Shown piece by piece: positions 1 through 64,000 of a DNA stretch of 64,000 bases (positions within the stretch are counted from its first letter, which is position 1; each line of letters opens with the position of its first letter). The stretch is from positions 934,001-998,000 of the forward strand of contig JAUPFP010000014.1 in assembly GCA_036925085.1 (NCBI GenBank). Direction: 5' to 3'. The translations under genes and the position numbers were made by a program. The DNA comes from Brachycybe producta (lineage: Eukaryota; Arthropoda; Diplopoda; Playtdesmida; Andrognathidae). The notes under the pieces are model-generated. The model saw only the letters and a list, made by a program, of their open reading frames with translations. It made no database searches and was not told where the DNA came from.

Positions 1-108
1 CCTTTGTAAAAAAAAAAAAAGACAGTTGGGTATTTTTTTTTTCAATTTTAACCGCAAAACGTTGACATAAAATGCACAAAATGCATAGTGACACTTTCCT
101 GAGTACCA

Positions 109-486
109 TTAAGACTGCAAGTAGAGCGTTTATTTTGGTGCGTGTAGCGTTAGATGGCGCCACTAGCCCTCCTCACATAGAACTGTACTGAAGACACTCT
201 TCAACTCTTGACTCACCTTTATCCTTTTTTTTCTGCACGTGGCAAACTTTTAATTGCGTCATAGCTATTTCTGTACACGTGCTCTCTCTTCACTTATATT
301 ATGTTTCTGGGTATAAGTTTGTCCACGTGCTCTGATAATTAAGGTTGTTTTGGACGCACTTTTAGAGCTAAAAGGGTGCATTCGATTTCAACTAATTGGC
401 GACGAGTGGAGTTTGCGACCTATGGAGGTTGGCAGGCGCCATCTAGTTTGCATTTACACAAGTATTTTTTATGAAAGCCCCCTCTT
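109..486 (+). repeat. Dispersed repeat R1, copy 1 (uninterrupted)
   Basis: About 375 bp that reappears inverted at 45358-45951, matching almost base for base in several blocks (for example GATAATTAAGGTTGTTTTGG and CAACTAATTGGCGACGAGTG). No coding potential is evident. Both ends carry TAGATGGCGCC-type motifs in opposite orientation (151-161 and 435-446). This copy lacks the G2 insertion found in the other copy, so it serves as an empty-site reference. Confidence 0.8.
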
Positions 487-1261
487 AAGTGATACAATTA
501 CTCTTCCAGTTTATAAACGTAAACGCTGAAAACGCAAGCGTTTTTATTCCAATTTGCATATTTTTTTTCGCAAATTGGTTGTTTATAATTTTAATTATAA
601 ATTATAAAACATCTTAAAGCAAATTTAAATTTTATTTAATCCATTTTTCAGTAAAATTTGTTCTCCTAGTCGTCTTCGTCTAAACTGCCTGAATAAAAAA
701 TTCCAAGATTGCCTAGAAATTAAATATCATCAAGAAGAAGAAGAAGAAAAAAATCCATTACATTTGATAATTCACATTTCATGAAATACAACAACAAAAA
801 ATTGTTTAAAATTTATTATACTCCATTTCAGAAGTTATAAATTCATAACTTAATAACAAGAACCACTTTAAAAAAAACGGAGGGAAAAACATTCCAACAA
901 CAACAACAAAAAAAATAACATAAGTGCTCATTTTTTGTTGTTGTAATTTTTAATTTCTCTTCACCCTTTTTCAACAGATTTGATAATCTGTGTTTTATTT
1001 TGAAAGAATTTCTTTATATAAACAAAAAGCCGCCATTTTTAAGTAGGACAATGATGACAACAAGCTTAAAAATAAACACAAACATTGAAGATGGGTTCTA
1101 ATCATCACTTTTGAATTTATGTTTCAAAATTGATGACAGATTATAGAAGTTGACTTAAAACAGGCTTTGTGGCCTCAATCAAAAGGAAAAAAAAATTATA
1201 TATATATTTGCTTATTATCATTACAGGGGGAATTTTTCTCAGGCTTGGATCTCACATTTGT
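487..1261. other. No recognisable gene
   Basis: AT-rich sequence with short GAA and CAA triplet runs (about 735-750 and 896-912). I see no exon, RNA gene or repeat family here. Confidence 0.6.
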
Positions 1262-1890
1262 GAAAAAAAGCAGAAAATACAAAGAACAAAAAAAGCAGAA
1301 ACTACAAAGAACTAAAAAAGCAGAAAATACAGTGAACTAAAAAAGTAGAAAATATAAAGAACTAAAACAGCATAAAATACAAAGAACTAAAACAGCATAA
1401 AATACAAAGAACTAAAAAAAGCAGAAACTACAAAGAACTAAAAAAAGCAGAAACTACAAAGAACTAAAAAAAGCAGAAAATGCAAAGAACTAAAAAAAGC
1501 AGAAACTGCAAAAAACTAAAAAAAGCAGAAAATGCAAAGAACTAAAAAAAGCAGAAAATGCAAAGAACTAAAAAAAGCAGAAACTGCAAAGAACTAAAAA
1601 AAGCAGAAACTGCAAAGAACTAAAAAAAGCAGAAACTGCAAAGAACTAAAAAAAGCAGAAATTGCAAAGAACTAAAAAAAGCAGAAACTGCAAAGAACTA
1701 AAAAAGCAGAAACTACAAAGAACTAAAAAAGCAGAAAATGCAAAGAACTAAAAAAAGCAGAAAATGCAAAGAACTAAAAAAAGCAGAAAATGCAAAGAAC
1801 TAAAAAAGCAGAAACTACAAAGATCTAAAAAAGAATAAAATGCAATGAACTTTTATAAGCAGAAAATATAAAGAACTAAAAAAGGCAGTA
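1262..1890. repeat. Minisatellite, ~25-26 bp unit
   Basis: About two dozen tandem copies of a unit close to GCAGAAACTGCAAAGAACTA plus an A run. Copies vary at AAACTAC/AAACTGC/AAAATGC, and diverge more at both edges, as expected for an array homogenised from the centre. Confidence 0.95.
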
Positions 1891-2033
1891 AAACGTTTCT
1901 GTTACATTTCCGCTTTCTTTTGCGTTCATTAGTTCTCACAAATTACAACAGAAAAACGCTTGAAGGTTACTTTCAGAAGGTGGAGAGTATAAAGAGACGC
2001 TTTTAAAGATGGCTGATAACATTTTTCCTACTA

Positions 2034-2220
2034 ACTTTCAGCCAAATAAATAGAAAAGAATTATTTAAAATTATAAAAATTCTATTTTCAGTTGGCTTTT
2101 TTCTGCATCTCTGGGACCTTGGTCTAAAACATAAGTGGAGAAATTCAAGTATTTCAAAGTATATTTGAAACTAGAAGAGTAAAGGAATTCAGTTTTTTTA
2201 CTCTTCTAGTTTGAACTTCA
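2034..2220. repeat. F-family arm and a T-core mini-hairpin
   Basis: 2034-2122 matches the right arm of the F family (ATTCTATTTTCAGTTGGC and a CTGCAT...GGGACCTTGG end). 2164-2220 is a small hairpin in which GAAACTAGAAGAGTAAA pairs with TTTACTCTTCTAGTTTGAA, the core of the T family. Confidence 0.6.
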
Positions 2221-2245
2221 CTTTGAGTAAAAAAAAAAATACTAC

Positions 2246-2375
2246 GGTCCACTTGAATCTCTAGGGTCAAAGTGCCCATAAAGTGGAATCCAGATGGACC
2301 CCTAAAGGTCCTCTTGAGTCTATAGGGTCAAAGTGCCCATGAAGTGGCCTCCAAATGGACCTCTAAAGGTCCTCC
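2246..2375. repeat. Two-copy tandem duplication, ~64 bp
   Basis: Two adjacent copies share AGGGTCAAAGTGCCCAT, AAGTGG and CTAAAGGTCCTC with a few substitutions. Confidence 0.85.
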
Positions 2376-2897
2376 TCCTCCTCTCAAACTTAACAGAGAT
2401 GAAGTGTTATTAAGAAGATCACTTTCAAATTGCTTATTTTAAAAGATGTTTGTGTTTTCATGTTAGGAAATGGCATCCATTTAGAAAACCACAAGACAAG
2501 ACAGGATGTTGTGTTAAAATGTGCGAGAGGAGATTTATTTGTTATGGCTATTTAAATATTGGCAGGTTCCCCCATTCCACTATCTCACCACACCCTCCCT
2601 CCCTGCCTGTTGTATACAAAATGGCGCTCTATACTGGTTAATATATCAGTCGTGCATTACAAATTGTAGAAGGTGGCATAAGGGATGGAAAAAGGAGGAG
2701 GAGGAGGAAGAGGCCATTGGCCGACATTTTAAGTCTACGCCTTTTCCGCTTTTTTTTTCTGCTTAAAAATGCATTTTTGCATTACATTTTATTTCTTTTG
2801 TTTATTTGAATATCCTGAAAGTTGACACCATTGTTATTATACAGAGTGGTAGCAAAATACAGGTACAATTTTGTACTATTTATCCATTGGCCAACAT
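2376..2897. other. Mostly unique sequence, no confident exon
   Basis: 2440-2750 is less AT-rich than its surroundings and keeps short frames open on the plus strand, but no frame shows a conserved pattern and no good splice pair frames it. It lies in what would be intron 1 of the CLCA-like gene. Confidence 0.5.
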
Positions 2898-3195
2898 TGT
2901 ACAGGGTGTTCATAAAATTAAAAAAAACCCATTTCTATTTAGCTATTGGTAAGGCAACCAGAAAAATACATTTTTTTTACTAAAAAAAACATTTAGAGGC
3001 TAGAATGCAATGGCTCGTTGTGAAACTAGTACATGGCATAAGTCTTATACAGACTGAACTAATCTCTAACCAGGTTCATTAACAAAAAAAAAACGCGGTT
3101 TTATGGTTAGTAGTGTACAGGGTGTCTGTAAAATTCGAGAACATTTTTGCTATTAGTTAACATTGTACAGGGTGTTCATAAAAAAAGATCATATC
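2898..3195 (+). repeat. Cluster of TACAGGGTGT motifs
   Basis: Three copies of a short repeat, TACAGGGTGTTCATAAAA or close, at about 2902, 3117 and 3166. Related motifs are scattered at about 14077, 19401, 39419, 39486 and 40714, and amplified in tandem at 42812-43240. They are probably termini of a transposon family, but no full element is visible. Confidence 0.5.
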
Positions 3196-3439
3196 TTGCT
3201 ATTTGCCTATTGGTTAACTTTATACCAGTGGATGTTTATAAAACCAAATGCAATTAAGTTTTTTTTTTGCTTATGGAGAAAATTTAAGTTAAGATGATGA
3301 TGATTAGTGATTTTTAATGTTGTAGAATTCTTTATGCTATGCAAATTACTGTTAATTGTTAATTATCCGGTTGTAATCATGTTTAATTGACCTAATAATG
3401 CAAGAGGGAATTAAAAAGTGTAAGTTTGCATTTCTCAAT

Positions 3440-3845
3440 CAATGACTGTTTACGAGGCTAAAAACTTAAAACAACTTAATTCAAAGTTGATAGGTTATAG
3501 TTCTTGAATTCTCTAGCCTCTAAACAGTCTCACTGATTGCAAAAACCAATGATACTTTTATCCTTAGCAATCAATAATGGCAACGAGAAAATGCGTTTTT
3601 CAATCAAAGAACCTTGTCAAAGGCTAAAGGTCTTACTAGTATCTAAAATTGTTATTGATCATATTTCACTGTAGCCTCTTAAGCAGGTTCTTTGTCTGAA
3701 AAACGTATTTTCTGGTTGCCATTAATGATTAAACAATTGCTAAGGACAAAAGTATTATCAATCAGTGAGGCTGTTTAGAGGCTATATAATTCAAGAAGAA
3801 ATAATTTATCTGCTCTGAATTAATTGTTAAACTTTTTAGCCTCTA
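3440..3845. mobile_element. Foldback element, ~400 bp, carrying GAGGCTA motifs
   Basis: A long imperfect palindrome centred near 3640. Paired blocks include ATACTTTTATCCTTAGCAAT with the complementary TTGCTAAGGACAAAAGTAT, AATGGCAACGAGAAAATGCG with CGTATTTTCTGGTTGCCATT, and GAGGCTA near each end. No coding capacity; a MITE-like foldback. Confidence 0.75.
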
Positions 3846-3872
3846 AAAACACACTCTGTATAATAATCACTA

Positions 3873-4163
3873 GGGCTCGGATTTTTATGCAACATCAACC
3901 AAATGTTTCTCAAATTGTGGCCCAAATTATCATTAGAGCAAATTGTAATTATGCTTTATCTAATCCAAAAGGATGGTTAAAGGCTAAATATTGTCAGCTG
4001 TCAACTAGAGTTCTAGCCTCTAACCAGTGTTCTTGATTTAAGAAAAAAAAACCATAATTTTTGGTTGATCTAAATGGGGTGATTGAGCACAATTGGCTCT
4101 TGAGCCACAGTTTGTGAGAAACATTTGCAGCATTTGGTTGATACTGCATAAAAATCCGAGCCC
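3873..4163. mobile_element. TA-family MITE, copy 1
   Basis: Terminal inverted repeats GGGCTCGGATTTTTATGCA and its complement enclose an inner inverted pair of TAGCCTCTAACCAG-like blocks. A TA dinucleotide abuts the left end. Similar copies start at 6348, 20707, 21547, 32492, 35605 and 51123. TA duplication suggests mobilisation by a Tc1/mariner-type transposase; this is inferred because no transposase is present. Confidence 0.8.
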
Positions 4164-4437
4164 TTTACTAATCACATAAAAATAACATGGCCTCCATTAA
4201 ATTATTTATTTTGTCACTTTTTTTTTGAGGGGTTGTAATTTAAACTTTAGAGTTGGGTTGGGTTTCAGAGGTGAAGGTGATGGAAAGGGGGGAGTGGATG
4301 GAGACGGGGCTTAGGTGGGGCCCGGGGCCCATAAACAACTGAGGAAAAACAAACAAAGTCATAGCTCACAATATTGTTTATTATAATTTCGTGAGTTAGT
4401 TTTTATTTTATGGAGCAAGTGACATTCCTTTTATGAT

Positions 4438-4438
<1 letters not shown>
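4164..4438. other. Non-coding, includes a G-rich stretch
   Basis: G-rich on the plus strand around 4250-4335. No exon or repeat family recognised. Confidence 0.5.

Positions 4439-4522
<84 letters not shown>
4439..4522. repeat. (GA)n microsatellite
   Basis: About 84 bp of nearly pure GA with one GGG interruption. Leucine/serine frames across it are artefacts. Confidence 0.97.
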
Positions 4523-4525
<3 letters not shown>

Positions 4526-4855
4526 TGGAATTTTAAAACATTGAAGCTTAAAAGTGTATTTTTTGAAAATAGGAACAAAGACCAACCAGAATAATAAGTG
4601 TGTTGTGTCATATTGCTAACATTAAACAAACACTCCCACTACTTTAAATTCAATAACCATTGGATTAACCCACATTTCTTGAGAGTTTGTTACTTTACTT
4701 GTTGTAAATGTTTTTACTAAGAAATTATTGTTCACAACTTTTCAAAGCTGAATCACTTTATAGTCATTTTGCATGTTTTTTTCTTGTTGATATCTTTCAA
4801 AATAAACTTTTTATAAACAAAAATTTAAAAAAAAAGTCTTATGCTTAACAGGGCT

Positions 4856-5631
4856 ACATCACAAAATCACTTAGAAAAATCTCCACAAATAGCGCTAGCA
4901 TCGTTTTTCTATTGAACCTATAGACCCCGATGTTAAAGAAAAAACGTTAATTTTTAAAATACACAGTAGTCGCAGCGGCAATATGTTTATTTTTCATATT
5001 TAAAGTTGTCCAATTTAAATTTTTCAAAGTGCTATGTGCATCTTAAATATATGCTGATCGAGTGATAGAATGACAAAAAATTGGAAAGTGTGGTTCTATT
5101 TTTAAAAAGTATTTCAAAATCGCGAATTTCTAACTCTTATGTTAAACTCCATTGAGTATGTGCTCCATTAAAATGCTCGTAAAAATACGTAAAAAATAAT
5201 TTTTAAAAAACCAAAAAAAAAATCAGCACGTGTGGCAATGTGTTGGCTTCACTGTGGTTTACTTGTGGTTTTTTTAAAATTATTTTTACGTATTTTTACC
5301 AACATTTTAATGGATTTTTTTTTCTTACGAGCGCGTACTCAATCGAGTTTAACATAAGAGTTAGAAATTGGCGATTTTGAAATAGTTTTTTAAAAATAGA
5401 ACCGCACTTACCAATTTTTTGTCATTCTATCACTAGATGATCATATATTTAAAAGTGCACATTGCACTTTGAACCATCAAAATTGGACAACTTTAAATAT
5501 AAAAAATAAACATATTGCCGCCGCGACTGTTGTGTATTTTAAAAATTAATGTTTTTTCTTTAACATCGGGTCTATGGGGCTCAATTGAAATAAACGATGC
5601 TAGCTCTATTTGTGGAGATAAGCGATTGAGA
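4856..5631. mobile_element. P-family foldback, copy 1
   Basis: Two arms of about 380 bp in inverted orientation, starting ACATC and AATCTCCACAAAT. They share CTAGCATCGTTTTTCTATTG, GGCAATATGTTTATTTTTCA and TGATAGAATGACAAAAAATT. A short unpaired centre contains TTGGCTTCACTGTGG. The second copy is at 14195-14971. No ORF. Confidence 0.9.
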
Positions 5632-6347
5632 TACCCTTCTAGTTTCTAAAACACATTCAAACTTCTCATTTTTAACACATCCTGTAGAACCTACAAAATA
5701 ACAACTTTCAAGTAATGTTCCTTTTTTTTTAGCAAAAAATAGTTTATTTTTTACTTTCTCTCTTGATTATTTATTGGCCAAAAAAGCAGGTTATTAAACA
5801 CCTTGAGCCTAATGAGAACTCTCCAAATATATATAAAAAAATTCATAAAATTGTATAAAATTTAAAAACTAGTTTTGTGTGGAGGAGGGAGGAGGTGGGT
5901 CCAGAAAACAAAAGTGGATTTGGGGGGGGGGGCTTTAGAGAGAGAGGTGGGTCGCCAAAGGGGTTAAATAGAGGTGTGTTTGTATGTTGTGGAGATTTGT
6001 TTTGGTAAATTGTTGACCAGTTCCGGTCCAACTCACATTTTTTGTTTGTTTTTTCTTAAAATTTGCACCCAAAAAAAGCAACAAGGAAAAATAATGGAAT
6101 TTATTTATTTTTTTCCTGTTTTTTCTTGTGATAAATGAAATTTATATGCCGACATTTTTTATGATTATATTTCGTGAAATTTTCATAAAAGTTTTTTTTT
6201 TAAAAATTACATAATAAAATAAATTATATAAAGTTTTAAGAAAAAAAATAGCATTATGATTTGTTTAATTGGGGTTTTATATCACAAATAATTTAAAAAA
6301 AGATGCAATCATAAAATTATAACAAAATTTGTGTAAAAAAATAAGTA
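5632..6347. other. AT-rich, no gene seen
   Basis: Contains a purine-rich stretch at about 5880-5965 with a G run. Probably intronic relative to the exon at 6542-6736. I looked for a second CLCA exon on the minus strand here and did not find one. Confidence 0.5.
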
Positions 6348-6436
6348 GGGCTCGGATTTGTATGCAATATCAAGCAAAATATGGCCCAAGTGCCCCAATT
6401 GTGAAGTAATCCTCATCATCATCATCATCATTAGAA
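6348..6436. mobile_element. TA-family MITE, copy 2 (left half only)
   Basis: Begins TA-GGGCTCGGATTTGTATGCA and keeps GGCCCAAGTGCC and TGTGAAGTAAT, then breaks off after a CAT/ATC triplet run. The right arm is missing, so this is a truncated copy. Confidence 0.75.
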
Positions 6437-6541
6437 CAAAAATGAAAACAAACCAAATCCAGAATTCTTGAGACGATTTTTGATTTTCATGAAAATTTTC
6501 AAAAAAAAAAAATATTTAAAATTTAAACAATGAAAACTTAC

Positions 6542-6736
6542 TTTTATTCCATCAATGACTGAATCTCGATGAACTTCAGAAACTGTTGGTGAAATGGCTA
6601 CTACGAGTCCAGTGTAATGTCCGTCTTTTAGCTGAACTGCAGTTAGACTATTGCACTTATAGAATGCAATAATTGAAAACAAAATAAAGATGGCCACTTC
6701 AAAATGGCGGCCACTCAGTTTTAATCTGGCAGCCAT
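6542..6736 (-). CDS. CLCA-family protein, first coding exon
   Basis: Sixty-five codons from ATG (6736-6734) to a splice donor. Residues 1-13 are polar and basic. Residues 14-26 are hydrophobic (VAIFILFSIIAFY), followed by KCNS, which fits a signal peptide. Residues 31-65 (LTAVQLKDGHYTGLVVAISP, then TVSEVHRDSVIDGIK) fit the start of the CLCA N-terminal domain: a V-x-L, a GY/HY-x-G, a hydrophobic strand ending in AI-x-P, then a helix. The exon ends AAA before GTAAGT, a near-perfect donor; beyond it the frame runs into low-complexity sequence and stops at 6431. CLCA proteins are secreted or surface-bound, self-cleaving metalloproteases with a von Willebrand A domain that modulate calcium-activated chloride conductance. 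Only this exon is visible; the rest should lie left of the window. Family assignment is by pattern recognition, without alignment. Confidence 0.72.
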
Positions 6737-7225
6737 TTTTTTTTTTTTTTTCGTTCTGTTTCTTCCTTTTTTGAAAACAAAAACCTACAAAAAAAAATAA
6801 GATAAAAAATGAAAATTGTAAATATGTTTTTCAAGTCTGGTTTTCTGTTTATTATTAGTTTTTATTATGACAGGCTCTTCTTTTTGCCTGAAAATGTAGG
6901 TCCATATTGATGAGGCCACGTGTTACTACAAATTCTAGAAATAAACACATTTTAGGTCACTTATAATTGACATTTTGTTTACATTGTATTTCTCAGCGTG
7001 TGATATGCCTGTATGAGCATGAGCACGTGCTTGTTGTAACACAGGCTTATGACATCACAAAGATCTCTCAAAGTCTCAAAACCACAAAACCAACAAAATA
7101 AACTTTCTTCTTCTTATAATTTAGAAAGTTTGAACACGTGTTCATTTTATAAAATGACTGAAATATAGTCATTGTTTCAAAACTGAAAAAAAAAGTGTTT
7201 TGAAAATTATATACTATAATATAAC
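6737..7225 (-). promoter_or_regulatory. 5' flank of the CLCA-like exon (possible 5' UTR/intron)
   Basis: Read on the minus strand, a pyrimidine-rich tract ending in TAG (acceptor near 6785) lies about 50 bp upstream of the ATG. The ATG may therefore sit in exon 2 behind a non-coding exon 1. E-box CACGTG motifs or close variants occur near 6916, 7023 and 7134. No clear TATA box is identified. The promoter position is an inference. Confidence 0.3.
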
Positions 7226-7810
7226 CTGAAAATGCCTCAGGAAGGTTGCCTACGGAAGCCTCGAAAAAAGTTTTTTTTTTTTTAAAAAAATACAGAGAAA
7301 TTCAAGACATTTTTTAAAACTTGAAAAAATAAGGGGGGAAAAAACCATTAAAAAATGGCCGAAATGCTGCATATGTTTAAAATGCACTGAAAAGGCCTCA
7401 ATTCGATCTCCAAAAAAATTAAAAAGACAATTAGGAAAAATTAGAAAATTTAGTTTTTTTTTGTGTGTCTAAAAATGACTTCGTGTTTTATGTCCTGAAA
7501 ATGCCTCAGGAGAGCAAAGTTTGCCCCAGAAGTTTCTCGGAAACGTTTTTTTTTTAAATACAGAAATTGAAGAATTTTTAAAACTTGTAAAAGAAAAAAC
7601 TTAAAAGGCTTTCTTTTAGCTTTTTGTTTAAAAATGCCCTGAAAAGGCCTCAATTGTTCTGAAAAAAAAAGGTCTCCAAAAGCTTTTTCGAAGTACAGAA
7701 ATTTTAAACTCAGAAAACGGCCGAAATTTTAAAAAGTGCTTAAATCTCCTGAAAATGCCTCAATCCAGAGAAGGCTGATTCCAGAAGTCTCCAAAACCTA
7801 ATAAAGTTGA
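7226..7810. repeat. Degenerate tandem repeat, units of ~130-250 bp
   Basis: Three diverged units, each containing CCTGAAAATGCCTCA, a G-rich block ending near CAGAAGTCTCC and, in two of them, GAAAAGGCCTCAATT. The last unit (TTCCAGAAGTCTCCAAAACC) resembles units of the array at 60126-60800. Confidence 0.7.
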
Positions 7811-8595
7811 GAATTTCAAGAAATTTTAAAACTTTGGAAAAACACGGAATCTTGATTTCAGTTAAGACCTTATTATGAGCAATGGAGGCCATGACAGGTC
7901 CTGACTCAATCGCAATGTAAATAGGGGTAAGAAATTGGGGGGGGGGGGGTTAACGTTATTTGAAGAATGAGTAAGTGGTGAGACAATTGTATGTTTAAAT
8001 AGTTTTAAGTGTTTCTAAAAGACGGTTAAATAAGTGGAAAAGCTTTTCAAGTAATCAAATAAAGAGTTTTTGAGGTTTTTAAAGGGGGGGGGAGAAGATT
8101 GAGGTGTCTTAGATGAGTAGGAGGAGGATGAGGGGGATAAGACCCTAGGATAAGTTTAACAATGTTAAAGTCAAGAGGGGGAAGTTCAGGTTGGAGAGAA
8201 AGAGAGGAGGAAGGAGGGACTAATACATCACATCATTCGTCACCTGTTAAAATTACAGGTGAGAAATACCTGTAACCCCATAATGCACCATACTAACAAC
8301 AATATGGGGCCCTCCTTCTTCTCCTCCTCCCCTCATTGTCTTCTTTGATTTTTATTTAATGTCCACCCACAACCAAACAACACTTTTAAGGAAGAAAAAA
8401 AAGACAACTTCCATTAACTTTTACAAGTGAAAATGGCTAGAAATTTCATTTATTTTGAACACAAGGCGGAAAAAAGAGGCTTTTTGAGTGGATTTTTCAG
8501 TGGTTTTTGTGTGTTGGTGATGGATGGATGTAATTGTGTTGAGCAACAAGTTGCACACGAGCCATATTAACTAAGCCCAAGATTCAATAAGATTA
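7811..8595. other. Unique sequence, no gene seen
   Basis: G-rich runs at about 7938 and 8083, a purine-rich stretch near 8110-8220, and a small hairpin-like block at 8235-8275 with several ACCTGT/ACAGGT copies. No exon supported. Confidence 0.5.
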
Positions 8596-8712
8596 ACTTG
8601 GCACTTGAACTTTTAACTTGAACTCTCTGAACAAGAATTTCAACATAGAATGTTATCTTGTTGGAAAACCCTATTCAGAGAGTTCAAATTGAAGCTCAAG
8701 TTCCAAGTTTTT
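8596..8712. mobile_element. E-family foldback, copy 1
   Basis: AACTTGGCACTTGAACTT pairs with AAGCTCAAGTTCCAAGTTT, and GAACTCTCTGAA pairs with TTCAGAGAGTTC. Related copies are at 50367-50530 and 58876-59006, with a fragment at 26166-26222. Confidence 0.7.
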
Positions 8713-8853
8713 CTTTTCGAATTTTGAGTATTAAGACCCATGTTATGTGTTGTCAAATAAATTTTGGCAACAAGGGGCCCTAAAACAGTTATTAAACAAG
8801 AATTCTGTTTGGCTCAGAAGTGCCAAAAAATATTTGTGTAAGTTACTGTTTCC

Positions 8854-9030
8854 CTACGGAGTCCTGCAGAGGACTTTTGAAAAAATTAGCAGCAATAATT
8901 TTAATTATTGGAGTATGGTGCGCACAACATGGCCGAATAAAAGACGAGTTAAAGTCGACATGTTGAGAATAAAGTCGACTTGTCAAGATTAAAAAAATGT
9001 TGCATAAGTCCTCTGCAGAGCTCCGTATGG
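8854..9030. mobile_element. S-family foldback, copy 1
   Basis: Arms TACGGAGTCCTGCAGAGGAC and GTCCTCTGCAGAGCTCCGTA enclose AACATGGCCGAATAAAAGA and two inverted GTCGACATGT/ACTTGTC blocks. A partial copy is at 29360-29495. Confidence 0.75.
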
Positions 9031-9959
9031 CCTTCTTGTAGGGTCCTGGCGCCTTTTTTATATTTTCAGGCAGAATCTGATTCTTAGAAACAAGAATATT
9101 TACTTAATCTTTTGAGGACATCTTAGCTCTTGAGACAAATTTTTCAACCCTTCCTTTTCCTGTGTTTTAAAAGGTAAAAATTGCACCTTTTGGCATCATA
9201 GGTGCCATCAAATAGCAGCAACCCCATTATAAGGCTTTTGAGGTTTTGCCCAATAAAACTCATCTCTGTGGCGCCGCCAAGTGGCCCATTATACTACAAA
9301 ATGTTGCCCACCCTTTCAAAGAGTCTTTGGATAAGTTTTCCCCACTAAAGACACCCAAAAAAAAACCCTTAAAAGATAAATCCCTCTGTCTCTCTCTCTA
9401 ATGGAACTTTTAAAGAAAAGTAACAAAACAATGAAAGAGGAATACAAAGATGGAGATTTAAGGGGGTGGATGAAGGTGGTGTTTTAAATGGTGGGCCCAC
9501 TTGTTCTTTTGTTTAACTTTGAAATGTATTTTATCAAAGAAAAGGAAAAAAAAAAAAGAGCCCTCTCTCTAGATTGAGCTGAAGTGCCCACCCATGGCGC
9601 CCTCTTTCGATTAGAAGCGCTCTCTAGTGGCGAATGGCTTTTTTTCCTTTAGCAATGACTTAAATATTTTTTTACAAAAAATGTTTGTCGTTTTTTTTGT
9701 TGGAATGTGTCGGTAGATTTAACACCTTTTTTTCTTGACCTTTCAATTGTTGAGACTTTTCAAAGGGGGGGGGTGTCGAGGGTGGCTCTGAGGGGTGAGG
9801 GTAACAACTCACTTCAATGTTTCAAATTAAACTTTTTTTTTAATCTGAATTAAAAAAAATACATCAAAAAAACTTAATTCATCTTCTTCTTCAGAATGCA
9901 ATTGAAGTTTTTAGTTTTTTTTTTTCAGAAAGGGTGGAGTTAATTTTATTATATTATAA
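9031..9959. other. Unique sequence, no gene seen
   Basis: Several GGCGCC/AGTGGC motifs (about 9271-9290 and 9594-9632) recall CTCF-type cores, but no coding exon or repeat family is supported. Confidence 0.45.
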
Positions 9960-10151
9960 TGTATGGTTACAGTCAATCTGCAGATTGCCTAGGCAATCTG
10001 CAAAACCACCAAAACTGCTAGAGTGAATCTGCAAAAATTCAATACATTTTAGGTGTTGAATTTTGGCAGATTCACTAGCGGGTTGGTTGTTTTGCAGATT
10101 GCCTACGCAATGTACATATTGACTGATTCTGCATATTGGCAGTAACATATA
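9960..10151. mobile_element. W-family foldback, copy 1
   Basis: Ends TATGGTTACAGTCAATCTGC and GGCAGTAACATATA form inverted repeats. The interior contains GATTGCCTAGGCAATCTGC and a perfect hairpin around AATTCAATACATTTTAGGTG. Other copies: 37190-37308 and 49189-49279. Confidence 0.8.
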
Positions 10152-10934
10152 CATTATTTATATACAAAAAAAGTTTAAATTGAAAAACTTTCTTTAACAA
10201 AGTATTTCCAAGTTTTTCTTTAAAAAACTGAAAGTTAAAATTTTCAGAAAATTTCAAGGATCAGAATGACAATTGATTTAATTCAAAATCAAGACTTTTT
10301 TATGTTAAAAAAAATTCTAAAACGTTTAAAATAAAAAATATATTTGAATTAAATTTGAACAATTTAATTCAAAATAGTTAATTTTTTTTTACTCTAATTT
10401 AATTTAAATTCACCTCTTTTAGGTATAATAATGAAATTTGTAAGAGGAGATTTGAAAAGAGCAATGACACTTTTTTTTTAAATAAAAAAAGTGGAAAAAT
10501 AAATAGCTTATTTTGCAAAATAATTGTTTTTATAAAATTTTGAAAATATAAAGGTTTTTTTTTTCCTTTTATGTATTTTTTTTGAATTGAAGATTATTAT
10601 TATTATTTGAAAGTTCAAAAGTTGCAGGGTTTTTTTTTTCTTCATCGATTTTTGATTAAATTTAGCAGAACCGAATAATTTTTCACACAGGAAAAAAATA
10701 AGAAAATAAAAAAGTTAAAAATGAAAGATTTTGTGTTTTTGAAAAAGTTCCTCCTATAATTTAATGCACGGTATGAGTTTTGTGTGATTATCTTTCATTT
10801 TTTAACATTTAATTTGTTTAAAACACGCAAATGGTTTTTTTTTTCTTTCTTCTCTTAAATTTGTGTTCATAAAGTCATCAGACTCATCACAGTATTCATC
10901 AGGTGATTGAAAATCCTGATGACTTGAATTAAGA
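10152..10934. other. AT-rich, no gene seen
   Basis: Very AT-rich with A and T runs. Nothing supported. Confidence 0.6.
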
Positions 10935-11140
10935 TAAAACTAGAAAGCGTTTTTTAGAAACTAGGATAGCTTCATTTATGATAATATCTTTCAAAATAAA
11001 CTTTAAAAGAAATATTTACAAAAATCTTATTCTACACTTCTAGTTTCTAAAAAACACTTTCTCCTTAGAAACTGGTTTAAAAACTAGAAGAGTAGCTCAA
11101 TCACTTAAGCTTTATTTTCTTTTAAAATAAACTTTTTATA
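10935..11140. mobile_element. T-family foldback
   Basis: Two inverted copies of the core: TTTAGAAACTAGGATAGCTT with ATATCTTTCAAAATAAACTT, and ACTTCTAGTTTCTAAAAAAC. A second core (AACTAGAAGAGTAGCTCAAT) follows. Confidence 0.75.
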
Positions 11141-11213
11141 GAAAAAATTATATATATAATATCCCAGGTCTGTGTGTGTGTGTGTGGAGTAACTATATGT
11201 TGAACTCTTCCTT

Positions 11214-11362
11214 TGGAAAGTGTAGAGGGGGAGGTGGGAGGGGGTGAGGGGAAAAGGTTGGAAAGTGTAGAAGGGGAGAGAGAGAAAAGTGGGAGGGGGT
11301 GAGGGGAAAAGGTTGGAAAGTGTAGAAGGGGAGAGAGAGAGAGAAAAGTGGGAGGGGGTGAC
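11214..11362. repeat. Purine-rich tandem repeat, ~55 bp unit, three copies
   Basis: Units share GGTTGGAAAGTGTAGA and GTGGGAGGGGGTGA. Length differences come from GA dinucleotide expansion inside units 2 and 3. It follows a short (TG)n at about 11171-11186. Confidence 0.9.
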
Positions 11363-12145
11363 TGAAACTGAAATGAAAGGAGTAATAAAAAAGGAAAAAA
11401 CGACGCGCATGCGCACAATTGCCTGTGAATTTTGTTTAAAGTTGGATCATTTTCAACCTGACATAAAAAGTTTATTTTGAATCATTTGAGATTATTTTCA
11501 TGTATGATATATCTTTCAAAATAAACTTTATATCTAATGTTTGAAGATGTCAACTTTCGGTTAAACACTTCAAATTTTACAATTTAGTCGTTTTTGAATT
11601 AAAAAATTTCATATTTCGGAGATAAAAATCATTAAAAAAATGGTTCTTGAAATACTTTTGTAATGAAGATTTTTTTATCAGATTTTAAGAAAACGAAAAA
11701 GAATTCATTTTTTTTTTTGGGCGTTGAGTTTTTTTTTTTTTATATAATAACATCATTATTTTTGCAAGACAAAATGGCGAATAAATAATTCATGACAAGT
11801 GACTTTTTTATTTTGTACAAGTCTAGTCTGTATATCATTCATAAATGACTTGACTGACCATCACTTTTATTTCCTTTTTTTTTCTCTCTCTGTATTATTA
11901 TTGTTCAAGTTGTGTGTGTGTTATATGGGTATTTTATGTGTGTTGAAAAATAGAAAGAAAGAAAAAAACATGATTAGAATAATTTAAAGAAGAGATTGTT
12001 GTCTGGTCTACAATGTATATTTGGGTGACATGCTGTGTTATGTGGTGGTTCTGTCAAAACTACTCATTCTAGAAGATTGTTATGTTGGACCGCATGGGGA
12101 GGACAGTGTGATCACTGATCAGATTCGAGTCTATTCATTTTGAGG
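11363..12145. other. No gene; fragment of T family
   Basis: About 11470-11535 holds a T-family piece (ATATCTTTCAAAATAAACTT). The rest is AT-rich and unassigned. Confidence 0.5.
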
Positions 12146-12557
12146 TAGAGGTGGGACGAATCATAAATTTTCTCGAATCCGAATCCTAAAAGTTTTTCGA
12201 ATCCCTCGAATCTCTCGAATCCTATATAATTCATTAAGAAGATACAAATAAATTAAATAATATTAAATATTAAATTATTAATAATAAAAAACACAAGTGT
12301 GGCACTAAGGGTCGCCACAAGGTGATGATATTCGTGATCCGGATAACCACAGAAATTGCAACAATCGCCGGGTTTTTTTTTGTTAGTGAATGCTTCTACT
12401 TGGACGTCAATGGAGTTAAAACTAATTTTACCAAAGTTTTTAACAGTTTTTTAAGGTTAGGATTCGAAAGACGGAAAAAACGCCAAGATTCGAGTTTTCG
12501 AATCTCGAATATTTTTCAAGATTCGCGAGATTCGTGGATTCGAATGTCCGATCCATA
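12146..12557 (+). mobile_element. hAT-like MITE, copy 1
   Basis: Begins TAGAGGTGGGACGAATC and ends with a degraded inverted repeat (GATTCGAATGTCCGATCC). Flanks ATTTTGAGG and ATTTTGGGA look like an eroded ~8-bp target duplication, which with a TAGAGGTGGG-type terminus fits the hAT superfamily. No transposase. Related copies start at 36667 and 47007. Confidence 0.7.
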
Positions 12558-12906
12558 ATTTTGGGACTTCCAAGAGAGCTAGCTCTCTCTTGAAGTCTCT
12601 TCTCTCTTGTACTGAAATCGAGAGTGAAACTCTTAACATTTTGAGGAAAAAAATGTGTGAGGTCCACAGCACACTAAACTTCATAGTGTGCACAGCCCGA
12701 ACAAACCCATGTGGTCTATGAAGCCCCCACAAACTCATGGGCTGAGTTTTTATGAAAACCTACCAGGCCCTCGAAGCCCATGAGCATTTTGCCAAAGCTC
12801 ACCAAATTCGTGAGGCCTGCAAGTCTTCCAAGCCCATGAAGGAACAAAAACCCACCTGGTCTATGATGCTTACACTAAAAGTGGGTTGGTACAATATAAT
12901 CTTTAG
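12558..12906. other. Degenerate repeat with AGCCCATGA motifs
   Basis: About 12690-12840 repeats CCCATG and AAGCCCATGA blocks at roughly 30-50 bp intervals. The open frame across it is not a convincing gene. Confidence 0.4.
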
Positions 12907-13315
12907 TGTTCTAGTGTTACTTAATGAAGTGTTGATGGTTCTAGAGTTACTCCAACATAATTTGGATAATTCTATGCTTGTTGGCAGTTTTGGCAGTTTT
13001 ATGTGTTCTAGCAGTGCTTCAATGACATTTTCTTGTTCTAGCAGTGCTCCAATGAAATTTTTAAGTGTTCTAGAGCTGTTCCAATGGAGCTCTTGAATGT
13101 TCTAGAGTTGTTCCAATGGAGCTCTTGAATGTTCTAGAGTTGTTCCAGTGGAACTCTTGAAAATGTTCTAGAGTTGCTCCAGTGGAACTCTTGAAAATGT
13201 TCTAGAGTTGCTCCAGTGGAACTCTTGAAAATGTTCTAGAGTTGCTCCAATGGAACTCTTAAGTGTTCTAGTGTTGTTCCAATAGTGTTTGTTCTACTGT
13301 TGCTCTAATGACATT
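12907..13315. repeat. Minisatellite, ~31-35 bp unit
   Basis: Units of the form GTTCTAGAGTTGCTCCAGTG plus GAACTCTTGAAAAT are most regular at 13097-13260 and decay towards both ends. Confidence 0.92.
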
Positions 13316-14194
13316 TTGAATGTGCCTCCAGTTATGGTGAACTGTCAAAGTCAACTGAGAATTTTCATTTAGATTAAACTCTTGTGTTGTGTTCTTCAGA
13401 GTCAAATTTACTTACACTTGTCAGGTCTGAATCATAAGTTCACAACCTTTTTTTGTTGTTTATAGTTAGAGGTGTCATCATTAGTTTTTGTTGGTATTTT
13501 TTTTTAAAAAAACTCCACCCAATCATTTTCTGAATGACTTTTTTTTAAATATAAACTTTTTTTTAAAGAAGAAACAAAATTGTTCAAAAAAAAAAGAAAG
13601 TTGTTTAATTTATAAAAACCAAAAAAGGCGTACACACAATCATGATGTATATTTCACTTTTTATCTAAAAGTTGTATAAAAGTTGTCTTACTTTTTATGA
13701 GAAATTTTTTGTTGTTTCTTTTAAAATTTTACAAGTAAAGTTCAGTGATTTTTTTTGTCTAAACAAAGAAGACATAAATCACAAGAAAATTGTAGGAACA
13801 AGAGACATAAATATGTCAGTAAACTTTCTGCATATGTTGTTTTTTTGCAAACAAAAATTGCAAACTTTACAATTTTTCTTAAAAAAAACGAAGTATGCAA
13901 CAGTGACTTTCATTTTAAAGTCACGAATTTTCATTTTGAAAATTCTTTTTACGTGTTGTGGAGGTGGAGAAACTCACTTAAGTTTAAAAAAAACCCTCTC
14001 CTTTATGTCGTTGTCCTCAATGATATTAGATTTTATAATTAATTAGTAGATGAAACTTAAAATTAGACCTAAATACAGGGTGTCTCAGCAAAATAAAAAA
14101 AGGTTCTTAGTCTTTTTTCTCAGATTTTTATAAAAGAAAAGGGTGGTTTATGAACAGCTGATTTTCGAAGTCTTGAAAAAAGTGTTTTAGAAAC
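13316..14194. other. AT-rich, no gene seen
   Basis: Low-complexity frames rich in K, F and N only. One TACAGGGTGTCTCAGCAAAA motif lies near 14077. Confidence 0.55.
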
Positions 14195-14971
14195 ACATCG
14201 CAAAATGACTTCGAATAATCTCCACAAAGAGCGCTAGCATCGTTTTTCTATTGAGCTCATAGACCCCGATGTTAATGAAAAACGTCAATTTTTAAAATAC
14301 ACAAGTCGCGGCGGCAATATGTTTATTTTTCATATTTAAAGTTGTTCAATTTTGATGGTTCAAAGTGCAATGTGCACCTTAAATATATGCTGATCAAGTG
14401 ATAGAATGACAAAAAATTGGTAAGCGTATTTCTATTTTTAAAAAACTATTTCAAAATCGCGAATTTTCTAACTCTTATGTTAAACTCCATTGAGTACGCG
14501 CTCGTAACCAAAAAAAACATCCATTAAAATGGTCGTAAAAATACGTAAAAATAATTCTATAAAAACCAGAAAAAAACTCAGCACGTGTGCCAAGGTGATG
14601 GCTTCACTGTGGTTTAATTGTGGTTTTTTCAAATTATTTTTTACGTATTTTTACCAATATTTTAATGGATGTTTTTATCTTACGAGCGCGTATTCAATGG
14701 AGTTTAACATGAGTTAGAAATTCGTGATTTTGAAATAGTTTTTAAAAATAGAACCGCACTTAGCAATATTTTGTCATTCTATCACTTGATGAGCATATAT
14801 TTAAGGTGCACATTGCACTTTGAACCATGAAAGTTGGACAACTTTAAATATGAAAAATAAACATATTGCCGCCGCGACTGCGTATGTTAAAAATTAACGT
14901 TTTTTCTTTAACATCTATGGGTTCAATAGAAAAACGATGCTAGCGCTCTTTGCGGAGATTTTTTGCGATGT
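14195..14971. mobile_element. P-family foldback, copy 2
   Basis: Same architecture and length as 4856-5631. Ends are ACATCGCAAAA and TTTTGCGATGT, with arms containing GAGCGCTAGCATCG and CGGCGGCAATATG. Cleaner termini here help define the element. Confidence 0.92.
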
Positions 14972-16009
14972 AGCCTCTTAAGTGACACAGAGACACAGAA
15001 ACACATAAAAAAAACACATTCCTTGAAATTTAAAAACAAAATGTAAGTTAACCTTTGATAGCCCTATTATTTGAGTTTGTAAAATATACTATTACAATGT
15101 GTGGAATCTCAACTTTTTTTGTTTGCCAAGAGTTCAGACAATACAGGAAAAGGTCGTGACCTTTATGTTTTACAAATTATAAATCACTGAAAATGCCTCA
15201 CTTTAACTGCCTCATAATGATGTTTTTGTTTTGTTTTGCAAAGGGGGGAATGATGATATAGTTCAAAATGAACTTTTTGTGGAAGTTTGAAATTGGAACC
15301 TATGTCTTGTGTATTCATTCAACGTTGAAATGTTTTATTTTGAACGATGTCCATCATATGGAAAACGTGTTTAATCATCACTTTAAAAGAGTTTATTCTA
15401 GTTTCTAACAAAAGCTTAAAAAAATTCATCTCTATAGATATTTCGGACCACTTCTCTGTAACAAATGGGGGCCCCTTTCCTCTATTTTGAATTGTAGTAG
15501 GGCCCTCTGGGGTGAAGGTGTAACATAAGGTAAGTCATGTTTATTTTTTTTACTGGTTTCTAATTGATTATCAATTATTGATGGAAAATTGATAACAACA
15601 ACAAAAAACGTGTGAAAAAATGAAGGTGTGAATATAAATATTCACAATTTAATTGCAAAATTGTATATTTCTTCATTTATCGCTGTTCGTTTGTTTATAA
15701 TGCAAATATTGGTTTTATTTGTGATTTGAATGGTTAAATTGCAAACACAATTAGAAATATAAGCATATTTAAACATTGCATTTAAAAAACGGGTTCAAGT
15801 TCTTCAAGGTAAAAAAGTTCACTTTTCGTCATAGTTTTATTTATTTTGGAAATTGACTTTCGTAAGAGCTAAAAGAAAGTTATTGTTGTTAAACTGTCCA
15901 GTTTAGCAGTTGTTTTAAGTTTTGATATTTTAAACTACATCAGAGCTAATTTTTGACAAGAACTATAGATTTGTTCAAGAGCTATATAAGTTGAAACGAC
16001 TAGATTTAA
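14972..16009. other. Unique AT-rich sequence, no gene seen
   Basis: A T-core fragment near 15390-15410 (TTTATTCTAGTTTCTAAC). Otherwise nothing supported. Confidence 0.5.
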
Positions 16010-16520
16010 ACGGTGCAAAAGCTAAACTGTGCAAAAAGCTAAGCTTTACAAAAGCTAAACGGGGTAAAAGCTAAACGGGGCCAAACCTAAACGGTGCAAA
16101 ACCTAAACGGAGTAAAAGCTAAACTGTGCAAAATTTTAAGCTGGACAAAAGCTAAACTGGGTAAAAGCTAAACGGTGTAAAAGTTAAGCTGGACAAAAGC
16201 TAAACGGTGCAAAAGTTAAGCTGGACAAAAGTTAAGCTGGACAAAAGCTAAACGGTGCAAAAGTTAAGCTGGACAAAAGCTAAACGGTGCAAAAGTTAAG
16301 CTGGACAAAAGCTAAACGGTGCAAAAGTTAAGCTGGACAAAAGCTAAACGGTGCAAAAGCTAAACGGGGCAAAAGCTAAGCTGGACAAAAGCTAAACGGG
16401 GTAAAAGCTAAACGGTGCAAAAGCTAAACTGTGCAAAAGCTAAACGGTGCAAAAACTAAGCTGGACAAAAGCTAAACTGAGTAAAAGCTAAACGGTGCTA
16501 AAGCTAAACTTTAGCTAAAC
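16010..16520. repeat. Minisatellite of 16-bp units
   Basis: Two interleaved variants, GCTAAACGGTGCAAAA and GTTAAGCTGGACAAAA. From about 16190 to 16345 they alternate, giving a 32-bp higher-order unit. A fainter AGCTAAACTG/ACAAAA pattern recurs at 41500-42200. Confidence 0.95.
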
Positions 16521-17251
16521 AACCTAAAAGTTTATTTTGTAAGTTTAGCTCTTTTTCAAGTAAATCTTAAACACACTTTTAACTATTTTCATTCAGTGTA
16601 GACTAAAATACGAGGTGTTACAAAATAAAATACATATTTAAGAGGAGGAGGGGGGGGGGGGGGGGGTAGAGGGCGTTAAAAAAGCTATTTTTATGTAAAT
16701 ATCAGAAAACAAAAATACAGGAAGTATTTTTTTTTTTCGAAATATTTGTATGAAAAAAAGCAAATATGATTGTGTCAAGAATTAAAGGAGAAAAAAAAAA
16801 TTTATTAATAACCGGTGTGAATAAACTGCAAATTGTTGTTGACCTTTTCTAGTAAATAGTGACCTTTTTTATTATCTATAATGGAATTTAAAATGTTCCG
16901 TTTTCCACCTTCGCAAAATGTAAAACTAGGTTAACTTTGGTGCACAATTGATTTTTTGGTTATTTTATACTGGTATTTTTTTTAAAAAAAAAAGTGGACC
17001 TCCTCTGTTAACCTTTGACATTGTCAAAAAAAAGTATCATATTTTCTTGACATGAAAATTTAATTATTATTCTTTATAAAATAACTATAAAAGGGGGTCA
17101 AAACCTTTGGAGGTTTTTCGCTTTTGAGATAATTGATTGAAATTAAGTGATTTTGTATTCAACTAAGCAAACTCATAACATTCACAATCACGTGTTGTAA
17201 AAGGGCCTGAAAGGGTTATGACATGTTTTTAAATAAAAGCAAAAATTGCTT
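16521..17251. other. No gene; contains a poly-G run
   Basis: A run of about 17 G at 16650-16666. The remainder is AT-rich and unassigned. Confidence 0.55.
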
Positions 17252-17422
17252 AAGGCCAAGTTTCCACAAGCAGAAAATGCTGACTGCAAATAGAAATTTA
17301 TCTAATTTTAAAAACAGAAATTTGGATGATAAATTGATTTAACTTATTTAAATTATCTAAATTCTATTTTCAGTTATATTTTTTTTACTAGTTGGCGTTT
17401 TCTGCATGTGGAATCTTGGCTT
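17252..17422. mobile_element. F-family foldback, copy 1
   Basis: Arms GCCAAGTTTCCACAAGCAG and TCTGCATGTGGAATCTTGGC. Inside are AATAGAAATTTATCTAATTT and ATTCTATTTTCAGTTATA. The first of at least four copies in a 1.2-kb cluster. Confidence 0.75.
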
Positions 17423-17450
17423 TAAGATTTAGAAGAAAGAAAAATTGGCT

Positions 17451-17660
17451 AGGCCAAGGTCCCATGTATAGAAAAAATGCTGACTGAAAAAATACGACTG
17501 AAAATGGAATTTATCTAATTTTTTAAAAAAAAGTAGGAAGAAAATCAGCTTTTTTTTCTGCTTACTTTCTGTCGAATAGATTTGAATTATTTAAATTATC
17601 TGAATTCTATTTTCAGTAAACATTTTTACTATTTGTTTTTTTCTGCATGCGGGATCTTGG
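17451..17660. mobile_element. F-family foldback, copy 2
   Basis: Arms GGCCAAGGTCCCATGTATAG and CTGCATGCGGGATCTTGGC with the internal CTGAAAATGGAATTTATCT / AATTCTATTTTCAGTAAAC pair. Confidence 0.8.
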
Positions 17661-17688
17661 CATGGTCCCATGTATAGAAATAGATCTT

Positions 17689-17893
17689 GGCAAGATCCCA
17701 TGTACAGAAAATGCAGACTAAAAAATGCGACTGAAAATAGAATTTAATTTAAAAAAGAAAGTTGGAAGAAAATCAGCTTTTTTTTCTGCTAATTTTTTAT
17801 GTCAAATAAAATTTGAATTTATTTAAATAATCTAAATTCTATTTTCAGTCACATTTTTAGTTTAGCGTTTTCTGCATGTGGATACTTAGCTTT
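17689..17893. mobile_element. F-family foldback, copy 3
   Basis: GCAAGATCCCATGTACAG, then GCGACTGAAAATAGAATTTA, AAATTCTATTTTCAGTCACA and TTCTGCATGTGGATACTTAG. A left-arm fragment follows to about 18000. Confidence 0.8.
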
Positions 17894-18265
17894 ATGTACA
17901 CACAAGCAGAAAAGAAATTTCACTCTAAAAGGAAATTTATCTGAAATTAAGCAGAAAATGATTGAGCAGAAAAAAGCTGAATTTCTTCCAACTTTCTTCA
18001 AAATAAACTTTCAATAAAGTTTTTAAAATAGAAAACTATAAACGTGAACCATTATTAGATTTTTCATAAAAAGTGAATTTTTAAATATATCTTTTACAAT
18101 TACAATTACAAAAAAAAAAGACTGCAAAGCAACCGGTTGGCCTATGTCAGAGGGATCTTAAGATCCAAGTGCTGCAAGATGTAGTGTCAATATATATTTC
18201 ATACATTTCATCGTGTTTAAACACATTCATTTATTTTTCTAGTTTCTGCAACTGGAAACGAAAAA

Positions 18266-18458
18266 TCCACATGCAGAAAAAAACCAACTGAAAAATGAGG
18301 CTGAAAATAGAATTTACCTAATTTAAATAATTCTATTCTATTTATTTTTGCTGTCCTACTTTTTTATTTTACCAAATAAATAGAACAGAATTATATTAAT
18401 TAGAAAACATTCTATTTTCAGTCGTGTTTTTTCTGCATGTGTGTGGGATCTTGGCTTT
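18266..18458. mobile_element. F-family foldback, copy 4
   Basis: AATCCACATGCAG, GGCTGAAAATAGAATTTACC, ATTCTATTTTCAGTCGTG and GTGGGATCTTGGC form nested inverted pairs. Confidence 0.8.
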
Positions 18459-18703
18459 TATAACGAACTTTCTATTTTCCATGTCAGGTGTTTAATATAA
18501 TGTTTATGTCTGACTCAAATATTGTTCACATGAAAAGCAAAAATGTAAAAAAAAAGGTTTGTCTTCATGTGAACGTGAGATGGAATAATAATGGGGTTTA
18601 TAGAACTTCCGGTGCCAAATATACCAGGTAAAGGGCGTAGACAGAAGAAGAAAAAAACAGTGGATGAAGTTCTCTCACTCTCTCAACTATAACCTTCTTA
18701 AAA

Positions 18704-18778
18704 CAGGTTAGAGGCTAGAATTCTATTTCATATATGCAAGTCTAGTCTAGAGAGTAGAAAACTCTAGCCTCTAATTAT
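18704..18778. repeat. GAGGCTAGAA hairpin
   Basis: GTTAGAGGCTAGAATTCTA pairs with AAACTCTAGCCTCTAAT. The same inner hairpin sits inside TA-family elements, and its left arm is part of the 60-bp satellite at 19611. Confidence 0.65.
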
Positions 18779-18908
18779 GGGGGCAACTAACAGAAAAAAA
18801 GGGGGCAGAAATTGGCACACAAATAAGTTTCGACCTCAACTGGTGGCTCAGAAAGGGGGAGGGGCAATAGGAGGGACCCACTTGAAAAATAGAAAGTCCC
18901 TTTTGGTG

Positions 18909-19115
18909 ACAGGCAATTAGAAATTGGGACAAACAGTAGTTGGCTCCGCCCTTTTTTGTGACGACTGGTAACTTTTAATTGGTTTGTTGTGTGGTTCGAC
19001 GTTGAAAAGGGCGGAGCATGTGACGTCAAACTACATAACCAACCAATTAGAAGTTGCCGGTTGTCATAAAAAGGGCGGAGCCAACTTCTGTTTGTCCCGA
19101 TTTCTAATTGCCTGT
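18909..19115 (+). mobile_element. G-family MITE, copy 1
   Basis: Near-palindrome with ends ACAGGCAATTAGAAAT / ATTTCTAATTGCCTGT. Flanked by a perfect 9-bp direct repeat CTTTTGGTG (18900-18908 and 19116-19124). Arms carry CTCCGCCC and CAATTAGAAGTTGCC; the centre carries GTGACGTCA. No ORF. The 8-9 bp duplication fits hAT, Merlin or Mutator-type enzymes; I cannot choose. Confidence 0.9.
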
Positions 19116-19124
19116 CTTTTGGTG

Positions 19125-19610
19125 GCATCATTTCAGGTGTTTCTATGGCATATGACGTCACCAAACTGTAACTTTGAAGGACACCCCCCCCTCTGTATTA
19201 ATTACAATTTAATTACAAGTATTGATTAAGAAATTATTCGTCCTTCACTCAAGGACGTCTTTTTAACCAGGTGAAAGTTGTTTTTTTTGTGTGGCCCTGT
19301 TTTTTTATTAACTTTTTAAAAGAACTAATTAAAAATTACTCAACTGATGATGATGAACAAGCCATAAAAAATAACTTCGTAATTTTAGCATTATGTTAAT
19401 ACAGGATGTCCAAAAAGACACTTTTAGAAAGTATAAAAATCAAGTTTGTCTAAAAACTAGAAGAGTAAAGGAATTAAACATAAGGAGATTTTTTCATGTT
19501 TGATATCTTTCAAAATAAACTTTTTTTAATGAAAGTTTAAAAATTAAAAGATAATTTCTTATAAATATTTTTGAAAGATGTGATCACTGATCAGTGAATT
19601 ACGGCAAAAA
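19125..19610. other. No gene; T-family fragment
   Basis: 19440-19560 includes AAAACTAGAAGAGTAAAGGA and TATCTTTCAAAATAAACTTT of the T family. A TACAGGATGTCC motif is near 19401. Confidence 0.5.
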
Positions 19611-19890
19611 AGATGCTGCTTAGAGGCTAGAATTCTTATAGAATTAAACTACAGCTTCTTTGGCGATCCAAGATGCTGCTTAGAGGCTAGAATTCTTATA
19701 GAATTAAACTACAGCTTCTTTGGCGATCCAAGATGCTGCTTAGAGGCTAGAATTCTTATAGAATTAAATTACAGTTTCTTTGGCGATCGAAGATGCTGCT
19801 TAGAGGCTAGAATTCTTATAGAATTAAATTACAGCTTCTTTGGCGATCGAAGATGCTGCTTAGAGGCTAGAATTCTTATAGAATTAAACT
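19611..19890. repeat. Satellite, 60-bp unit, 4.7 copies
   Basis: Exact 60-bp period starting AGATGCTGCTTAGAGGCTAG and ending TTTGGCGATC. Copies differ at very few sites (ACTACAGC/ATTACAGT, GATCCA/GATCGA), so the array is young. Confidence 0.97.
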
Positions 19891-20706
19891 CCAGCTTAAT
19901 TAATTGTAGGTTAACTCTAGCCTCTAAACAGCCTCTTTGATTTTCGAACCGAACTGTAGACATCTATATATCTAAGCCAAAGTTAGGAAAATCCGGTGTT
20001 TGCATGCTGTAGTATTATTTTGAAGTCACTCTGTAAATGTGTATACTTCATTTAAAAGAGGTGAGGTTAGAGGCTATATTTTTAGAATTAACCCTACTTA
20101 AATGTTCACTTTAGCATGGAATTTGTTTATGCGTATCCATATTTCTAAATGAGCAGTAGACGAAATCCCTCCAATAATAAATAAGAGCAACATCTCTCCC
20201 CCACCTGAAGCCTCCTTTCCTCCCCTTACTCCCTCAACCGGATGACCGGTAAAGAGAGGATTTAGGGAAGGGGGAGGGAGAGAGGTGTTTGAGCTTTAAG
20301 TGTACAGTAGTTAAAGGGCTTTTTTTACCGTTGAAAGTAAATTTCTAATTGTGGTTTAATTGTGAGAAAACTGAATTTCATCTTCTCAAAGATGTTAAAA
20401 TAACTAAATAAAAAATGGAGGAAAGAGGAGGGATTTTGAGAATAGTTTAAAATAAAATAGCATAAATTAAGAGGTTGGGGGGGGGTCTCTCTTCTAACCA
20501 CATCATGTGACATTTTAAAATGAAACATCATAAGTTATGATTTATAACTAATATTTCTAAATTTCACAAGTTTGAAATTTACTAAAAAAAACTTCTTCTG
20601 AAACTAATCTCTAGAAAAACGTTTTAATAACAAAAATTTAAAACATCCTCCCCTTCCTTTCCTCTAACCACATGTGACATTTCAAAATGAAAGATCATAA
20701 CTAGAT
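19891..20706. other. No gene seen
   Basis: GAGGCTA and TAGCCTCTAA motifs at the left edge continue the satellite theme. 20200-20290 is pyrimidine- then purine-rich. No exon supported. Confidence 0.5.
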
Positions 20707-21037
20707 TAGCGCGGATTTTTATGCAATATCAAGCAAATGTTTCTCAATCTGTGGCCCCCAAAGTGCCCATTCAATTATGAAGTAACAATCTAGTTTAGAT
20801 CAACCAACAATTATGGTTTTTAAATCAATAAACACTATAAACACAATAAACACTGAGGCTAGAACTCTAGTTGAAAAATGATAGTAACTAGACATCTAGC
20901 CTCTATCGAGCCTTTTCGAGCATAATTGCAGTTGTTCTAATGATGATGATGATGATGATGATGATTACTTCACAATTGACACCTTGGGCCACAAAATGAG
21001 AAACATTTGCTTGATATTTGCATAAAAATCCGAGCTC
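20707..21037. mobile_element. TA-family MITE, copy 3
   Basis: GCGCGGATTTTTATGCAATA to TTTGCATAAAAATCCGAGCTC, with inner GAGGCTAGAACTCTAG / ACATCTAGCCTCTA and a (GAT)n tract at about 20940-20964. TA follows the right end. Confidence 0.85.
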
Positions 21038-21546
21038 TAATTATAACTAATATTTCTAAACTTCTACTAAAAAAAACCTTCTGAAACTAATCTCTAGAAA
21101 AACGTTTTTTTTTTCTCAAAAGTTTGAAGAGATTAGTTTTCAGAAGTTTTTTTTTTGTTAAGTTTGAAAGAAGATCTTTTACTTTTAAACATTTTTTATA
21201 AATTTTTGACAATTGTGACAATTGAATGACAGGTTCAACATACAAATTTACCAGATGTGGTTTCTCTTTTTCTTCTTCTTCTGAGGAGTTAGAGGAGTTA
21301 CAAATGTGCAAATTACACAGTTCAGTAGCAAATTTCCAACATTTTCAAATAACTTCAATGTCATCCATAGAACATTAATTAGTTTTACTCAGCAAAAAAA
21401 AAAAAGCCGTAAATTGAAAATTTGTTTAAAAAAAATTAGAATTAAAGTAAAACCTGGATAAAACGAAATCCTATGGCTCTAGGCAATTATTTTTTTTTTT
21501 CCGTTCTAACATTTTTCCGTTTTATAGACTTAATAACTTATAACTA
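21038..21546. other. No gene; possible pogo-like fragment
   Basis: AAACCTGGATAAAACGAAAT at about 21449 and CCGTTTTAT at about 21519 are inversely related and recall a Tigger/pogo terminus. Weak. Confidence 0.3.
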
Positions 21547-21853
21547 GGGTTCGGATTTTTATGCAAAATATCAAACAACTGTTTCTCATTTTGTGGCTCC
21601 AAGTCACAATCATCATCATTAGAATAACTTCAATTATGTTTTTTTTTCTAATCAAGGTTGGTTAGAGGCTAGATATCTGGTTTATATCAGTTGTCGACTA
21701 GAAGTCTAGCCTCTAACCGGTGTTGAAAGAAAAAAAATCATAAGCTTAATTGTTGGTTGATCTAATAAACGTGATTGTTACTTCACAATTGGCTCTTCTT
21801 GGGCCACAGATTGAGAAACATGTTGTTCATGTGTTGCATGAAAATCCGAACCC
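21547..21853. mobile_element. TA-family MITE, copy 4
   Basis: GGGTTCGGATTTTTATGCAA and TGCATGAAAATCCGAACCC are flanked on both sides by TA (21545-21546 and 21854-21855). The inner GAGGCTAGATATCT / AGTCTAGCCTCTAACC pair is present. Confidence 0.88.
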
Positions 21854-21862
21854 TACTAGGTT

Positions 21863-22560
21863 TAAGCTACCCTTCTAGTTTCTAAAAACACTTTCTAGTT
21901 TGTTTTTTTTTTTTAATTTTGCTGATGAAAGAATATTTCAATAATCGGAGTTTGAACGTCCGTTGAATTCTGGTTATTCTATCTTTCAGGAGCCAAAAAT
22001 TAAGAGAAACTAGAAATTGTTTTAGAAACTAGAAGGGGTAGCCCGAATCATTTAAGGCTATTATTATATTGTTTATAATTGTTATCTTTCAAATTAAACG
22101 TTTTGAGTCAGTTTGAAAAATGGACCCAACTTTTTAAACTCATGATATTTCGTCTAAAAAAAGTTTATTTTGAAAGATATCAACAAAATAGCTTTAAGAT
22201 TTTCAAATCCTCCTTAAGGTCGTTTTGAGGTGTCAAAGCCTCTCAAATTCAGGTTATATTCTGTCTTTAAGGTGCAAAATGAAGAGAAACTTGAATGTGT
22301 TTTAGAAACTAGAATGGTAAATCTCATTCACTTAAGTGCACATTTTCATGCTGATTATCTTTCAAATTAAGCTTTTTAGATCTATGTGAGTTTGAAATTT
22401 TTTATAAAAAGTTTATTTTGAAAGATATCAACATAAATTTTTTATAAAAAGTTTATTTTGAAAGATATCAACATGAAAATATCCTTTAAAGTGATTTGAG
22501 CTACCGAGTACCCTCCTAGTTTCTAAAATACATTCAAGATTATTCATTTTGCACCAGTCA
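21863..22560. mobile_element. T-family foldback cluster
   Basis: Alternating cores CTTCTAGTTTCTAAAAACAC and TTTAGAAACTAGAAGGGGTA, with TTATTTTGAAAGATATCAAC and its complement. A short segment (AAATTTTTTATAAAAAGTTT) is tandemly duplicated near 22397-22470. Confidence 0.8.
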
Positions 22561-23642
22561 CATGATCAAATCAACTCTGCTACAAGTTGTGTGGCCAACA
22601 ATTATGTTGATGGATATCAATTACAGAAAGATTTAGGCTTTAAATTTTTACAGAGGCCCAGAGGGACACTTTTATTAGATCCGTTCCATTCCCTCCCTCT
22701 TTGAAACCCAAACACAATTGTTGGCTTTCAAATATTAATGACCAATTAATAATTCAGTCGTGTGACTTGATAAAAATTGAACGATTTTTAAGCGAAAAAA
22801 GAGAGAGAGAGAGAGAGAAATATGAACAATTGTTCAATTGAACAACAAAAACGTAAAACAAGAAATGAATAAGCTGAATTTTGTGGGGGGGGGGAGGGTG
22901 GTTTTCCAGTTTATAACATTTTTTTCCAATGAAAATATCCACCCGCACCTTATTATTATTAAACACGCCAAAATGTGATCCCTATCAATTATGAGTCAGA
23001 AGGCTAGCGACCTCAATTGTAATACATTGTACATAGAGGGGATGGAAGGGAGGGAGGGGGGCAATAATATGGCACCTACCCCACCCCCCCCCCTCACAAA
23101 TGTGAAGAAGAAAACAAAAATCAATAATAAAACAATACATGGTCACATTTTGCACGTAAACACACCCACAATTATTGTCATAAGGTTAAAATTTCATGAA
23201 GAGCAGAATCTGGTACAAAAAAAAATGCCAAGATTTCTCTTTTAATTGCAGTGGTCGTGCTATAATTTGTCACCACCAGAGGTCACTTTTTAACTTTTGA
23301 ATTGCCGAACCACCAAAAAAAAAGCTGTGCATTACATTAAATTAAGCTTGTTGCAGGGGGTCGGGGGGGGGGGGGGGGGGGGGGGTGCAGCTCCCCAGAA
23401 TGTAAAAAAAAAATAATAGTGAAATATTAAGTTGATATGCACATCTGGCAACACTGCAAGTAAAAAGTGGCCTTAGTATTCTGTTTAGAAACACTGTGCG
23501 TTTATGATGCAAAAATAAAACACTGCATTACTATTGGCCAAAATCAAATTGACCAAAGCTATTACCAATGTCTTGTAGAAAGGATTGTAAGAGTGCCTAG
23601 GATATGAGCTTCTCTTACTGATGACACAAGACAAATTGTGGC
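22561..23642. other. Unique sequence, no confident gene
   Basis: A short GA run near 22800, several poly-C/G runs, and a run of about 23 G at 23363-23385. CACCACCAGAGGTCAC near 23270 resembles the CCAGAGGCGC motifs at 24137-24352. Confidence 0.5.
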
Positions 23643-24112
<470 letters not shown>

Positions 24113-24166
24113 GTCGCGTTTTCTCTGCCGAATTTCTCCACCAGAGGCGCCTTTTAGTTATGATTA

Positions 24167-24234
24167 CAGTAGAATCTCGATTATCTGGATCGCGGTAATC
24201 TGTTGATAATCCTGGGTAATCAAGATTCCTACTG
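24167..24234. mobile_element. Tiny pogo/Tigger-like MITE, 68 bp
   Basis: CAGTAGAATCTCGATTATC and GGTAATCAAGATTCCTACTG are terminal inverted repeats, flanked on both sides by TA (24165-24166, 24235-24236). CAGTAG...TCGATTATC ends are typical of pogo-group elements that duplicate TA. Confidence 0.75.
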
Positions 24235-24237
24235 TAT

Positions 24238-25194
24238 TTTCAATGATATGGAAGTAAAGTTGTCACCGTATGTCACCAGAGGCGTTACTTTAGCTTCATA
24301 ACACTTATAAACGGTTAGATGATCACAAAACAAAATGTTACCACCAGAGGCGCTGTTTCCCCCTTATAACTTAACATTAATTTAGCTTGGAGTTTAGGTG
24401 TTTCATGATGTATCTAGATAGAGACTTGAAGAAGCCTTAAAAAAAATATGAACCCCAACAAACAGATACATTCACCCAAAAAAAAATGATTCCCATCTGT
24501 GAAATACACTTTTTTTTCCAGAATCCCATGTGTTTAAATAATCAGAAGGGTCTCTTTATTTTTCCTGTGTCTCTCCCCTTCATTTCCTCTTCCACCTTTT
24601 TTTTTACGAGAGTAGACGTTCTACAACTGAACAGTTTTCCCATTAAATGTTAGCCTTACATCCACCCCTCTTACACGTGCAAACACCCTGAACCCCGCTA
24701 CTTCAACTACACCCCTCATCATGTGTATTCATTCATTCACCACCTGTGAGAGGGATGATGATGATAATAAAACATTATGGCCTTTCTAGTTTACACAATT
24801 TGTTTAGAATTGAAAAAACCACCCCCTCCCCCCTCCCTATTTTATATAATGATAATAAAATACAAAAGTTTGAGCAGAAAAAGAAACTTTTGATTATTTT
24901 AGATCAGATTTTGTTTATTTGTTCTAATAATTCACACAATGTGAAGAGAAAACAAAAAATGATAAAATATTTATTTGACGTCATTTTAAAATTTTACATT
25001 AGACGGAAACAATAAAAGTGGAATAAATCGATCAATAATGGAGATTTATTAGTTTTTTGTTGAAATTTGACCTGATTTTTAGGTGAACAAAAGAATAGAA
25101 AAATTTCAATAGAATTTGGACGCCATATTGAATTTGTTTTGGGATTTGAAAATTTATGAAGGTTTTTTTTTAATTTTTTCTTTCACGTAAAATA
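24238..25194. other. No gene; CCAGAGGCG motifs
   Basis: CACCAGAGGCG occurs at about 24274 and 24343 (and just before, at 24139). The rest is AT-rich without a supported exon. Confidence 0.5.
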
Positions 25195-25860
25195 TAATTC
25201 AGTGCCTCAGAGGAAAACAGTGTTAAGTCACATTTAAAAAAAATACATCATGATTTTTTTTTACATCTTTGAATCAGCTTGTTAAGTTCTGTCAGTGGTA
25301 AACAGTGGTAAGTCCACGGTTTTACACAACGGCCGCTAGATGGTGGTATACCATGTTAAGTCCCTATACCATTCAATGAAGAGAATAACTTTCAAATGAC
25401 TCCCATTTGTTCCATATACAGTTTCTCAGAGATAAACTGTGTTAAGTCACATTTTTTTGAAAAAACTCGTGAATTTTACATTTGAAGACTCAGCATGTCC
25501 AGTTTTATTAAGTGTAAACAGTGTTAAGTCTACAGTTTTATGCATCGGCCACTAGGTGGTGGTATACCGTGTTAAGTCCCTATTCCATGCAATGAAGAGA
25601 AAAACTTTCAAAGGACTTCCTATGTTCCATATACAGTGGCTCAAAGATAGTGTTGTCACATTTTTTAAAATACAAGATTTTTACATCTTATGAATCAGGT
25701 TGTCATGATCCATCAGTGGTAAACAGTTTTATGCATCGGCCACTAGGTGGTTGTATACCATGTTAAGTCCTATTCCCTTCAATAAAGAGAAACACTTTCA
25801 AATGACTCCTGTAAAATTTTAGGTTTTGTGACTTAACACAGTTTACTTCTGAGTTTCAAA
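25195..25860. repeat. Tandem repeat, ~190-215 bp unit, three-plus copies
   Basis: Each unit has TGTTAAGTC blocks, AACAGTGGTAAGTC or a similar block, CGGCCACTAGGTGGTGGTAT and CAATGAAGAGAA. The CCACTAGGTGG-type motif falls at 25333, 25549 and 25740. Confidence 0.9.
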
Positions 25861-26379
25861 GGCACTGATATATAAATGAAAACAAAAATGAAAAATGGAA
25901 TTTTCTAGTCTGTCACCATATGCGAATAAATATGGCGTTTTTTTCTTCTGGCTCATCCATTTCCGGTCATGCTCAGTGGTGCCTAATTCTAATACACACA
26001 GCAGTTGGGGGCTCTTCATATCACATATTCATCAGTGTTTCATGAAAGTAAAAAAAATTTACAATTCATAAAAAAACAGAAGTAACTCGTATTTTTTGTT
26101 AGAAATTTTTTTAAGGATTTATGTCTTTTTATGACAAATCTGATTTTAGATTCAAATTCGAGGAAACTTGGCACTTGGAACTCGGTTCTGAGGGTTCAAG
26201 TTGAAGTTCAAGTGACAAGTTTCATGTTGATGTAGGAAATTCTTAAAAAAGCTTATTTTAAAAGATATTAACGTGGAAATTAGAAAGTTTTATAACCTTT
26301 TTATAGACAAAAAATATCGTCTTTACTTAAAGTTGGAGCACAAAAAGTTAATTTTGAAAGATATCCAATATGGAAATAG
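25861..26379. other. No gene; E-family fragment
   Basis: 26166-26222 carries ACTTGGCACTTGGAACT and AAGTTGAAGTTCAAGTGAC of the E family. The rest is unassigned. Confidence 0.5.
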
Positions 26380-26910
26380 CATGAAGTAATTGAGCAACCC
26401 TTCTAGTTTCTAAAACACATACAAGTTTCTCTTAATGATGTTTTTGATGAAAGCTTAAGATGGTTTATGAACAAGCTGATTTTCGAAGTTCTGATTATTC
26501 TTCTGTCTTTCACTAGAAAGTGTTTTTAAAAACTAGAATGGCAGATCAATCATTTAAGATTATTTTCAAATATTGTATCTTTCAAAATAAACATTTCTAG
26601 ATTGAAAATTTTAAAAAAAGAAGTCTGTTTAAAATTTGATCATTTTAAAACTGACATAAAAAGTTTATTTTAAAAGATATCAACATGAGAATACCCTTGG
26701 GAAGTGGAGCTACTGTTCTAGTTTTTTACAACCCTTTTCTAGTTTCTCTCCTGAAAGACATAATTATCAGAGGTTGAGAGTCGTTTACACTTAAAAAAAA
26801 AAGTCTGAAGTGACTCTCACACTCTGCTCTAACCTCTTCTAGTTTCTAAAACACATTCAGGTTTTATTAACACGTTTTCAAAACACAGAATAACCAGCGT
26901 TTTAAAAACT
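26380..26910. mobile_element. T-family foldback cluster
   Basis: ACCCTTCTAGTTTCTAAAAC and AAAACTAGAATGGCAGATCA cores in opposite orientation, with TTTAAAAGATATCAACATGA. Confidence 0.75.
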
Positions 26911-27062
26911 AGAAGTTTGACTTTTTTTTTCAAACAAAAAGTTACAATTTTTTATATTCCTAGAAAGAAACTTCCATTGTATTCAAAGTTAAAGTTTTTA
27001 ATATTTAAAACGTATTCATTCATACAAAGACGTCAATAAAGAAATCTAAAATTCTGATTTTA

Positions 27063-27362
27063 AACATTTTGAAAGTTTGAGAAAGAGAGATAGAGAAAGA
27101 GATGGAGAATGAGAGAGAAAAAGAGAGAGAGAGAGAAACTTCAAGAGAGAGTTGAGAATGAGCCAGAGAGAGAGATTGATTGAGAGAATGAGACAAAGAG
27201 AGAGAGAGATAAATATTGAGGGAATCAGAAAGAGAAACATGTAGAGAGAAGAGAGATTGAGACAAAATAGATTGAGAGAATGAGAAAGAGAGAAACAGGT
27301 AGAGAATAGAGAGAATGAGAAAGAGAGGGAGAGGAGAGAGAGAGAGAGAGAGAAATGAGAGA
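27063..27362. repeat. GA-rich low-complexity tract
   Basis: About 300 bp of interrupted GAGAGA/GAAAGA with recurring ATTGAGAGAATGAGA. The Ser/Leu-rich minus-strand frame is a by-product. Confidence 0.9.
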
Positions 27363-27619
27363 AAATTGTAGGCCAAAAAATGAATGAATGAATGAAGACA
27401 GAAATGTTGAATTATGAAAAGTAGGAAATGTTCACACAACCATTGAATATTGAGAATTGTGTTCATTGCTTAAACATTATAGAAATGAATGGGGGGAACA
27501 ATGGCATTATTGTTAAATACTAGAAAAAGAAGGACCAACAACAAAATAGTAATATAAAGAACAATAGAATGAAATTCAGTGTTTTTTTATTTGTCGTGTG
27601 TTCAATTTTGAAGTGCACA

Positions 27620-27651
<32 letters not shown>

Positions 27652-27690
27652 CATAATAATAATAATAATAATAATCATAATAATCATAAT
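27620..27690. repeat. (AAT)n microsatellite
   Basis: About 24 trinucleotide repeats with CAT interruptions. Confidence 0.97.
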
Positions 27691-27715
27691 AAATATATTC
27701 AGGATCATTCAGATC

Positions 27716-27832
27716 GAGGCAGCAAGGGATGAGTGGGGCCAGGGGAAAAAATGTTTAGTCAGCACCGCTGGGCTCCTGAAAAGACGGGGCCTAATGCGGC
27801 TGCCTCACTCGCCTTGCAAAAAAAAAAAAATA
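27716..27832 (-). mobile_element. GC-rich fragment ending in poly-A/T, unclassified
   Basis: An unusually GC-rich island (GTGGGGCCAGGGG, ACGGGGCCTAATGCGGC) ending in a run of 13 A on the plus strand. GGGGCC blocks and the GCAAGGCGAGTGAGGC stretch on the minus strand recall degraded transposon ends, but I cannot place it in a family. A processed or SINE-like origin is the alternative. Confidence 0.3.
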
Positions 27833-28030
27833 CACACACAGCATGAATGAACCGTGTCATCGAGTCAAGATCCTTCTGACCTGAGATTTATTGCAGCCTC
27901 TCTCACATACCCTCTAAGTGTCCAACATCCAGTGTCATTTTGAATGTTGATTACATAGGATATTGGGCGAATAGACCTCTGCCTAGAACCTAGACTCAAC
28001 TCGTTCGTGCTCTATGGTAGCAACCACCGC

Positions 28031-28806
28031 TATACGAGAAGGGCCATTCGCACAACTTCACGAACCCGAAAACCACCCTCACCGCTCACCCTTCCCGGTG
28101 ACACAAATGATAACATAGCTATACCTATACGAGAAGGGCCATTCGCACAACTTCACGAACCCGAAAACCACCCTCACCGCTCACCCTTCCCGGTGACACA
28201 AATGATAACATAGCTATACCTATACGAGAAGGGCCATTCGCACAACTTCACGAACCCGAATACCACCCTCACCGCTCACCCTTCCCGGTGACACAAATGA
28301 TCACATAGCTATACCTATACGAGAAGGGCCATTCGCACAACTTCACGAACCCGAAAACCACCCTCACTGCTCACCCTTCCCGGTGACACAAATGATAACA
28401 TAGCTATACCTATACGAGAAGGGCCATTCGCACAACTTCACGAACCCGAATACCACCCTCACCGCTCACCCTTCCCTATGACACAAATGATCACATAGCT
28501 ATACCTATACGAGAAGGGCCATTCGCACAACTTCACGAACCCGAATACCACCCTCACCGCTCACCCTTCCCTATGACACAAATGATCACATAGCTATACC
28601 TATACGAGAAGGGCCATTCGCACAACTTCACGAACCCGAATACCACCCTCACCGCTCACCCTTCCCTATGACACAAATGATCACATAGCTATACCTATAC
28701 GAGAAGGGCCATTCGCACAACTTCACGAACCCGAATACCACCCTCACCGCTCACCCTTCCCTATGACACAAATGATCACATAGCTATACCTATACGAGAT
28801 ACCTAA
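28031..28806. repeat. Satellite, 95-bp unit, eight copies
   Basis: Unit boundaries at 28031, 28126, 28221, 28316, 28411, 28506, 28601, 28696, plus a 16-bp stub. The unit contains TATACGAGAAGGGCCATTCG and CACAACTTCACGAACCCGAA. Far richer in GC and CpG than the surroundings. Copies differ at CGGTGACAC/CTATGACAC, AAAACC/ATACC and GATAAC/GATCAC, with CTATG variants on the right and CGGTG variants on the left. Confidence 0.98.
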
Positions 28807-29359
28807 CATACCTAACACAGAGCACACAAACGAGCAACTGCCAGCCATGCAGTCATGGACGATCACACAGCTGTGTTCTAATTTAACTAACATACCTACA
28901 TTAGTATTTATATTGTCACTTTAGAAAGTACGCAAAGCATGTGGTGAATGCAACCACCAAGAGGTTGCATTAAATTCTCATAAATCAGTTTTGTGAATAT
29001 TTTGAGAGCAAATTGAATGTCTACAAAATGTGTTTTATGGTAGAATAACAATTCTTAAAGGATTCCGGTCAAAATAATGGGTGTTCTTTAGATTAGCACC
29101 TACGTTAAGGTATGCCGCTTCAGATAAGACACTTTTGATAGCACAGTGATAACGTTCCTGCCTCCTATGCAATGTGTAGGATGTCTACACCAGCAAACCA
29201 TTAGAGATAATGACATGTTAATGACCAATTAGTTAATAGTTACATCTATAGGAAAGATATATTACAATTTTGTGATGTAGTTTTAAAGTGTAAACGGCTC
29301 TCGAACTCTTGATTGGTTCTATCTTTCAGGAGAGCAAAAAAAAAAGAGAAACTTAAAAT
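28807..29359. other. Unique flank with a possible tRNA-derived fragment
   Basis: 29138-29205 (GATAGCACAGTGATAACGTT, then CCTGCCTCCTATGCA) has the look of a tRNA 5' half: a D-arm-like TAGCACAGTGATA followed by an anticodon-arm-like block. No clear B box follows, so at best it is a decayed tRNA-derived SINE. The rest is unassigned. Confidence 0.3.
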
Positions 29360-29495
29360 GTATGGTGCGCACAACATGGCATAATTAACATGGCCGAATA
29401 AAAGAGATTAAAAATCGACATGTCGAGTTTTATAAAAAGTCGACAAGTCGAGATGTAAAAAAAAAATCTCGCGTGTCCTTTACAGGGCTCCGTAG
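29360..29495. mobile_element. S-family foldback, partial copy
   Basis: GTGCGCACAACATGGC, then ACATGGCCGAATAAAAGA, ATCGACATGTCGAG / AGTCGACAAGTCGAG and the right end TACAGGGCTCCGTAG. The left arm is missing relative to 8854-9030. Confidence 0.7.
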
Positions 29496-30289
29496 ATTTA
29501 TGTTTATGTTTTATAATATAATTTTTTTTAAAAAAAAAATATTTAAAATTTTAAGAGAAAGTTTCATTTCCTCCATTTTTTTTATGAGGAATTTCATATA
29601 AAAACTATCAAAAAAAATTCTAATAAAAAGTGTTTCAAATTTCATGATTATTCCATGAACTTTTTTATATTTTAAACAAAAACTGTAAACTTTGTTTAAT
29701 ATGGGGTAAATTTAATGATAGTTAAGTTTCATAATTTATTGTGAACTTTTTTTCTTTTGTGTTATATTTCGTTTATGTAACAGTATTAAATTGGTCACCA
29801 CCAACACAATTGTTCACAAAAATTGTTAAATTTTAAGTTTCTTCAGGGGGGGGGGGGGGGGGTGGAAGAGGAGGTTATGGGGTGACGCCTTTTTACATTT
29901 TAAACTTTTTTTTATTTCTTAAAAAAAAAACAAGACAATTTTCTTAAATTGTAATTGTAATCCACATGAGGGTGGAATCATAGTTATTTCTTAAAAAGGG
30001 CGGATTTTTAGACACAAAAACTTTAAGAAATTTGCTGAAGCGATTAAAATGACCCCATGTTTTATATAAATACACCAGAATACACAAAATCATATTTTTT
30101 ATGCTATTTTTACTAATTATTCTATTGTTTTAAACGTTTCACCTTTTAGGACAAATCCTTGGTTTTTATGTGTATTTAGGCCATTAGGATGGGGTTTTTT
30201 TTAAAATATAATTTTACTTATATATTGTATTGAAAAACCTCGGGTTTTAATTTTAAATGAAGTGACCCGATTTTAATATCAATTACTGA
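29496..30289. other. AT-rich, no gene seen
   Basis: Includes a run of 17 G at 29846-29862. Nothing else supported. Confidence 0.55.
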
Positions 30290-30725
30290 AATGTTTGGCA
30301 GCCATTTTGAACTTCAAATAATTGTAAATTCTTAAAATGATGAGCAGCCATTTTGAATTTCAAATTGTCAATTTTTGAAATGATGAGCAGCCATTTTGAA
30401 CTTCAAATAATTGTCATTTCTTAAAATGATGAGTAGCCATTTTGAACTTTGAAATTGTGAATTTTAGAAATTACGAGCAGTCATTTTTAATTTCAAATTG
30501 TGAATTATTGAAGTAATGAGCAGCCATTTTGAACTTTGAAATTGTGAATTTTGGAAATTATGAACAGCCATTTTAAACTTAAAATTGTCAATTTTTTGAA
30601 ATTATGAGCTTCATATTTTGAACTTCAAATAATTGTCATTTCTTAAAATGATGAGCAGCCATTTTGAACTTTGAAATTGTGAATTTTTGAAGTGATGAGC
30701 AGCCATTTTGAATTTCAAATCGTGA
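30290..30725. repeat. Minisatellite, ~45-60 bp unit
   Basis: About nine degenerate units with ATGAGCAGCCATTTTGAACT and TCAAATTGTGAATTTTTGAA. Insertions and deletions between units are common, so the array is old. Confidence 0.9.
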
Positions 30726-31309
30726 AGCTCAGATTCCTGCTTAGAATATATCATAAAAATTCATTCTTTTATAACACGAAATTCATTTAATAGGGTCTCT
30801 CTGCCATTTCGTGTTAAACAGTTTCTATTGTAGCGATTTACAAAAATATTTGCGTGTTTTTTTTTTGTAAAAATCACAAATGCGTGGCTTAAAATATTTC
30901 ATTTTTTTCCCCTAAAAATTCCTCCTTTTGACAAAAATGTGTTCAAATTCAAAAGAAAAACAGTTTTAAAGAAAAAAATGGCTAAATTTCCATTTGTTTC
31001 AAGTGAATAACAGAAATAACTGAAGTTGAAATAAATATTAGTTACACCGTTGTGACCTCAACTACAAGGAACCAATTAAGGGGTTGGGGTTTTTTTGGGG
31101 GGCTTTTTTTAATTCTGAAGTGAGAATGTAAATGAGCCTATCTTCTATTATTCCGATTAGTTAACCGTGATGATGAATAATAAACCTCTAAAAAATAGTT
31201 AAATGTGTTTCATTTCAACACAAGTGATTGACCACTGTCCATACTTGTTGGTCAAGCAGTCATATAACTAGAAATTTCTTTTAACAATTCAATATTTTCA
31301 AAAAAGAAA
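30726..31309. other. AT-rich, no gene seen
   Basis: A weak inverted pair around 30771-30817 (TAACACGAAATTC / ATTTCGTGTTA). Otherwise unassigned. Confidence 0.5.
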
Positions 31310-31825
31310 CATATCTTTAGATAAAAAATACAATAAATATCGTCTCTCTCCATAAAATTGGAGCATAAAAAGTTTATTTTGAAAGATATCAAACATGAAA
31401 ATACTCCTTAAGTGATTGAACTACCCTTCTAGTTTCTAAAATACATTCAAGTTTCTCTTTATTTTGCACCTGTAAGATTGAATAATCAAGAGTTCAAGAG
31501 GTGTGTTTATACTTAAAACCACTTTAAGAAGAAACTAAAAAATGTTTTAGTACCTAGAAGGGTAGCTCAAACACGTAAGAGGGTATATTTTATGTTTGAG
31601 ATCTTTCAAAATAAACTTTTTATAGATAAAAAAAATACAATAAATATCGTTTCTCTCCATAAAATTGGAGCATAAAAAGTTTATTTTGAAAGATATCAAA
31701 CATAAAAATACTCCTTAAGTGATTGAGCTGCCCTTCTAGTTTCTAAAACACATTTAAGTTTTTCTTTATTTTGCACCTGAAAGATTGAATTAATCAAGAG
31801 TTCAAGAGGTGTTTACACTTAAAAC
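31310..31825. mobile_element. T-family foldback, two tandem copies
   Basis: AAAAAGTTTATTTTGAAAGA, ACCCTTCTAGTTTCTAAAAT and TGCACCTG appear twice at about 300 bp spacing (31370 and 31677), with an inverted TAGAAGGGTAGCTCAAAC between. Confidence 0.8.
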
Positions 31826-31952
31826 CACTTCTAATTGGTTGGTTATGAAGTCTGACGTCACGTCGAACCACACAACAAACCAATTAGATGTTGCCGGTCG
31901 TCATAAAGAGGGCGGTGCCAACTTCTGTTTGTCCCGATTTCTAATTGCCTGT
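31826..31952 (-). mobile_element. G-family MITE, copy 2 (truncated)
   Basis: Left terminus lost; an internal deletion joins TCTGACGTCACG directly to TCGAACCACACAAC. The right arm is complete to ATTTCTAATTGCCTGT. It sits where a T-family element would continue, so it marks a T/G junction. Confidence 0.8.
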
Positions 31953-32491
31953 ATTAATTATCACTTATGGATTCATTATTTATGATATTAATAAGTTGAT
32001 AATGACGGTTTTTAAAGTGATTGTTTATGAGCAAAAACAATTAAACAAAAATCACGATTAAGAAAACACACACAAATGACAAAAGAAAAAAAGTCCCTCA
32101 AAAACAATTCATGTGAAATTCTTAGTAAAAGTTGCAGAAAAAAACACAAAAGGCCTTAAAGGGGATTTTTTTTCTTTCTCAATTAGAAAAAGAAGAGAAC
32201 AATTGTTTCATTTTAAAACATTTTTGTTATATATTGTCAATGTTAAAATGAAGGTAAAAAAAAAAGACAAAAGAGAATTTCAAAGATACAAATCTACCTT
32301 AAAATACACACAAAATGTTTAATGAATTTAATGGACACTAATGAGGGCTAAGTTGAAAAATAGAGCAAACATCACACACACACACAAAAGGAAGAAAAAT
32401 CTCGTTATTGCGTGGTGGCCCCACGATCTCCATGAGTTTCTTTAATAGTTTCTTAATTGGTGGCTCGCGGGCCAATTATATATCATTGGTG
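31953..32491. other. AT-rich, no gene seen
   Basis: A lysine-rich 69-codon frame at 32113-32322 looks like low-complexity sequence, not a gene. A short (CA)n occurs at about 32374. Confidence 0.5.
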
Positions 32492-32796
32492 AGGCTCGAT
32501 TTTTTTTTTATGTAAAATATCAAAGCAATGTTTCTCAATCTGTGGCCCAAGTACCAACTGTGAAGTAACAATCTTCCATTTACACATCAAACAACAATTA
32601 TTCTTTATTTCAATCAAAAACACTGATTAGAGGTTAGAACTCTAGTTGACAACCAGACATCTAGCCTCTCTAACCAGTCTTTTTTTTATTAGAAAAAAGC
32701 ATAATTGCAGTTTGCTCTACTGCTCTAACTTCACAATTGGGCCACGAATTAAGAAATATTTGGCTTTGTTGATAACTTGCATAAAAATCCGAGCCC
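32492..32796. mobile_element. TA-family MITE, copy 5
   Basis: Left end GGCTCGATTTTTTTTT is degraded; right end TGCATAAAAATCCGAGCCC is intact and followed by TA. Inner TAGAACTCTAGTTGACAACC / GACATCTAGCCTCT pair present. Confidence 0.82.
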
Positions 32797-33136
32797 TAAT
32801 CATTAGACAACTATCAGGAATGTTTGGCTTGCGAGTCACGTACCTTATGAGAGAACTACAGGATTCTCAATTGGTGGCTCTTAAACTAAATGCCCTGAAA
32901 ATGTCTTATGAGGGAGATTTCCATATTGAAACCTGTGCAGTGTGGCAAGTGTACACTGAAAGGAATAACCCAGGTTCACATGCAAGACAGGACAGCCCCC
33001 TACTACAGATTTTTTGTGTACCAGACTGTCAATGCCCCTCCATTGTGGCATGTGCCCCAACTGTTATGCGTGTTCAGGTGCAAGTGGCCCTTACTAGCAT
33101 ATGAGCCACAGTTATACGGGCACACACCGTGATGAG
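32797..33136. other. Non-repetitive, balanced-composition stretch; coding status unclear
   Basis: Less AT-rich than most of the window and open on two plus frames (up to a stop at 33104 and 33132). One frame (33027-33132) has QTVNAPPLWHVPQLLCVF and KWPLLAYEPQLYGHTP. No family match, no convincing splice pair, and the open frame starts inside a TA-family element. Possibly an old gene or transposon relic. Confidence 0.25.
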
Positions 33137-33283
33137 GATTGGAAGTGGAGGCTAGAAATTGCTTTCAGGTTAATTTGGTTGGAGCATACTGGATGTGGAG
33201 GATTTTAATTAATTTGGTCTTCAAGTGCCTCATACTGGCACAACTCAATACTCTATATCTAGTTAGCATCCACTTCCAGTGTC
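33137..33283. repeat. Inverted repeat pair
   Basis: TTGGAAGTGGAGGCTAG near 33139 pairs with CTAGTTAGCATCCACTTCC near 33260. A small foldback, single copy in the window. Confidence 0.55.
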
Positions 33284-34338
33284 TTCATTGGAGATGAAAT
33301 TGTTTGAGTTGGGTACAGTGAGTGGCCACTGAGACAACCAGACACAAAAAATAGGGTGGATGAGAGACAGAGTGATAAAGAAATAGAGAGAACAGAGGGA
33401 CAAACTCTGTTATTTACTTTTATTTTAGTTCACCTGGTGTGAGATACTGGTTACAAAAAAGAAGGGTGGAGGGGAAAAGACCGGAATAGAGTAGTAGTAA
33501 ACAAAATTGAAAACCCATTTTTCATGTAGAGTTAGTTCTCAAAGAAGGTTGTGAAGGGAGGGAGACAACATAACGGCCATTTTTTTTTCTTTCCTCAAAA
33601 ATGTGTTTTTTTCCTCTCTTTCTCTCCATCATTCATAGTTGTGAAAAAAGGGCCCCATTACAACTGTATGGACAAAAGCGTTAACAAGGTGTATCCTCTA
33701 AAGTAGGGTATATAGCAAATAAGGACCCCCCTTTTTCTTGTGTACAAAGGTGGTTCATATGGGGCTCATATATCAATTCAGGGGACACACATTATTAGGG
33801 CGCCCCCAAGTGTCACCTCTTTTTTATTTTTGAAAACTCCTGAAGTAACCACAAGTAACATAGAAAGAGGTGGACAGTGGGAGTGGTCCAACTCCTCCTA
33901 CCCTCTTTACTTTTAACTTAAAACTACTTTCTTACATGTTAACCTAATACAATGGAAGAACTTTACACCTGAGAGAAACTTTACAATAAAACTTTTAATG
34001 ATGAATGGGTTTATCTGAAATTTTTCAATTCATCTTTTTTTTTTCTAGAACCCCCTCCACCCCCCCCCCCCTCTAGATTAGAAACCAAAAGACCCTTCAG
34101 TGTCCCTGGCCACGTTCTTTGAGGACGTTTCTAGACACAGGAATTAGGTATCTCCTTGAAGAGGGTACACATAAGGCTCAAAGTCAAGATAGAAACTTGG
34201 TACTGGAACGCTCTCTGAGCTGGGGGTCTAAAAAAAGAAAGCCCTTGTTTTAAGGGGACTGAGTGAAACCCTGTTGAAGTGCTGATGTTTCAGTTCTTGA
34301 ATTTCGACCTTAGTTGTCTCAATTTTAGTTCTAATTAT
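33284..34338. other. Unique sequence, no gene seen
   Basis: Short C-rich and T-rich runs (about 34025-34075) but no exon supported. The E-like fragment AACTTGGTACTGGAACG is near 34195. Confidence 0.5.
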
Positions 34339-34346
34339 GTCTGTAC

Positions 34347-34552
34347 ACAGGTAGTTAGAAATAGGTGAAAACTTCAGTTGGCTCCGCCCTTGTTATGACG
34401 ACTGACAACTTCTAATTGGCTGGTTATGTAGTCTGACGTCACATGCTCCGCCCTTTTCAACGTCAGACTACATAACCAGCCAATTAGAAGTTGCCAGTCG
34501 TCATAACAAGGGCGGAGCCAACTGTAGTTTTCACCTATTTCTAACTACCCGT
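34347..34552. mobile_element. G-family MITE, copy 3 (fully palindromic variant)
   Basis: Perfect 8-bp direct repeat GTCTGTAC at 34339-34346 and 34553-34560. Unlike other copies, the block CAGACTACATAACC or its complement is present on both sides of the centre, so the arms are more symmetric. Contains CTGACGTCACATGCTCCGCC. Confidence 0.92.
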
Positions 34553-34970
34553 GTCTGTACTCTGTATAATTTATTGTTGGACACTCTGTACCTGTTTTTA
34601 AGCCAAGGATGTGGTTTTCTTTTAGGTTATTTTAAAGCCTCTCTCCTAAAGGTCTTTTTTTTTAGGTCTCCTGATCCTTTAATCCTCATTTGGAATCCCT
34701 ACTCTCAAATGCAACATCTAAAATCCTTTTCAATGTCTCCTACTTTAATCTGATAAAGCTACCTGAATTTATGACGATGATGATGATGCAATAATTAAAG
34801 ATTTACATTGCAACAAAAACAATTCGCCAATATACATACAGTAATGCTGAAATAATGAAATATGCAATAAAAACACGAAAATATGCGGAATAAGTAGAAA
34901 TAATTCTATAGATTTTTTTTAATATTTCAGACTTTTATAACAAAAATAAAATATTCTTTTTAAAAACAAT
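34553..34970. other. Unique sequence, no gene seen
   Basis: Nothing supported beyond a short GAT run near 34774. Confidence 0.5.
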
Positions 34971-35240
34971 AATAATAATAGTAATATTTATAATAAAAAT
35001 AATAACAATAATAATAATACTATTAATATTAATAATAAATTAATAAATATTAATATTAATATTAATAATAATAATAATAACAATAATAATAATATTAATA
35101 ATACTATTAATATTAATAATAATATTAATAATATTATTAATAATATTAATAATAATATTAACAATAATAATAATAATATTAACAATAATATTAACAATAA
35201 TATTAACAATAATATTAATATTAATAAAAATGATTAATAA
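34971..35240. repeat. (AAT/ATT)n imperfect microsatellite
   Basis: About 270 bp of AATAAT and AATATT patterns. The Leu/Ile frame on the minus strand is an artefact. Confidence 0.95.
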
Positions 35241-35604
35241 TAATTATATTATTAATAAAGTACTCTGATAGTGAAAAAATGAAGTTCAAATGATTGATTT
35301 TTCACTTTTGATAAAATTAAGAAATGAGCGACAATTTCACATAGAAACTGAATTGCTTTTAGAAATGTATTTATTTAATTAAATTAAAAGTTAAAATCAT
35401 GTAATAATTTTAAATAAATAATTATATTCAGAATAGATTATTTGAATTTTTGAGAATTTTTAAAAGTTAAAATTATATTTATTCTCAATTTTTCATTTAA
35501 ATAAATTACGATTTAAATGAATTTTTTTAAAATATGATTTTTATTATTTATTTTACCTATTAATTATCTATTAATTATATTATATTTATAATATTTATTA
35601 AGTA
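35241..35604. other. Very AT-rich, no gene seen
   Basis: TTTAAAT/ATTTAAA patterns only. Confidence 0.6.
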
Positions 35605-35897
35605 GGCTTCGGATGTTTCTCATTCTGTGGCTTAAGAGCCAAATTGTGACGTAAAAATCTCCCGTTTAGACATCAACCAACAATTATTTTTTAAATCAAA
35701 AATACTGGTTAGAGGCTAGAACTCTTAGTTGACAACTGATTGTAACTGTAGACATCTAGCCTCTAACCAGTCTTTTTTATTAGAAAAAAAAGCATAATTG
35801 CAGTTGATATTATTGATGATGAATATGTTACAATTTGACAATTGGGGCCACAAATTTGGAAATATTTTCTTGATATTTTGCATAAAAATCCGAGCCC
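35605..35897. mobile_element. TA-family MITE, copy 6
   Basis: TA-GGCTTCGGATG at the left (with a short internal loss) and TGCATAAAAATCCGAGCCC-TA at the right. Inner GAGGCTAGAACTCT / CATCTAGCCTCTAACCAG present. Confidence 0.83.
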
Positions 35898-36319
35898 TAT
35901 TTATAAATAATAGAGAGATTATAAAAGAATATGAATATATAGCAATGTATTGCTAAATGAAATTCGTTATCTTTTAAAAAAAATACAAACAAATAAAACC
36001 ACTAAAAAATGGACAAAAAATGACCAACAAAATAAATTGCATTGTGCATTTTTTTTTTTAAAATAAAAATATTTTTCAAACTCATAAATTCCAAGTTTGT
36101 CATATTTTTTTAAAAAAAAGAATAAAAATGAACTTCATAAATATTTATGATGTTTGGTGTTGTGCCCATTGCATTTTTTAACGATTATATGATGAAAAAT
36201 GCATCATTTTCAGTTGTGTCATGCATCAAATATTGTAAAAAAAGAAAAACATAACAAAAGTCTATATATAAATAAATACATAGGATTTACACATTGAAAA
36301 TTGGATTTTTATAAAAAGG

Positions 36320-36322
<3 letters not shown>
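35898..36322. other. AT-rich, no gene seen
   Basis: Nothing supported. Confidence 0.6.

Positions 36323-36396
<74 letters not shown>
36323..36396. repeat. (GA)n microsatellite
   Basis: About 74 bp of pure GA. Confidence 0.98.
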
Positions 36397-36398
<2 letters not shown>

Positions 36399-36666
36399 GT
36401 GTCATGGTTTAGCAGTTAGAAAAAAAATGGTGAGAGTTTTTAGACTCTTCTTTTCACCTTAAAATGCCTCACTGATTTTTTTTAAATATATTATTCAAGT
36501 GCTTTTGCTGTTCATTAACAAAAAACTGAAATTTTATCTTGTGAAATTTCATTTCTGTTTGAACAAATATTCTAGAAAGTAAAACAGAAAAACCCATTGA
36601 GAGAGAAAGACATTTTGGTAGCTCGCCGCTATATGTTCATCATATTTTTCAAAATAAACTTTTTTT

Positions 36667-37188
36667 TAGAGGTGGGACGAATCCTAAATTTTGTCGAATC
36701 CGAATCCGAATCGGTTCTCGAATCTCTCGAATCCTTCATACACGAATCGTATATTATTCATTAAGAAGATACAAATAAATGAAATAATATTAATTATTAA
36801 ATTATTAATAATAAAAAACACAGTGTGGCTACTGAGGGTCGCCATAAGGTGATGATATTGGTGATCCGGATAACCACATAAATTGCAACAATCGCCGGTT
36901 TTTTTGGTTAGTGAACGCTTCTTTTGGACGTCAATCGAGTTAAAACTAATTTTACCAAAGTTTTAACAGTTTTTTTAAGGTTAGAATTCGAAAGATGAAA
37001 AAACGCGAAGATTCGAGTTTTCGAATCTCGAATATTTTTCAAGATTCGCGGGATTCGAGGATTCGAATGTCCCATCTCTAAATTTTACAAATGTTTTACC
37101 AGTTTTTTTTTTAAGGTTAGGATTCGAAAGACGAAAAAAGAGCGAAGATTCGAGTTTTCGAATCTGGAATATTTTTCAAGATTCGCGG
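36667..37188 (+). mobile_element. hAT-like MITE, copy 2, with a duplicated 3' arm
   Basis: TAGAGGTGGGACGAATCC at the left and GATTCGAATGTCCCATCTC at 37080 give good terminal inverted repeats. A second, partial 3' arm (from about 37081) repeats AAGGTTAGGATTCGAAAGAC through AGATTCGCGGG and is cut by the W element at 37190. Confidence 0.82.
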
Positions 37189-37189
37189 G

Positions 37190-37308
37190 TAGTGAATCTG
37201 CAAAATTCAATAAATAAAATGTATTGAATTTTGCAGATTTACTAGCATGGTTGGTGGGTTTGCACATTGCTTAGTCTGGGTCTAATTCCGCAGATTGACA
37301 GTAACATA
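37190..37308. mobile_element. W-family element, copy 2 (partial)
   Basis: TAGTGAATCTGCAAAATTCA, its complement AATTTTGCAGATTTACTAG, and the GCAGATTGACAGTAACATA end. It abuts the truncated second hAT-like arm. Confidence 0.75.
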
Positions 37309-37339
37309 TAAACAAAAATTGAAAAAAAAAAAATATCGT

Positions 37340-37520
37340 CTGCTTAAAGTTTGGTTATTTTGAAACTCACATCAAAAGCTTATTTTGAAAAATATCAAAC
37401 ATGAAAATACCCCTTGAGCTACCCTTCTAGTTTCTAAAACATTTTAAAAATTTCTCTTAATTTTGTTCCTGATACAATTCAATTCAATCAAGTACACAGA
37501 ATAACCAGAGTTTCAGGTGC
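37340..37520. mobile_element. T-family fragment
   Basis: AAGCTTATTTTGAAAAATAT and ACCCTTCTAGTTTCTAAAAC, right arm only. Confidence 0.65.
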
Positions 37521-37555
37521 GTTTAAAACTTAAGGATCTTGGGACACAAACCACT

Positions 37556-37705
37556 TTTTTAAATGGTCGAGTTCAGCTGCAAAATGTCGTTTGCAAGTGG
37601 CTGAAACTGTGGTTCACAATGTAATGCTATAGAAAAACACTAAACGTTTGCACACGAGCGAAGACACACCGACTAATAAGCAGTCGAAACTCGACCACTA
37701 TTAAC
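37556..37705. repeat. Foldback with TGGTCGAGTT arms
   Basis: AATGGTCGAGTTCAGC near 37562 pairs with CGAAACTCGACCACT near 37687. Single copy in the window. Confidence 0.55.
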
Positions 37706-38034
37706 TTCTGAAATCTCAAGACATTGTTCAAATTATATTTTGTTTTGAGACACCTTGTATTCAGGTTGCTTAAACTTTTAATTTTATAAAACGGTGTTAA
37801 AATTGTGAATATTTAAAAAAATTATGACAAAACAGTAATGTACACAAAAGAGGAAATAATTTAGTTTAAACAATAAATTGTAAGAAGATAAAAATATAAC
37901 TCATTTGCCTGAAAATAACAGAGGAGAAGAAAAAAAAATAGGATAACATCTTATAATTTGAAAGATGAACTTGATGATTAATTTTATAACATGAGGTTTA
38001 TAATTGAACATATGATCATCATTAGAAGATAACA

Positions 38035-38610
38035 AACACACGCACACGCAACGAAGAAACAAATACACAAAACAGACAAGACAAACCGCGTGTACATGCA
38101 CGCACGGTTTAAGCAAACATGGACGAAATAGACTGCAAAAAGTGGTCGGTGTGTTTTCTCAACCAAAAAAAAAAAAGTCACACACGCATACGCAATGGAG
38201 AAACAAATACACAAAACAGACAAACCGCGTGTACATGCACGCACGCACGCACGGTTTACGCAAACATGGAAGAAATAAGACTGCAAAAAGTGGTCGACGT
38301 GTTTTCCCAACAAAAAAAACGTCACACACGCATACGCAATGGAGAAACAAACACACAAAACAGACAGACAAGACAAACCGCATAGACATGCACGCACGCA
38401 CGGTTCACGCAAACATGGACAAAATGGACTGCAAAAAGTGGTCGGCGTGTTTTCCCAACAAAAAAAAAACGTCACACACGCATACGAAATGGAGAAACAA
38501 ACACAAAACAGACAGACAAACCGCGTGGGCATGCACGCCGGTTTACGCAAACACGGAAGAAATAAAACTGCAAAAAGTGGTCGGCGTGTTTCCCCCCCAA
38601 AAAAGCGTCA
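38035..38610. repeat. Tandem repeat, ~140-150 bp unit, four copies
   Basis: Each unit contains CACACGCATACGCAATGG, ACAAACCGCG, GCACGCACGCACGGTT and TGCAAAAAGTGGTCGGCGTG. Open frames on both strands are translations of the repeat, rich in Cys/Val or His/Thr, and are not judged to be genes. Confidence 0.92.
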
Positions 38611-38652
38611 ACTCGAGTTGATTCAACAATTTCAACTATACTAAAGACCACT

Positions 38653-38713
38653 TCCAAACCACAGTGATCGCGGTTCTCGCCACGTGCCAACCACATTTTG
38701 TCAGTCCACCCCT
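38653..38713. mobile_element. 61-bp insertion flanked by 8-bp direct repeats
   Basis: AGACCACT occurs exactly at 38645-38652 and 38714-38721. On the minus strand the segment starts AGGGGTGGACTGAC, a hAT-like end, but I see no matching inverted repeat at the other side. Either a tiny hAT derivative or chance. Confidence 0.35.
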
Positions 38714-38721
38714 AGACCACT

Positions 38722-39685
38722 ATAAGTCGCTTATCTGTGAACGCTCACAAGGTAAATATATGGACACACATGAGGAGCAGCAAATGAGAACACAGACACA
38801 GATAGAACAGAGTACAGACACACTCACATTTTTAACACAGACACAATATTGCACACATGTCAACCAACTGTGCATTGAACATGTGTTAAAACACATGTCA
38901 CACACACACACAGTAAGAAACAGACATGCTCATTTGACTCATAGTAAAAAAGTAAAGTACGAACACACACGCAGACAGACAGACAGACAGGCAACCTTCA
39001 TTAATTTATAAGATTTATCTTGTAAAGGTAATCTATTTTTTGTTGTTGTTGTTTTAAAGCTGAAAAATGAGAACCAAGCATGGATGAGAGATGTATGAGA
39101 GATAATCTCACTGTTAAAAACCATTAGGATGGCTGGTTATACGGGGTAAAAGTATGAAAGAGATGATGCACCAAAGTGTGCAATGGAGCATAGCAAAAGA
39201 AGCATCCGTTTTTTTTTTGCACTCGCAAGGACGCTCTCTGGCGGCTGACAGAGAATTAAGGTCATAAACCTCAAGCCTATATCCATATTCAATGAATATA
39301 TCATCAGATTCATCACATTGTGCACAACAACGGGTTTGTAACATAGAAATTTTGAAAGAAAAATAACCTGTGTACACACATATTTCAGAAGCACCCTGTA
39401 GTACAGTAGTATACAATTACAGGGTGCATCAAAATTTATAAACATCACGGCTATGGTTTCAAATGTCAATGATTTAAGATCGATACAGGGTGTCTCAAAA
39501 CGTCTATTTGAATTAAAATTTTGATGGTGGGATTTTTACAGGTTGGCTTGCAAGTTCTAAAAAGATTACTTGAAAGAGGGGTTTCAATGGTATATGATGT
39601 CAAAAAAAACCGTTTTCAATGAAAACTGGGTTTTGGTTCACAGGAAAGAAACAATGGGATGATGGAAGTAAAAAAAAAAATTACA
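38722..39685. other. No confident gene
   Basis: CA-rich patches up to 38990. 39200-39400 has balanced composition, with a minus-strand frame containing CCAQCDESDDIFIEYGYRLE, and an ACACAG acceptor-like site near 39373. No family match. TACAGGGTG motifs at about 39419 and 39486. Confidence 0.3.
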
Positions 39686-40700
39686 CACACAAACACAGAC
39701 ACACATTTCTACAAACCTGACACATAACGCATGATACGCAGAAAATTTAAATAGAAAAACACATAATAGAGAAAAAACAAACACGTAGAGAAAAGAGACA
39801 AGATACACAAACTTAAATGCACACAAGACACCGTGAGACACAGTGGAAAGAAAGAAGACACACTTATGTAGACAGACACTCATACATACACATTTATACA
39901 GATGGAAACTGAGATACAATGACACATACAGTTAGACACTCAAGTTATTGAACACACAAATGTAAAGACACACTGAGACACAAACTTAAACAGGCATACA
40001 CTGAGACACACAAATGTATACAAACAGACACTGAACACACAAATGTATAGATATACTGAGACTCAAACATAAACAGGCAGACACTGAGACACACAAATGT
40101 ATAGGCATGAGGAGAAACAAACTTAAACAGGCAGACACTGAGACACACAAATGCATAGATAGACACTCAAAGACACACACCTATACATTACAGGCAAAAA
40201 CGGAGACACACAAATGTATACAAACAGACACTGTACACACAAATATATAGACATACTTAGAAACAAACTTAAACAGGCAGACACTGTGACACACAAATTT
40301 ATACAGACAGACACTGAGAGAGACAAATTTATACAGACAGACACTGAGAGACACAAATTTATACAGACAGACACTGAGAGACACATACTTAAACACGCAG
40401 ATACTGAGACACAAATGTATATAGACACACTGAGAAACACAAACCTCTACATTACATACAGACACAGACATACAATTGTATACAGACAGATACCGAGACA
40501 CACAAAACACTTATGCAGATACTGAGAAATACAAACACTTATACAGACAGACACTGCGACACACAAACTGAAGGGTAAAGATGAAAAAAGACACAAATGA
40601 CAAGAGAGAGCCAGCCACTCACAGAAGAAAACATCATGCAAGACACTTGGACACATTAGAGAAACAAGTGTCAGAAACCCTGATACACACAGAAACAAAG
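39686..40700. repeat. CA-rich degenerate array
   Basis: About 1 kb of diverged units around CAGACACTGAGACACACAAA and TTATACAGACAGACACTGAG, most regular at 40270-40390 (about 33 bp period). All long frames here follow the repeat. Confidence 0.9.
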
Positions 40701-41195
40701 ATGACACACATATACAGAGTGTTTCAAAAACAACATGATGATAAATGAAAAATGTTATTAAAAGTTTTACTTACTTTTTAAATTGTTGTTTGCTCTGAAA
40801 TCTCAAGATGTGGTTGTTTTTTTTAATTTTGGTGACTCAAAAGTATATAATTTTTCTTAAAATAATTTCACCTGACGCACACACCCATAATAATAATACA
40901 TTGTTATTAATATTTATTATAAAATATTTTGTTATCCTTTGTAATTTTAAAAGTTCCTGTAATTTAAACCGACATTTTTTTTTTTGGTCTCTCTTTTTTT
41001 CCGCCCAAATATAACACACAGGTTGAGAGATGTTTAATTAATATTTTTGTGTAATAGACACACACTTATAAACAGACCGACAAAATCTAATAAAGAACCA
41101 GCGGTAAACGCCTATGACTAAAGCCGGTTATAATTTTAGTCCAACGCACTTTTTTTTTAAGTAATACACCTGATGATGATGATGTTTTGTTGTAG
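40701..41195. other. No gene; possible intron upstream of 41196
   Basis: AT-rich. Ends in GATGATGATGATG and TTTTGTTGTAG, a usable branch/acceptor context on the plus strand. Confidence 0.4.
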
Positions 41196-41300
41196 GATTT
41201 GAAAATGCGGTATGTGGTCGCCTTGGTAACGGCACTGTCATATATGAAAACACCGGCAGAAATAAAACACAAACCGTTGCCGCAACTTTTCTTGGCTCAG
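41196..41300 (+). CDS. Candidate internal exon, unknown protein
   Basis: I do not recognise the product. A pyrimidine-rich tract ends in TTGTAG at 41195, and an open frame starts at once: DLKMRYVVALVTALSYMKTP, then AEIKHKPLPQLFLAQ. The sequence is coding-like: mixed codons, GC-richer than its flanks, a hydrophobic and then basic/proline pattern. CAG before GTCAAG at 41301 would be a weak donor and gives exactly 35 codons in phase 0. If not spliced, the frame continues through VKRNVLSSQLSTIVNIIKHM to a stop at 41391-41393. The same stretch contains an RFX X-box-like sequence (41217-41230), so a regulatory role is the alternative. Confidence 0.3.
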
Positions 41301-41393
41301 GTCAAGCGTAATGTGCTCAGCTCACAGTTGAGCACAATAGTGAATATAATAAAACACATGTGTGGTGCATTCACTTTGGTCTGTTACATTTAG

Positions 41394-42381
41394 AAAATGA
41401 TGTTCTGCTTGAGTTTTTCATTGGTTGGTTGATTTTTAACGCATGCGTGTTAAGATGGATCTAGGCTGTATAGGCTAGTATGGACTGAATTTGCGCTAAA
41501 TTAAAAATCATAAAGGCTAAGTTGTGGAACAATTGATGCAAAAGCAATAAAGCATTGAATAATAAATGATTTACAGTAAGATTTTTCGGCACATGAATGC
41601 TAAAAAACAATAAAAGCTAAAATGTGCAGTTAGAAAATGCTACACTGTATAAAAAAGCTAAATAGGATATGAGCTAAACTGAAACAAACTCAGAAAATTG
41701 TGTAAAGATATAACAAGAGCTAAAGTTATCTAAAGTTGACAACAGCTAAACACAGGAAATTAGAAAACGAGATGAACAGAGCTAGGCCCTTTTTATGATG
41801 AATGGTAACTTCTAATTGGTTTGTTGTGTGGTTCGACGTTGAAAAGGGCTGAGCATGTGACGTCAGACTCCATAACCAATCAATTAAAAGTTGCGTTCGT
41901 CATAAAAAGGGCGGAGCCAACTTCTGCTCATCCCGTTTTCTAATTGCCTGTCAGCTAAACTGAACCAGAGCTAAAATTTAACAGAAGCTAAACAGGACTA
42001 TAATGGCAAGCTGAATAAACAATTATACTGGAAAATATTTAAGAACTAAAACAGCTTAAATTGGGCAAAAGCTAAACTTAACAAATAAAATATACAAGAG
42101 AGCTAATCTGAACAAAAATTAAGCTAAAGTGGATAAGAATGGAAGCATGACAAAAGCTAAAATCAACATTAACCAATGCTAAACTATTATATTGATTAAA
42201 AACTGAACATTATTCACGAGTTAAACAAAATCACTAATAGTTCAAATTGAAATTTATTTTAGCTCACTGTTTCTCCACAAGTTAATTACTAATACAAATT
42301 GAAACATAATTGGTCAATTTGCAATATAATTATCTACATTAATTATATTTTCTGCATGTGGAATCGTAGCCTTAAGTGTTA
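41394..42381. repeat. Diffuse AGCTAAA-rich region
   Basis: Irregular AGCTAAACTG, ACAAAAGCTAAA and GAGCTAA motifs resembling a decayed version of the 16-bp satellite at 16010-16520. Interrupted by a G element at 41752-41951. Confidence 0.55.
41752..41951 (+). mobile_element. G-family MITE, copy 4
   Basis: Flanked by a perfect 9-bp direct repeat CAGCTAAAC (41743-41751, 41952-41960). Ends ACAGGAAATTAG and CTAATTGCCTGT; GTGACGTCAGAC in the centre. Inserted into the AGCTAAA-rich region. Confidence 0.92.
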
Positions 42382-42554
42382 GGCCGAGATGCTACCTGCA
42401 GAATATGCAACTGAAAATAGAACTTCTTTAATTTGAATAATTCTATTCTATTTATTTGGCAGAAAAATAATCAAAATAAATAGAACAGAATTATTTCAAT
42501 TAAAGGTATTCTATTTTCATTTTAGATTTTCTGCATGTAGAAGCGTGGCCTCAA
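42382..42554. mobile_element. F-family foldback, copy 5
   Basis: GGCCGAGATGCTACCTGCAG, AACTGAAAATAGAAC, TATTCTATTTTCAT and TTCTGCATGTAGAAGCGTGG. Confidence 0.78.
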
Positions 42555-42561
42555 GTGTTCG

Positions 42562-42770
42562 GCCAAGATCCCACCTGCAGAAAACGCTTACAAAAAATGT
42601 AACTGAAAATAAAACTTTTTAAAAATTTAATCAATTATATTCTATTTATTTGGCTGAAAGTAGACAGAAAAATGATCAAAATAAATAAAACAGAATTATT
42701 TAAATTAAAAGAAATTCTATTTTCAGTTGCATTTTCTTGTAAGCGTTTTCTGTATGGGAGACCCTTAAGC
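42562..42770. mobile_element. F-family foldback, copy 6
   Basis: GGCCAAGATCCCACCTGCAG and AAAACGCTTACAAAAAATG pair with TTGTAAGCGTTTTCTGTATG. This copy has an extended perfect inner arm. Confidence 0.8.
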
Positions 42771-42811
42771 TTTATTCAGTTTTAGCTTCTTTTTTTTTTA
42801 AGCTGTAGCTG

Positions 42812-43245
42812 TAATACAGAGTGTCTCAAAAGTGAGGTAACTAATACAGAGTGTCTCAAAAGTGAGGCGGCTGTAATACAGAGTGTCTCAAAAGTGAGGT
42901 AGCTGCAATACAGTGTGTCTCAAAAGTGAGGTAGCTGTAATACAGAGTGTGTCAAAAGTAAGGTAGCTGTAATACAGAGAGTCTCAAAAGTTAGGTAGCT
43001 GTAATACAGAGTGTCTCAAAAGTGAGGTAGATTGTAATACAGAGTGTGTCAAAAGTAAGGTATTTGTAATACAGAGTGTCTCAAAAGTGAGGTAGCTGTA
43101 ATACAGAGTGTCTCAAAAGTGAGGTAGATTGTAATACAGAGTGTCTCAAAAGTGAGGTAGATTGTAATACAGAATGTGTCAAAAGTAAAGTATTTGTAAT
43201 ACAGAGTGTCTCAAAAGTGAGGTAGCTGTAATACAGTGCCTCTTA
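42812..43245. repeat. Minisatellite, ~32-35 bp unit, 12-13 copies
   Basis: Units of TAATACAGAGTGTCTCAAAA plus GTGAGGTAGCTG. The unit is an amplified version of the dispersed TACAGGGTGTCTCAAAA motif. Variants with GTGTGTCAAAAGTAAGGTAT recur at intervals, hinting at a higher-order unit. Confidence 0.95.
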
Positions 43246-44074
43246 AAAGTGAAGTGAATATTATAAAGCAATAGGAAGAAGAAAAATAACAAAGAGATTA
43301 GTTCGTGGTTTATGATCGTTTATTATTCACTACAAAGATTTCCCGATGAGAAAACTGATATTCACTCTTTATAGTTTATAACGTTACATAATATTAAAAA
43401 AAAGATAGTACAAAAAGAAAGATTAGAACAAAAGGGGTTTATTTTAGACTTCATGGGTTTTTAGCTGTTTTGTAATCTTGTTTCAAAAGGATCTTTTATT
43501 TTTGGTATTGTTTTTTTTTTAAATGTAATATAAAGGGAGAGGAGGAGGACCCCTGGCGGCGCTCATAAAGTTTAAAAAAAATATCTAAAACAAAAACGCC
43601 ATTAGTCCATATCTTAAATATTATAAAAGCTTAATTATAAACCATAACAGTTCTTTTTAGTTTTGGACTTTTTTTAAATATATTTAAGTAAAGAACAAAC
43701 AAAATTACATAAAAGACTAGAAAAGATTTATTGACAGTTTCTCAATAGATTAATGATGAATACAAATTTACATTAAGAACAAAAGAAAACGTTCATTTTG
43801 ATCTTTTAGAATTCTCAATACAAATGCGTTTTTTTCTGATTTAGAATGAACTTCTGATTATAAAGCAAACCGGAATTATATTTTTTCATTTAAAAAAAGG
43901 ACTGGTTTGAGGCTATATAGCTCTCGTTGACAAATGCTAGTTTGGCTGGAAAAATCTAGCCTCTAACTAGGCTTTTATTTTTCTATAGGAAGTCTCTTCA
44001 CCCAACCGCGGTTTTAAGAACATTTCTATTTTTCAAGCGAACATTTTTCAGAAGAAACATTCCAAAAAAAAAAA
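43246..44074. other. AT-rich, no gene; GAGGCTA hairpin
   Basis: A GAGGCTATATAG / ATCTAGCCTCTAAC pair lies at about 43910-43967. Nothing else supported. Confidence 0.5.
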
Positions 44075-44300
44075 TTTAAAGTGTTTTAAAAACTAGAATA
44101 GTTGGTGATATTGCTTAAAAGTTTTTTCATGACTGATATCTTTCAAAATAAACTTTTTATGACAGTTTGAAATATGCAGAAAATAGTTTTTCATGAAATG
44201 TCAATGGAAAAACATAAAAAACGGGTCATTTTCAAAAAAAAAATCTTTTAACATAATCTTTGACCATTCTAGTTTTGAAAACAATTTGAATTTTTTTTTT
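44075..44300. mobile_element. T-family foldback, diverged
   Basis: TTTTAAAAACTAGAATAGTT, TGATATCTTTCAAAATAAAC and CCATTCTAGTTTTGAAAAC. Confidence 0.65.
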
Positions 44301-44496
44301 GTAATGTTGCTTCGAAAAACGTTCTCTTCACGGTTTTGTGTCTAAATTTTATGTTAGATACTGGGAGGACATAAGCAAAATAAATATCTATAAAGCCACC
44401 TTAAGTTAATGTGAAATCAACTTCATAATTGATGACAAAAGATCTCTTCTAGTCTTTTAAAATTGGATTTTCTTCTTGTGTTGGTGGCAACTTTTG

Positions 44497-44702
44497 ACAG
44501 ACAGTTAGAAATCGGGGAGAACTTCAGTTGGCTCCGCCCTTGTTATGACGACCAGCAACTTCTAATTGGTTTGTTGTGTGGTTCGACGTTGAAAAGGGCG
44601 GAGCATGTGACGTCAGACTCCATAACCAACCAATTAGAAGTTGTCGGTCGTCATAACAAGGGCGTAGCCAACTGAAGTTCTTCCCGATTTCTAACTGCCT
44701 GT
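44497..44702 (+). mobile_element. G-family MITE, copy 5
   Basis: ACAGACAGTTAGAAATCGGG to CCCGATTTCTAACTGCCTGT, with GGCTCCGCCCTTGTTATGAC arms and GTGACGTCAGAC. A target duplication is not clean (AACTTTTG versus TAGCTTTT), so it is eroded or undefined. Confidence 0.88.
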
Positions 44703-45357
44703 TAGCTTTTTGTATTAGAAATTTTGTAGAACTTTTAGGAAAGGGGGGGGTGGAGAGAGGGCCCCTTATTAAAGTAATCAACACGTCATCACTTTTAAAT
44801 TTTGAACGTTTTTAAAGTAAAAACGTGTTTTGAATTCCAGGTGTGTCTTTTTTTTGTTGTTGAAGGAGTTATTTTTCAATTTCAGAACAATTTTCTGAAA
44901 ATGACTTTGTGGTTTTTTTTTTCTTTCTTTCATTTTGCCTTGCGACTTATTGGATTGACTTTTTTTCCTTTGTGGTCCGTGGACCAACATATTTTTCTTA
45001 AGTGTGTCGTGCCCCAAAGCTTATCTATTAAAAGCCTACAACATTTTAATTGTGGTTCTTATGGCTTTTTTAAGGGGGGGGGGGAGAGAGAGAGAGAGAG
45101 AGAGAAATAACTATTTCAACTTTTTAGTCTTACCCCCTCCCAGTCTTTAAAAAAAAACTTTTGTTATCTTCAACTTTTTTTTAGAAAAAAAAACAACCTC
45201 ACGTTTTTCTAGTAAATAAGACATGTAATATGTTATAATGGGGTAATGAATGGGATGGGCAACTTCTTGGCTCGCGAATTACACCTTGGGGCCATTTAGT
45301 AGTGCTCATTAGAAAGAGCCACTTCTGAGTTTGAAAACAACTAGAAGTGAAAAACCG
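44703..45357. other. No gene seen
   Basis: A short G run and (GA)n at about 45076-45106. No exon supported. Confidence 0.5.
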
Positions 45358-45951
45358 TTTAAAAGGGGCTTCATATAAAAATACTTGTGGAAATGCACGA
45401 TAGACGGCGCTTTGCAATCCCCCCCCCCCCCTCAATAGGTGGCAAACTACACTCGTCGCCAATTAGTTGAAATAGAATGCAGCCTTTTAGCACAGGCATC
45501 TGCAGACAGCTTCAGAATTTCTTTGGCTCCGCCCCTTTTATGAGCGTCAGATCAAATATCAACCATTAGAAATAGAAAGGGCGGGGGCATATGACATAAG
45601 ACCCAGTAACAAACCAATTAGAAATTGATGACGCTCATAAAAGGGTAGAGCTTAAGAAATTCTGAATCTGCTACAAATGCCTGTAGCCAAATGCCAAATG
45701 CCTGCCTGTCAGCTCTCAAAGCGTCCAAAACAACCTTAATTATCAGCACGTGCACAAACAACCCGGAACAAACATGTACGTGAAGAGAGCACGTGTAGAA
45801 ATAGTGACGCAAATTAAAAGTTTGCCACGTGCAAAAAAGGAAAGTGAGTCAAGAGTTGAAGAGTGTCTTCAGTATATTTCTATTAAAGGAGGGCTAGTGG
45901 CGCCATCTAATGCTACATGGACAAGATAAATGATTCTACTTGCATTCTTAA
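45358..45951 (-). repeat. Dispersed repeat R1, copy 2, interrupted by G2
   Basis: Inverted relative to 109-486 and collinear with it on both sides of an inserted G2 element (about 45492-45710). GGCGCCATCTAATGCTAC lies near the right end, and a C run disturbs the left part. Confidence 0.85.
45492..45710. mobile_element. G2-family MITE, copy 1 (in R1)
   Basis: ACAGGCATCTGCAGACAGCT at the left and CAAATGCCTGT at 45684, followed by a second partial end CAAATGCCTGCCTGTC to 45710. GGCTCCGCCCCTTTTATGAG arms and AACAAACCAATTAGAAATTG. Compared with uninterrupted R1, only AGC appears duplicated at the junctions. Confidence 0.8.
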
Positions 45952-45954
45952 GGC

Positions 45955-46105
45955 TGGTTTTAAAGCTGTAAACGTTGATTATTTCTGTCTTTTCAGGAAA
46001 ACAAAATGAAGAGAAATTAGAAATTGTTTTAGAAACTAGAAGGGTAGCTCAAGGTTATATTTTCATGTTGATATATATATTTCAAAATAAGCTTTTTCTT
46101 TACTT
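45955..46105. mobile_element. T-family fragment
   Basis: TTTTAGAAACTAGAAGGGTA, TTTCATGTTGATATAT and TTTCAAAATAAGC, left arm only. Confidence 0.65.
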
Positions 46106-46119
46106 AGGCTTTTTTAAAA

Positions 46120-46473
46120 GAAAAAAAATGTCAGGGAATACGATGTTAGCGCCACCTACCTTTCTCAAGAAAACAAACATTGAATTCACATATAAATTGC
46201 ATATATGCAATTTAATTTTCTCCAGAAAAGTAAACGGTCGAAGACAACGATTGTACAATGAGCGTCTTTGAAGAAAACATGTCCGGAAATGTGATGCTAG
46301 CTCCAACTACCTTTCTCAAGAAAACAATCATCTTAATTCACATATAAGTTGCATATAATATGCAATTTAATTTTCTTCATAAAGTTAGGTGGATTAAATG
46401 TTTGTTTTCTTCAGAAAGGCATATGTAGAGCTAGCATCGCTTTCCCGGACATGTTTTCTTCAAAGACACTCCA
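46120..46473. mobile_element. M-family foldback
   Basis: GAAGAAAACATGTCCGGAAA near 46270 pairs with TTTCCCGGACATGTTTTCTT near 46442, and ATAAGTTGCATATAATATGC marks the centre. A partial third arm lies at 46120-46260. A fragment recurs at 63335-63395. Confidence 0.75.
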
Positions 46474-47006
46474 CATAAATGTTGTTTTTGGACTTTTTCT
46501 TTTCTGCTTTGGTTTCCGAATGCACCCATTGTCATTAGTTTTGCTTATGATGACAGAAATCACACAAAATAAAAAGTTGATTACAAGATTAGTAAAAAAA
46601 AAAAAGAAGTTAAAAAATAAACACGTTCTTACAATTTGTATAATCTTCACTTGAGGGTAGGATTTTGTATAATAAGCTTTTTTTTATTAGTAATTATGAC
46701 GTCAAAATAAGCTGTCTTATGATGATAATAATAATGAAAAGAGGGGAGGAGAAAAGGAGTAGGAGGATTTTTTAAAATTTATAATAGGTGGGTTTCAATG
46801 TGTCTTGAGAGCAATTTTTTCAAGTAGCTTTTTTTTACAACTTTGATTCTTAATTAGTGGTTTTATTAATTGGAATGATTTTTAATATCCATTGACACCG
46901 ATATTAATTCAATGTGTGTGTGTCATTATCTTCACGGTTAAAGAAGAGGCGTTTCACCTAAAATTGATTGCATTTGGCCTAAAAGAAGACAACAAATGAG
47001 GGAATA
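46474..47006. other. No gene seen
   Basis: AT-rich, with a short (AAT) run near 46724. Nothing supported. Confidence 0.55.
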
Positions 47007-47585
47007 TAGACGTGGGACGAATCCTAAATTTTCTCGAGTCCGAATCCTAAACGGTTCTCGAATCTCTCATATAAGAATCCTTATATTATTCATTAAGAAA
47101 ATACAAATAAATGAAATAATATTAAATTTTAAATTATTAATAATAAAAAACACAGTCTGGCACTCTGGGTCAGGCCACAAGCTGATACTGGTGATCCGGA
47201 TACCACCGAAATTGCAACAATCGCCGGTTTTTTGTTAGTGAACACTTCTATTGGACGTCAATGGAGTTAAAACTAATTTTACGAAAGTTTTTAACAGGTT
47301 TTTTTAATGTTAGGATTCGAAAGATTCGAAATACGAAAAAAGCGGCGAAGATTCGAGTTTTCGAATCTCGAATATTTTTCAAGATTCGGCGGGATTCGAA
47401 GATTCGAATGTATCATTCCTAATTAAAACTAGTTTTACCAAAGTTTTTAACTGTTTTTTTAAGGTTAGGATTCGAAAGATTCAAAAGACGAAAAAAGCGG
47501 CGAAGATTCGAGTTTTCGAATCTCGAATATTTTTTCAAGATTCACGGGATTCGAGGATTCGAAGATTCGAATGGCCCATTCCTAC
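47007..47585 (+). mobile_element. hAT-like MITE, copy 3, with a duplicated 3' arm
   Basis: TAGACGTGGGACGAATCC at the left. The first right end (GATTCGAATGTATCATTCCT) is at about 47421, followed by a second full 3' arm (AAAACTAGTTTTACCAAAGT to GATTCGAATGGCCCATTCC). The same duplicated-arm design is seen at 36667-37188. Confidence 0.82.
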
Positions 47586-47659
47586 AATAAATAATATGAA
47601 AGATGACAAAAGAAACAACCTCCTTTATATTTTTTTAAAAAAATATGAGCGTGTTATTT

Positions 47660-48410
47660 TGCTATTCTAGTTTTTAACATACTTTCAATTTTCTTTACAT
47701 ATAACATTGTTTCAAATATGGATAATATTTTTTTTTTAGGTCAAATGCACCGTTTTAAGCTAAACAGTTTATTTTTCGTTTAGGTCATTTGGTGTTTTAG
47801 GAGAAATGCCATTTTTTTTCTGCCTCAGGTTGAATTTTGAAATAAAAGAAGTGAATGTGTTAGAAACTAGAAGAGTAAAAGAACGCACCTCTATTTATGA
47901 TGGTTTATGAACACCTGTATTTCGAACTCTTCATTATTAATTAAAGAGAAAACTGAAAGTGTTTTAGATACTAGAAGGGCAGCTCATTAACTTAGGGATA
48001 TTTTTCATGTTGATATCGTTCAAAATAAGCTTTTTTTTTATATCAAGTTCGTAAATTGAGTTTTTAAATTTTTGTCTATTAAAAAAGTTTATTTCGAAAG
48101 ATGTCAACATGAAAATACCCTTCTAGTTTTTTAAAAGTTCTCCGGAAAAGATAGAATAATCATACAGAATTCCAAAATCAATTGTTCATAAACCATCTTA
48201 AATATAAAGATGTTCTTTTACTCTTCTAGTTTCTACCATACTTTTGAAATTCACTTCATTTATTTAAAAATTAAACCTGAGACAGAAAAACAAAAAAATG
48301 GCATTTCACCTAAAATACAAAATGACCTAACCGAAAAATAACAAACATCTTAACTTTAAAAAGGTGCATTTGACCTAAAAAATATTATCCATATTTTAAA
48401 AGAAATGTTT
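47660..48410. mobile_element. T-containing foldback, ~700 bp
   Basis: Outer arms pair AGGTCAAATGCACC with GGTGCATTTGACCT and CCTCAGGTTGAATTTTG with TTAAACCTGAG. Two inverted T cores lie inside. The same outer arm (GAAACCTGAGACAGAAAAAA) is at 62380, so the T unit may be part of a longer element. Confidence 0.75.
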
Positions 48411-49188
48411 AAAGAAATGTTTCGTAACGAATTTGTTTTGAAATTTTTATGCTAATTGGAATTGTTTTTAGGACAAATGATCTTTCCTTTGTTTTCTTTT
48501 AAGTAGCTTACTCTTTGTATGCATAATGAATTTTGTGCACAGTTGATTATCCTCTTGTGTGTGTGTGACTAACTGCATGAGAGAGAGAGAGAGAGAGGCT
48601 TAAAAAATGTAACCATGAGGCTAATAATTGGTCAATTTTTTTTTTTAAAAAAAGTTCATCGTTAATTTTGAGCTTTTTTAAAAAAAGGACCCGTTTTACA
48701 AAATTGGTAATACGGTGGACGGACGTTCAGAAGCATAAATTAAATTTGAAATAACCATTAATGAGCCATTGTGACTGTTATGCATTGACGAACACCTACG
48801 ACAGTCATAACATATGAGCAAACAACAAAAAAAAATAGGATGACCACTGGTCAGTGTGGTCACTATAAGAAATTTTGCAAAGCAAAAATTTAAAACACAA
48901 ACATCTTTTCTTGTGTGTTTCATTTCCACACGAGTTCACTTTGACATAAATTGTGGTGGTGGTCATTGGTCAGTTGAACTGACGATCCACTGGACACAAC
49001 TGTACTTTGGAATGTTTGGTCAATAAATGTGGTCGAAGTATTTCTAAGCAAAAAAAAATGGCAGAATGAATATTTTTGGCTGATTATATTAAATATATTC
49101 AGAAATAAAGTTAAGAGAAACTAGAAAGTATTTTAGAAACTAGAAGAGTAGCTATAATGACTTATTTGCGAGCCATCATATACAGTAG
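48411..49188. other. No gene; small T fragment
   Basis: AGAGAAACTAGAAAGTATTT near 49111. A short GA run near 48578. Nothing else supported. Confidence 0.5.
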
Positions 49189-49279
49189 TATGTTACTGTC
49201 AAATCTGTGAAATCAGTCAATCTGCAGATTGCCTAGGTAATCTTCAGATTGACTGATTTCGCAGATTGACAGTAACATA
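49189..49279. mobile_element. W-family element, copy 3 (short, nearly perfect hairpin)
   Basis: TATGTTACTGTCAAATCTGT and GCAGATTGACAGTAACATA ends; AATCAGTCAATCTGCAGATT pairs with AATCTTCAGATTGACTGATT around GCCTAGG. An internally deleted 91-bp form. Confidence 0.85.
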
Positions 49280-49774
49280 ATTTAAAGGGACATTTGATAT
49301 TTCTCATATCTAAATTGTATTGACGCCTTTTTTGTTCAATTTGGAAAAAGGGTCAGTTAAGGTGGACAATGGCCGCCGGTTTCTACATATAATCAGAATA
49401 TTCTCCTCTCTATGGTGGTGGTGTGTGTACACCTTATCATATTGCACCTGGCTGGCTAGTTATTTACTCATCGACATTATATTCAGAAAAGAGGATTACC
49501 ATTTCTATGAGTCTCCCCCCCCCCTTTTTTTCCTTCTTCTTTTTACTATTCTACTATTTTGCAAAATCTGGATTTTAAGATTTGCTTCCATTCAATTTTT
49601 TTTTTGTCCTAACTTTTCTTAAGGGTCTATTGGTCTTAGGGACCCCAAAAAAATGGGGTGGACTTATAAGAGGTTTTTTTTAATCTAAGGGGTGGAATAG
49701 TCTGAAATTCATGAGAGGGTAAAACCAAAGGGAGCACGTTCCCTATTAAAAAAAATGCTTTTATTCATATCTAG
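49280..49774. other. No gene seen
   Basis: A 100-codon plus frame (49320-49622) has hydrophobic stretches but ends in C/T-rich low-complexity sequence. No family recognised; not called. Confidence 0.4.
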
Positions 49775-50180
49775 AGTTTTAGAAACTAGAAGGGTAAAGA
49801 AATGAGCTAAAGATGTTTTTATGGTTGATATCTTTTTAAAAGGTGGTTTTAAAGGTTTGTAAACGCCTCTGGAACACTGATTAATAGTGATTAATTCTGT
49901 CCTTTAGGACATTCAAATGCAAAATGAAGAGAAACATTGAACTGTGTTTTAGAAACTAGAAGGGTAGCTCAATCACTTAAAGGAGTATTTTCATGTTGAT
50001 ATCATTCAAATTAAGCTTTTTATGTGAGTTTGAAAATGATCCAACTTTTCAAGCAGACGATATTTTTTAATTTTTGTACATCAAAATAGTTTATTTTGAA
50101 AGATATCAACAAGAAAATATATCTAAAGTGATTGAGCTACCTCTTCTAGTTTTTTAAAAACACTTTCAATATTTATTTCT
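49775..50180. mobile_element. T-family foldback, near complete
   Basis: GGTGGTTTTAAAGG, CTGTCCTTTAGG, AAAATGAAGAGAAAC, TTTTAGAAACTAGAAGGGTA, then the inverted TTTATTTTGAAAGATATCAA and GAGCTACCTCTTCTAG. Useful for a consensus. Confidence 0.82.
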
Positions 50181-50366
50181 TGTTTTTGGTGCATTCAGCT
50201 TCAAAATTTTAATTAATTTATAAAAAAAATAATTTATTGATATTAAAATTTGAACTATTTTTGTCCTGAAATGCGCTTCATAATAGCAACCTCCGCGTGC
50301 AGCTTAAAAAGCGCTTAGCAACTGAATGCACTCTTTGTGTAGAAACTCTTTTTAGTGTGAATTAAA

Positions 50367-50530
50367 GAACAAACTTAGCACTTGAACTTCAAAGTTGAAG
50401 CCTCTGAGAAGGGTTCCAACATAAGAAACCATGCAAGTATTCCTGTTCTTGTTTTTTTTTCTGTTGAAACCCTTTTTAGAGGCTTCAAGTCAAAGTGTTA
50501 AGTTTTTCTTCTTCTTGAATTCGGACCTTA
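50367..50530. mobile_element. E-family foldback, copy 2
   Basis: AACTTAGCACTTGAACTTCA with TCAAGTCAAAGTGTTAAGTT, and GAAGCCTCTGAGAAGGGTT with CCCTTTTTAGAGGCTTC. Confidence 0.72.
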
Positions 50531-51122
50531 TTAATGTTGTTTCCTTTTGAGAAAAGAGGGACCCATTCAGGAATGGCCTTTCTTCCTCTTTTCTTGTGGA
50601 TATTTCTTGTTATTTTCCCCTTCTAGCCTCTTTTGAAATTTACTTTTTTCAAGTCAAGAGAATATTTTTCTATTATATGCTTTTATATAGGACCCTTATT
50701 ACCTTAAGACCTTAAAACCTTATTGTAAGGTTTAGGGGGGGGAGGAAAGATTTTTTTTTTTGTTAAATCTTTTTTTTTTTCTTCTAAAAGATATGAGGAA
50801 TTATTGAGGGTTACCGATACAATGGAGTTTAATCAGGCGGCAGTAATTTAATATTTTGAGGCTTTTTTTTTGCTGTTATAATTGGAATATGTATGAGGAA
50901 CCACCTCCTCCCCCCCTTGCTTCTGGTTTTCCCTATCATTTTACCTTTAATCAGTCAAACAGGTTGAATATTCACGAAAATATGGGTTTTAGGACCGCGA
51001 CTTCACACGGAACACCTTGTGGCGCTACTTTGTGGTGCCACAAAGTGGTTAACGAGGCTTGCTTCACATTTGAAAACAATGGCTTGCTTTGCTTTCAGTG
51101 TTGTGGGTACTTTTATGAATAA
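50531..51122. other. No confident gene
   Basis: 50980-51110 is GC-richer, with a TTGTGGCGCTACTTTGTGGT / CACAAAG hairpin. The open frame (50856-51122) has no recognisable pattern. Confidence 0.4.
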
Positions 51123-51423
51123 GGCTCTGATTTTTATGCAATATCAAAGCAAATGTTTCTCAATCTGTGGCTCAAGTGCCAATTTTGAAGTAATCCGTCA
51201 TCATTAGATAAATCAACAATTAAGCTTTTTTTTAATAAAAATAAAGGTTGGATAGAGGCTACTATCAGTTGCAAACTAGACAGTTCTAGCCTCTAACCAG
51301 TGTGTTTGATTGGTAAAAACAATAATTGTTGGTTAATCTCTAAATGGGATTTGTACTTCACAATTGGCTCTTGGGCCACAGATTGAGAAACATTTGCTTT
51401 GATATTGCATAAAAATCCGAGCC
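51123..51423. mobile_element. TA-family MITE, copy 7
   Basis: GGCTCTGATTTTTATGCAAT to TTGCATAAAAATCCGAGCC. Inner GAGGCTACTATC / TTCTAGCCTCTAACCAG. Confidence 0.84.
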
Positions 51424-51429
51424 TTATTT

Positions 51430-51988
51430 ATGATCTTAAGGTGGTTTTAAAGTGTTTAACGCCTTGCGAACTCCTGATTATTTTGTCTTTCAGGTGCAAA
51501 TAAAGATAAAACTTGAAAGTGTTTTAGAAACTAGAAGGGGGTAGCTCCATCACTTATGAGTATTTTTTTATTGACATCTTTCAAAATAAACTTTTAGGCC
51601 TTGTTTCCATTGGGGTGAAAATTTGAACTTTTTGAAAATGTCAACTGGTGAAAAAAAAAGAAGAAACGTGGGCTCCGCCCATTCACTATCATTGCCGAAC
51701 CAACGTTTCTTCTATTTTTCACCAGTTGACATTTCCAAAAAGTTCAAATTTTCACCCCAGTGGAAACAAGGCCTTAATAAGCAATAAAAAATATCGCGCT
51801 CTGCTTTAAAGTTGGGTCACTTTCAAACATAAAAAGCTTATTTTGAATGATATCAACATGAAAACATACTTAAATGGTTTGAGCTACCCTTCTAGTTTCT
51901 AAAACACATTTAGTTTTTTCTTCATTTTACACCTGAAAAACAGAATAATTAGAATTTAAGAGATTTTTTTTTTACACTTTAAAAGTAA
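51430..51988. mobile_element. T-family foldback interrupted by H1 and joined by H2
   Basis: AAGGTGGTTTTAAAGTG, TTTTAGAAACTAGAAGGGGG and CTTTCAAAATAAACTTTTA run up to 51596. The inverted arm resumes at 51774 and ends ACACTTTAAAAGTAA at 51988. H1 lies inside, and H2 follows at once. Confidence 0.85.
51597..51773. mobile_element. Harbinger-like MITE H1
   Basis: GGCCTTGTTTCCATTGGGGT to CCCCAGTGGAAACAAGGCC, with inverted repeats of about 60 bp continuing through GAAAATTTGAACTTTTTG. The 3-bp TTA is duplicated at 51594-51596 and 51774-51776. TTA/TAA duplication is the PIF/Harbinger hallmark. The loop contains GGGCTCCGCCC. Confidence 0.88.
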
Positions 51989-52169
51989 GGTATTGTTTCC
52001 ACTGGGGTGAAAATTTGAACTTTTTGATAATTTCAACTGGTGAAAAATAGAAAAAATGTGGCCCTCAAATATGATAGAGTGAATAGGCGGAAGGGCCACG
52101 TTTGTTCTGTTTTTCACCAGTTGAAATTTTCAAAAAGTTCAAACTTTCACCTTAGTTGGAAACAAGGCC
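51989..52169. mobile_element. Harbinger-like MITE H2
   Basis: GGTATTGTTTCCACTGGGGT to TAGTTGGAAACAAGGCC. TAA is duplicated at 51986-51988 and 52170-52172. Same family as H1, 215 bp away. Confidence 0.87.
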
Positions 52170-52699
52170 TAAAGGAGACTTAGGAGAGAAAAAGAGTCTA
52201 AAAATGTAATATTTTGATATATTTTTAAATATTATATTTTTTTTTACAATATTAATGTGAACAATTGAAACTCGATCATGTTTTCTCATTGATATAATGA
52301 TGGAAAAAAAAAGAAAACATAAGGAAATAACAGAAATTTCAAATTTCCTGTGATCATTGAATCAGTTTTTTTTGTTGTAATTTTTGCAATTCGCATCGTA
52401 GAATTTGTAAAAAAAAACACAGGTAGTTGAGTGAAATTATACGGCGTAACCAAGTTCATGGTTTTCTCTCTGTCTTGTTTCTGATTGACGGGTTGTTAAT
52501 ACTTAATAGTAATAATACCTGTTTTTTTAGAATAATTGACCAACAAAAAAAAATAATACAATTTAAAACATAAGTACAAATACGCCAATATAGAGGTAAG
52601 GTGTGTGTCACCAACCTATAAAATCAGAAAATTAAAGGGTTTTCTGAAATTTAAACAAACAAAAAAAAATATAATTAAAGTGTAAAACGCCCCCCCCCC
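52170..52699. other. AT-rich, no gene seen
   Basis: Nothing supported. Confidence 0.55.
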
Positions 52700-52793
52700 C
52701 CCACCTCGAACTCTTGATTATTTTGTATTTCAGGTAAAAGAAAATTAAGATAGTGTTTTAGAAAGGGGGGTAGCTCAATCAATCACTTAAGAG

Positions 52794-53001
52794 ACAGGCA
52801 ATTAGAAAACGTGATGAACAGAAGTTGGCCCCGCCCTTTTTATGACGAACGGCATCTTTTAATTGGTTCGTTGTGTAGTTCGACGTTGAAAAGGGCGGAG
52901 AGCATGTGACGTCAGACTACATAACCAACCAATTAGAAGTTGCCGGTCGTCATAAAAAGGGCGGAGCCAACTTCTGTTCGTTCCGTTTTCTAATTGCCTG
53001 T
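52794..53001 (+). mobile_element. G-family MITE, copy 6 (inside T)
   Basis: Perfect 8-bp direct repeat CTTAAGAG at 52786-52793 and 53002-53009. CTTAAG is part of the T consensus, proving insertion into a pre-existing T element. Centre GTGACGTCAGAC; arms GGCGGAGCCAACTTCTGTTC. Confidence 0.95.
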
Positions 53002-53057
53002 CTTAAGAGGTATTTTCATGTTTGATATCTTTCAAAATAAGCTTTTTTTTATGTAAG

Positions 53058-53349
53058 TTATACCTAGTACACACACCTGATATAATTTAAATGCATTTAA
53101 ATAATAAACGTGTTCTACAGAGCCCTGTGAAGGACAAACAAACATTATGTCGAATTCAATTTATTCAGTTATTAATCTGAAAATATTATATAAACTATTG
53201 ACAAAATATTGATTTAGTATTTCAATTTAAAATATTAATAAAGTCAATTTTTATTTGGTGTTCATGTCCTTAACTGGATTCCGTATAATTCACCTAACCA
53301 CATTTAATTTGAATTCATTTAACTCATGTGTGTTGTCTACAAGGTATAA
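53058..53349 (+). mobile_element. Dispersed repeat R2, copy 2 (inside T)
   Basis: TTATACCTAGTACACA at the left and TCTACAAGGTATAA at the right form a 12-bp inverted repeat with one mismatch. 292 bp, no ORF. Its ends are clear because it interrupts a T element. Confidence 0.85.
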
Positions 53350-53560
53350 GAATCAATAAAATTATCATTTCCAAACTCACATAAAAGTTTATTTTGAAAA
53401 ATATCAATATGAAACTAACCTTAAGTGATTGAGCCTGTTCCTTTCTAGTTTCTAAAACACTTTCTAGTTTCTTTAAATTTAGCTTCAATTTTGGCTCGAA
53501 AATCAAGCTCTTCATAAAACATTTTAACAAGTAATTTTAGGTTTAAAAACTAGAATAGTA

Positions 53561-54061
53561 GGTGAAATAATGTGTTGAAAAGTATTTTCAGAAAGAAATT
53601 TTATGTCAATTTTTAAAAAATGATCAAATTTCACTTTTGGTATCGACATATCTACAACAGAAAAACGATTTTTAAATTGACATAAAATGTTTATTTTGCA
53701 AGATTACGACATGAAAAATACTAGGAACATATTTCTTTACTATTCTAGTTTTTAACAAACTAAAAAAGTAATTAATTTAAAAATTAATTAATATTCACTT
53801 GTCTATTTAAATTTTAAAAGGAATTTAATTTTTTGATCTGGCTGTGATTAGTTAACTGCCACTGAAGGGGTTTTTTTGTCCGTTAGGGATATCATTATTA
53901 TGAAGGGACATCCTGGAAGTACACCTGAATGACCGGAAGTTTATCTTCCCCTTTCCTCTCTTACCTTTTTTGTGTAAAGGTAAATAGGGCTTCACTTTCT
54001 CTCTCTCTCTTCTACCTGAAGCATATCAGAGATAGGATTTTCATTTGTGTAGACAAATTTA
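53561..54061. other. No gene; T-like core
   Basis: 53680-53760 carries ATGTTTATTTTGCAAGATTA and TATTCTAGTTTTTAACAAAC, a diverged T arm. Confidence 0.5.
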
Positions 54062-54599
54062 GCATTTAAGGCTAGCAATTTAGCTATGAGGCTAGCAATT
54101 TAGCTATGAGGCTAGCGATTTAGCTATGAGGCTAGCAATTTAGCTATGAGGCTAGCGATTTAGCTATGAGGCTAGCAATTTAGCTATGAGGCTAGTAATT
54201 TAGCTATGAGGCTAGTAATTTAGCTATGAGGCTAGTAATTTAGCTATGAGGCTAGCAATTTAGCTATGAGGCTAGCAATTTAGTTCTGAGGCTAGCAATT
54301 TAGTTCTGAGGCTAGCAATTTAGCTATGAGGCTAGTAATTTAGCTATGAGGCTAGTAATTTAGCTATGAGGCTAGTAATTTAGCTATGAGGCTAGCAATT
54401 TAGCTATGAGGCTAGCAATTTAGCTATGAGGCTAGCAATTTAGTTCTGAGGCTAGCAATTTAGTTCTGAGGCTAGCAATTTAGCTATGAGGCTAGCGATT
54501 TAGTTCTGAGGCTAGCAATTTAGCTATGAGGCTAGCGATTTAGCTATGAGGCTAGTAATTTAGCTATGAGGCTAGTAATTTAGCTCTGAGGCTAGCTTT
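54062..54599. repeat. Satellite, 20-bp unit, 27 copies, with higher-order structure
   Basis: Exact 20-bp period of TAGCTATGAGGCTAGCAATT. Variants GCGATT, GTAATT and TAGTTCTGAG recur in blocks. Three GTAATT units, then two plain units, then two TTCTGAG units occur twice, with one extra plain unit the second time. Confidence 0.98.
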
Positions 54600-54694
54600 T
54601 AGTAGGGCTTTACAAACAATTTTAAATACTAAAAACAGGATTTTAAACTGCTATATAACTTCAAGAATATGCGCTGAATAAAAACAAAAACAGA

Positions 54695-55170
54695 AGTAAC
54701 ACTATGAGAAAATTGAAAGTGTTTTAAAAACTAGAATAGTAAATGACTTTACTTCAAAGGATTTTCATGTTGATATCTTTCAAAATAAGCTTTATATGTG
54801 ACTTTGAAAATCGACAGAACTTTTAATTAAGCACAATTTTTGTCTATAAAAAGCTTATTTTGAAAATTATCAACATCAACAATCCTTAAGGGATTGAATT
54901 ACCCGTCTAGTATTGAAAGCACTTAATAGTTTCTCTTCATTTTGCTTACGTGAAAAGGACAGAATAATCAAGAGGTTTTGAAATCAGCTGTTTATAAACG
55001 ATCTTAAGTGATTCAGTCACTCTTCTAGTTTCTAGAAGTGGAATGAATATTCAGGGTTTTACTAAAATAACTTCTATCAAACTACAATAAAAATTTATTT
55101 TTGAAGACATATTGAAGCATGAAAATCTCCTTGAGTTTTTCAGTTACTCTTCTAGTTTTTAAAAACAGCT
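54695..55170. mobile_element. T-family foldback cluster
   Basis: TTTTAAAAACTAGAATAGTA, GTTGATATCTTTCAAAATAA, AAAGCTTATTTTGAAAATTA and ACTCTTCTAGTTTCTAG, diverged but collinear. Confidence 0.75.
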
Positions 55171-55685
55171 CATTGTTTTTTTTTGTAATGCATACTTCAT
55201 AATTTGTTCATTTTTTCTTAATTTTCAGATAATTTGGCTCTGAATTTAAAATGCAAAGAAAAAAAAAGTACCTGAAAAATGCAAATTAAAAAGTTGCACA
55301 TTATTTAGTTAATATAAGGTTTAATATTTTTGTTTCACCTTGTATAATATATAGTATATATTTTTTTATTGTGAATTTTTAAGCTGAGAAAAATCTTGAA
55401 ATATTCACAATTGAAGAATAAAAAAATATTATATTTTGGGAAAAATATTTGAATAATATTTTTTGGTGAAAAAATTCTTTTTGTGTTTCAAAGGTGTAAT
55501 TTCTTAATCCCACCCTCTCCCAAAAAAAAAAAAAAAAATAATTTCCATCCAAATGCAATTTACAAATTTTCTCTTAAATTACGATTCAGTTGAGTAAATT
55601 TTCGATCAGTGGTCAACAGTTGGCGCTCAACTGTGACCCTTTCTGATGCATTTTGAATCATTTTCTTTTCTTATTCTTCTAGTTT
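55171..55685. other. AT-rich, no gene seen
   Basis: Nothing supported. Confidence 0.55.
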
Positions 55686-55961
55686 TCAAATTGTTTTAAA
55701 AAAAGAATTGAAATAAAAAAAAAACCAAATCAGGAACATAAAAAACTGTTCTACAATTCCGTTAAGTCTTTGAAAGTCCACAATGTAAAAACAACATTCT
55801 AAGTAGCTATTTTTAAACTTATTTAATACTGTGGTCACATTTGCGGAAGTGTATTGGTCGCCCATGTTGATAATTTCGGTTTTTAAAGTTTGGTAGAACT
55901 TCTCGCCCACTATGGCGTGCAGCACTGTGCCGCCCCAGAACCGCCATGTCGAACATTCCAT
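55686..55961 (-). CDS. Candidate exon or short ORF, unknown protein
   Basis: I do not recognise this. From ATG at 55961 the frame reads MECSTWRFWGGTVLHAIVGE, then KFYQTLKTEIINMGDQYTSA and NVTTVLNKFKNSYLECC. The first 55 codons are GC-richer than the surroundings and use C/G at many third positions, which looks coding; the C-terminal part (about 55690-55770) is F-rich low-complexity sequence and probably intron read-through. A competing frame from 55973 (MVGVSDGMFDMAVLGRHSAA) is also open for 52 codons. No strong donor was found. A G element lies 23 bp upstream of the ATG and could supply promoter elements. Confidence 0.3.
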   Translation of the reverse strand: MECSTWRFWGGTVLHAIVGEKFYQTLKTEIINMGDQYTSANVTTVLNKFKNSYLECCFYIVDFQRLNGIVEQFFMFLIWFFFYFNSFFKTI

Positions 55962-55984
55962 CCGAGACTCCGACCATATAAATG

Positions 55985-56191
55985 ACAGGCAATTAGAAAT
56001 CGGGACAAACAGAAGTTGGCTCCGCCCTTTTTATGACGGCCGGCAACTTCTAATTGGTTTGTTGTGTGATTAGACGTTGAAAAGGGCGGAGCATGTGACA
56101 TCAGACTACATAACCAACCAATTAGAAGTTGCCGGTCGTCATAAAAAAGGGCAGAGCCAACTTCTGTTTGTCCCGATTTCTAATTGCCTGT
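55985..56191 (+). mobile_element. G-family MITE, copy 7
   Basis: Flanked by TATAAATG (55977-55984) and TATAGATG (56192-56199), an 8-bp duplication with one change. The centre reads GTGACATCAGAC, the only copy with a damaged CRE. Confidence 0.93.
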
Positions 56192-56273
56192 TATAGATGT
56201 GCCAGCACAACTGTGCTACTTATTGAAGGCAACTTAAACGCTTACACTTCACAATACAAATGAACACGTGCTG

Positions 56274-56478
56274 ACAGGCAATTAGAAAACGGGATAAACA
56301 GACGTTGGCTCCGCCCGTTTTATGACAAACACGACTTCTAATTGGTTGGTTATGTAGTCTGACGTCACATGCTCCGCCCTTTTCAATGTCGAACCACACA
56401 ACAAACCAATTAGAAGTTGCCATTCGTTATAAAAAAGGCGGAGCCAATGTCTGTTTATCCCGTTTTCTAATTGCCAGT
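56274..56478 (-). mobile_element. G-family MITE, copy 8
   Basis: Perfect 9-bp direct repeat CACGTGCTG (56265-56273, 56479-56487). Opposite orientation to copy 7, 82 bp away. Centre CTGACGTCACATGCTCCGCC. Confidence 0.95.
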
Positions 56479-56498
56479 CACGTGCTGTTGTTTACAAC

Positions 56499-56565
56499 CA
56501 GTAGTGGATTTACCATTTTGCCACCCCTAGGCAGCAACCATGGTACTGCCCCCAAGACACATTAA
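56499..56565 (+). mobile_element. hAT-type terminal fragment
   Basis: CAGTAGTGGATTTACC followed by ATTTTGCCACCCCTAGGCAG closely resembles a common class of animal hAT 5' ends (CAGTGG-GGATTTA, then GCC-CCCTAGGCA). No matching 3' end found nearby. Confidence 0.6.
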
Positions 56566-56581
56566 AGACACATTAGTAAAA

Positions 56582-56671
56582 AAATTCGGCGAACATTCGC
56601 CCGAAAATTCGGCGAACATTCGTCAAAAATTTTTTGCGAACATTCGCCAAAAATACGGCGAACATTCGCCA
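56582..56671. repeat. Short tandem repeat with GGCGAACATTCGCC hairpins
   Basis: Four copies of a ~22-bp unit, AAAATTCGGCGAACATTCGC or close. GGCGAA and TTCGCC make each unit self-complementary. Confidence 0.88.
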
Positions 56672-57560
56672 CTACACCAACAAGACAAGAGGGGATTAGA
56701 TACTATTTTTTCTACTTTTTAGAATTTTTATAAAAGCGAGTTAAAATTAATTTGTGATTATTAAATGTTTTTGTAATTTTTTTTAAATTGAAAAATGAAA
56801 AAGAGCAACTTTTTCTTTTTACGTTAATTTTAAATGTTAATTTCACGTTAATGTAAAAAAAATTACAGAAAAACATTTCGCAAAAATCGCATCAAATAAA
56901 TACAATTGCAAATAAGTTTCCTCTGAAGAGGCTGCTACTGCTATATATTAGGCTTGTCTCCATTTTCTGAAGCGTCATAATAATGCAGTAGGGGGCGGGG
57001 CAGTGTGTGACAGAGGTAAATCAACTCCATGTTATTTCTAATCGCCAAATGTGAGTGAATAATCGTCTGCTTTTTGAAGCTGTAAGGAAGACATCTTGTT
57101 AAAGGAGGACGGAATAGGTTTTAATCTCGTACGGTATGGCTGGCTATTTCCAAGGGGGACGACATTGGGAGAAAATCTCGTACGCAGTGTAATTGTATAA
57201 TAACTGAAGCACTAAATACAGTTTGCGCCCTCTATTGGCGGCACTTAACTATGGCACAAATGCTCCAATAGGAAGAGCGCTTAGTTGATTTACTCACCTC
57301 TATATATTTAAATATCTTGCTTTGAATGGGCATTGTGCTAAGTTCTTCGGAAAATACTTGATGTCACAGGCTGTTTATGTTACAGAATCATAGATATTTA
57401 AGAAAAACCAATATGGCGTCGAATTTACAGACAAATTAATGTTATGGATGCCATATTAGTACACCAGCTTAGCTTCATACATAGAACTAAAAAAAAGTAA
57501 TAATATCGAAATTTTTAATTTACTTCAGTATGTAGGCGGGTTTTTTTAAAACATGAGAAG
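56672..57560. other. No confident gene; small inverted pair
   Basis: About 57015-57300 contains GAGGTAAATCAACT and AGTTGATTTACTCACCT as distant inverted arms, and two AATCTCGTACG copies (57124, 57174). Possibly an unrecognised foldback. Confidence 0.4.
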
Positions 57561-57695
57561 TAGGGATGGCGAAATTTTATAAAAATCGAAATCTGTCCAA
57601 TATTTAAAAAAAAATCGATTTAGAAAAAATTGAGAATAAATCGAAAAATCGAGAAAAACCGAAAAAAAAATCGATATATCGAAAATTTTGTCAGC
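57561..57695 (+). mobile_element. hAT-like terminal fragment, ATCGA-rich
   Basis: TAGGGATGGCGAAATTTTAT followed by repeated AAATCGA and CGATATATCGA, a pattern common at hAT ends. No second terminus seen. Confidence 0.45.
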
Positions 57696-58164
57696 CTTAA
57701 TGGGGGATGTTTTATAAGAGTAATTCAATCTGACATAAAAAACCGCTTGATCTGCCCTTCTAGATTCTCTGACGTCACAAATATAATCACGCCCAACTAG
57801 AAAGCCTGATTAGTCGTGCGTGCGTGAGTCGTGACTAACTTATTTGTCACGCATGCATGTGAATTTCACGATTTTACAGTTATTTCACATGGAGGGATGT
57901 GGTTATAATGTAGACATTGGGGGTCTTGCGATTGGATAAATTAATTAATAATAATTATATTACATTGTTTGGTGATCAGTTTTCATCTGTCTCAGTTTTT
58001 ATGTCTCATCAGAAATGTGATAATGATAATGTTACCAAGTAATTAATTGAATATAAAAAGTAAAATTAGAAATGAAATTTTAGAAATAAATTTGTATTTT
58101 AGGGTTTGAGGCGACCCCAGTATGATTAAGGTCACACTGGGGTTCTGAAGGGCCTAGTAACATG
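57696..58164. other. No gene seen
   Basis: Nothing supported. Confidence 0.5.
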
Positions 58165-58690
58165 AGCTGAGCATGAAGCTGAAAGTCTCTTTCATAAGCT
58201 GAGAGCGTCTTTCTGAAACTGACAAATTATTTCTAAAGCTGTGAGCCTATTTCTGGAGTTGAGAGCCCTTTTTGAAGCTGAGAAACACTTTATGTAGATA
58301 GGAGCTCTTTTTAAAAGCTGAAAGTTCTTTTCTAAAGCTGAGAGCACCTTTTTGATAGTGACAACCTCTTTCTGAAGTTGTGAGTTTCTTTCTGGAGTTG
58401 AGAGCTTTTTTTAAAGCTGAGTATGCCTTTATGAAACTGACAAACCCTTTCTGAAGTTGAGAAGCTTGTTTTGAAGCTGTGAGCTTCTGTCTGGAGTTGA
58501 GAGCCCTTTTTGAAGCTTTTAAAAAAAAAAACTGAGAACCACTTTATTAAGCTGAGAGCTCTTTTTGAAGCTGAGAGGCACTTTATGAAGCTGAGAAGGC
58601 ACTTTATGAAGTTCAGAGCTCTTTTTGAAGCTGAGTGCGCCTTTCTGAAACTGACAACCTCATCATTCTGAAGCTGATAGGCTTTCACAG
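58165..58690. repeat. Minisatellite, ~20-40 bp unit
   Basis: Degenerate units of TTTTTGAAGCTGAGAGC, CTTTCTGAAACTGACAA and CTTTATGAAGCTGAGA. The 118-codon minus frame is a translation of the array. Confidence 0.9.
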
Positions 58691-58875
58691 AAGCTAAAAA
58701 CGCAACACTAAATTTTTTTATTGATCTTTTAAAGCCTCTCCATGAAATTGTATGTACGAGCGTATTTGAAGCTAAAATTGCGGAGTTTTTTTTAAAGTTA
58801 AGCTTTAATTAAGCCAAAAGTCCTTCTCAGAACTTCTCTTGACGTAGAAAAAAAGGTCCAGATTATAAAAGGCAA

Positions 58876-59006
58876 TTCAGTACTTGAACTTTCTGAAAAG
58901 TGTTCTAAACACAGAAAGAAAAACTTCCTGATTTATTGGGTTCTTTCTACGTCGAAACTGGTGCTCAGAGGGTTCGTTCAAGTTGAAGTTCAAGTACCCA
59001 AGTTCG
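58876..59006. mobile_element. E-family foldback, copy 3
   Basis: CAGTACTTGAACTTTCTGAA with GTTGAAGTTCAAGTACCC, and GTGTTCTAAACACAGAAAGA with TCTTTCTACGTCGAAAC. Confidence 0.68.
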
Positions 59007-59343
59007 TTTCTTGAATGCGTATTAGGACACCTGAGATGTTCCAGACGCCTCAAAAAAAGCCATAAAAATATTAATTTTGCTGATATTTAACCTTTATTTT
59101 TGACCTTTTTTAATAATTTGATAAAACTTTAGCAGACATTCAATTTTAACTTGAAAATTTTTCTATGAATTTGTCATGTGATGTTTGAACTGTAGCAGAA
59201 TGATGAAACTTAAGAATCAATTGAAAGACATTAAACTTGAGGCCATAAAAAATTATTTCATAAAAGAATTTAATTACTTTTTAATACAAAGATATTTAGG
59301 ACAAGATGAACAAAAAAAAACCTAGTCACGTGGTAGGTCTATG
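59007..59343. other. AT-rich, no gene seen
   Basis: Nothing supported. Confidence 0.55.
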
Positions 59344-59780
59344 TAAAGCCCCGTTTTCACGATAACAGTTGCTGTCACGATAGTTGCTGTCATGATAGCA
59401 GCAGCAACTATCGCGAGAACTATCAACGTGAAGACCACTTGATAGTCACTATCGCCCACTGTCACGATAGCACTATCACAACTATCTCGTTTGACCAGAT
59501 AGTTGATAGTACTGTCGCGATAGTAATAGTTGTTGAGTGACCACTTAGTAGGGAAATATCCACTTTGTAGGGAAATTTGGCTTCTGGAGGGAGAGAGAGA
59601 GAGGCAACTCTGTTGTTGACTCAATGATATCTGTGTGAAGTTAGACGTGTCACACTGTCATGTGACAGACTTCACGTTACTTCAAGACATGTAGACAGTT
59701 GCTATCGTGAGATTTAACTATCACAACTTTCATGACAGCTACTCTCACGGTAGAACTATCGCCGTGAAAACGAGGCTTTA
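59344..59780. mobile_element. Foldback with TAAAGCC ends, GATAGT-rich
   Basis: TAAAGCCCCGTTTTCACG at the left and CGTGAAAACGAGGCTTTA at the right. The interior is packed with ACTATCG, GATAGTT and CTGTCACGATAG in both orientations, so many stems are possible. If TA is the duplicated target, AAGCC is the terminus. Single copy here; no ORF of merit. Confidence 0.78.
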
Positions 59781-59907
59781 TGAAGAAAGAAAGAAATTAT
59801 GAGATTTCATCGTCATTTTCATATTTAATGTGAAAAAGATAATTAAAAATTATTTATTACAATGTTATCATACTTTGGGGGGTTCACATTGTGAACCCGA
59901 TTCTGTA

Positions 59908-60106
59908 ACAGGCATCTTTTAGACAGCTTCAGAATTTCTTTGGCTCCGCCCTTTTATGAGCGTCATCAATTTCTAATTGGTTTGTTATTGGGTTTTATGT
60001 CACATGCTCCACCCTTTTTTATTTCTAATTGGTTGTTATTTGGTCTGACGCTCAAAAAAGGGCGGAGCCAAAGAAATTCTGAAGCTGTCTAAAAAGGGAT
60101 GCCTGT
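59908..60106. mobile_element. G2-family MITE, copy 2
   Basis: ACAGGCATCTTTTAGACAGC to GATGCCTGT. Arms CTTCAGAATTTCTTTGGCTC and GGCGGAGCCAAAGAAATTCT. Flanks GATTCTGTA (59899-59907) and GATTTCGTA (60107-60115) look like an eroded 9-bp duplication. Confidence 0.85.
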
Positions 60107-60125
60107 GATTTCGTATGGTTGATTC

Positions 60126-60800
60126 CGTATAACCCATAAAAGAGTTTGCATGGTTTCTGAAGGGCTTTATTGGCTCCAGAGAAGTTCCTAAAAAGCTTTA
60201 AAAAGTAGAGTCAAGAATTTTTTTAATTTGAAAAAAAAAAAATGGTAAGAAATCATGGCTTATTTTTTTTAAAAATGGCTATAAATCGAAAAAAAAAACT
60301 AAAATGCTCTAAATTTCCCTAAAAATGGACGAAGAAGGGCTTAACTGGTTCCAGAAGTCCCAAAAACCTTAAAAAAGTAGAAAACTCAAAAATTATTTAA
60401 ATAAAAAAAAATGGTAAGAAATCATAGCTTACTTTTTTTTAAATGGCTATAAATAAAAAAATTAAAATGCTGTAAAATTCCCTAAAAATGGCTGAAGAAG
60501 GGGCTTAACTATTTCCAAAAGTTCCAAAAAGCTTTAAAAAAAAGTAGAAAGATTCAATGTTTTTTAAAATACTTAAAAAAAAACATAAGCAGGCATCAGG
60601 AGAACTCAATTAGTCCTAGAAGTCTCAAAAGGTTAAAAAGTAGAAAGACTCATGAATTTTTAAAATTCGAAAAAATGGTGGAAAAAAAAAGAAATGTCTT
60701 CTTTTATTAAAAAAATGACCAAAATTAGAAAATGTTCTCTTAAGAATTTTTTTTTTTAAAAAAAAGTCCTACTAGGGCTTAAGGGGGCCACCTGAAATCT
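60126..60800. repeat. Degenerate tandem repeat, ~100-175 bp unit, five copies
   Basis: Units share GGCTTAACTGGTTCCAGAAG-like and AAAAAGTAGAAA blocks, with AAATGGTAAGAAATCATGGC between some. Related to 7226-7810. Confidence 0.8.
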
Positions 60801-61479
60801 CAAAAAGCTTTAATAACTCCATTAAAATTCAGTTACAAATAGAAAAAATTGCTAAAAAAAATAATCCGGACTACAAGACAATAATTGTAAATTTAACCCC
60901 TTGAACACCAACTGTGGTGTCACACATGTCATCTATTGGTTAATGTTGAATTTTGTAAAACAATCAAATAAGCTTCTGTCCATTTGAACTCAATCTGATT
61001 TTAAAAACACTTCTCAAATTATAATTTAAAGGTTATTGAGATCATCAGACATTTGTTTTTGGAGGGGGGGGGGGAGGGTTTTAATACAATTGAAATACAA
61101 TTAAGTTAAATTTGTTTTGCAAAATTTTCTTTAATATTTTCAATAAAATAAATCGATAATATAAATAATTATGGTTATTTTTTTTTTTAGAAATTTATTT
61201 TATGGATATTTTTTTAAATGTTGTCTTTTTAGTTTATTTGTTGCTCGCTAGAAGGCGCTGGCAGTTCAAATGGCAGCTCTATGTTAATTCAACTTTTTTT
61301 TTAAGAAATATATTTATTAAAATTTAGCTTAGCAACTAAACAAATTAATCAAAATTCTTTATCAAATTCGATATAAAAAATGTTTGCTATTGAAAAAGAC
61401 AAGACAATAAGACATTTTTTTAAATAAAATATTTAAATAGGATAATTTGAATATAAAAAAAAGGTTTCTCAATCCGACC
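60801..61479. other. AT-rich, no gene seen
   Basis: Nothing supported beyond a G run near 61062. Confidence 0.55.
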
Positions 61480-62710
61480 CTGGAAAATATTCAAAGTTTC
61501 TTAGAAACTAGAAAAAACATTATGTCAAAAGTATTTTCAAGATATCAGCATGAAAATAGCCTTTAGTGATTGAATTACCTTTCTAGTTTTCTAAAATACT
61601 TTCTAAAGATAAATTAGGTTAGAAACTAGAAAGGTTGCTGAATTCCTTAATTCTATTTTAATATTGATATTTTTAAAAATTAACTTTTTTTTAAACAAAA
61701 ACAAAAACTGAAAATAATATAATTTCATTTTATTTCAAAAGTGTAATAAAAATGGTGTATTTTGAAAGATGTCAACATGAAAATAACCCTCTTAAGTGAT
61801 TGAACTACCTTTCTAGTTTCTAAAACACTTTCTAGTTTCTAAAACACTTTCTAAAGATAAATTAGGTTAGAAACTAGAAAGGTTGCTGAATTCCTTAATT
61901 CTATTTTAATATTGTGATATCTTTAAAAATTAACTTTTTTTAAACAAAAACAAAAACTGAAAATAATATAATTTCATTTTATTTCAAAAGTGTAATAATA
62001 AAAATGGTATATTTTGAAAGATGTCAACGTGAAAATAGCCTTAAGTGATTGAATACCCTTCTAGTTTTCTAAAACGCTTTGAAGTTTGTCTTGAAAGAAT
62101 CAAGATTTCGAAAATCAGCTGTTCATAAACCATCTTAAAATTTGGTATTTTTTCAAAAGTATAATAAAAATGTACATTTTGAAAAATGTCAACTTCAAAT
62201 TAAGTGATTGACTCTACTCTTCTAGTTTCTAAAACACTTTCCAGTTTATCTTAATTTGGTATTTGAAAGAATCACAATATCGAAAATATTTGTTCATAAA
62301 CCATCTGAAATATAAACATGTCCTTTTACTCTTCTAGTTTCTTACAGACTTTGAAATTCACTTCATTTATTTAAAAATGAAACCTGAGACAGAAAAAATG
62401 GCATTTCTCCTAAAATACCAAATGACCTAACCAAAAATAACAAACATCCTACATCAACATCAACGTGACAATAGCCTTAAGTGATTCAGTTGCTCTTCTA
62501 GTTTCTAAAGCATTTTCAAGTTCGTCCTGAAAGGATCGCGATATCGAAAATCAGCTGTTCATAAAAACCATCTTAAAATTTGGCATTTTTTTTAAAAAAA
62601 GTGCAATAATAAAAATGGTATATTTTGGAAGATGACAAATAGCTTTAAGTGATTCAGTTACTCTTCTAGTTTCTAAAACACTTTGAGGTTTATTTTCTTT
62701 TTAAAAAAAG
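61480..62710. mobile_element. T-family cluster with an internal tandem duplication
   Basis: At least five T cores (CTTCTAGTTTCTAAAACACT and complements). A block of about 235 bp, including GATAAATTAGGTTAGAAACT and AACAAAAACAAAAACTGAAA, is present twice in direct order (about 61580-61760 and 61845-62010). 62380-62450 carries the outer arm seen at 48285-48350. Confidence 0.82.
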
Positions 62711-63334
62711 AATATTCTTCATGAAATGGAGAAATGAATAGAATTTAAATAACGACGATTTCAAAGCTGTTTCTCAATGCAACAGCAATTTGAATAGTCA
62801 AATGTCACCTTTAATTGTCTTGCCTCCATTTCACACCCTCTTTTTTAAGCATATAAAATTACTAAATATATGTAATCATTATTAAAAATGAGAACACGTC
62901 TGTCTGGTTTATGTCCTTGAAATTATTATCACTATGGTCCTCCTCCTCCTCCTCTTTTTAAAATATATTTAATGTTTCATATTTCATATATTTCGAGAAT
63001 TACATTTTTATGATCTATTGAAATAAAAAATGACATGAAAAACGTCTATAATTTTTAAAAAAATGAAGAAAAAGTATTGCGAAAAAAAAAAAGCTTCTTA
63101 TCTTTCAAAAGTTGCGCAAAAGTAAAACAAATCTCTCATCTTCAACCCTTTTCCTCCTCCATTTTTTTTACCTAAACAATAGCATCTTATACAATAACAA
63201 TAATTGTTATTGTTATTGTTATTTTTAGAACATAAATTTCAAGATCTTGGCCTGTGTCCGGAAACTTAAAAAAAAACATATTATGCGTAAAGGAAAGCGG
63301 AAAACTACATATGCAATAGATGAGGCTTGTTGTG
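62711..63334. other. AT-rich, no gene seen
   Basis: A short hairpin at about 63196-63224 (ACAATAACAATAATTGTTAT). Nothing else supported. Confidence 0.5.
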
Positions 63335-63395
63335 TAAAGAAAACATGTCCGGGAACCTTATTAAGAAAGCAAGAATGCTTGCTTTCTTGAGAACG
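63335..63395. mobile_element. M-family fragment
   Basis: AAAGAAAACATGTCCGGGAA, then an AAGCAAGAATGCTTGCTTTC hairpin. A short remnant of the element at 46120-46473. Confidence 0.5.
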
Positions 63396-63435
63396 TTAAG
63401 AATCAAGAGCTCGAAAATCAGCTCTGACAGTGGGA

Positions 63436-63640
63436 ACAGGCAATTAGAAAACGGGATGAACAAAAGTTGGCTCCGCCCTTTTTATGACGAACGGCAACTT
63501 CTAATTGGTTTGTTGTGTGGTTCGACGTTGAAAAGGGCAGGGTATGTGACGTCAGACTACATAACCAACCAATTATAAGTTGCGTTCGTCATAAAAAGGG
63601 CGGAGCCAACTTTTGATCGTCCCGTTTTCTAATTGCATGT
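63436..63640 (+). mobile_element. G-family MITE, copy 9
   Basis: ACAGGCAATTAGAAAACGGG to CCCGTTTTCTAATTGCATGT. CAGTGGG occurs on both sides (63428-63434, 63642-63648). Centre GTGACGTCAGAC. Confidence 0.92.
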
Positions 63641-64000
63641 TCAGTGGGGAAGGTCAGGAGGCAACTTATCTTATGAGGATTTCAATGGCCTCATAGTTGA
63701 GCAGAAAATGGCAAAATCAAGCACATCCGGAAATTCTTTTCCTTTCAAGAACTTGTTTAGAAGATGGATGAAGCAAGGTGACATTCTGAATTTTTGACAG
63801 CATAAAGAAATGATCTAATTTAACACTTATTGGATATTTTTTATAGTTTAGCATATTTTGCAGTTTTGTATTTTTTTTAAAAAAAAAACAAGCTTAGCAT
63901 GTTTTAGCACTTTTGACAGTTTTTCCACATTTGTTCTTTAGCAATTTAGTTGAATTTTTGCTGTTATTTTTTTGAAAGCAGTCTCTAGTATTCGGTTTGT
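63641..64000. other. Right edge, no confident gene
   Basis: 63645-63780 has balanced composition, but frames are broken by stops (for example TAG at 63697). Nothing supported. Confidence 0.4.

What the first reader, a model, noticed from the sequence alone, without database searches (positions are those of the whole stretch)
18909..63640. G family: nine hairpin MITEs that each look like a promoter cassette
Every copy has GC boxes (GGGCGGAG) in both arms and CCAAT-type boxes (ACCAATTA). Eight of nine have an intact TGACGTCA (a full CRE) in the centre; copy 7 has TGACATCA. The motif is kept in diverged and truncated copies. CREB/ATF, NF-Y and Sp1 binding to these motifs is established in animals; that the MITE acts as a promoter or enhancer is inference.
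Basis: partly seen in the sequence, partly recalled or inferred. Interest (0 to 1): 0.75.

Follow-up and report, generated by a model that had tools for sequence, protein, structure and literature searches.

The report
Abundant hairpin transposons carrying CRE motif
These are copies of a small, very abundant hairpin-shaped jumping element in an animal genome; its promoter-like motifs are real, but a promoter role is not shown and the key motif is at best slightly better kept than its surroundings.

Summary
The observation largely holds. Nine hairpin copies are present; eight have TGACGTCA and copy 7 (55982-56195) has TGACATCA. The claim of GGGCGGAG in both arms of every copy is overstated: it is exact in 3 of 9.

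The family is a non-autonomous hairpin DNA transposon of about 206 bp, with 9,573 core matches in the 295 Mb genome. Of 100 copies with both ends found, 50 have a 9-bp target duplication with at most 1 mismatch, which points to MULE (Mutator-like) mobilisation. MULE domains occur in the genome; none was found between G-type ends in the flanks read.

Genome-wide, the CRE octamer is intact in 78.5%, against 66-73% for three neighbouring octamers. In 99 aligned copies it is unexceptional after base-composition correction (rank 42 to 81 of 166, by cut-off), and its CpG decays about as fast as comparable CpGs (13/198 against 87/1421). The sister family lacks it (0 of 10 full-length rows).

Best reading: terminal-repeat modules of a MULE-type foldback MITE, possibly with an inherited terminal promoter.

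The parts
18908..19118 (-). G copy 1; TGACGTCA at 19021; 9-bp duplication CTTTTGGTG on both sides
31821..31955 (+). G copy 2, truncated: outer left arm and loop missing; TGACGTCA at 31853
34343..34556 (+). G copy 3, nearly perfect palindrome; TGACGTCA at 34434; 8-bp duplication GTCTGTAC
41749..41953 (-). G copy 4; TGACGTCA at 41858; 9-bp duplication CAGCTAAAC
44495..44704 (-). G copy 5; TGACGTCA at 44608
52790..53004 (-). G copy 6; TGACGTCA at 52907; 8-bp duplication CTTAAGAG
55982..56195 (-). G copy 7; TGACATCA at 56096-56103 instead of the CRE
56272..56482 (+). G copy 8; TGACGTCA at 56360; 9-bp duplication CACGTGCTG
63435..63641 (-). G copy 9; TGACGTCA at 63547
45485..45685 (-). sister-family (S) hairpin copy; TGACATAA (read on the + strand) at the CRE position
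59898..60107 (+). sister-family (S) hairpin copy; TGACATAA (read on the - strand) at the CRE position

Best explanation
The G family is a non-autonomous hairpin (foldback) DNA transposon of about 206 bp, most likely moved by a Mutator-like (MULE) transposase. Shown: long arms, 9-bp target duplications, thousands of young copies, a G copy inside another G copy, and outer arms whose subfamily differences match each other. Inferred: the repeated GC-box / GACG / CCAATTAG modules in the arms are mainly what is left of MULE-type terminal repeats, that is transposase-binding and perhaps terminal promoter sequence, and they are still visible because the copies are recent. The CRE is a family-level feature of this burst that is decaying in the copies at about the pace of the rest, or slightly more slowly; some copies could still bind CREB/ATF.
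For: 9-bp duplications: 35 of 100 exact and 50 of 100 with at most 1 mismatch, against 1 of 100 exact at 7 bp and 2 of 100 at 10 bp. 9,573 core matches with up to 2 mismatches, reversed control 0. Nested G copies with duplication ACAGAAGTT in L101 (read by eye). Outer arms covary: pair 24/187 is complementary in 82 of 96 copies against 37 expected if independent; pairs from column 58 inward mostly are not (copies are related, so few events may underlie this). 21 MULE-domain matches in the genome. The same modules recur in the sister family, in L032 as tandem 54-bp units. The CRE octamer has 0.78 to 0.96 of the changes expected from its base composition, rank 42 to 81 of 166 octamers according to the cut-off for private changes. 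Published parallels, seen as passages: animal MULEs Muta1 and Tm1 have long TIRs, 8-9 bp duplications and subterminal repeats; MuDR TIRs hold transposase sites and promoters.
Against: No MULE gene bounded by G-type ends was found: flanks were read for 8 of 21 MULE matches, one of them on one side only. One MULE gene (C89:404186) is bracketed by S-type ends that form a 34-bp inverted repeat, 91% identical, but the flanking 9 bases do not match and the left end belongs to a complete S hairpin (read by eye). The CRE octamer is modestly better kept than three neighbours genome-wide (p from 1e-27 to 3e-7), and counting all differences it has 28/792 against 1425/17412 elsewhere (the excess elsewhere is largely subfamily differences in the outer arms). 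35 of 100 copies show no clear duplication.
Confidence: 0.66

Rival explanations
1. Each copy is a working promoter or enhancer cassette: CREB/ATF, NF-Y and Sp1 bind the CRE, CCAAT and GC boxes, so the burst scattered thousands of cAMP-responsive sites.
For: CRE octamer intact in 2321 of 2955 (78.5%) against 2321 of 3250, 3185 and 3501 (71.4, 72.9, 66.3%) for ATGTAGTC, CATGCTCC and CTCCGCCC. A pKID domain, hallmark of CREB (recalled), is encoded at C6:6764023. Passages seen: MuDR terminal repeats hold promoters; human MER20 elements function as enhancers in decidual stromal cells, which differentiate in response to progesterone and cAMP.
Against: The GC box is the worst kept of the four. 7 of the 25 variant rows of one control listed (first 100 rows, by eye) share one form, TTATGAAGTC, probably a subfamily, which inflates that control. 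In 99 copies the CRE is unremarkable after composition correction and its CpG shows no clear protection. The sister family spread without a CRE.
Confidence: 0.19
2. The hairpin is mobilised by another transposase that leaves 8-9 bp duplications (for example Merlin-like, recalled), not by a MULE.
For: No G-ended MULE element found in the flanks read.
Against: 9 bp with long arms is typical of MULEs (passages) and MULE domains are present. Other transposase families were not searched for.
Confidence: 0.2
3. The main consequence of the copies is hairpin RNA (a small-RNA source) rather than transcription-factor binding.
For: Near-perfect 95-bp arms in copy 3.
Against: No small-RNA data; stem perfection follows from the transposon structure.
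Confidence: 0.1

Closest known systems
Muta1 and other Aedes aegypti MULE families with non-autonomous derivatives (PMC5225508, passages)
   Same: Long terminal repeats, 8-9 bp duplications, subterminal repeat units, non-autonomous derivatives in an animal
   Different: Autonomous member known and active; over 300 derivatives of Muta1, not about ten thousand; no CRE mentioned in the passages seen
Tm1 Mutator/Foldback elements of root-knot nematodes (PMC3169594, passages)
   Same: Foldback arms built of repeated motifs, mostly 9-bp duplications, MITE-like members
   Different: Different arm motifs; a Phantom-like transposase is known for Tm1
Maize MuDR terminal inverted repeat (PMC3310237, passages)
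   Same: Terminal repeat as a place for both transposase binding and promoter motifs
   Different: Plant element; promoter function reported there, not tested here
Human MER20 (PMC9732941, passages)
   Same: Short DNA-transposon family reported as dispersed enhancers in a cell type that responds to cAMP
   Different: Functional data exist for it; MER1-class element, and no CRE or 9-bp hairpin described in the passages seen

Membership tests
MITE / hairpin non-autonomous DNA transposon | short, terminal inverted repeats, no coding capacity, high copy number, target duplication | tested here: met
   about 206 bp; arms 93-95 bp in copies 3, 5 and 6; 9,573 core matches; 9-bp duplications. Of 7 window ORFs of 130 aa or more, one overlaps a copy (18787-19197, minus strand) and it runs beyond the copy at both ends
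Mutator-like (MULE) superfamily | 8-10 bp (mostly 9 bp) target duplication | tested here: met
   with at most 1 mismatch: 50 of 100 copies 9 bp, 11 of 100 8 bp, 4 of 100 10 bp, 35 of 100 none clear; 6 of 106 copies left out for unclear ends
Mutator-like (MULE) superfamily | long terminal inverted repeats | tested here: met
   arms of 93-95 bp in copies 3, 5 and 6; slightly below the >100 bp called typical in PMC5225508 (passage)
Mutator-like (MULE) superfamily | MULE-type DDE transposase between the same ends | tested here: inconclusive
   21 MULE matches; flanks of 8 of 21 read, one on one side only, no G-type end pair; S-type ends bracket one MULE gene without matching flanking bases
CREB/NF-Y/Sp1-driven promoter cassette | CRE kept better than surrounding bases | tested here: inconclusive
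   better than three neighbours genome-wide; unexceptional in 99 aligned copies and CpG not clearly protected
CREB/NF-Y/Sp1-driven promoter cassette | transcription start, open chromatin or factor binding at copies | not testable with these tools
   no expression or chromatin data available

The most novel reading that the evidence does not exclude
A MULE-type hairpin burst carries a cAMP-responsive terminal promoter and, with roughly 6,600 intact CREs (about a fifth of all 35,739 TGACGTCA sites in the genome, an estimate), has rewired CREB-responsive transcription in this animal.
Probability: 0.1. Interest if true: 0.65.

Novelty: new member of a known kind. Interest (0 to 1): 0.33.

Why it matters
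A single young transposon family appears to supply about a fifth of the perfect CREs in an animal genome. If even some bind CREB, it is a ready natural experiment on how transposons build regulatory networks. As it stands it is an abundant foldback MITE with a clear target duplication and an unknown autonomous partner, and a caution that promoter-like motifs in young repeats need a conservation test against neighbouring bases.

Tried and rejected
CRE-guided insertion. Three G copies had an extra TGACGTCA 37-39 bp outside the end, and a fourth (L045) at an uncertain distance. Genome-wide, the near window (22-52 bp) gave 75 matches and the far control (222-252 bp) 78. Of the 75, 59 were listed with sequence; 11 of these I set aside by eye as lying inside G or S elements, and the other 48 showed no clear peak (11 at 36-40 bp against 7.7 expected). 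Rejected.

MULE genes as owners of G ends. G and S copies lie beside several MULE genes, but as hairpins of their own, not as terminal repeats of the gene. The C13/C28 MULE has a different left boundary. Not established.

CCAAT block. The left-arm block around TAATTGGTTGG is the best kept after composition correction (TAATTGGT 10 changes against 21.3 expected), but its mirror ACCAATTA in the right arm has 17/768 private changes, so I do not claim constraint.

CpG comparison mended. An earlier script set all CRE CpG changes (13/198) against only rare changes at other CpGs (94/2293), which is not like for like. redoes it at several cut-offs; the report uses those.

The species was not identified. 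Literature: searches gave no paper on this family in the rows listed; several listings were capped (74: 6 of 22; 81: 10 of 12; 82: 10 of 24,828; 112: 10 of 1,275). One listed paper that I did not open (PMC3459987) concerns a piggyBac-derived protein tethered to AP-1 sites and contains TGACGTCA.
Full report
WHAT IS THERE. The window holds nine copies of one hairpin element, at the coordinates given under parts, plus two diverged sister copies. Eight of nine have TGACGTCA; copy 7 has TGACATCA. Copy 2 is truncated. GGGCGGAG is exact in both arms in 3 of 9 copies, not in all; ACCAATTA is present twice in 7 of 9; the CCAAT core at least twice in 9 of 9. The CRE lies where stem meets loop. The stem of copy 3 is far beyond chance (z -26).

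WHAT IT IS. The window lies in a 295.3 Mb genome of 442 contigs. A core pattern with the CRE masked and up to 2 mismatches matches 9,573 sites, and its reversed control none. Ten 10-kb stretches at round-number positions, not chosen for G, hold 6 G and 4 S copies in 100 kb, so the true number is probably higher. Intact ends read ACAGGC...GCCTGT or close variants. Of 106 full copies, 100 had both ends recognisable: 35 have an exact 9-bp duplication, 50 have 9 bp with at most 1 mismatch, 11 fall in the 8-bp class, 4 in the 10-bp class, 35 show none. In L101 a G copy sits inside another, flanked by ACAGAAGTT, followed by a hybrid copy that would fit a later crossing-over (my reading of the sequence). 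Outer-arm positions that differ between subfamilies change together: at pairs 10/201, 24/187, 29/182 and 30/181, 79-92 of 96-97 copies are complementary against 36-56 expected if independent. Pairs from column 58 inward mostly are not coordinated. The copies are related by descent, so few events may underlie these counts.

WHICH MACHINERY. 9-bp duplications with long arms are typical of animal MULEs (PMC5225508, PMC3169594, passages). The genome has 21 MULE-domain matches. I read flanks of 8 of these 21, one on one side only, and found no MULE gene enclosed by G-type ends. G/S copies lie beside several MULE genes as hairpins of their own. One MULE gene (C89:404186) is bracketed by S-type ends (34-bp inverted repeat, 91%), but the adjacent 9 bases differ and the left end is part of a complete S hairpin. 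So MULE mobilisation is the best inference, not a demonstration.

IS THE CRE MAINTAINED? (1) Whole-genome masking of one octamer at a time in a 35-base core: all exact 2,321; CRE masked 2,955 (78.5% intact); ATGTAGTC masked 3,250 (71.4%); CATGCTCC masked 3,185 (72.9%); CTCCGCCC masked 3,501 (66.3%). The CRE is better kept; p from 1e-27 to 3e-7. Limits: only copies exact elsewhere in the core are counted, copies are related, only three control octamers were tested, and one of them has a common variant form (TTATGAAGTC, 7 of 25 variant rows among the first 100 listed, by eye). (2) 99 aligned copies: 71 selected for exact core flanks and 28 others (8 from the window, 6 from the unselected stretches, 14 from C1 loci and lacking exact core flanks); 7 top hits of one query and 35 partial, weak or duplicate hits were left out. 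Rare ('private') changes at the CRE are 21/792 against 523/17,412 elsewhere; all changes 28/792 against 1,425/17,412. In the 28 others alone the CRE ranks 44 of 199 octamers by raw private rate, in the 71 selected copies 132 of 166. With correction for base class the CRE has 21 changes against 26.0 expected, rank 42 of 166; with other cut-offs for 'private' rank 51, 81 or 44 of 166 and observed/expected 0.84, 0.96 or 0.78. (3) Its CpG: at a 10% cut-off 13/198 changes against 87/1,421 at the 15 other CpG bases without a common alternative (p 0.75); at a 6% cut-off 6/191 against 70/1,229 (p 0.17). No clear protection either way. (4) The sister family, with similar boxes and ends: none of the 10 forward rows with at least 190 aligned columns has TGACGTCA; most read TGACATCA (of all 41 rows, 14 read TGACATCA and 8 TGACGTCA, the latter being 5 G copies that escaped masking, in L095, L099 and L101, and L046, L063, L094). 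So a CRE is not needed for this lineage to spread, and constraint on it in the G copies is at best mild.

CREB SIDE. One strong pKID match (E 5.7e-16; none in the 14 control genomes) indicates a CREB-type gene, so binding is possible. TGACGTCA occurs 35,739 times, about 21 times the shuffle expectation scaled from the window. Taking 69 of the first 100 rows as intact (by eye), G supplies roughly 6,600, about a fifth; this is an estimate.

A LEAD THAT FAILED. Extra CREs 37-39 bp outside three G ends suggested CRE-guided insertion. The genome-wide near window gave 75 matches and the far control 78; no effect.

HOW IT LIKELY WORKS. Shown: mobile hairpin, 9-bp duplication, matched outer arms. Inferred: a transposase recognises the repeated arm modules of both ends. 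Inferred by analogy with MuDR (PMC3310237, passages): arms may keep terminal promoter activity. Not shown: any transcription-factor binding or transcription.

VERDICT. An ordinary kind of element with unusually rich motif content, very abundant and young. The promoter-cassette reading is possible but unproven; the evidence on the CRE is mixed.

Noticed in passing
whole genome; first listed sites on C1: TGACGTCA is about 21-fold over-represented genome-wide and G explains only about a fifth (estimate). Among the first 100 listed sites at least six pairs lie 159-168 bp apart, suggesting another repeat family with two CREs.
   Followed up: partly
L036 3220 and 3736; L042 2792: TGACGTCA also sits in other repeats that did not match G or S (inverted or multi-copy matches).
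   Followed up: partly
L103 1-753 (C2:4237900-4239400); matches at C2, C5 and C38: MULE open frames of 844-1088 aa occur in head-to-head pairs with domains 1.5-2.3 kb apart; a downstream stretch in the same frame as one of them has weak matches, below the curated cut-offs, to a PHD finger and an Ulp1 protease domain.
   Followed up: partly
L032 2640-2920; L047 1960-2500: Sister-family hairpins with the core module repeated, in L032 as a tandem 54-bp unit.
   Followed up: partly
L101 312-921: Cluster of nested and hybrid G copies sharing duplication ACAGAAGTT, next to a MULE gene.
   Followed up: partly
L089, L095, L099, L101 (flanks of MULE genes): G/S copies look denser beside MULE genes than in unselected stretches; few independent events, not tested formally.
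   Followed up: no
flanks of G copies: CGCCATCT / AGATGGCG is commoner 10-89 bp from G ends than in background (6 against 0.66 expected, picked from many 8-mers); it resembles a CTCF-type core (recalled).
   Followed up: no
window 14304-14879 and 4926-5570: Other long inverted repeats outside the nine copies, perhaps further hairpin elements.
   Followed up: no
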